Virus record (IMG/VR): IMGVR_UViG_3300042866_001626
Coordinates: 1-21,444 of that record
Reading direction: 5' to 3' (one strand)
Source of the DNA: a virus
Length of the DNA stretch: 21,444 bases
The notes below the pieces were generated by a model that saw only the letters and a program-made list of their open reading frames with translations, was not told where the DNA came from and did not search any database. Positions 1-21,444 of this stretch are shown one piece after another; the stretch's first letter is position 1; every line of letters starts with the position of its first letter. The position numbers and the translations under genes are program-made.

Positions 1-463
1 TTATTAAAACTCTAATATTCCTTCCAAGTTTGAATAATAAATCTGTTTTCACTCTATTTTGTTGATAGAGTTTCATTCTATTTCTTATTCTTAGTTTATT
101 TGCTATTGCATATTTTTTGTATTTTTCTCTTACATCTGAATTTTCTCTATACTTTTTAGAATCTTTAATTCTCTTTTTATCTTTAATTTGTTTATACTTT
201 TCAGAAGTAACCCATCTCTCTCCATTTTTTGAAATATTACTATACCTTAAAAAGACCATTCCATCCTCTCTTTTATAGCCAGCCTTTAATTCTCCCTTTG
301 GTTTTTTTGCTAAATGCCAAGCTATCTTTCTTGTGGATTTTTTAATATCAAATCTTTCTTGAGTTATCCACCTTTCTCCATTTGGCCTTTTCTTTTCGTA
401 TGCCCAGAATACCATTCCATCGGCACGTTTATCTCCTCTTTTGAGTTTTACAATATCTATCAT
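1..463 (-). CDS. HNH-family homing-endonuclease-like protein, N-terminal part (cut by window edge)
   Basis: 154 codons are open from an ATG at 463 to the window edge with no stop, so the C-terminus lies outside. Two copies of one module are visible at residues 10-38 and 62-90, each reading G-x-K-R-x-D-G-M-V-F, then Y, then N-G-E-R-W-x-T-x-E. A basic KKYREN-type linker follows, then LLFKLGRNIRVLI, which resembles the segment before the HNH core in phage proteins of the 'LYKLKHNIRSLI' type. The catalytic HNH part is not in the window, so the nuclease call is inferred from this architecture. G+C over bases 1-180 is about 22%, far below the neighbouring head genes, which suggests lateral acquisition. 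It sits downstream of the scaffold gene, behind a terminator, with a 16-bp palindrome just upstream of its start. A non-nuclease DNA-binding protein is the alternative. Confidence 0.6.
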   Translation of the reverse strand, partial: MIDIVKLKRGDKRADGMVFWAYEKKRPNGERWITQERFDIKKSTRKIAWHLAKKPKGELKAGYKREDGMVFLRYSNISKNGERWVTSEKYKQIKDKKRIKDSKKYRENSDVREKYKKYAIANKLRIRNRMKLYQQNRVKTDLLFKLGRNIRVLI

Positions 464-464
464 T

Positions 465-480
465 TTATCGTTAACGATAA
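465..480. promoter_or_regulatory. Dispersed operator site 1: perfect palindrome TTATCGTTAACGATAA
   Basis: A perfect 16-bp palindrome lies one base upstream of the start codon of the AT-rich minus-strand gene. It is one of seven sites of the form TTATCG-N4-CGATAA in this window and the only fully symmetric one. Its position would let a bound protein block expression of the downstream gene. Confidence 0.75.
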
Positions 481-504
481 TATTTAAATAAATTACAATC
501 AAGT

Positions 505-543
505 TCAAAAATGAAAAGGGGAGTTAGTTTTACCTAACCCCCC
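505..543 (-). terminator. Rho-independent terminator after the scaffold gene
   Basis: Read on the minus strand, GGGGGGTTAG and CTAACTCCCC form a 10-bp stem with one G-U pair and a six-base loop, followed by TTTTCATTTTT. It lies 25 bases after the scaffold stop codon and would end the portal-scaffold transcript before the AT-rich gene at the left edge. Confidence 0.8.
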
Positions 544-567
544 TTCCAGCTAACAAGAATAATGGGA

Positions 568-1854
568 TTATGCGGTCACCCTACCTTGCGGAGAAAAGCG
601 AGCTAACTTACTGGCAAGCCCTTCAGCAATACTCATTCTTGGTTTCTGGGAATCCGATGCACTTGGCGAAGATGTGATGCGCGACGAACCTTTCAGTTGC
701 GCGATATACTCATCTTTCTCTTTTACCATTTCATGCAATGCCTTCAGTTGAGCCTGCATCTTTTGGTATGCACGGCCTTGGTGGATCAACCGATTCATGT
801 CTTCCACCGATGCTTGTTCGTTGCTCTGCTGAGTCGCAGCAAGCGCGATAGCCTCGTCACGCGACAAGTCAAACTTGATTCCCTTTTCCTTCATGTAGTC
901 AGCAAGGGTATCTGGGATTGCCGTAGCGTTGTCGATCTCCTGCTGTGTGTTCTTGTAGCTTTCGCGCCACTGATTCAGATACTTATTCCTACCTTCTTGC
1001 TCCCGTTGTTTTGCTGTTTGAAGGATGTTCTGCTTGGTTTCCTCAAAGTTGACGAGGGCTGAATGGTGGTTTTGAGTTGCTTTGATGAAGCTGTTGACTT
1101 GCTCTGCGAATTGATACTGCTTGAATTGCGAAAGCGAGTTCGTGATTTCCTCGAACGCTTGGTCGCGGTCGGCTTCCGCCGCTCGACGATCCTCTTCGGA
1201 TGCCGCATTGAAGATGGAGGCGTTTGCATTGACAGCACGGGAGAATGTTGAAAGAAGCGTTGGATCATTCGATAGCAACTGTCTCGCAGTATCGTAGGTA
1301 TTCTTGATAGGATCGAGGTAATTCTTTTTGAAGTCAGGATTACTCGTAATGTCGTGAAAATCGAGTTTGCTTCGGAGTTCCTTGATCTGCTCTGATAGTT
1401 GTTGCTCAACCTCCAACTTCTCTTGATTGGCTTTGTTGAGTTGATCTTGGTAGTGGTTGGTTTCTGCCGTCGATTTTGACTCGGATACCAGTCGTTCAAG
1501 TTCTTGGATTTTTGTTTCAAACTTGGGGATTTCATCTTTCTTGTATTTCTCAAGTTCTTCTTTGAGCTTGCGGTTCTCTTCGATTTGCCGCTCAACGAAT
1601 CCTTTTTTCTTCCCCGTCCGGTCAGACGTGATTTCAGCTTCGGTAACTCCTGTTGGTTCTTCTTGTGGTTCTTCTTCATTGTATTTAGGTATTCCAAGGT
1701 TAGGGTCGCCAACATTCGTTGCGCTTGGCTTGCCTTCGTCGGCTTGTTGTTTGCTGAACTTCTTGAGGAAGTCAGATGTGTTACCTTTAATCGGGACTTG
1801 AGGTTTAGATTTCAGTTCCGCGATTACGTCTGCTGTGTCGTTTGTGTCTGCCAT
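568..1854 (-). CDS. Scaffolding-like coiled-coil protein
   Basis: A 428-aa, charged, Ala/Gln/Glu-rich protein. Residues about 85-165 form a strong predicted coiled coil with repeated E/K/L heptads (VERQIEENRKLKEELEKYKK); a second helical stretch covers about 355-395. The N-terminus is polar and disordered, and the C-terminus is Ser-rich and basic (LARFSPQGRVTA). Phage scaffolds are typically helical, low in aromatics and encoded between portal and major capsid, and this gene lies three bases after the 81-aa gene that follows the portal. A basic C-terminal tail is usual for the coat-binding end of scaffolds. The start is the ATG at 1854, preceded by TCTAATTT with no clear Shine-Dalgarno. The function is inferred from composition and order, and no catalytic motif is visible. 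A minor virion protein is the alternative. Confidence 0.65.
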   Translation of the reverse strand: MADTNDTADVIAELKSKPQVPIKGNTSDFLKKFSKQQADEGKPSATNVGDPNLGIPKYNEEEPQEEPTGVTEAEITSDRTGKKKGFVERQIEENRKLKEELEKYKKDEIPKFETKIQELERLVSESKSTAETNHYQDQLNKANQEKLEVEQQLSEQIKELRSKLDFHDITSNPDFKKNYLDPIKNTYDTARQLLSNDPTLLSTFSRAVNANASIFNAASEEDRRAAEADRDQAFEEITNSLSQFKQYQFAEQVNSFIKATQNHHSALVNFEETKQNILQTAKQREQEGRNKYLNQWRESYKNTQQEIDNATAIPDTLADYMKEKGIKFDLSRDEAIALAATQQSNEQASVEDMNRLIHQGRAYQKMQAQLKALHEMVKEKDEYIAQLKGSSRITSSPSASDSQKPRMSIAEGLASKLARFSPQGRVTA

Positions 1855-1857
1855 AAA

Positions 1858-2103
1858 TTAGATTTCGTCGAGGTCTGGATCAACCGCGCTATCCGCAGGC
1901 TCTTTATGCTTTGCAGTAGCTTTTGTTTTTTTGAATGCTCCTTGCTCTTCCGTTCCAATAGCATCAATAGTTTTGATTGCATGGATAAGTGTGGTTACTC
2001 CTTCTGGTGGGTTTACATTAAGTAGTAAATACGCCTGTAGTTTGTTCCAGTCTTCGTGTGAGGTTATTGCCGCGCATAGGGATTTTATTTTTTCGGTTGT
2101 CAT
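1858..2103 (-). CDS. Small hypothetical protein between portal and scaffold
   Basis: An 81-aa protein whose ATG overlaps the portal stop codon as ATGA, so the two are probably translationally coupled. The N-terminal half (about 1-50) looks helical and folded (IKSLCAAITSHEDWNKLQAYLLL). The C-terminal third is a polar Lys/Glu/Asp tail ending DPDLDEI. No signal peptide or membrane segment is seen. The family is not recognised. A role in head assembly is inferred only from its place in the portal-scaffold operon. Confidence 0.75.
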   Translation of the reverse strand: MTTEKIKSLCAAITSHEDWNKLQAYLLLNVNPPEGVTTLIHAIKTIDAIGTEEQGAFKKTKATAKHKEPADSAVDPDLDEI

Positions 2104-4607
2104 TGTGGTGTCATTGGTGTGATATTATTCTCCATCTCAACTTCTTCGGTTCCTTCTGGAGTCTCAACCTCTTCGGTTTCAGTCTCCATTTCCTCTGGCT
2201 CCTCTTCTTCCATTTCTGGCTCTTCCATCTCTGGAGACTGCTTGCCTTTCATTGTTGCTTGCTTGGCTTTCTCCTTCTGAATCTCAGCACGAGCCTTAGC
2301 CTTCTGAAGCGCAAGTTGAGTGATACCCTGTTCCTTGCGTTGTTCTGTGCGTTGAGCGTGACTGATAGAAGCCTTTCCAATTGAGATGTCGGCGAGTTTC
2401 TTCTTGGTGTCGATTTCGATGCCAGACTTAGCGGCGAGGTATTGAAGTTTGATGTCTTCCTCGGAGTTTGGTTGACCAGATTTCTGAGCTTCGGCTTCTG
2501 CCATCTGGACGTAAACTTGCTGAAGTTCGTCGGCCATCTTCTGAGCCTCGTTCATTCCCTGCATGAATTGTTTCAAGAAGTCCTGCTTGGATTGGTCTTT
2601 GCTGATATACTCAACGTGCGCCATGATGTGACCACCCTTGAATTTGATTGCACGAACCGCTTTCGAGATTTCAGCAAACTCTGGTTGGCCTTGCTGCACA
2701 GACTGCATATTCATCTGCAACTGCATGACCAAATCTTGGAAGTGACCTTGCGCGTGTTCGATGTGCGGATCAGTTGGTAGCACAGGGAAGTTTGCAGGAT
2801 TGACGAACGCATCAGTCATACCAGCATTTTCAAATCCGATGATACGAGCGGTATCATCAATCTTGCTGACCTTAGTATTCCGGTAGCGAGCTACGTTGTC
2901 TCGTCCAGAGAGTGCCGCGATTGCATCCTTAACTGCGTTCTCTTGCCCCTCGTTGGCTGGAGTGATTGCCGTGATGTTCAGCAACTTCTCTGCCGTAATT
3001 AGCTTGAACGATGGGCTTCCCGCTCCATTGATAAGATTAGAACGGATACTGGTAATATTTTTCCATTGCGCGGCTTCCCTTGGCGTTCCAAGTTCATCCA
3101 AGATTTCATAGAACTTCTTAACATAATCATATCCATCATCGCTGGATTTGGAGTTTACAAATCGTTTGTAGAGTTGCTTGAAGTAAAGCGTTTGACACTC
3201 ATTGAATCGACGGATTTGAGTTCCAGACAATTTGGCTGATTCAGCGGCATCAAGTTCCGCTTCGCCTTTGGTGCGTTGCTTTCCTCCAGCGGTAGGAGCA
3301 TTAATTCGATACTGCCCCATGCCGCGATACATATCTCCCATGAAGAATTGCATGAAGCTCATACTCTCTGCTACTGGAAGTTGGAAGCGGTTCTGAATGA
3401 ACTTAGCACCATCTGGCATCACGCTAATTGGTAGCCATTCCATCTGCTTCAGCATCTTGGTTGCATCTGGGCCTTGTCCCTCAATCATCAGCATGGAGTT
3501 GAGTCGCACCGCATCTACCAGCGAGTTCATTGTGAAGTCATACTGACGGCAGGCGACGAACGCCGATTCCGCTTGGCTCTTGATGTCTTGAAAGAGTCCG
3601 CTTCCCACCGAATCGGTGAGCATATACATGATCTCATCCCATGAGTTGAATAGTCCTACCTTGAGCATCATAAACCCGTGCTGGGTTCTGATGTCATCTT
3701 CACTGATCTTGCCTGCTCCTTTGATGTTGGAGTTGATGTAGTCGGAGATTGGCTGGTAGTCTTGGAGGATAATCGCCTTGCTGATCTTTCCGTCGAACTC
3801 CCTCCAGTATACTTCGTAGAGGTCAATCTTTTGGTTTACAGACAATGACCAGTTGAATCCTGCCTCGCTGATCGTGCGGAAGAAGTCTTCGCGGGTCTTG
3901 CGGTGATTGCTGAATGCGCGGTGGAATCGGATCGCATCAATTGCTGCGTCCACATTCCAGCCCATTGCTTCTGCCGCTGCACGATTCTCAATCTTCTTGT
4001 AGAGTTCGTATGGTGTCAAACGGACACGGCGAACAAACTCCTCAAGGTTGCAGAAGTCGATCCTAATGTCGTCTGGAAAGAGAAGGTCGGAGAGAAAGAC
4101 GTGTTCTGGCATCCATCCCATAGGTGAATCCCACATTCCGATTCCTTTTCCATACAGCAACATTTCCTCAAGGTCTTGCTCTGTGTTGTAGAGGTATCCG
4201 GGCCATTCGCGGATTGCTTGGTCAAATGCGATGGAAATGTTTTCGGAGTTAACGAGCCGTTCTTTTTCGTTTCCATACTTTGTCTTGATCGTGCAGCAAG
4301 CCTGCCGTTCCGTAATGACATCGTAGTAACTGGACTTCTGGTTATCAACGATAAATGCAAGTTGTCCGTAGTTCACATCAGACTGCCAAGGAAGACGTTT
4401 TTCTGCGAGCTTGCTATAACCAGTTGGAGGAAAAGATTTATACGCTTTAAAAATTCGTAAACGCTTGTTCTCTCGACCTATATTAGCAAGACGAAGATGA
4501 TTTGCGATGTTCCAGGCGTGCGAGGCGTTAGAAATTCGTGTTTCGGGTGGCTTGCCGTCTTGATCTAAAACTGCAAGGGAAAAGTTGTCGGAGCCGATTG
4601 AGAGCAT
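2100..4607 (-). CDS. Probable portal (head-tail connector) protein
   Basis: An 835-aa protein, in the size range of large P22-type portals. The N-terminal half is mixed alpha/beta and rich in Trp and Tyr (RLPWQSDVNYGQLAFIVDN near residue 72, then IREWPGYLYNTEQDLEEMLLYGKGIGMWDSP). The middle holds long helices (about 440-500). After residue 640 comes a very long helical region with QEGMNEAQ-type and KAKARAEIQKEKAKQ repeats, and the last 45 residues are almost entirely Glu, Met, Thr and Pro. Long helical C-termini (a 'barrel') are known in P22-like portals. The order portal, small gene, scaffold, all on one strand, fits a head operon, with the major capsid expected beyond the left edge. No motif proves the call; it rests on size, fold type and context. 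The acidic tail may be a disordered DNA-mimicking segment. Confidence 0.72.
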   Translation of the reverse strand: MLSIGSDNFSLAVLDQDGKPPETRISNASHAWNIANHLRLANIGRENKRLRIFKAYKSFPPTGYSKLAEKRLPWQSDVNYGQLAFIVDNQKSSYYDVITERQACCTIKTKYGNEKERLVNSENISIAFDQAIREWPGYLYNTEQDLEEMLLYGKGIGMWDSPMGWMPEHVFLSDLLFPDDIRIDFCNLEEFVRRVRLTPYELYKKIENRAAAEAMGWNVDAAIDAIRFHRAFSNHRKTREDFFRTISEAGFNWSLSVNQKIDLYEVYWREFDGKISKAIILQDYQPISDYINSNIKGAGKISEDDIRTQHGFMMLKVGLFNSWDEIMYMLTDSVGSGLFQDIKSQAESAFVACRQYDFTMNSLVDAVRLNSMLMIEGQGPDATKMLKQMEWLPISVMPDGAKFIQNRFQLPVAESMSFMQFFMGDMYRGMGQYRINAPTAGGKQRTKGEAELDAAESAKLSGTQIRRFNECQTLYFKQLYKRFVNSKSSDDGYDYVKKFYEILDELGTPREAAQWKNITSIRSNLINGAGSPSFKLITAEKLLNITAITPANEGQENAVKDAIAALSGRDNVARYRNTKVSKIDDTARIIGFENAGMTDAFVNPANFPVLPTDPHIEHAQGHFQDLVMQLQMNMQSVQQGQPEFAEISKAVRAIKFKGGHIMAHVEYISKDQSKQDFLKQFMQGMNEAQKMADELQQVYVQMAEAEAQKSGQPNSEEDIKLQYLAAKSGIEIDTKKKLADISIGKASISHAQRTEQRKEQGITQLALQKAKARAEIQKEKAKQATMKGKQSPEMEEPEMEEEEPEEMETETEEVETPEGTEEVEMENNITPMTPQ

Positions 4608-4626
4608 AGAATTTTACTTTTATCTT

Positions 4627-5004
4627 TTACGCTAATGAATTCAAGGCATTTCTTCGTTTGTTACACGAACTACATCCGCGAGCTTTATGCTCAAGTTTAG
4701 TTCCTAAAACTTTGTCAGTAGTCTTGGCTACTGTGTGAATAACCTGTGCAATCTTATCTCCAAGTCCATCGCTATACCAACAACGTTCACTTGGTTGACG
4801 CTGGCAGATTTGATCTTCGACCATCTGCTCAATGTTAGCAGGAAGTTCAACCCCGTTGGAGCGATAGTCTTTCTGGATGTTCTGCATCAACCCGCTCCAT
4901 GTGCTTCCGTAAACAATCGCTGGAAACGTGAGTTTATCGCGCTTGATCTCATAACGCCAATACCAACCGCCGACTGGTGCGAGGTTTTTGTTTTTCAGTT
5001 TCAT
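4627..5004 (-). CDS. Small phage protein with C-terminal Cys pair, upstream of portal
   Basis: A 125-aa protein. The N-terminus reads APVGGWYWRYEI, followed by a short beta/helix region with a conserved-looking VEDQICQRQP segment (about 62-71). The C-terminus has GCSSCNKRRNALN, a CxxC followed by Arg and Asn that could bind a metal. This GGW...ICxxxP...CxxC...RxxxLN plan is familiar from small phage proteins beside terminase or portal genes, but no function is established to my knowledge. GAAAGG seven bases before the ATG is a usable Shine-Dalgarno. It is the first gene of the minus-strand head operon and is divergent from the large terminase across 36 bases. Confidence 0.75.
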   Translation of the reverse strand: MKLKNKNLAPVGGWYWRYEIKRDKLTFPAIVYGSTWSGLMQNIQKDYRSNGVELPANIEQMVEDQICQRQPSERCWYSDGLGDKIAQVIHTVAKTTDKVLGTKLEHKARGCSSCNKRRNALNSLA

Positions 5005-5040
5005 CTTGCCTTTCGTCGGAAAATATATTTTCTTATTGAT

Positions 5041-6894
5041 ATGTCAAGAGTTTTTTCTTCAAACAAAGGTATTCGTCGTTACGGAATTCAATTCCCAGAA
5101 AACATGGATGATCTTGGTATTGAGTTATACTGCTACGCTATAAGCCGAGGCGAGTATGGAAAAGACTATTGCACCAAACAAAATATAAATCTGTCAGATT
5201 TTAAATTACTCTCACCACACGAACACTTCATTAATGCCGTCAAACTCCAATGGCCGACTGAAGTTTCTATCGTTAATCGTGGTTACACCAATACCCAGTT
5301 GTTAAGGACGCTTGAAGAACTTTGTAATAATCAAGACATTTGTTTGGCCGGAGCTGCCTCGATGGGTAAATCCTTTCCAGTTGGATTATGGGTCTATCTT
5401 GATTGGTGCGCTGCACCGCATTGCACTTCATCTTGGGTGGCTACTACTACATTGGGCGCGTCCGAGGATCGTATTTGGGGTATCATCTCCAAGTTATGGA
5501 AGTCTGCTCGCGTTCAGTTTGGCAAGCTCATCGACTATCGCCACATGATTGTTTGGGGTGGCGCGTCTAACGATGAGGATAAAGATTATCGTAATGCGAT
5601 AAAAGCTCTCGCGTTCCAATCTGGTAATGAGGGTCAGAAGGCTATTGATACCACCCGTGGTCGTAAGAATGATCGTATTAGATTGGCACTTGATGAGTTG
5701 CCAGAAATGGAGTTGGGCGCGATTACTGCCAAGGTCAACTTATCCGCTAACAACGATGTGACATTTATCGGTATCGGAAACCCATCTGCTGGTGACAATC
5801 CTCACACTCGTTGGGCAATGCCTAAAGGTGCTTCTAACTTTGATGCAGTGAATCCAGATATGGATAAGTGGGAGACTGAGACTGGCGTTTGCTTGTTCTA
5901 CAATGGTATGCGTAGCCCTAACTTCGCTGCGCCTGCCAATGAACCTTCTCCATTCCCTTTCTTGATGGATCGCAAGAAACAAGAGATCATGCTCAAGCAG
6001 TGTTACGGAGATGAGAATGCTATCGACTATGTTCGTAACGCGATTGGTTGGTGGCCGAAGTCGGGATTTGCTCAGACTATTCTTACTGCCGACTTGATCC
6101 GTAATGCTGATACGAACGAAGAGCCACTTTGGGATTCAGAAGGATTTACCAAGGTTGCTGGATTCGATACTGCGTTTACAGTTGGCGGTGACCGATGCGT
6201 TCTGACTATCGCTAAGTTAGGATATGTGCGCGGGACTCGTAATCGTGTGATGTGGTTGGAAGATCAGAAGATTATCCAGTTATCCGCTAACGCCGCTGCC
6301 GAGTTTGAAATTCAGTTGGCTACTGAAGTTGTTGGGTTCTGTAGAACTGCTGGAGTTCAACCATCCAAGTTTGGTATGGACGTGTCCGGTGATGGTGGTC
6401 GAGTTGGACAAGCTATCATTCGTGAGTGGCTACGCTTTGACGCTGGCGGCGCGGCAATCGCTCTTATCTCATCTATGGGTAAACCTACCGATCGAATCGC
6501 AGCAGAGGTAGATAAACGCCCGTGTAAGGATGTTTATGATAGGCTTGTATCTGAGTATTGGTATTCGGCCTATCATGGATTCAAGAGTCGAGTTCTATTC
6601 GGCGTTGCACCATCATCTGATTTGTCGAGGGAACTTTGCCTGCGCCGATACACCATTAAGTCCAAGAAGATTTCCGTAGAAACCAAAGATGACTTCAAGG
6701 GTAGGACTGGGTTCTCACCCGACTTGGCAGATAGTTATCTTTACTGCCTCGAAATGGCGCGGCGTAATGGACTCGTTTTTATCGGAAACGATAAACCAGT
6801 TCCAACTAACCGATTTTGGGCGCGAGATGAAAAGCCAGTTGAATCATTCTCTGATGACGACGCTTACTCATCAGATGATAATGGAGATTGGTAA
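5041..6894 (+). CDS. terL: Terminase large subunit (packaging ATPase and nuclease)
   Basis: A 617-aa DNA-packaging motor. The Walker A-like loop is GAASMGKS at residues 104-111, and Walker B is LALDE at 215-219 with the catalytic Glu 219. The C-terminal RNase H-like nuclease shows its acidic residues in VAGFDTAF (D376), FGMDVSGDGG (D447) and GFSPDLADSY (D561, D564). The length is normal for the family. The frame is open upstream, but the ATG at 5041 is chosen because the upstream part is antisense to the Cys-pair gene and reads as low-quality protein; codons after 5041 look native. No clear Shine-Dalgarno is present. Unusually, it is transcribed away from the portal, and the probable small subunit is 13 kb off on the opposite strand. 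A dispersed operator-like palindrome lies inside its 3' end at 6779-6794. Confidence 0.93.
   Translation: MSRVFSSNKGIRRYGIQFPENMDDLGIELYCYAISRGEYGKDYCTKQNINLSDFKLLSPHEHFINAVKLQWPTEVSIVNRGYTNTQLLRTLEELCNNQDICLAGAASMGKSFPVGLWVYLDWCAAPHCTSSWVATTTLGASEDRIWGIISKLWKSARVQFGKLIDYRHMIVWGGASNDEDKDYRNAIKALAFQSGNEGQKAIDTTRGRKNDRIRLALDELPEMELGAITAKVNLSANNDVTFIGIGNPSAGDNPHTRWAMPKGASNFDAVNPDMDKWETETGVCLFYNGMRSPNFAAPANEPSPFPFLMDRKKQEIMLKQCYGDENAIDYVRNAIGWWPKSGFAQTILTADLIRNADTNEEPLWDSEGFTKVAGFDTAFTVGGDRCVLTIAKLGYVRGTRNRVMWLEDQKIIQLSANAAAEFEIQLATEVVGFCRTAGVQPSKFGMDVSGDGGRVGQAIIREWLRFDAGGAAIALISSMGKPTDRIAAEVDKRPCKDVYDRLVSEYWYSAYHGFKSRVLFGVAPSSDLSRELCLRRYTIKSKKISVETKDDFKGRTGFSPDLADSYLYCLEMARRNGLVFIGNDKPVPTNRFWARDEKPVESFSDDDAYSSDDNGDW
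6779..6794. promoter_or_regulatory. Dispersed operator site 2 inside terL: TTATCGGAAACGATAA
   Basis: An exact match to TTATCG-N4-CGATAA lying within terminase codons for F-I-G-N-D-K. The identical 16-mer recurs at 9970-9985 in the helicase gene in a different reading frame, so protein conservation cannot explain it. Confidence 0.7.
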
Positions 6895-6902
6895 ATATAC
6901 TA

Positions 6903-6936
6903 AGTTTATACTAATTTAGCTAAAATCAGTATAACT
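6903..6936. terminator. AT-rich inverted repeat between convergent genes
   Basis: AGTTTATACT and AGTATAACT pair with one bulge and enclose the palindrome TTTAGCTAAA. It lies between the terL stop and the stop of the opposing 74-aa gene, where a bidirectional terminator is expected. It has few G-C pairs and no long T-run, so termination is only plausible. Confidence 0.4.
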
Positions 6937-7160
6937 CAATCCAATATTCCTTCAAGTTCCAAAGTATTTGCTACTTCTTCTGGAACTACAATACGGATCA
7001 TTTTCTCTCCGTCAAGATAACCAAGTTGCTCGTTAAGTCGGATGTCTTTCTTCTTCACCCAGCATTGATTGAACTTCTGACGAAATAGAATCTTCTCCGG
7101 TGTATTGGTTACCTCAGTTCCCTCGCAGATGATGCGGGATTCAAACGTGTTTGTATTCAT
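6936..7160 (-). CDS. Small hypothetical protein downstream of HNH nuclease
   Basis: A 74-aa protein with mixed charge and no membrane segment. It reads as a small beta-rich domain (RIICEGTEVTNTPEKILFRQKF, then IRIVVPEEVANTLELEGI). Its start lies 20 bases inside the end of the HNH gene, and the TCTAATTTATG context is the same as that of the scaffold start. It ends the minus-strand operon begun by the HTH regulator. The family is not recognised. Confidence 0.65.
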   Translation of the reverse strand: MNTNTFESRIICEGTEVTNTPEKILFRQKFNQCWVKKKDIRLNEQLGYLDGEKMIRIVVPEEVANTLELEGILD

Positions 7161-7464
7161 AAATTAGATAATTGTTCTCTCTGGCCCAAGCTCGATTTGT
7201 TTCTATTTTAATGTGACAAGGGCGGCATACCGCCATGAAAGTGGATGATACTGATAGGTTCTTTCCTCTTTTGCTTTTGTGATGTATGTCCGTGGCTTGC
7301 CCGCCGCATACCTCACACTTGCCTTGGACTTTTTCGAGGTATTGTTTTCTGACTTCACTATATTCTTTGTTCTTGATCCTACGAGAATCTGATACTGCCT
7401 TTAACTTGCCACCTCGTTTTTTGAACCCCGTTTTGGCTTTAAGTGGCGTTTTTCTTCGTAGCAT
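7141..7464 (-). CDS. HNH endonuclease (small, zinc-finger type)
   Basis: A 107-aa protein with a basic N-terminus (RRKTPLKAKTGFKKRGG) of the kind seen in NinG-like and other small phage HNH proteins. The nuclease core shows CEVC (50-53), I-H-H at 60-62, R-G at 66-67 and C-R-P-C-H (80-84), that is, two CxxC zinc ligands around the His-His pair. These proteins nick or cut DNA; in many phages they sit near terminase and aid packaging, while others act in recombination. It overlaps the 78-aa gene upstream by 64 bases and the 74-aa gene downstream by 20. The ATG at 7464 is preferred because the N-terminal motif begins there. Confidence 0.85.
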   Translation of the reverse strand: MLRRKTPLKAKTGFKKRGGKLKAVSDSRRIKNKEYSEVRKQYLEKVQGKCEVCGGQATDIHHKSKRGKNLSVSSTFMAVCRPCHIKIETNRAWARENNYLIYEYKHV

Positions 7465-7637
7465 CGAAAGTATTCAGTTAGCTCTTTTAAGCCTTTAGCA
7501 GCGTCAATCGGATTGTCGTATTCTAATTTGACGGGGAAAGGTTTTCCTCGTTCGTGCATGGGGGTTGGTCTTCCTGCTGCGTATGGACTGACTTTGAGAA
7601 CGTATAAGCCCTCTTCGGCTTCGATGAAGACGTGCAT
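7401..7637 (-). CDS. Small hypothetical protein overlapping the HTH gene
   Basis: A 78-aa protein with a beta-strand start (MHVFIEAEEGLYVLKVSPYA) and a helical end (DNPIDAAKGLKELTEYFRC). It reads like a real small domain, but its first 115 bases overlap the 3' end of the HTH regulator gene in another frame and its last 64 overlap the HNH gene. Long same-strand overlaps occur in compact phages. The alternative is that one of the two reading frames in 7523-7637 is not used. The HTH domain proper ends before this overlap, so both can be functional. Confidence 0.55.
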   Translation of the reverse strand: MHVFIEAEEGLYVLKVSPYAAGRPTPMHERGKPFPVKLEYDNPIDAAKGLKELTEYFRCYEEKRHLKPKRGSKNEVAS

Positions 7638-7879
7638 AATTCGATGACCTTATCTACTTGTTCTTTTTTTAAAATGCTTTTGGAGTTTACTTCGATCTGG
7701 TTGATGAGTGATCCAGTAACGCCGATCTTGTCACCAAGTTCACGGACAGTCAATTTCAATGCTCGCCGTGTCTCGCGGAGTTGGTTAGCGAAAGTCTTGC
7801 GTCCAAGAGAACGAACTGTGCGTGATTGCTCGTAGGCACTCATGCAAGTTTCATAAGCAGTTTCTAATGGATGTTTCAT
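7523..7879 (-). CDS. HTH (XRE/Cro-CI type) transcriptional regulator
   Basis: A 118-aa protein with an N-terminal helical segment (about 1-30) and an XRE-type helix-turn-helix at 34-88: LRETRRALKLTVRELGDKIGVTGSLINQIEVNSKSILKKE is written here only as its key parts, LTVRELGDKIGV (helix 2) and GSLINQIEV (recognition helix). The tail is polar and may be poorly structured. The start at 7879 is preferred over an upstream ATG at 7912, because the latter lies inside the predicted minus-strand promoter. It faces the 125-aa plus-strand gene across a palindrome that carries both -35 boxes, the classic layout of an autoregulated phage switch. Its DNA target is most likely that palindrome; whether it also binds the dispersed TTATCG sites is unknown. 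Confidence 0.8.
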   Translation of the reverse strand: MKHPLETAYETCMSAYEQSRTVRSLGRKTFANQLRETRRALKLTVRELGDKIGVTGSLINQIEVNSKSILKKEQVDKVIELCTSSSKPKRAYTFSKSVHTQQEDQPPCTNEENLSPSN

Positions 7880-7888
7880 TTCAGAGAA

Positions 7889-7917
7889 AAAATAAACCAG
7901 AACTATTGACAAGTCAA
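7889..7917 (-). promoter_or_regulatory. Promoter of the HTH regulator (near-leaderless)
   Basis: On the minus strand, TTGACT (7917-7912), 17 bases, then TATTTT (7894-7889). Initiation about seven bases on would fall two or three bases before the ATG at 7879, giving an almost leaderless transcript. Confidence 0.6.
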
Positions 7918-7919
7918 TA
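7904..7919. promoter_or_regulatory. Operator palindrome in the divergent switch: TATTGACAAGTCAATA
   Basis: Arms TATTGAC and GTCAATA are separated by AA. The left arm holds the -35 of the rightward promoter and the right arm holds the -35 of the leftward promoter, so one bound dimer could control both. It probably binds the adjacent HTH regulator; this is inference from position. Confidence 0.65.
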
Positions 7920-7934
7920 CTTTTTTGTTACTAT
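7906..7934 (+). promoter_or_regulatory. Rightward sigma70-type promoter, near-leaderless
   Basis: TTGACA (7906-7911), a 17-base spacer and TACTAT (7929-7934). The expected start near 7941 is only a few bases before the ATG at 7943. Confidence 0.75.
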
Positions 7935-7942
7935 GGTTGCTT

Positions 7943-8320
7943 ATGGATAACACTAACAAAATCAAAGACAACGCAGAAAAATTACTTGCTGGAGTAAGGC
8001 AAACTGTCATGGTTACGAATATGTCTTTAGCCGCCGCGCTGGAGACCCCGTTCATGGCTACCTACGAAAATGATGACGGCATTCTCGTCATGGCACTGAG
8101 AGCTAACAACACAGCTATTCTTGCGGCAACTGGCAATAACAGTAATACTGTCATCAAGGCAGATATTATCATAACAAACGAAGGTATCGGTGAACGCCGC
8201 TCCATCTTCCAGTGCGAGACAGAAGAAGATGCCAGTCAAATCTGGGACTTACTCAACGACAAAATGTATGAGTGGTCGAAGGGTGAAGTTGAGCAGGTTG
8301 AAATGGACTGGTTATCGTAA
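7943..8320 (+). CDS. Hypothetical protein, first gene of the rightward operon
   Basis: A 125-aa acidic protein. The start at 7943 (MDNTNKIKDNAEK) is chosen because an upstream in-frame ATG lies inside the -10 region. The N-terminus is helical, the middle is beta-rich (GILVMALRANNTAILAATG, then VIKADIIITNEG) and the end is acidic and helical (ASQIWDLLNDKMYEW). No known motif is seen. As the gene opposite the HTH regulator it occupies the place of a Cro-like or anti-repressor gene, but it shows no helix-turn-helix. Its stop codon lies within dispersed operator site 3. Confidence 0.75.
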   Translation: MDNTNKIKDNAEKLLAGVRQTVMVTNMSLAAALETPFMATYENDDGILVMALRANNTAILAATGNNSNTVIKADIIITNEGIGERRSIFQCETEEDASQIWDLLNDKMYEWSKGEVEQVEMDWLS

Positions 8321-8327
8321 CCGATAA
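8312..8327. promoter_or_regulatory. Dispersed operator site 3: TTATCGTAACCGATAA
   Basis: An exact match to TTATCG-N4-CGATAA. It contains the stop codon of the 125-aa gene and lies nine bases upstream of the -35 box of the replication-operon promoter at 8337, the best placed of all copies to regulate transcription. Confidence 0.75.
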
Positions 8328-8336
8328 AAAAGATGC

Positions 8337-8365
8337 TTGACATCGAACACAACCTATAGTAGTTT
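8337..8365 (+). promoter_or_regulatory. Promoter of the replication operon
   Basis: TTGACA (8337-8342), 17 bases, TAGTTT (8360-8365). The -10 is weak (three of six consensus bases), but the -35 is perfect and a structured leader follows directly. Confidence 0.6.
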
Positions 8366-8370
8366 TCTCT

Positions 8371-8406
8371 TGTGCGAGAAATTGCACATCCGGGGTGAAG
8401 GCCGGA
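8371..8406 (+). ncRNA. Two tandem hairpins at the 5' end of the leader
   Basis: TGTGC...GCACA (8371-8388) and TCCGG...CCGGA (8389-8406) abut each other and begin at about the expected transcription start. They could protect the 5' end or form part of a regulatory leader. No known riboswitch class was recognised. Confidence 0.4.
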
Positions 8407-8440
8407 TTCAAGATAGAAATTAAATTAACAAACAAACTAT

Positions 8441-8521
8441 ATGATCCCTTGTGGTGGTAATCCACCTTCATGCGTCAGTTGCCGCTTTCTATCGCCACTA
8501 CAAGGGGTCGCCTTTTTCTAA
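8441..8521 (+). CDS. 26-residue leader peptide / upstream ORF
   Basis: ATG at 8441, stop at 8519-8521, one base before the next ATG at 8523. The peptide begins MIPCGGNPPSCVSC, with cysteines spaced C-x6-C-x2-C, and ends GVAFF. There is no evident Shine-Dalgarno. Its coding sequence also forms both arms of a terminator-like hairpin, so translation of it would interfere with that hairpin. It could instead be a tiny zinc-binding protein or be untranslated. Confidence 0.4.
   Translation: MIPCGGNPPSCVSCRFLSPLQGVAFF
8443..8518 (+). terminator. Attenuator-like terminator hairpin with competing inner hairpin
   Basis: GATCCCTTGTGGTGG (8443-8457) pairs over 15 positions, with two G-U pairs, to CCACTACAAGGGGTC (8495-8509), followed by GCCTTTTTCT. 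The same GGTGG can instead pair locally with CCACC (8453-8466). It lies between the promoter and the winged-helix gene, so it could gate read-through into the replication genes. Confidence 0.6.
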
Positions 8522-8522
8522 A

Positions 8523-8837
8523 ATGAAAAAATATGACGATTGTCCAATACGGGCAAAAAACGGGATAATGATTAAACGCAAAATATATCGCATTGATGGA
8601 TTAACTCCGCTGCAACGAGAATTATTAGCATACATTGAAAATTGGGATCGCGGATGTGTAAATGATAAAGACTATTTGGCCTTTTCTTTTGGTGTATCAA
8701 AAAAAAGTATAAACTCCGCATTAGATTGCTTGGCAGCAAGAGATCTTATTTATGCTCAAAAAAATCGTGATGAAGTAAAAATATTCTGCAACATCAATTA
8801 TATTAATGATGTTTATGGGGAGGGCATCGAATTATGA
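8523..8837 (+). CDS. Winged-helix DNA-binding protein, replication operon
   Basis: A 104-aa protein. Residues about 25-95 look like a winged helix: LTPLQRELLAYIENW (helix 1), NDKDYLAFSFGVSKKSINSAL (helices 2-3, recognition) and RDLIYAQKNRDEVKIF (wing). A longer in-frame start at 8451 (GTG) is rejected because it would read through the terminator hairpin. Its stop overlaps the next ATG as ATGA, and the leader peptide stop is one base before its start. G+C is about a third, lower than the next genes. It may be a regulator or a partner of the initiator; the family is not identified. Confidence 0.7.
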   Translation: MKKYDDCPIRAKNGIMIKRKIYRIDGLTPLQRELLAYIENWDRGCVNDKDYLAFSFGVSKKSINSALDCLAARDLIYAQKNRDEVKIFCNINYINDVYGEGIEL

Positions 8838-9562
8838 GCGAGAAGAACGAACGGGTTTTTCGCGGAGTTTGGGTTCCCGTAGAAATATGGGAATCTCAAT
8901 CATTGTCATGGATGGAGAAATGCTTGTGGGCAGAAATCAGTTCTCTTGGGACTGAAGAGAAACCATGCTTTGCAAGTAATGGTTATCTTGCAAGAATGTT
9001 TCACAGCACAGAATCAAGCATCTCAAACATGATTTCAAAATTGAGGTCATTGAAGATGATTAAACAGATTTCTTACGATGGCAGAAGTAGGAAAATTCTT
9101 GCTGTCTTGCCAAGCGGGACTTCATCTACAAGTGAAGTCAGAGTTCACCCACAGGTGAAGTCTGACTCAACCCACAGGTGCAATCAGAGTCAACCTGCTG
9201 GTGAACTCAGACTCAACCCACAGGTGAACATAGATACTAAGGGAGATAATAAAAGAGATACTACAGGAGAATTAACTCTTAATCTCTTAACTTTTCAGCA
9301 ACGAGCAAACCGACTTCTCGGAAGACGCGATACTACAAACTGGACACCAAAAGAAATTAAGGCAGCTAAACCAAACCTCGATACCTGTGAAGAAGACTGG
9401 AAGTTACTCGAAAACTTCTATTCCAAACGAAACGAAAAAGACGTTTACACTCGCCGCTCAATGGAAACCCTCCTTAACAACTGGGCTGGAGAGATAGACA
9501 AAGCTCGCGCCCACAAAGAAAGTGAGAGTCAAATGGGTTTCTTTAACAACAATTCATTCTAA
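8834..9562 (+). CDS. Replication initiator-like protein with N-terminal winged helix; gene carries the origin iterons
   Basis: A 242-aa protein. Residues about 8-95 form an HTH_36-like winged helix: FRGVWVPVEIW, MEKCLWAEISSL, CFASNGYLARMF, ESSISNMISKLRSLKMI and ISYDGRSRKI. Residues 100-130 are a low-complexity linker encoded by four tandem 23-bp repeats, and because 23 is not a multiple of three each repeat is read in a different frame. A C-terminal domain (about 145-230) holds a TPKEIKAAK...EEDWKLLENFYSKRN helical region, probably for helicase contact. This is the organisation of lambda O and P22 gene 18, where the origin lies inside the initiator gene and the helicase-related gene follows. 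The stop overlaps the start of the DnaB-like gene. Confidence 0.8.
   Translation: MSEKNERVFRGVWVPVEIWESQSLSWMEKCLWAEISSLGTEEKPCFASNGYLARMFHSTESSISNMISKLRSLKMIKQISYDGRSRKILAVLPSGTSSTSEVRVHPQVKSDSTHRCNQSQPAGELRLNPQVNIDTKGDNKRDTTGELTLNLLTFQQRANRLLGRRDTTNWTPKEIKAAKPNLDTCEEDWKLLENFYSKRNEKDVYTRRSMETLLNNWAGEIDKARAHKESESQMGFFNNNSF
9132..9223. repeat. Four tandem 23-bp iterons (probable replication origin)
   Basis: Units at 9132-9154, 9155-9177, 9178-9200 and 9201-9223 abut exactly. Each begins GTG; three begin GTGAA and end CCCACAG, and the third is the most diverged (GTGCA...CTGCTG). Units 2 and 4 share GACTCAACCCACAG. A degenerate GTGAACATAGA follows. Iterons in this position bind the initiator encoded by the same gene in lambdoid phages. 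Confidence 0.85.
9224..9300. other. AT-rich segment beside iterons (candidate DNA unwinding element)
   Basis: About 31% G+C over 77 bases immediately after the fourth iteron. Lambda ori has the same order: iterons, then an AT-rich tract that melts first. Here the tract is still coding within the initiator. Confidence 0.55.
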
Positions 9563-10794
9563 TGAAAAAAGTCCCAATAGCACGAAAGAGTGAAGTGGCA
9601 GCGTTGTCACTCATCGCAATCGACAGAAACATCCTTTCCCAACAAACATGGGATAGCGATTATTTCGCCATACCAGCCAACAGAATCGTTTTTAATGCGC
9701 TCCAAGGGGTTCACCAGCGGACAGGTTCTTGCTGCCCGTTTTCTGCCATAGCAGAGCTTGAGGCAACTGGTCAGTTGGAAGCAGCGGGTGGCGAGGATGC
9801 GATTCACGAAATGTTCGCTACGATGAAGGTAGCTTCTGGAAAGGTTTGCCAAGATATGGCAGATGACTACCGGAAGCATCTTCACCGCACGAAGGCATAC
9901 CGCGATGTTCTGATCCTCATGGAGAAGGAAGAGCCAAACCTACGGACAGGCAAAGCAAATCTGAAGGAATTATCGGAAACGATAATGAAGTGTGCCGAGG
10001 ATCGCACATCAAAAGTGAAACCAGTCAAAGACCTCATCATCGAAATCATTGATGAGATGGAAGGAAAAGCAGTAAAAGATTTTTACCCTACTGGACTCCT
10101 CAAAGTAGATCGTGCGCTCAAAGGTGGAATGCACAAAGGCGAGATGATGACAGTAGCATCAGAGACAGGTGGAGGAAAATCAATCTATCTTGTGCAAGCG
10201 GCACTCGCAAATCTACTGGAAGGAAAGTCAGTTCTGTTCTTCAGCCTCGAAATGAAAGCGAAGGACATCCTAACTCGCATGGCTTGCAACATCGCTGGTT
10301 ATCCGATTAGAGAACCGGAGGATTACAAGACCGCAAACAAAGACGAACTCGCCAAAATCAGTGGCGCATTGTTAAAATTACACCAGTTACCCCTTGAAAT
10401 CGTGGATGGAATAGCCGAAATTGACGAGATAGAGTGCCATATAAATCGGTATACGGGGGAAAATCGGGCAGATATTATCGTGGTAGATTACCTCCAAATC
10501 ATCGCATTTGATGGTGCAGAAGGCAGAGAAAGCCAGATTTCTGAGATAGCAAGACGCTTAAAGGTAGCTGCGCTCAAGAATAACTCGATTATGCTGACTG
10601 CTTCCCAGCTTAACGACGAAGGAAGACTACGCGAATCACGGGCAATAGGGATGCACTCTGACCAAGTTGTGTATATCGAACACAAGGGAGACAAGAGCAG
10701 GTTGACAATCAAGAAGAACCGCCGTGGTCAGAGGAACTATTCTACGGAAATCATCATGCGCGGTGACATCTCAAGACTTGAGGAGGTTTACTAA
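9562..10794 (+). CDS. dnaB: DnaB-family replicative helicase
   Basis: A 410-aa hexameric 5'-3' helicase of the RecA-fold DnaB family. The N-terminal helical domain covers about 1-120, with a linker helix to about 175. The motor shows Walker A SETGGGKS (200-207), a FFSLEM strand-helix (226-231), Walker B IIVVDYLQI with D309, the TASQLND sensor (347-352) and the KKNRRGQ arginine-finger loop (384-390). It is slightly shorter than cellular DnaB (about 470), as is usual for phage versions. It directly follows the iteron-bearing initiator, matching the P22 12 arrangement in which the phage brings its own helicase. A dispersed operator site lies inside at 9970. The stop shares a base with the next ATG. 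Confidence 0.92.
   Translation: MKKVPIARKSEVAALSLIAIDRNILSQQTWDSDYFAIPANRIVFNALQGVHQRTGSCCPFSAIAELEATGQLEAAGGEDAIHEMFATMKVASGKVCQDMADDYRKHLHRTKAYRDVLILMEKEEPNLRTGKANLKELSETIMKCAEDRTSKVKPVKDLIIEIIDEMEGKAVKDFYPTGLLKVDRALKGGMHKGEMMTVASETGGGKSIYLVQAALANLLEGKSVLFFSLEMKAKDILTRMACNIAGYPIREPEDYKTANKDELAKISGALLKLHQLPLEIVDGIAEIDEIECHINRYTGENRADIIVVDYLQIIAFDGAEGRESQISEIARRLKVAALKNNSIMLTASQLNDEGRLRESRAIGMHSDQVVYIEHKGDKSRLTIKKNRRGQRNYSTEIIMRGDISRLEEVY
9970..9985. promoter_or_regulatory. Dispersed operator site 4 inside the helicase gene: TTATCGGAAACGATAA
   Basis: Identical over 16 bases to the site in terL, but read here as L-S-E-T-I rather than F-I-G-N-D. The difference in frame argues for selection on the DNA itself. 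Confidence 0.7.
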
Positions 10795-10988
10795 TGACAA
10801 TCGACCAAGCATACGGAAAAGCGTTGAAGTATCTGGAGGCGGCAAACGCAATCTGGGAAGCTCAAGATAAAGAAAGGTATTGCATAGCAGAGAACTACCA
10901 CAACGAAGGACTCAAGATAATGAACCAATATTTTTCTGAAACAAAAGTATTGACAGAACCACAAGATGTAGATAGTATGCTGCCATGA
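10794..10988 (+). CDS. Small hypothetical helical protein after the helicase
   Basis: A 64-aa acidic, helical protein (QAYGKALKYLEAANAIWEAQDKER in short), possibly a two-helix hairpin resembling a TPR-like pair. Its first base is the last base of the helicase stop, and its stop overlaps the following ATG. The last 40 bases double as the promoter for the next gene. The family is not recognised. Confidence 0.7.
   Translation: MTIDQAYGKALKYLEAANAIWEAQDKERYCIAENYHNEGLKIMNQYFSETKVLTEPQDVDSMLP
10950..10978 (+). promoter_or_regulatory. Internal promoter with near-leaderless start
   Basis: TTGACA (10950-10955), 17 bases, TAGTAT (10973-10978), then six bases to the ATG at 10985. Initiation at the usual distance would fall on or beside the start codon. 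It lies inside the end of the 64-aa gene and would give the small-gene run its own transcript. Confidence 0.7.
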
Positions 10989-11350
10989 GTGACACACCAG
11001 AGACGGACAAACTTATATCGGATTGGTATTGCAACTTAACAGGCTTGCCTAATTTTGTAGACATTGCTCGCAAACTTGAACGCGAGCGAGGCGAAGCAAA
11101 TACTAAACTGCAAGAAGTTAGTAGTAAATTAGCAGAGGCTTTGCGCGAACGCGACGAGGCACGAGAGCATTGGGGAAATGAATCCATGAATGCCGCCCAA
11201 TTTTTTGGCGAAAAAACCAAGGCAATAGCCGAGCGAGACGAGGCGAGGGAGCAACTACGCATTGCGGTTGGGTTACTTTCAACGAACCCGCAGTTTGCAA
11301 ACAAGCATCCAGAAGATGTATTGGCTTTTGTAAAGGAGGGCGCGAAATGA
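10985..11350 (+). CDS. Coiled-coil hypothetical protein of the MSDTPETD type
   Basis: A 121-aa protein. It opens MSDTPETD, followed by a short folded part (LISDWYCNLTGLPNF) and then a long Arg/Glu-rich coiled coil (ARKLERERGEANTKL, RERDEAREHW, ERDEAREQLR). It ends VKEGAK. This start and coiled-coil plan recur in small phage proteins, but I know of no assigned function. The first 23 bases are nearly identical to those of the gene at 11556, indicating duplication. It has no Shine-Dalgarno but has a promoter placed for leaderless initiation. Confidence 0.75.
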   Translation: MSDTPETDKLISDWYCNLTGLPNFVDIARKLERERGEANTKLQEVSSKLAEALRERDEAREHWGNESMNAAQFFGEKTKAIAERDEAREQLRIAVGLLSTNPQFANKHPEDVLAFVKEGAK

Positions 11351-11351
11351 G
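11333..11351 (+). repeat. Direct repeat copy 1, AAGGAGGGCGCGAAATGAG
   Basis: A 19-base sequence (starting within AAAGGAGGG) comprising a strong Shine-Dalgarno, a short spacer and the overlapping stop/start ATGA. It is repeated exactly at 11542-11560, so it is a portable translation-initiation junction between two adjacent genes. Confidence 0.8.
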
Positions 11352-11559
11352 ATTTGGATATAATAAACAAACGGATCAACGGGATCAAGGCCGAGCGCAA
11401 GATTTACGAACTCAAACCGACTACTACCATCTGCACAGTGACCAACACCTTTTTAACGCTTTGCGGTTCGCTCAAGGATGCTCCGGTTCTGAAGCTCGCG
11501 TCCGTGCCGATATGATACGCGAAGAAATTCAGCGTCGCATTAAGGAGGGCGCGAAATGA
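11347..11559 (+). CDS. Small hypothetical protein, 70 aa
   Basis: The start at 11347 overlaps the previous stop as ATGA and has a strong AAGGAGG Shine-Dalgarno eight bases away. The N-terminal half is polar (NKQTDQRDQGRAQDLRTQTD), and the C-terminal half is helical and basic (EARVRADMIREEIQRRI), ending KEGAK like its upstream neighbour. The family is not recognised. The shared ends suggest that this gene lies inside a duplicated segment. Confidence 0.65.
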   Translation: MRFGYNKQTDQRDQGRAQDLRTQTDYYHLHSDQHLFNALRFAQGCSGSEARVRADMIREEIQRRIKEGAK

Positions 11560-11560
11560 G
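11542..11560 (+). repeat. Direct repeat copy 2, AAGGAGGGCGCGAAATGAG
   Basis: Exact copy of the junction at 11333-11351, here leading into a second MSDTPETD gene. Together with the shared gene starts it marks a duplication by slippage or unequal exchange. Confidence 0.8.
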
Positions 11561-11771
11561 TGATACACCAGAGACGGATGCGGAATGGGAAGAGTTATGT
11601 TCCAATTTCAGTCGGTATCGCATCGCGGAGAAAATGAAGACATATTGCCAAGAGAAGGAACGCGAGCGCGATGAGGCGAGAAGGGAGCGCGATGCGTGGG
11701 AGAAAGTTGCTATTCTCAACGCAGAAAAACTTGGATGCTTGCTGTTTGGCAAAGTGGAGGTCGCGGAATGA
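11556..11771 (+). CDS. Second MSDTPETD-type coiled-coil protein, 71 aa
   Basis: It opens MSDTPETDAEWEEL and carries a short coiled coil rich in Glu/Arg (EKERERDEARRERDAWEKV). The first 23 bases differ from those of the gene at 10985 at only one or two positions, while the rest is diverged and shorter, so it looks like a shortened paralogue. It has a strong Shine-Dalgarno, and its stop overlaps the nuclease start. Confidence 0.7.
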   Translation: MSDTPETDAEWEELCSNFSRYRIAEKMKTYCQEKERERDEARRERDAWEKVAILNAEKLGCLLFGKVEVAE

Positions 11772-12097
11772 TAAACTCAAGAGCTAAAGGAGCAAGAGCA
11801 GAACGTCAGTGGCGAGATGAACTACGCGCCCAAGGATTCACTGCTAAACGTGGACAGCAATTCGCGGGCGGTCAAGACTCACCAGATGTGATCTGCGAAG
11901 AACTGAAAGGTAAACTCCACTTTGAGGTGAAGCACGTTCAGAACTTGAATTTAGATAAGGCTTGCGAGCAGGCCGAGCGGGATGCTAAAGGCATTGCGTG
12001 GGCAGTGGCTCATAAAAAGAATAATAAGAACTGGAAGGTAACAATTCCTGCCGACACGTTCTTCAAACTACTTAGGGATGGGATGGAATCATTATGA
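11768..12097 (+). CDS. PD-(D/E)XK nuclease, Holliday-junction-resolvase-like
   Basis: A 109-aa protein. The start at 11768 (MINSRAKGARAERQW) overlaps the previous stop; an upstream in-frame ATG would lie in the coiled-coil gene and is rejected. The fold's active site is visible: E12 in the first helix, S-P-D-V at 38-41 (D40), then the strand F-E-V-K at 52-55 (E53, K55), followed by a QAERDAK helix. The KGARAER and RGQQFAGG motifs are typical of small phage and archaeal-type resolvase-like nucleases. The likely role is cutting branched or recombining phage DNA during replication and before packaging. Confidence 0.8.
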   Translation: MINSRAKGARAERQWRDELRAQGFTAKRGQQFAGGQDSPDVICEELKGKLHFEVKHVQNLNLDKACEQAERDAKGIAWAVAHKKNNKNWKVTIPADTFFKLLRDGMESL

Positions 12098-12282
12098 AAA
12101 AACCAACAACAAAAGCAGGTAAGGCCGCGAAAGTGGCTAAAGTCATGGGCGAATACAAGCGTGGAACTCTCCATGCTGGCGTGAACCCTAAAGGCCCAAA
12201 GAAAGCACCACTTGCTAAGAGCCGCAAACAGGCAGTAGCGATTGCACTTTCACAAGCTGGAATGTCCAAAAAGAAAAAATGA
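12094..12282 (+). CDS. Small lysine-rich phage protein (DUF6496-like)
   Basis: A 62-aa, very basic protein: KVAKVMGEYKRGTLHAG in the middle, then KSRKQAVAIALSQAGMSKKKK at the end (shown here as its recognisable core SRKQAVAIALSQAG). This K-V-M-x-E-[FY]-K-x-G-x-L-x-[HS]...SRKQA[IV]AIALS pattern matches the widespread small protein family I know as DUF6496; the number is from memory. The function is unknown; DNA binding is plausible from charge. Overlapping starts and stops join it to both neighbours. Confidence 0.78.
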   Translation: MKKPTTKAGKAAKVAKVMGEYKRGTLHAGVNPKGPKKAPLAKSRKQAVAIALSQAGMSKKKK

Positions 12283-12425
12283 AAACTGGACTCTACGCTA
12301 ACATCAACGCTAAACGCAAACGCATCGCCGCTGGTAGTGGTGAGAAGATGCGGAAGGTTGGAAGCAAAGGCGCACCAACTGCGAAGGCATTCAAACAATC
12401 AGCTAAAACTGCAAAGAAAAAATGA
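12279..12425 (+). CDS. Tiny basic phage protein, 48 aa (GLYANINAKRKRI type)
   Basis: It begins MKTGLYANINAKRKRIAAG, followed by SGEKMRKVGSKGAPT and KAFKQSAKTAKKK. The G-L-Y-A-N-I-x-A-K-R-x-R-I and GSGEKMR-x-x-GSKGAPT signatures are familiar from many unrelated phages, so this is almost certainly a real gene although very short. The function is unknown; charge and lack of acidic residues suggest nucleic-acid binding. ATGA overlaps join it to the preceding gene and to the following Cys-containing one. Confidence 0.75.
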   Translation: MKTGLYANINAKRKRIAAGSGEKMRKVGSKGAPTAKAFKQSAKTAKKK

Positions 12426-12544
12426 AAAAAGAAAATGGTAAAAAATGTTGTGGCATGAAAAAGGGTTGCAACAAGAAGATGCACGAAAAGATAGAATCAA
12501 AAGCCATGAAGAAAATGGAGCGCAAACGTGGTGGAAAATCCTAA
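12422..12544 (+). CDS. Tiny Cys/Lys-rich peptide, 40 aa
   Basis: It starts ATGA-overlapped with the previous stop and encodes a Lys-, Met- and Cys-rich peptide: KKCCGMKKGCNKKMHEK in the first half, then a basic helix. Three cysteines and a His could bind one metal ion. It is supported mainly by the perfect overlap pattern. The next gene begins inside it (GTG at 12528). Confidence 0.55.
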   Translation: MKKENGKKCCGMKKGCNKKMHEKIESKAMKKMERKRGGKS

Positions 12545-12710
12545 ATTCTCAGTTGGGGATAACGTGTCCAAAGTTGGAGGTGACTATAGATTTGATGGTG
12601 TAGTTAGGTCTGTATTCACTAAAGACTCTGGAGTTATCCGGTTAGTAGTTGAAGATGATCGTGGAATTCTACACATTTATTCAGAAAAAAACTTAGAGAA
12701 AAAATCATAA
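12528..12710 (+). CDS. Small beta-barrel (SH3/KOW-like) phage protein
   Basis: A 60-aa protein beginning at GTG 12528 or the adjacent GTG 12531. It reads FSVGDNVSKVGGDYRFDG, VVRSVFTKDSG, IRLVVEDDRGILHIYSEKNL, a run of short beta strands with the V-G-D-x-V-x-K-x-x-G-D-Y-x-F-x-G and V-V-E-D-x-x-G-x-L-x-I patterns seen in many small phage and bacterial proteins. The exact function is unknown. Its stop shares a base with the next ATG. Confidence 0.72.
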   Translation: MVENPKFSVGDNVSKVGGDYRFDGVVRSVFTKDSGVIRLVVEDDRGILHIYSEKNLEKKS

Positions 12711-12946
12711 TGGAAAAGCGATTTACAAAAGTAGTTAAGAATCCAAAGACTGGCAGGACTAAGACTGTGAAGTATGGTCAGAAAGGTGCTACGATTAGTC
12801 CGGGGACTCCGAAGGGGTCAAGTTATTGTGCGCGAAGTTACGGGATTAAAAAACGTTTATCAAAAGAACAGCAGAACAATCCCAATACAGCAAACAACTT
12901 AAGTAGGAAAAAATGGAAATGCGTCGGGAAGGTTAGTAAGAAATAA
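12710..12946 (+). CDS. Small basic phage protein with YCARS and NNLSRKKWKC motifs (DUF6321-like)
   Basis: A 78-aa protein: an FTKVVKNPKTGRTKTVKYGQ start, a PGTPKGSSYCARSYGI core and the C-terminal NNLSRKKWKC. These three blocks in this order match a conserved small phage family I recall as DUF6321 (number from memory). It has two Cys, no His cluster and a strongly basic charge. Its function is unknown. The family is usually found, as here, among other tiny basic phage proteins. Confidence 0.78.
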   Translation: MEKRFTKVVKNPKTGRTKTVKYGQKGATISPGTPKGSSYCARSYGIKKRLSKEQQNNPNTANNLSRKKWKCVGKVSKK

Positions 12947-13111
12947 ATGAAAATCAACGGGAAAAGCACAGAACGCAATGTTGATCTGAATGATGGTCGA
13001 GTAGGATGGAAGTATCCACTCAACTCCAAACAGATCAGCAAAGCCTGTGAAGACTTCTTCAAGAAGCGCGGAATGAAACGATACACGATTACTGGTCAGG
13101 AAAAGAAATGA
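12947..13111 (+). CDS. Small hypothetical protein, 54 aa
   Basis: It starts directly after the previous stop (no gap), and its TGA overlaps the next ATG. It has a mixed beta/alpha look: RNVDLNDGRVGWKYPL, then SKQISKACEDFFKKRGMKRYTI. It is basic and soluble, and the family is not recognised. The abutting start and stop strongly support it as a gene despite its size. Confidence 0.65.
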   Translation: MKINGKSTERNVDLNDGRVGWKYPLNSKQISKACEDFFKKRGMKRYTITGQEKK

Positions 13112-13365
13112 ATTGCCCGAATTGCAGTAAGGAAACAATAGTCAAAGACAGTAGGAAGAAAGACAACTCAGTAATACGAAGAAGACTCTGCGATTGTGGA
13201 GAGAAGTTCACTACCAAAGAAGTAATCGTTGAACTCAAACGAGGAAATTACGAAAGAAAACCTATTCAACCAATAGCAATGAGCCAATCTGCTAATGGTA
13301 ACTGGACAATAACAATAGATGATAACACGCCCGAATGGGCAAGAAAGATGCTGCTTAACCTATGA
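13108..13365 (+). CDS. NrdR/Ogr-like zinc-ribbon protein
   Basis: An 85-aa protein. The N-terminal half is a zinc ribbon: MNCPNCSKETIVKDSR (C3, C6), then RRRLCDCGEKFTTKE (C28, C30), the same shape as the N-terminal domain of NrdR (CPxC...DSR...VxRRRxCxxCxxxFTTxE). The ATP-cone domain of true NrdR is absent, so a ribonucleotide-reductase repressor role is not supported. Small phage zinc-ribbon proteins of this type are probably DNA-binding regulators. The C-terminal half (WTITIDDNTPEWARKMLL) is of unknown function. Confidence 0.75.
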   Translation: MNCPNCSKETIVKDSRKKDNSVIRRRLCDCGEKFTTKEVIVELKRGNYERKPIQPIAMSQSANGNWTITIDDNTPEWARKMLLNL

Positions 13366-13568
13366 GTATCCCGCAATTCCTTTTTATCTATGCCAAAGAA
13401 GGTAAGGTAAGATGCTTAACGCCAGATGAAGCGCACAGAGAAACCTTAACAGGTAAAGGATGGACGCACACAGCAACCATTAACCCCGCAAGATGGATTG
13501 AAGCTATGGCAAATGGCGATCAAGACCCATCAGATATGTTAGATGAAATTCAATTTAAAAAACCATGA
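13362..13568 (+). CDS. Small hypothetical protein, 68 aa
   Basis: ATGA overlaps at both ends. The sequence reads FLFIYAKEGKVRCLTPDEA, TGKGWTHTATINPARWIEAM and SDMLDEIQFKKP: a short beta hairpin followed by a helix ending in acidic residues. It lies between the zinc-ribbon gene and the glycosyltransferase. The family is not recognised. Confidence 0.7.
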   Translation: MSIPQFLFIYAKEGKVRCLTPDEAHRETLTGKGWTHTATINPARWIEAMANGDQDPSDMLDEIQFKKP

Positions 13569-14692
13569 GTATCGTAAACGATAAATTCCGCTTCCATATC
13601 CTCGGCTTGCCTCACACAGTAAGTTCCAAGGAGTTTAATGCCTGTGCCTATACCCAAAAAGTGGTGAAGTTCGGGAAGATGATGACCCAGCGCGGCCATG
13701 AAGTAATCCACTACGGACACGAAGATTCAGACCTGATCTGCACAGAACACGTCCCTGTTCTAACAAACGATGACTTCAACAAAAGCTACGGATCACATGA
13801 CTGGAGGAAGACATTCTTCAAGTTCAATACGAATGACCACGCCTATCAAACCTTCTACCGAAATGCGATTAAGGCAATCGGGCAGCGTAAGAAGAAAAAC
13901 GACTTCATTCTCCCATTCTGGGGAAGCGGAGTAAGACCAATCTGTGACGCGCATCCTGACCTAATCACAGTTGAGCCGGGCATTGGGTATGCTGGTGGAC
14001 ATTGGGCGCGGTGGAAAGTATTTGAATCCTACGCAATCTACCATGCGTTCTGTGGAATGCAGGCAGTAGGTAATTGCCAGCAAGATAACTATGCCGTGGT
14101 AATCCCCAACTACTTTGATAAAGAAGACTTCGACTTCTGTGACCAGAAAGAAGATTACTTTCTATATCTGGGTAGGGTATACTCTGGAAAAGGTGTAGAT
14201 ATTGCCATTGAAGCTACCTACCGAGCGGGAGTTAAACTGGTCATAGCAGGCCAAAAAGAGGAAGGTTACAAGTTACCAGACCATGTTCACTATGTAGGAT
14301 ACGCCGATGTTTCTACCAGAAAGAGGCTCATGTCGAGGGCCAAAGCATCCTTCCTACCAAGTCAGTATGTAGAACCATTCGGTGGAGTCCAAATAGAAAA
14401 CCTACTCTCTGGCACTCCAACAATTACATCTGATTGGGGTAGTTTCACTGAAAACAACCTACATGGAATAACAGGATTCCGATGCCGCACGATGGGAGAT
14501 TACGTAGATGCTATCAAGAATATCGACCGGATCTGCCCATACGACTGCCACCGATTCGGAAAGAACTTCACCTTGGAGCGAGTAGCACCCATGTATGAGA
14601 AATACTTCTCAGATGTCATGGATGTCTATACCGGAGACGGGTGGTATTCCAAAGGAAACGACATCGAAGCCATGAACAGATACTATCCATGA
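13565..14692 (+). CDS. Glycosyltransferase, GT-B fold (family 4-like)
   Basis: A 375-aa protein. The N-terminal Rossmann-like half (about 10-180) begins FRFHILGLPHT and holds a GHEVIHYGHE strand-turn. The C-terminal nucleotide-sugar-binding half begins YFLYLGRVYSGKGVDIAIEA (about 198-217), then KLVIAGQ, and contains the GT4 donor-binding segment SQYVEPFGGVQIENLLSGTP (266-285) with E270 and E278, and SDWGSFTE. The substrate is unknown. In phages such enzymes modify modified bases, virion proteins or host surface sugars. Gene order next to a dCMP-type deaminase hints at nucleotide or DNA modification, but no base-hypermodification enzyme is seen here. Operator-like site 5 overlaps codons 2-7. 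Confidence 0.85.
   Translation: MSIVNDKFRFHILGLPHTVSSKEFNACAYTQKVVKFGKMMTQRGHEVIHYGHEDSDLICTEHVPVLTNDDFNKSYGSHDWRKTFFKFNTNDHAYQTFYRNAIKAIGQRKKKNDFILPFWGSGVRPICDAHPDLITVEPGIGYAGGHWARWKVFESYAIYHAFCGMQAVGNCQQDNYAVVIPNYFDKEDFDFCDQKEDYFLYLGRVYSGKGVDIAIEATYRAGVKLVIAGQKEEGYKLPDHVHYVGYADVSTRKRLMSRAKASFLPSQYVEPFGGVQIENLLSGTPTITSDWGSFTENNLHGITGFRCRTMGDYVDAIKNIDRICPYDCHRFGKNFTLERVAPMYEKYFSDVMDVYTGDGWYSKGNDIEAMNRYYP
13569..13584. promoter_or_regulatory. Dispersed operator site 5 at the glycosyltransferase start: GTATCGTAAACGATAA
   Basis: One mismatch (first base) to TTATCG-N4-CGATAA. It starts two bases after the ATG of the glycosyltransferase gene. Its place at a gene start favours a regulatory meaning, although one mismatch makes it weaker than the exact copies. 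Confidence 0.55.
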
Positions 14693-15201
14693 ACTGGGAC
14701 GAATACGCAATGAGCATAGCCGAGGTAGTGGCTAAGAAGAGTAAAGACCCGTGGCATAAAGTCGGCGCGGTGATACTCAGAGAAGACAACTCCATAGCCT
14801 CAGTAGGGTATAACGGATTCCCACAAGGTGTAGAAGAAGACTGGTCATCAAGAGAAGAGAGATCAAAGTTCGTCATTCACGCAGAGCAGAATGCTTTGAG
14901 GTATACAAACCCCGGAGAAGGAAAGACACTGGTATCCACCCTCCTGCCATGTAGAGACTGCCTAAAGACCATAGCCGCCTATAAGATAAAGAGAGTCCTC
15001 TACAAAGAAATCTACAAATCCGACCCAATAGCCATAGAGATAGCAGAAAAAATGGGAGTCACAGTAGTCCAATTTAAGAAAGAACCACTAACCTCCTACT
15101 GGGATCATAGCGGAAAACCATCTGTATTCGTAGTAAGGAAAGCACAGACGGAAATCTATCGCGGAACCTACCCAAACGGGGCAAAACTACTTGTTCCATG
15201 A
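14689..15201 (+). CDS. dCMP/cytidine deaminase family protein (ComE-like)
   Basis: A 170-aa zinc-dependent deaminase. The zinc site shows H-A-E at 64-66 (catalytic E66) and P-C-R-D-C at 87-91 (C88, C91). Preceding blocks HKVGAVI and YNGFPQGVEE are typical of dCMP deaminases, which convert dCMP to dUMP for dTMP synthesis. The ATG at 14689 overlaps the glycosyltransferase stop; an upstream in-frame start would lie within that gene and is rejected. About 35 extra C-terminal residues (SYWDHSGKPSVFVV) are beyond the core. No thymidylate synthase or dUTPase was seen in the window, so the product would feed host enzymes. Confidence 0.88.
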   Translation: MNWDEYAMSIAEVVAKKSKDPWHKVGAVILREDNSIASVGYNGFPQGVEEDWSSREERSKFVIHAEQNALRYTNPGEGKTLVSTLLPCRDCLKTIAAYKIKRVLYKEIYKSDPIAIEIAEKMGVTVVQFKKEPLTSYWDHSGKPSVFVVRKAQTEIYRGTYPNGAKLLVP

Positions 15202-15281
15202 ACGACCAGATAGCAGCAATAATCTTAGCATGGAGCATAGTAGTAGCCTGCTTCATAGTAGAAACAACAACGAGAAGGTAA
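15198..15281 (+). CDS. Tiny single-pass membrane peptide, 27 aa
   Basis: ATGA overlap with the deaminase stop. The peptide is almost wholly one hydrophobic helix (IAAIILAWSIVVACFIV) with MNDQ before it and ETTTRR after, giving an outside/inside charge bias towards N-out, C-in. Phage membrane peptides of this size may be holin-like or host-interfering, but its place in the early block gives no direct clue. The overlap and membrane-helix composition make it more likely real than chance. Confidence 0.5.
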   Translation: MNDQIAAIILAWSIVVACFIVETTTRR

Positions 15282-15393
15282 TTTGAGAGCAATAACGTGG
15301 CATTGTGGCGGGGGATAAACCTTGGCGGGTCAACCTCTGGTCAGTAAGTAAACCATTCCAGTAATCACATAAAACTGGGACTCTCACGATAAT

Positions 15394-15939
15394 ATGAATA
15401 CAAAAATCGGCGCACTACCAACCCATCGCTACATCTGGATAGATAGCGAATATACCCACGAAAAACCAATCGGGCCAGTAGAAGCTATGTGGGTAGGACT
15501 AACAAGCATCCCAAGTAGAGCATGGGGAATAAACGTAATCCTAAGAGAAGGCGGCGCACTCTACAGAAACCTGCCACCAAACGCAGTAAGATTCAAAGAG
15601 AACTCAATCGAAAACTGGCGCATAGAAGAAAGCCAACTCTGGGACTGCTACTCATACAACTTCTCAATACTACAGAACCCAATCCTATCAGGACTCCCCA
15701 TAACCGCGAAGATCGGCCCAAATACCTACAAAGGTAAATACCTATTCTCCACCACCCACCTAAACGACGGCTGGTCAGATAGCCCAGAACAAGACAAAGA
15801 ATTCATCTTCGCCCAACTAAACAACGGAAGACTAACCATCCAACCAACAAATAGAATAACCTTCCAAGATAACTCCTACACCCTCCCCACCCTCCCAAAA
15901 CTCAAACTCCAAGATACCATCTACTCCTGCGAACAATGA
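15394..15939 (+). CDS. Conserved-looking hypothetical protein, 181 aa
   Basis: A soluble, beta-rich protein: HRYIWIDSEYTHEKP, MWVGLTSIPSRAWGINVIL, GALYRNLPPNAVRF, then SQLWDCYSYNF, KGKYLFSTTHLNDGWS and NGRLTIQPTNRITFQDNSY. The blocks L-x-S-x-P-x-R-A-W-G, Y-R-N-L-P-P and L-T-I-Q-P-T-N look like family signatures I have seen in uncharacterised phage proteins, without known function. A 112-base gap precedes it, ending in CACGATAATATG, a half-copy of the dispersed operator. Its stop overlaps the next ATG. Confidence 0.75.
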   Translation: MNTKIGALPTHRYIWIDSEYTHEKPIGPVEAMWVGLTSIPSRAWGINVILREGGALYRNLPPNAVRFKENSIENWRIEESQLWDCYSYNFSILQNPILSGLPITAKIGPNTYKGKYLFSTTHLNDGWSDSPEQDKEFIFAQLNNGRLTIQPTNRITFQDNSYTLPTLPKLKLQDTIYSCEQ

Positions 15940-16217
15940 ACAGCATCCTCGAAACAGCAATTGAAGTAACAACAGGCGACCGTCGCCGCGACTACGATAA
16001 AGCCACACCAAACCATAAAAGAATAGCAGATGGATGGAACTGGTATATAGCATCCCGCAAAGACCCAAATGCCCCACTCTCAGCCTTGGACGTAGCACAC
16101 ATGATGATTATTCTAAAATTAGCAAGAGCGTGCTACACCCCAACACGGGATACCTATGTAGATATAGCAGGATACGCTAAGTGTGCTTCTCAAATATCAA
16201 AATTTGAAGATGAGTAA
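15936..16217 (+). CDS. DUF6378-like phage protein
   Basis: A 93-aa protein. The pattern LETAIEVTTGDRRRDYDKA...NHKRIADGWNWYI...LSALDVAHMMIILKLAR...DTYVDIAGYAKCA matches a widespread small phage family I recall as DUF6378 (number from memory). The shape, with conserved G-D-R-x-x-x-Y, N-H, D-V-x-x-M-M and D-x-A-G-Y, recalls an all-alpha nucleotide-handling protein such as the MazG-like group, but this is speculation. It is the last gene of the early block, and operator-like site 6 begins at its stop. Confidence 0.8.
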   Translation: MNSILETAIEVTTGDRRRDYDKATPNHKRIADGWNWYIASRKDPNAPLSALDVAHMMIILKLARACYTPTRDTYVDIAGYAKCASQISKFEDE

Positions 16218-16233
16218 TTATCGGTAACGATAA
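16218..16233. promoter_or_regulatory. Dispersed operator site 6: TTATCGGTAACGATAA
   Basis: An exact match to TTATCG-N4-CGATAA, directly after the stop codon of the DUF6378-like gene and at the head of the long repeat-rich region. It is followed by TATAGG, much as site 1 is followed by TATTTA. Confidence 0.75.
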
Positions 16234-16775
16234 TATAGGTCAACGTAACTGCATGGGAGCGAAGTATAGATATACGCATTACTAAAAATAGCAGTTTTTC
16301 TAAGGAGAGGGGTTTTCCGCATTGGGAGTTACGCGCACGGGGTGCATGGGGTAGAGGGGTGATGGCATCGCCGCTCCATAAGAAAAGAGATTCCTTGGAG
16401 TCCCGCGGCCCGCCTATGCTCACAGCGCCCCTGCTTAGTACAGTCTCACAGCGTGGCAGCGTGCAGCGTGGTGCATAGTATATATGATGAGTGATGACAA
16501 GCCGAGCCGATTGCCAATGATGTCTGGCTTATTGAGACTCAAAAAGCGTCGGGACTTATTACTGATATTATCAGAATATATTATTCTCAATAAGAAGATG
16601 AAATAATGCAAGCAAGTTGCAATAATCTTTGCGCGAGGTTGGCGTAGGATTGCGTTGATTGAATAGAGCGGGGCTATGCTATGGGGTGAAAATGGGTGCA
16701 ATCGCACTTTCGAGCGATGACCAGAAAACCGATTCCATCATGGCGAGAATTACAAAGCCATACGCAATATGGCAA

Positions 16776-16877
16776 ATATCGCTGTTTGGCGATATAACGA
16801 TTTGGCGATATAATATCCAATGAACATATCTTCATATCATGATATGTTGATCTGACTCTATCGCTGTATGGCTATAT
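16776..16877. repeat. TTTGGCGATATAA-type repeat cluster
   Basis: ATATCGC-TGTTTG-GCGATAT (16776-16795) is a perfect 7-bp inverted repeat. TTTGGCGATATAA occurs twice (about 16785-16797 and 16801-16813), and a related ATCGCTGTATGGCTATATA follows at about 16859. The cluster lies 55-150 bases upstream of the promoter at 16932, which suggests regulator binding sites or iterons. Confidence 0.5.
16833..16846. repeat. Perfect 14-bp palindrome CATATCATGATATG
   Basis: It lies within the repeat cluster and is flanked on the left by another CATATC. It is a probable dimeric-protein site, 86 bases upstream of a -35 box. Confidence 0.5.
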
Positions 16878-16931
16878 AGCAGTGGCACGCGATTTGCTTA
16901 TACCTTTTTTTATTTTGTCAAAAAAAATCTG

Positions 16932-16959
16932 TTGACATATTCGCACAATGTAGTATCTT
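16932..16959 (+). promoter_or_regulatory. Promoter of the accessory cassette
   Basis: TTGACA (16932-16937), 16 bases, TATCTT (16954-16959). TAGTAT just upstream of the -10 resembles other -10 boxes here but would be only 13 bases from the -35. A leader with the hairpin AGCCCTTA-GAA-TAAGGCT follows. Confidence 0.6.
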
Positions 16960-17077
16960 GTTTCCCGTGCTGACTGCGGAAGCCCTTAGAATAAGGCTCT
17001 GCGGACTGAATCACAAATTGATCTTTGACTAAAAAAACTTTTCGCTCCTGTCTTTTGATAGTGTGCGAATCAATCCA

Positions 17078-17188
17078 ATGAATAAGCAAACCTATGCGTT
17101 AAGGATCAAACTTGCTTCTATGACGGACGCAAAAAAAATCCATGCGCTCAGACTAAAAATCCAACAACTCGAACAAAAGAAAAAATGA
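17078..17188 (+). CDS. Small basic peptide, 36 aa
   Basis: ATG at 17078, stop overlapping the next ATG at 17185. It is basic and helical throughout: MNKQTYALRIKLASMTDAKK, then LRLKIQQLEQKKK. The frame ends exactly at an ATGA junction, which supports real translation and coupling to the 89-aa gene. It could be a leader peptide for that gene or a functional small protein. Confidence 0.5.
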   Translation: MNKQTYALRIKLASMTDAKKIHALRLKIQQLEQKKK

Positions 17189-17454
17189 ATATCACAAATA
17201 CTACAGACTTGAAAAACGCGATTCGTTCGGGAGCTTATAGCTTCCCCGGTTGCTATCCCTTATTCTTTATCACTTCAGACGGGGCCGCGCTTTCTTTTGA
17301 TAGCGTGAAGGAGAATTTTCGCTCCGTCCTTTGGTCTATTAAAAACGAAGTCAATGACGGCTGGCGGGTTGTCGGCTGTGACGCGAACTGGGAAGACGGC
17401 GAGCTTACTTGCGATCATTCTGGCAAACGCATCGAATCTGCATACGCTGGCTGA
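17185..17454 (+). CDS. Conserved accessory protein, 89 aa (phage/plasmid type)
   Basis: The sequence has the blocks RSGAYSFPGCYPLFFITSDG, ALSFDSVKENFRSVLWSI, GWRVVGCDANWED and LTCDHSGKRIESAYA. Proteins with G-A-Y-x-F-P-G-x-Y-P-L-[FY]-F-I-T-S-D-G and L-T-C-D-H-[ST]-G-K-R-I-E-S-A-Y-A ends are common in phages and plasmids, often among anti-restriction and other early genes, but no activity is established to my knowledge. Two Cys and one His near the end might bind metal. It starts the accessory cassette, coupled to the preceding 36-aa frame. Confidence 0.82.
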   Translation: MNITNTTDLKNAIRSGAYSFPGCYPLFFITSDGAALSFDSVKENFRSVLWSIKNEVNDGWRVVGCDANWEDGELTCDHSGKRIESAYAG

Positions 17455-17510
17455 GATTTCCCCCTATAACCTAAACCTAAACCTAAAACACAATAGAATA
17501 CACTAACAAC

Positions 17511-17861
17511 ATGAAAACAACATTATCCACTTCAGAAGCGGCAGACATCCTATTTAACGACAAAAATGCAAACTGGTCTTATGCTGGTGCGCGTGCCTTG
17601 GTTGAATACTTGGAAGAATATGAGGAGAGCACCGGAGAGGAATTAGAATTTGATTATGTCGCCATCCGCTGCGACTTCTCTGAGCATGATTCCCTTGTAG
17701 AATGGGCGAATGACTACTTCGCGCATGATAATTGGCGGGATAATGTGAAATGCGATTATGAGGCTGATGAGAGTGAGCTTGATGAGAAAATACGCGAATA
17801 TATTCAAGACCACGGGCAGCTAATCGAATTTGAAGGCGGGATTATCGTCTCCTCGTTTTAA
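17511..17861 (+). CDS. Acidic conserved accessory protein, 116 aa
   Basis: A strongly acidic protein, over a quarter Asp and Glu. Blocks are NANWSYAGARALVEYLEEYE, EELEFDYVAIRCDFSEH, SLVEWANDYF and IQDHGQLIEFEGGIIVSSF. The A-N-W-S-x-x-G-A-x-A-L and V-A-I-R-C-D-[FW]-S-E-[YH] patterns recur in a phage/plasmid family of unknown function. Its charge would suit a DNA mimic such as anti-restriction proteins, but that is inference. The leader contains ACCTAA three times and is CA-rich, with no Shine-Dalgarno. A terminator follows at 17870. Confidence 0.82.
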   Translation: MKTTLSTSEAADILFNDKNANWSYAGARALVEYLEEYEESTGEELEFDYVAIRCDFSEHDSLVEWANDYFAHDNWRDNVKCDYEADESELDEKIREYIQDHGQLIEFEGGIIVSSF

Positions 17862-17869
17862 TCCAAAAT

Positions 17870-17898
17870 GCGGCAAGTTCGACCCTTCGCCGCTTTTC
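17870..17898 (+). terminator. Rho-independent terminator
   Basis: GCGGCAAG and CTTCGCCGC pair around a seven-base loop with one bulged C, followed by TTTTCTC. It lies nine bases after the stop of the acidic gene and just before a TATAAT at 17904-17909. Confidence 0.75.
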
Positions 17899-17912
17899 TC
17901 TTATATAATATC

Positions 17913-18107
17913 ATGAAAAAACTATCTAAAGAATATTATTTTGAATTGGCGCAATTTTGCATGGATTATCACAGTGGCCAGTGGTCAAGAGGCTATCGTC
18001 TCATTTCCCGCCTTCGTCCCTCTAATTTCTCCTCCTCACTATCTGAGGAGCTAAGAGAATCGGAGGCTTACCAATGGCTTGTAGAAAATTACTCTGAAAA
18101 AATCTAA
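17913..18107 (+). CDS. Small hypothetical protein, 64 aa
   Basis: The start at 17913 (MKKLSKEYYFEL) is chosen because the longer frame would run through the terminator. The protein is helical and aromatic-rich: LAQFCMDYHSGQWSRGYRL, then SEELRESEAYQWLVENYSE. TATAAT ends four bases before the ATG, so the mRNA might be very short-leadered if it is a -10, but no good -35 is seen. The family is not recognised. Confidence 0.7.
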   Translation: MKKLSKEYYFELAQFCMDYHSGQWSRGYRLISRLRPSNFSSSLSEELRESEAYQWLVENYSEKI

Positions 18108-18111
18108 TCTA

Positions 18112-18222
18112 ATGAATAAACTATCCTCTTCTTTCCAATACAACCGCGCAAAATCCCGCTTTTTCGGTCTTTTGCTTACACTCTCCACAATTGGCGCAAT
18201 CCTGATATTCGTCTTGTTGTAG
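18112..18222 (+). CDS. Small membrane protein, 36 aa
   Basis: ATG four bases after the previous stop. A polar basic N-terminus (NKLSSSFQYNRAKSR) is followed by one hydrophobic helix (FFGLLLTLSTIGAILIFVLL) running to the C-terminus, predicted N-in. It is a possible tail-anchored membrane peptide. The tight spacing and clean topology support it; the function is unknown. Confidence 0.5.
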   Translation: MNKLSSSFQYNRAKSRFFGLLLTLSTIGAILIFVLL

Positions 18223-18415
18223 CCTCTTACGCATTGCGGGTTTCGTCCGATCCGATCCCGCTTTGCCCTATTTGCCCCGCATCCTCTCTTTTATTCTCTC
18301 TCCGCTACTATGCCATTCCTCTTTTCTTTCGCGCATTCTTGCGGCTTTGATCGTTTCCGATAATCCCTCCACACTGATTTTCCCTCCACAACGCCAAACC
18401 ATAACACAACACAAC
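18223..18415 (+). other. 193-base leader region with operator and repeat motifs
   Basis: A C/T-rich stretch without a gene. It holds dispersed operator site 7 (18348-18363) and two CCCTCCACA motifs (18365-18373, 18382-18390), then a CA-rich, Shine-Dalgarno-free leader (ACACAACACAAC) before the ATG at 18416. Confidence 0.6.
18348..18363. promoter_or_regulatory. Dispersed operator site 7: TGATCGTTTCCGATAA
   Basis: One mismatch (second base) to TTATCG-N4-CGATAA. Read on the other strand, its core TTATCGGAAACGAT equals the first 14 bases of sites 2 and 4. It is intergenic, 52 bases before a start codon. Confidence 0.55.
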
Positions 18416-18658
18416 ATGAAAATAAAACCCGAACATTACACTATACTAAAAAATGCAATCGCTCCACTAAAAGAGCATTTTGCAAAGCATAGAGAAGCTA
18501 TAATTGTAGAAGGTAAATCCAAAGATGTCGAAATGCGCCTCCGCTGGGATGCTTTCCATGCCGCAAAATATGGCGGTATTCTTTCGGATTTGTATGCCTA
18601 TGCAAACGATGAACATATTGATACGGCCCTTAAAAAAATCATGCTCGAAATAGCTTAG
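18416..18658 (+). CDS. Conserved accessory protein, 80 aa
   Basis: The start at 18416 follows a CA-rich leader; the longer frame upstream is rejected as low quality. The sequence reads IKPEHYTILKNAIAPL, KDVEMRLRWDAFHAAK and LYAYANDEHIDTALKKIM. The R-x-R-W-D-x-[FL]-x-A-A and Y-x-N-D-[ED]-H-I-D-T-A-L-[RK] blocks are characteristic of a small family common on phages and plasmids, of unknown function, often near the two families at 17185 and 17511. Confidence 0.82.
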   Translation: MKIKPEHYTILKNAIAPLKEHFAKHREAIIVEGKSKDVEMRLRWDAFHAAKYGGILSDLYAYANDEHIDTALKKIMLEIA

Positions 18659-18701
18659 TTTTCCCTCCACAACACAACAAACCAAAAACCTAATAAATAA
18701 T

Positions 18702-18905
18702 ATGACTAAAAAAACCCTAATCGCATTGGCTGATGTTATCATTGCCTCCGCTCCACAAGACCGTTCCTCACAAGGGACTTTTTCACGCTCCGCAATTCTT
18801 GAACTTGCGGATTTTTGCGCGAGTCAAAATCCAAACTTTAATCGCCAACGCTGGCTTGATTATATTGATGGAAAATGCGGCAAAAATGGCGGAAAAGTAA
18901 AATAA
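18702..18905 (+). CDS. Conserved accessory protein, 67 aa
   Basis: The protein has an N-terminal helix (LIALADVIIASA) and the C-terminal block LADFCASQNPNFNRQRWLDYI, then GKCGKNGGKV. The D-F-C-x-x-x-N-P-x-F-x-x-x-R-W-L-x-Y-I-x-G-x-C-G-x-N-G-G pattern is a known small accessory-gene signature without assigned function. The leader begins CCCTCCACAACACAACAA with no Shine-Dalgarno, shared with the gene at 20240. Confidence 0.8.
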   Translation: MTKKTLIALADVIIASAPQDRSSQGTFSRSAILELADFCASQNPNFNRQRWLDYIDGKCGKNGGKVK

Positions 18906-18926
18906 AACACTCAACAGAATAACATT

Positions 18927-19286
18927 ATGCAAACACTCGAAAATATATATACCTTCAACACTCGCAATTTTAGCGTATCAGTTGACGCAATGGAAGAGCC
19001 TTTTACTGACTTTTCCTTCGATGAAACCGGAGAAACGCAAAAAGCGATTGAACGCGGAGATTGGCTTTGCTTTGCGGTAAGGGCTACACTCTCCTTTCGC
19101 GGAATGGAAATTGCCAATGATTATCTTGGGCAGTGTATTTATGAAAACACACGGGATTTCCGCGACCATCTTGGAGTTAAAAGACAAAATGGCGTTGGCT
19201 CTTACTTTTCCCAAATGGTTCGCAATGTCATTTCTGAAGGCAGAAACACACTGGCACTTATCCCTAAAAACCTCAAAACAAAATGA
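18927..19286 (+). CDS. Conserved accessory protein, 119 aa
   Basis: A soluble alpha/beta protein: FNTRNFSVSVDAMEEP, FDETGETQKAIERGDWLCF, then ANDYLGQCIYENTRDFRDH and GVGSYFSQMVRNVISEGR. The D-[ED]-T-G-E-x-x-x-x-I-x-x-G-x-W and D-Y-L-G-x-x-I-Y-x-N-x-R-D-F blocks match a family seen on plasmids and phages, function unknown. The CA-rich leader (AACACTCAACAGAATAAC) lacks a Shine-Dalgarno. Its stop overlaps the next ATG. Confidence 0.8.
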   Translation: MQTLENIYTFNTRNFSVSVDAMEEPFTDFSFDETGETQKAIERGDWLCFAVRATLSFRGMEIANDYLGQCIYENTRDFRDHLGVKRQNGVGSYFSQMVRNVISEGRNTLALIPKNLKTK

Positions 19287-19507
19287 AAATCCAAAAAGTC
19301 ACCTTCCCCGCTGGTGGGATTCTTGGACGATTCGCCCTCCACAAGATAACATCCCCATACTTTTCCGGCCATTGCTCGGCGTGGTATGACGTTAATGGCA
19401 AGCTACAGGATTGCGAATGGATAAGGCGCGACGGGGTTCACAGAATGATTCCTATCGGCACGCCCATGTATCGTTATCTGGAAAGTCTCGGCTCAGTCTA
19501 TAAATAA
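19283..19507 (+). CDS. Small accessory protein, 74 aa
   Basis: ATGA overlap with the previous gene. The beta-rich sequence reads VTFPAGGILGRFALH, CSAWYDVNGKLQDCEWI and HRMIPIGTPMYRYLESLGSVY. The C-S-A-W-[YF]-D-x-x-G-K-L-x-D-x-E and P-x-[YW]-R-Y-L-E-S-[LV]-G pieces look like family signatures. Its function is unknown. It is the last gene of the cassette before a terminator. Confidence 0.75.
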   Translation: MKIQKVTFPAGGILGRFALHKITSPYFSGHCSAWYDVNGKLQDCEWIRRDGVHRMIPIGTPMYRYLESLGSVYK

Positions 19508-19519
19508 CCCTCCACAAGG

Positions 19520-19551
19520 GGCGGAAATAGTCCAATCCTATTCTGCCTTTT
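19520..19551 (+). terminator. Terminator at the end of the accessory cassette
   Basis: GGCGGAAATAG and CCTATTCTGCC form a stem with one bulge and a G-U pair, followed by TTTTG. It lies between two converging transcription units (19507 plus and 19586 minus). Confidence 0.65.
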
Positions 19552-19585
19552 GTCCACAGATTTTTGTGACATACTTTTCACTACA

Positions 19586-20149
19586 TCATTGTTCCTTTTC
19601 GGCGGGTTCTATCTGCCCCTCCACAGCATCGGAACATTCCACAGGAACAATATCAATATCGACTGCTTTCTTTGGCCCCTCCACATGGAGACTGATCATG
19701 GCGTTAATGTTTAAACCCTTTCTGTCGTGAAGATTATTCTCGTCCAACCCCAAAGCTCTCGTTGCCATTTTCTCATATTGTGCCAATACATCGAGGCGAG
19801 CGGACTGGTCTTTAATGTTCCCCGATTTGTTCCTTATTTCAATCTGTTTTCTCTCCTCGGAAATCTGTTGCAACATGAAGTTGTAATGATTCTCCGTCTC
19901 TTGCCGCATGATGTCCTCCATGCGGGGCGCAAGTGTATTGGCTACCTCTTCACGCAGTTTGATTCGCTTTGCTATCCACTTTCCTTGCACCATCAGGTTC
20001 TTCAGATAGTTCTTCGACAACTTGGAAAACTCAGGAGTCTTGAGAATGTCACCCAACTCCGCGCCTGCCATGTATAATTGCTCTATCTTCGCAACATCCC
20101 ATTTGCGCCTTCTCGTTCCGAGTGTCTCGGCGTTGTATTCTTGCTTCAT
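19586..20149 (-). CDS. terS: Probable terminase small subunit
   Basis: A 187-aa protein. An N-terminal helix-turn-helix region runs from about 16 to 62 (RKWDVAKIEQLYMAGAEL, then KLSKNYLKNLMVQGKWIAKR), followed by a long helical segment (65-105: NTLAPRMEDIMRQETENHY) and a helical oligomerisation part with LDVLAQYEKMATRALGLDEN (119-138). The tail is acidic. This HTH, helical core and R-x-L-G-L order is typical of phage small terminases, which form rings, recognise pac or cos DNA and pass it to TerL. It is unusual that terL lies 13 kb away on the other strand. A generic HTH protein is the alternative. Two CCCTCCACA motifs fall inside the gene. Confidence 0.75.
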   Translation of the reverse strand: MKQEYNAETLGTRRRKWDVAKIEQLYMAGAELGDILKTPEFSKLSKNYLKNLMVQGKWIAKRIKLREEVANTLAPRMEDIMRQETENHYNFMLQQISEERKQIEIRNKSGNIKDQSARLDVLAQYEKMATRALGLDENNLHDRKGLNINAMISLHVEGPKKAVDIDIVPVECSDAVEGQIEPAEKEQ

Positions 20150-20155
20150 GCAGTT

Positions 20156-20184
20156 TACTTATTCCATGCCTTTCCGCTTGTCAA
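20156..20184 (-). promoter_or_regulatory. Promoter of the small terminase, near-leaderless
   Basis: On the minus strand, TTGACA (20184-20179), 17 bases, TAAGTA (20161-20156), then six bases to the ATG at 20149. The -10 is poor, but the -35 sits in AACTATTGACAAG, identical over 13 bases to the rightward promoter of the switch at 7901-7913. Confidence 0.5.
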
Positions 20185-20239
20185 TAGTTTTCCCTCCACA
20201 ACACAACAACATAAACCAAACATAAACCAATAACATAAC

Positions 20240-20392
20240 ATGAGTTACACAGAAAAAACAGAGTCAACTTGCCTTCCACCGGAGGTTTACATTCGCCTTT
20301 GGCAGAAAGCAGAGAAATCCGCCGAGATGCCTAAGTTTCGGTCAACTGTATATCCTAACAAAAACATCAAATCCATCCCATTCAAAAAATGA
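20240..20392 (+). CDS. Small hypothetical protein, 50 aa
   Basis: The leader CCCTCCACAACACAACAAC, then CA-rich sequence to the ATG at 20240, is the same leader type as at 18663. The protein is short and soluble: ESTCLPPEVYIRLWQKAEKS, then FRSTVYPNKN and PFKK. Its stop overlaps the next ATG as ATGA. The family is not recognised; the leader and overlap support it as a gene. Confidence 0.6.
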   Translation: MSYTEKTESTCLPPEVYIRLWQKAEKSAEMPKFRSTVYPNKNIKSIPFKK

Positions 20393-20577
20393 GAACATTT
20401 ACCATGCACAAACAGAAACCCCTCTTCAGATTCAAAGACTCTCCACTTAGTGGGGAGTCGGTGAAGCGGGAGATGATGGAAGCCTTGGAAGCCGTTCTGG
20501 ATGCTTATGGAGATGGCGACACGCTCTTGATGATGCAGTGCCGCCGCGCTTTAGATAACGCAAGGAGGACACGATGA
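20389..20577 (+). CDS. Small hypothetical protein, 62 aa
   Basis: ATGA overlaps at both ends. The N-terminus is basic and polar (HKQKPLFRFKDSPLSG), followed by a helical C-terminal half (KREMMEALEAVLDAYGDGD, LMMQCRRALDNARR). No motif is recognised. The helical hairpin look could be a small adaptor. Confidence 0.65.
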   Translation: MRTFTMHKQKPLFRFKDSPLSGESVKREMMEALEAVLDAYGDGDTLLMMQCRRALDNARRTR

Positions 20578-21254
20578 AGTTGGTTTTATACCCAAGGTTT
20601 GCCAAAACCTATATTCATTATGATAGAGTGATATTCAAAGATGAAGAGAAAGTAGCCTCTCAACGATCAACCTCGCATTGGGGCGATGCTCCATACCCAT
20701 CATTTCGGGCAATTCAAGCTGTGAATTATATCAATTCACCTGATAAAAAAATTTACCGAAAACTTTACGCTGCATTTGATAAGGAAATTGAGCCTTCAGA
20801 TTTTGAGGAGCCATTTTCCTTCTACAATCAACCACTCGGAGAGATAACCGAATGCGTTGTATGCAATCCTCCATATATTTGTCCTTCCACTGGATTAGTA
20901 TGGCAATATGAAGATAATAAAGAAATCAAATACTCTAAACGCCCTTGGCTTTTTCGTCGCATCCCTAAAAGAAGCGTAAATGGGAAAGGTTTTCATATCG
21001 CAGGCGATGCTCCATTTTGGGATTTAATGAGAGTAAAATCAAAAACCTCGTTCGTTTCTGGAGAAATTGCAGAAATTTATGGGATTCGAAATCACCGCGA
21101 ATTTATGGATTCAGATAATTTTATATCAAAATTATCAATCGTAAAATCCGCTGCAAGAAAACTGAAAAAACTTAAACCAATTAAAGAATCAACGATTCTT
21201 TTCTTCAAAACTTTAGGTGCAATGGCGCATCTGAATAAAACCAAAACCAAATAA
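20574..21254 (+). CDS. Hypothetical protein, 226 aa, AT-rich gene
   Basis: A soluble basic protein. Residues 1-20 form a beta start (KLVLYPRFAKTYIHYDRVIF). The middle has aromatic-rich blocks (SHWGDAPYPSFRAIQAVNYI, NPPYICPSTGLVWQYEDN, GFHIAGDAPFWDLMRV), and a basic helical end (KSAARKLKKLKPIKEST) follows. C-V-V-C and the later C before P-S-T might bind a metal. G+C drops to about 27% in the last quarter (bases 21121-21180), unlike the accessory genes upstream, hinting at separate acquisition. The family is not recognised. It overlaps its upstream neighbour by four bases. Confidence 0.7.
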   Translation: MKLVLYPRFAKTYIHYDRVIFKDEEKVASQRSTSHWGDAPYPSFRAIQAVNYINSPDKKIYRKLYAAFDKEIEPSDFEEPFSFYNQPLGEITECVVCNPPYICPSTGLVWQYEDNKEIKYSKRPWLFRRIPKRSVNGKGFHIAGDAPFWDLMRVKSKTSFVSGEIAEIYGIRNHREFMDSDNFISKLSIVKSAARKLKKLKPIKESTILFFKTLGAMAHLNKTKTK

Positions 21255-21259
21255 ATAAA

Positions 21260-21444
21260 ATGAATACCGAAATACAAAACAACCAAGTAAATGAATTCGT
21301 CAGCCTCGTTGCCCAAGGCATTGAGTGCTGGTCAAAAGCAGGAGAAATCATCGTCAACCTTTTGGACAACCAGAATATGACGATTCAAGAAATTGCAGAA
21401 GCCTCGGAGTTTCTGACTGAGGACATTGTAACCCGCTTTGAACA
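21260..21444 (+). CDS. Hypothetical phage protein, N-terminal part (cut by window edge)
   Basis: 61 codons are present and no stop is reached. The sequence reads NEFVSLVAQGIECWSKAGEI, VNLLDNQNMTIQEIAEASEFLTEDIVTRFE. The second half, T-I-Q-E-I-A-E-x-S-x-F-L-T-x-[DE]-[IV]-x-x-R-F-E, has a helix-turn-helix-like look and resembles small phage proteins I have seen with a following conserved 'G' block, which would be outside the window. The start lies five bases after the previous stop. The function is unknown. Confidence 0.7.
   Translation, partial: MNTEIQNNQVNEFVSLVAQGIECWSKAGEIIVNLLDNQNMTIQEIAEASEFLTEDIVTRFE

Follow-up and report, generated by a model that had tools for sequence, protein, structure and literature searches.

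Seven copies of a 16-bp inverted repeat, TTATCG-N4-CGATAA, lie scattered through a 21,444-base stretch of virus DNA (the window; a virus record without taxonomy), and we find that they belong to a real, genome-wide dispersed-site system that is maintained at the level of the DNA and conserved in relatives, as the initial annotation of the window had proposed. The sites look like protein-binding DNA sites under selection. We consider it probable that each copy is the two-fold-symmetric 16-bp binding site of a phage-encoded protein that acts genome-wide, most likely a 255-amino-acid (aa) ParB/LmbU-like protein.

All seven sites of the initial annotation are present, five as exact copies and two with one mismatch (see the table). 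Its argument that they are too many for chance also holds: 300 Markov shuffles of the 21,444-base window gave means of 0.003 exact and 0.03 one-mismatch copies, compared with the 5 and 2 observed. With up to two mismatches allowed, the window contains 11 copies against 0.95 in dinucleotide shuffles, which is the enrichment control that the annotation had suggested. Because the shuffled controls fall so far below the observed number of copies, a chance origin was rejected. Among the two-mismatch matches, the one at 4620–4635 is a true site that has decayed in this particular genome: 43 of 52 relatives have an exact copy at the orthologous position. The matches at 5765 and 10475 show no conservation as sites.

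Positions of the dispersed sites and related features in the 21,444-base window, with their conservation among orthologous sequences.
Feature	Position	Strand	Conservation or match
Dispersed site, exact, TTATCGTTAACGATAA	465–480	.	exact in 1/1 orthologue; few orthologues to compare
Eighth site, decayed, 2 mismatches, TTATCTTTTACGCTAA, at the end of a 125-aa gene	4620–4635	.	
Dispersed site, exact, in terL near its 3' end, codons F-I-G-N-D-K	6779–6794	.	exact in 65/65 distinct orthologues; synonymous positions fixed
HNH nuclease, 107 aa	7141–7464	-	in G058 and 14/15 family genomes; not found in site-less sisters
XRE-type HTH regulator	7523–7876	-	Pfam HTH_3, E 1.3e-5
Separate operator-like palindrome TATTGACTTGTCAATA (core TTGACNNGTCAA) beside the HTH gene, outside the dispersed set	7904–7919	-	
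Dispersed site, exact; spacer TAA is the stop codon of a 103-aa gene	8312–8327	.	exact in 39/41 orthologues, one mismatch in 2/41
Dispersed site, exact, in DnaB-like helicase gene, codons L-S-E-T-I	9970–9985	.	exact in 35/36 orthologues, one mismatch in 1/36; synonymous positions fixed
Dispersed site with one mismatch, at the outermost base, immediately following the glycosyltransferase start codon	13569–13584	.	same one-mismatch class in 14/14 orthologues
Dispersed site, exact, immediately following the stop of a 93-aa ORF (15936–16217)	16218–16233	.	exact in 3/3 orthologues
Dispersed site, one mismatch (second base)	18348–18363	.	one mismatch in 16/16 orthologues

The window is part of a phage genome of approximately 54 kb, as seen from its match to a longer record (G001, 53,215 bases) at 99.99% identity over 20,828 bases; terminal repeats in three genomes give a size of 54.5–55.1 kb. 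The terL gene of the window (5041–6894, phrog_2) has 279 relatives in IMG/VR and none among 50,697 annotated phage records. The annotation had named a lack of further copies in the rest of the genome as evidence against it, but such copies are numerous: G001 carries 16 sites, and the near-complete relatives, whose gene calls come from a simple ORF caller, all carry 12–33. Sites with at most one mismatch number 6–30 in all 30 long records tested, compared with 0–1 for the reversed pattern. More distant records, reached through the 255-aa protein, contain 5–33 sites, the low counts coming from short fragments, and a further set at 61–66% identity contains 12–25. Neither an integrase (three records) nor a related prophage or host (terL search of 84,980 genomes) was found, and a role in lysogeny is thus not supported, although lysogeny of a plasmid-like kind may still occur. 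The glycosyltransferase of the window (13565–14692; phrog_3408, E 4e-190) is 68–72% identical to those of the Synechococcus phages S-CAM7 and ACG-2014f, while the other genes are much farther from known phages.

Conservation in relatives, whose absence the annotation had likewise named as evidence against it, is strong: at five of the sites (6779, 8312, 9970, 13569 and 18348) a copy with no more than one mismatch is kept in 172 of 172 distinct orthologous sequences. The copies in terL and in the helicase gene allow the level of selection to be read most directly. They are the same 16-mer read in different frames, from which the annotation had concluded that selection acts on the DNA, and the synonymous positions that it had proposed to inspect are fixed at both sites, which points the same way. 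Specifically, the codons under the site have a conservation of 0.96 in terL and 0.98 in DnaB, compared with gene medians of 0.59 and 0.64, and the level at the site is reached by only 4 of 613 windows in terL and 3 of 406 in DnaB. Rare-looking codons (TCG, ACG and ATA) are fixed under these two sites, and variation is limited to bases that the consensus permits: the changes at the terL site, GGA to GGT and AAC to ACC, both fit it.

The 349 distinct sites in relatives give the symmetric consensus (W)TTATCG-K-W-W-M-CGATAA(W), in agreement with the pattern that the annotation had drawn from the window. Their flanks are near background, on which ground a mobile or repeated element was rejected. 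Both spacer orientations occur. An entirely different explanation would be that the sites work as RNA hairpins at gene junctions, of the form UUAUCG-GAAA-CGAUAA with a GNRA-type loop: the common spacers GAAA and GTAA would indeed form such loops, and copies are frequent at the ends of genes and immediately ahead of start codons. However, the spacers TAAA, GTTA and TTTC also occur, symmetric spacer variation being allowed, and the orientation bias fits A-rich coding strands. Nor is any other stem enriched: in six genomes TTATCG is the arm of 74 of the 184 perfect 6-4-6 inverted repeats, the next arm accounting for 6, and where mismatches occur they mostly affect the outermost pair, with no compensatory change. 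A lone enriched arm combined with uncompensated mismatches points to DNA recognition by a symmetric protein and away from an RNA stem, and we find the hairpin explanation barely credible.

Of the 140 sites in six genomes, 80 are placed outside ORFs of at least 100 aa (34 expected), and 35 are no more than 40 bp away from the beginning or end of a gene (15 expected); several exactly occupy the space that separates a stop codon from the following start, and in others the TAA of the spacer is itself the stop codon. On average there is one site per 2–3 kb. Across nine genomes, neighbouring sites are spaced more uniformly than chance would give (Fisher P = 5e-12, a value that overstates independence as the genomes are related). 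Under a null model that takes gene junctions into account, even spacing is still seen in four of six genomes (P between 0.005 and 0.03) and not in the other two.

Which protein reads the sites? The candidate named in the initial annotation was the XRE-type HTH regulator at 7523, which would then be the repressor of a classical stoperator system. The regulator is universal in the family (23 of 23 genomes searched) and its gene lies between two sites in the window, but it has a palindrome of its own, which the annotation had correctly described as different from the dispersed one. This palindrome, TTGACNNGTCAA, is found at the HTH start in every member checked, is kept even where the identity of the HTH protein is just 50%, and occurs once in each genome with the regulator and not at all in genomes without it. 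Furthermore, the phage G058 has 10–12 dispersed sites and lacks this HTH. Given a conserved operator that tracks the regulator exactly and a phage with the sites alone, the regulator was rejected as the binder of the dispersed sites, and we regard this candidate as highly improbable.

G058, a 48.8-kb phage reached by a scan for one exact 16-mer, also allows a comparison of gene content. Its terL and portal proteins have 24–29% and 22% identity, respectively, to those of the family, and it encodes a copy of the 255-aa protein at 26% identity (E 2e-14). (This copy, at L304:6762–7442, is a 226-aa singleton with no close relative in IMG/VR.) A terL search found sisters of G058 at 56% identity, of which G086 and G087 (44.9 and 42.6 kb) have no sites and no match to the profile of the 255-aa protein; no other dispersed palindrome was found in the site-less sisters. 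Altogether, the 255-aa protein is encoded by 16 of 16 site-bearing genomes checked and is absent from four site-less relatives, which are records of one clade plus one more distant record, two of them longer than 42 kb, and may be incomplete. This co-occurrence of gene and sites corresponds to one independent event, G058 versus its sisters.

The same comparison bears on a host protein as the binder. If a nucleoid, replication or regulatory protein of the host bound the sites, the phages would simply carry host sites, and the same core motif does occur across phages of 44–54% GC and widely differing relatedness, as a conserved host protein would require. Against this, the sisters of G058 lack both the sites and the phage protein, and unrelated long phages with the exact 16-mer mostly have 1–2 copies, one AT-rich lineage having 4–5. 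We therefore consider a host protein rather unlikely. The AT-rich lineage (G096, G098, G099, L543–L553; G101) is unrelated and has genomes of 60–89 kb with a G+C content of 33–35%, where the 4–5 near-copies lie at shared places; no 255-aa homologue accompanies them, and they may be due to chance in AT-rich DNA.

Only two G058 proteins occur in almost all family members but not in the sisters: the homologue of the 255-aa protein (15 of 15 genomes) and the HNH nuclease (14 of 15), which makes the HNH protein a formal alternative binder. The sites could in that case be targets of this nuclease or of a recombination system, marking points of breakage or repair instead of serving transcription or architecture, and an exonuclease-like gene (phrog_2139) and a gene for a 271-aa protein do lie just upstream of the 255-aa gene. 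However, what the 107-aa HNH protein matches are general phage HNH families, and it shows no obvious domain that could read a 16-bp site, whereas the families matched by the 255-aa protein are DNA-binding ones. We assign this alternative little probability, and the 255-aa protein remains the preferred binder.

The 255-aa protein is encoded at G001:28122–28895, outside the window, which is why it could not be seen by the reader who made the initial annotation. It has no match in Pfam, PDB sequences, annotated phages or plasmids, and no homologue in 84,980 genomes. The sole curated sequence family that matches it is the NCBIfam LmbU family (NF038070), with 28.8–31.9 bits (E 1e-6 to 1e-7; far below the curated cut-off of 125 bits). 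The match covers the HTH region (residues 76–204 of 255 on profile positions 12–135 of 171), which on this basis is homologous to LmbU. The HTH region is also the best conserved part of the protein, with S-Y-S-T-V-S shared with the G058 copy; the N-terminal tail is acidic. AlphaFold modelling on two alignments (with a mean pLDDT of 76 and 84) predicts a helical DNA-binding-like domain and a five-strand C-terminal domain, the latter of which may be comparable to the SH3-like dimer domain of KorB. For both models the best Foldseek matches in the PDB are Noc/ParB, with probabilities of 0.99–1.00 but E values of 0.07–0.1, which are not significant; against the DNA-binding domain of Noc in complex with its site, the target-normalised TM score is 0.66.

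A site lies near the 255-aa gene in some clades only: in two it is located 53–71 bp upstream of the gene and in two slightly past the gene's start. In the clade of the window the nearest is at −689, so that autoregulation of the gene is not general. ParABS partition was rejected: a ParA-type ATPase (PF13614) is absent from 11 genomes, a control being detected in 14 of 14 cases, and the ParB N-terminal CTPase domain (PF02195) gives no match over the cut-off in 13 genomes.

The computed sites, their DNA-level conservation, their even spacing and their co-occurrence with the gene, together with the predicted fold and the LmbU match, make the 255-aa protein the putative binder of the dispersed site (e.g. 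TTATCGGAAACGATAA). We infer that a dimer of the protein would bind the 12–33 sites round the ~54-kb genome, and that the bound protein would act on the genome as a whole. Bound at sites that lie mostly at gene junctions inside operons on both strands, the protein could block transcription in the manner of a stoperator-like roadblock, and/or it could bridge sites and thereby loop or organise the phage DNA. We favour a genome-wide silencer or organiser and make no choice between the two. A more specific version, which we offer only tentatively as it is somewhat doubtful, is that the phage has its own nucleoid- or nucleoid-occlusion-like organiser: a CTPase-less dimer of the ParB/LmbU fold that sits on evenly spaced palindromes and folds, positions or shields the DNA during infection. 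Such a role, if true, would be undescribed for phages without ParA.

The nearest known systems are stoperators, KorB/OB and Noc/NBS, each of which differs from the present sites in at least one tested feature. In cluster A mycobacteriophages (L5, Bxb1, TipsytheTRex), more than 20 repressor sites are distributed over a genome of ~50 kb, many of them intergenic (PMC9283540, PMC6550527), and these stoperators halt RNA polymerase (PMC9283540). The parallel drawn in the initial annotation stands as far as the many sites over a phage genome (here 12–33), many in short intergenic spaces, are concerned. It does not extend to the site itself: stoperators are 13 bp long, asymmetric, read by a monomer and oriented with transcription in temperate phages, whereas here the site is a 16-bp palindrome with both spacer orientations, neither an integrase nor a prophage was detected, and the candidate protein is of another family.

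KorB of plasmid RK2, a member of the ParB family, acts from dispersed palindromes, OB, to silence genes (PMC11790492), but it contains the N-terminal CTPase domain of ParB and acts together with KorA; here we found neither ParB_N nor a ParA-type ATPase. Noc of the Firmicutes binds 16-bp palindromes (NBS) scattered over the replicon through a ParB-type HTH domain (PMC7383237, PMC8429893, PMC4331003), and is similar both in the form of its sites and as the best structural match to the predicted fold of the 255-aa protein. However, Noc is a cellular membrane-binding CTPase, whereas the phage protein has an acidic N-terminal tail and no CTPase domain. LmbU of actinomycetes is an HTH regulator that recognises its palindromic target as a homodimer (PMC6510168); it binds an 8-bp palindrome at a few promoters, whereas the phage sites span the replicon. 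Our literature search on dispersed phage palindromes and on the site sequence found no description of the present system.

Very few systems are known in which dispersed DNA sites act on an entire phage genome, and stoperators, the most familiar of them, serve lysogeny in mycobacteriophages. The sites described here would add an independent case, from a large group of uncultured phages, that differs in site symmetry and in protein family and so far shows no sign of lysogeny. With the candidate binder, the ParB/Noc/LmbU HTH group would gain a role across a whole phage genome that involves neither ParA nor CTP; the binder is named, and its gene could be synthesised from the known sequence.

Some further observations concern individual genomes. 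G029 (L101:10115–11288, L102:5381–6118) carries a QueD-like gene (phrog_2389, PF01242) and a PAPS-reductase-like gene, and the gene neighbouring the QueD-like one (phrog_15826) resembles DpdA by eye. This set, of which the comparison with five further full genomes showed no counterpart, possibly serves 7-deazaguanine DNA modification. Finally, a Shine-Dalgarno-like sequence precedes only 20 of 90 genes of at least 150 aa in G001, G025 and G029 (L085–L087, L097–L102), and many starts in these three genomes are preceded by AT-rich leaders, e.g. TAATATT-ATG, which may hint at the host group.

Follow-up and report, generated by a model that had tools for sequence, protein, structure and literature searches.

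In the window, i.e. the 21,444-bp virus record that was analysed over its whole length, positions 9128-9300 very probably form, as judged from sequence comparison, an initiator-dependent phage replication origin of the theta type, nested in the initiator gene where this gene encodes the linker. Judging from the relatives compared, this origin layout is one case of a large family trait and not an isolated invention. The features of the replication region are the following.

8451-8837, plus strand: small winged-helix protein gene (weak phrog_270 match, E 6.2e-06)
8834-9562, plus strand: replication initiator gene, 242 aa (phrog_270, E 2.3e-11; phrog_2880, E 4.9e-11; AlphaFold2 model)
9128-9150, plus strand: iteron 1, ACAAGTGAAGTCAGAGTTCACCC (dyad 9132-9148)
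9151-9173, plus strand: iteron 2, ACAGGTGAAGTCTGACTCAACCC (dyad 9155-9171)
9174-9196, plus strand: iteron 3, ACAGGTGCAATCAGAGTCAACCT (Tandem Repeats Finder, motif search)
9197-9219, plus strand: iteron 4, GCTGGTGAACTCAGACTCAACCC (dyad 9201-9217)
9220-9228, plus strand: partial fifth unit of 9 bp with one half-site, ACAGGTGAA (Tandem Repeats Finder)
9229-9300, plus strand: A+T-rich candidate unwinding element, 30.6% G+C (base composition, duplex stability)
9232-9270, plus strand: three 12-nt repeats AGATACTAAAGG in the A+T-rich segment (repeat analysis)
9562-10794, plus strand: DnaB-like replicative helicase gene, 410 aa (Pfam DnaB_C, E 5.7e-29; phrog_19, E 5.3e-55)

The iteron array and the adjoining A+T-rich segment

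The stretch 9128-9228 is the top-scoring Tandem Repeats Finder array in the window (period 23, 4.4 copies, 76% matches, 0 indels, score 118), and a repeat search found its units spaced by exactly 23, 23, 23 and 23 bp. With a self-repetition score of 48 it lies above all 1000 shuffles (mean 7.7, maximum 16), and scores of at least 18 recur in the window only for the same array at period 46. The motif GTGAAGTCNGASTYMACC has seven matches at up to 3 mismatches, every one inside the array (expected 0.17). The 23-bp array is beyond chance. A sequence-only reading of the window had described four exactly abutting 23-bp iterons; the spacing holds throughout, but the units are imperfect copies of each other, start at 9128 and are followed by the partial fifth unit. 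Each unit is an imperfect dyad made of a hexamer, a 7-nt spacer and an inverted hexamer, with the consensus GGTGAA-gtcagac-TCAACC, and the consensus of a relative (L024) is a perfect dyad, GGTGAA-gtcagac-TTCACC.

The adjoining segment, previously put at 31% G+C, has that composition over 9229-9300. Its first 44 nt are A-rich on the plus strand and its last 28 nt T-rich, and the 60 bp from 9230 have the lowest calculated duplex stability of 8321-10794 and rank among roughly the least stable 1% of the window. The lambda-like intragenic layout that had been proposed, in which dyad iterons are succeeded by A+T-rich DNA of low stability, is thereby recovered. Relatives also have 12-nt repeats after their arrays. 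The 60 nt behind the array exceed the gene in A+T content at 61 of 62 loci (mean 0.74 vs 0.62), and the post-array segment is significantly periodic at 38 of the 62, with period 12 in 36 of those 38. The motif RATAMW (AATAATACA/AGATACTA type), chosen post hoc after data inspection, averages 3.6 occurrences per locus where 1.1 are expected, while its reverse complement averages just 0.13. It lies in codon frame in 206 of 224 cases; this preference may be forced, because a TAA-rich motif has stop codons in another frame, and the element may also be due to a protein-level cause.

Repeats of this kind could instead be operators at which the replication genes are transcriptionally regulated, by the initiator or by some other repressor of the phage, the origin lying elsewhere. 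We regard this as improbable: the winged-helix/MarR-like fold and the dyad sites, which are typical of operators, would suit it, and separate dispersed palindromes show that the phage uses such sites, but the array begins nearly 300 bp within the initiator gene, and not at a promoter (the best upstream promoter-like match is at 7906-7934), and its family-wide pairing with an A+T-rich 12-nt-repeat segment suits melting better than repression. Autoregulation and origin function are compatible and not mutually exclusive.

The dispersed palindromes are 16 bp long (TTATCGnnnnCGATAA) and are found both in intergenic and intragenic positions, exact at 465-480, 6779-6794, 8312-8327, 9970-9985 and 16218-16233 and with one mismatch at 13569-13584 and 18348-18363 (7 in the window vs 0.05 expected). 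They number 10-13 per genome in the contigs G001, G002 and G004, are absent from G005 and are reminiscent of the dispersed repressor sites known as stoperators; the HTH protein encoded at 7523-7912 on the minus strand is a candidate for binding them.

The longer contigs allow the array to be placed in a wider context, G001 (53,215 bp) covering positions 617-21444 of the window at 99.99% identity. In four contigs of 50-55 kb, no further iteron clusters were found, with only isolated partial motif matches outside the array. An origin in the non-coding 16.2-17.1 kb region, with the array as a secondary element, is an option to which we give very little weight: about 950 bp there (16217-17185) lack a convincing ORF and inexact repeats (TATCGCTGTTTGGCGATATA) lie at 16777-16878, but neither G002 nor G004, two diverged relatives that both have the iteron array, shows a DNA match to the region, and the four 50-55 kb contigs contain no 22-23-bp array outside the initiator gene. 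Cumulative GC skew, which the sequence-only reading had suggested as a check, gave no signal at the array: the raw and detrended curves of the four contigs have no consistent extremum there, and in the three longest close relatives no extremum lies at the array, gene direction being a confounder of the skew.

The initiator protein and its family

As had been read from the sequence, the array and the A+T-rich segment lie inside a winged-helix initiator gene that is directly adjoined by a DnaB-like helicase gene (phrog_270, DnaB_C, phrog_19), an arrangement that corresponds to the initiator-helicase module of phages. P22 gene 18/12 and HK97 provide other modules of this type, and in HK544 the annotated O gene likewise precedes a replicative helicase gene. 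The small winged-helix protein gene on the other side shares its last 4 bp with the beginning of the initiator gene; its product was rejected as a duplicate of the initiator domain since BLASTP gave no alignment between the two proteins. Further downstream, 13565-14692 encodes a glycosyltransferase that matches phrog_3408, a phage auxiliary gene family, very strongly (E 4e-190), and a dCMP deaminase gene comes after it.

The AlphaFold2 model of the initiator comprises a confident winged-helix domain (residues ~10-92), a low-confidence linker encoded by the array (residues ~96-141), which is predicted to be disordered, and a helical C-terminal domain (residues ~143-238). In the structural comparison, the N-terminal part matched RepA_N initiator domains best (4pql at Z 10.1 across 103 residues, 4pt7 at Z 9.8), with other winged-helix proteins reaching 9.4. 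Besides the whole model, the C-terminal domain was submitted to the fold search on its own; nothing then scored above Z 3.0, and a DnaD-like fold was not detected in this domain.

The window protein has no meaningful Pfam match; a coronavirus spike domain match (E 0.007, below the cut-off) was taken as chance. Phage_rep_O (PF04492) was matched neither by the window protein at E<=0.1 nor by 30 homologs at E<=0.01, RepA_N (PF06970) gave no sequence match in any of these proteins, and HTH_36 was matched by 25 of the 30 homologs. Profile matches to the initiator place the window protein in the phrog_270/phrog_2880 group, with the period-23 array directly behind the winged-helix domain, and none of the Pfam or PHROG families matched by homologs brings a function beyond DNA binding or initiation. 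From these profile searches, the initiator is outside Phage_rep_O and RepA_N as Pfam defines them and is a member of the phrog_270 group, the predicted fold of the phrog_270/HTH_36 group appearing closest to plasmid RepA_N initiators.

The protein had been thought to look unlike lambda O, and this agrees with its position outside the Pfam lambda O family: in an hhalign comparison with a lambda O profile, the alignment is confined to the helix-turn-helix core (38 of 98 columns, 84% probability). This profile was built mostly from phage records, because a Phage_rep_O search of 229 genomes gave just 3 matches. The profile phrog_678 is matched both by lambda O and by relatives of the window protein, which suggests, at the level of sequence profiles, a distant link of the initiator domain to lambda O. 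The further proposal of an independent instance was not borne out in the sense of an isolated one, as the array is a family-wide phrog_270/HTH_36 trait and the domain appears distantly linked to lambda O through phrog_678 and to RepA_N by predicted fold.

Selection on the array and its recurrence in relatives

Selection was examined in 16 distinct close relatives with a gapless alignment, leaving out the helicase columns of the synonymous-rate table, where indels shift some relatives out of frame. From the winged-helix part (0.322) to the array (0.061), synonymous differences fall about fivefold; the A+T-rich part has 0.038 and the C-terminal part 0.256. The nonsynonymous values for these four parts, in the same order, are 0.015, 0.047, 0.082 and 0.037. 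Variable sites at codon positions 1, 2 and 3 number 6, 6 and 45 in the winged-helix part and 7, 5 and 5 in the array, so that variable third positions amount to 45/96 and 5/36 (Fisher p = 5e-4). Selection on the array is, on this codon-level evidence, acting on the DNA and not on the peptide, in line with the sequence-only reading. That reading had also held that the encoded linker differs in every unit; the period of 23 does shift the frame, but unit 4 returns to the frame of unit 1 and the two peptides are similar (SEVRVHPQV vs GELRLNPQV). This similarity, together with the position of the array between two coded domains, could speak for a repetitive linker peptide selected at the protein level. 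Such a reading is hardly credible when the frame shifts with each unit, when the nonsynonymous differences of the array surpass those of the winged-helix part while the synonymous ones collapse, and when 67 of 80 homologs have arrays with a period of 22 or 23.

Stop codons give a second view of this selection. In iteron 3, the consensus TGA would be an in-frame stop and the actual sequence is TGC, and relatives show the same single-base escape. Across the survey, 47 of 65 stop-forming places escape via one base. Some change at such places is imposed by the open reading frame; the telling point is that the remaining motif is kept.

The survey comprised 80 loci from viral contigs and 80 from bacterial or archaeal genome contigs, fetched by the winged-helix profile, and the repeat test was run on 113 non-redundant homologous genes of sufficient length. 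In 80 of the 113, the linker-coding region was more repetitive than any of 60 shuffles of synonymous codons and any of 60 shuffles of bases. The period of these 80 arrays is 23 in 41 and 22 in 26, and is divisible by three in just 7. Period 14 occurs in 5 of the 80; these repeats may be something different, because the listed ones sit further downstream. Array-bearing phrog_270/HTH_36 initiators occur in phages and prophage-like loci across many phyla, and internal 21-24 bp arrays are present in the named phages HU1, Skulduggery, Cruim01, vB_LspM-01 and GJ44. The trait is not universal, since Leptospira phage LE1, which has a good winged-helix match, has no array within its gene.

The form of hexamer, 7-nt spacer and inverted hexamer recurs across 62 arrays, often with a CAG-containing spacer, and the half-sites vary (TATGAA, CGTGAA, CTTAAA and others). 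Mean palindromy is 4.9 against 3.0 in shuffled consensus units, with 45% of single arrays significantly palindromic at 0.05. Iterons that are more alike belong to proteins that are more alike in the recognition helix (partial r 0.31) and in the remainder of the domain (partial r 0.35). Among single columns, residues 65, 84, 82, 81 and 69 lead; 65 lies in the recognition helix and 81-84 lie in the wing. As the rest of the domain correlates about equally, shared ancestry is not separated and would, in these alignments, account for part of the signal. This correlation is what supports a putative initiator-iteron interaction.

The C-terminal domain of the window protein is shared with a distant relative (L021; 68% identity in the winged-helix domain), yet the C-terminal parts of L023 and L024, with winged-helix identities of 81% and 78%, are unrelated to it. 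The breakpoint of the exchange coincides with the array, which is, judging from these alignments, the point of C-terminal domain exchange. In L023 and L024, unrelated sequence replaces the counterpart of window 9229-9562 directly behind the array, and the helicase is still 53-55% identical.

Known systems, proposed mechanism and meaning

Lambda (L214) is alike: midway through its initiator gene it carries four abutting dyad iterons, with an A+T-rich tract following on the same side; intragenic dyad iterons followed by such a tract, compared with the annotated lambda iterons, are the feature that the window shares with the lambda O family. The lambda iterons are 18 bp long (ATCCCTCAAAACGAGGGA) with a spacing of 20-24, whereas the window has constantly spaced 23-bp units with GGTGAA half-sites and a CAGAC-type spacer. 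The origin of lambdoid phages consists of iterons and an A+T-rich tract in mid-O, and unwinding requires no more than two of these iterons together with the tract (PMC7466680); this fits the relatives here that carry just ~2.4 units.

The initiators of pSK41, pTZ2162 and pPR9 are alike in combining a winged-helix N-terminal domain with an exchangeable C-terminal domain. In pSK41, the four Rep boxes occupy a central position within rep, and the central linker encoded by the origin can be deleted (PMC5703833). Semi-palindromic iterons are a further likeness of the RepA_N plasmid group (PMC7145576). The chimeric plasmid pPR9, whose initiator has an N-terminal domain of pfam13730 (HTH_36), replicates autonomously and is a documented case of C-terminal domain exchange of the same kind as here (PMC5703833). 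The window shares with the RepA_N type the central position of the iterons in the gene, where they encode the linker; unlike these plasmid initiators, the window initiator belongs to a phage with its own DnaB-like helicase. Also close are the phrog_270/phrog_2880 initiators of phages such as the five named above, which have a homologous winged-helix domain (31-43% identity), a 21-24-bp array right behind it and A+T-rich repeats next. They differ in the sequence of the iterons, in the C-terminal domain and in what lies downstream, a helicase or a DnaC-like loader.

For the intragenic origin that we favour, the following mechanism can be proposed. The winged-helix domain would bind the 23-bp dyad iterons, probably as one dimer per iteron, and the resulting complex would strain and melt the adjoining segment of A+T-rich 12-nt repeats. 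The helical C-terminal domain would then deliver the DnaB-like helicase of the phage to the opened strands, a step deduced from gene order, given that this domain has no convincing structural match.

A single stretch of DNA would serve as origin and as coding sequence, the iterons passing through all reading frames and yielding bases, mostly singly, where a stop codon would arise. More tentatively, and as a possibility that we hold to be rather less than even, a loosely related and very large class of phage initiators might share one origin grammar (22-23-bp dyad iterons with a 6-nt half-site and a 7-nt spacer, then strand-biased, 12-nt-spaced RATAMW repeats) that is retained while the recognition sequence drifts freely, the 12-nt element being a conserved site for single-strand landing or for melting, whose recognition would not depend on the iteron sequence. 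If true, this element would be comparable in role to DnaA-trios. The succession of a winged-helix initiator, a 22-23-bp array and A+T-rich 12-nt repeats offers a way to find origins in uncultured phages from sequence alone, and the shared 12-nt A+T-rich element could be tested as a candidate melting signal common to them.
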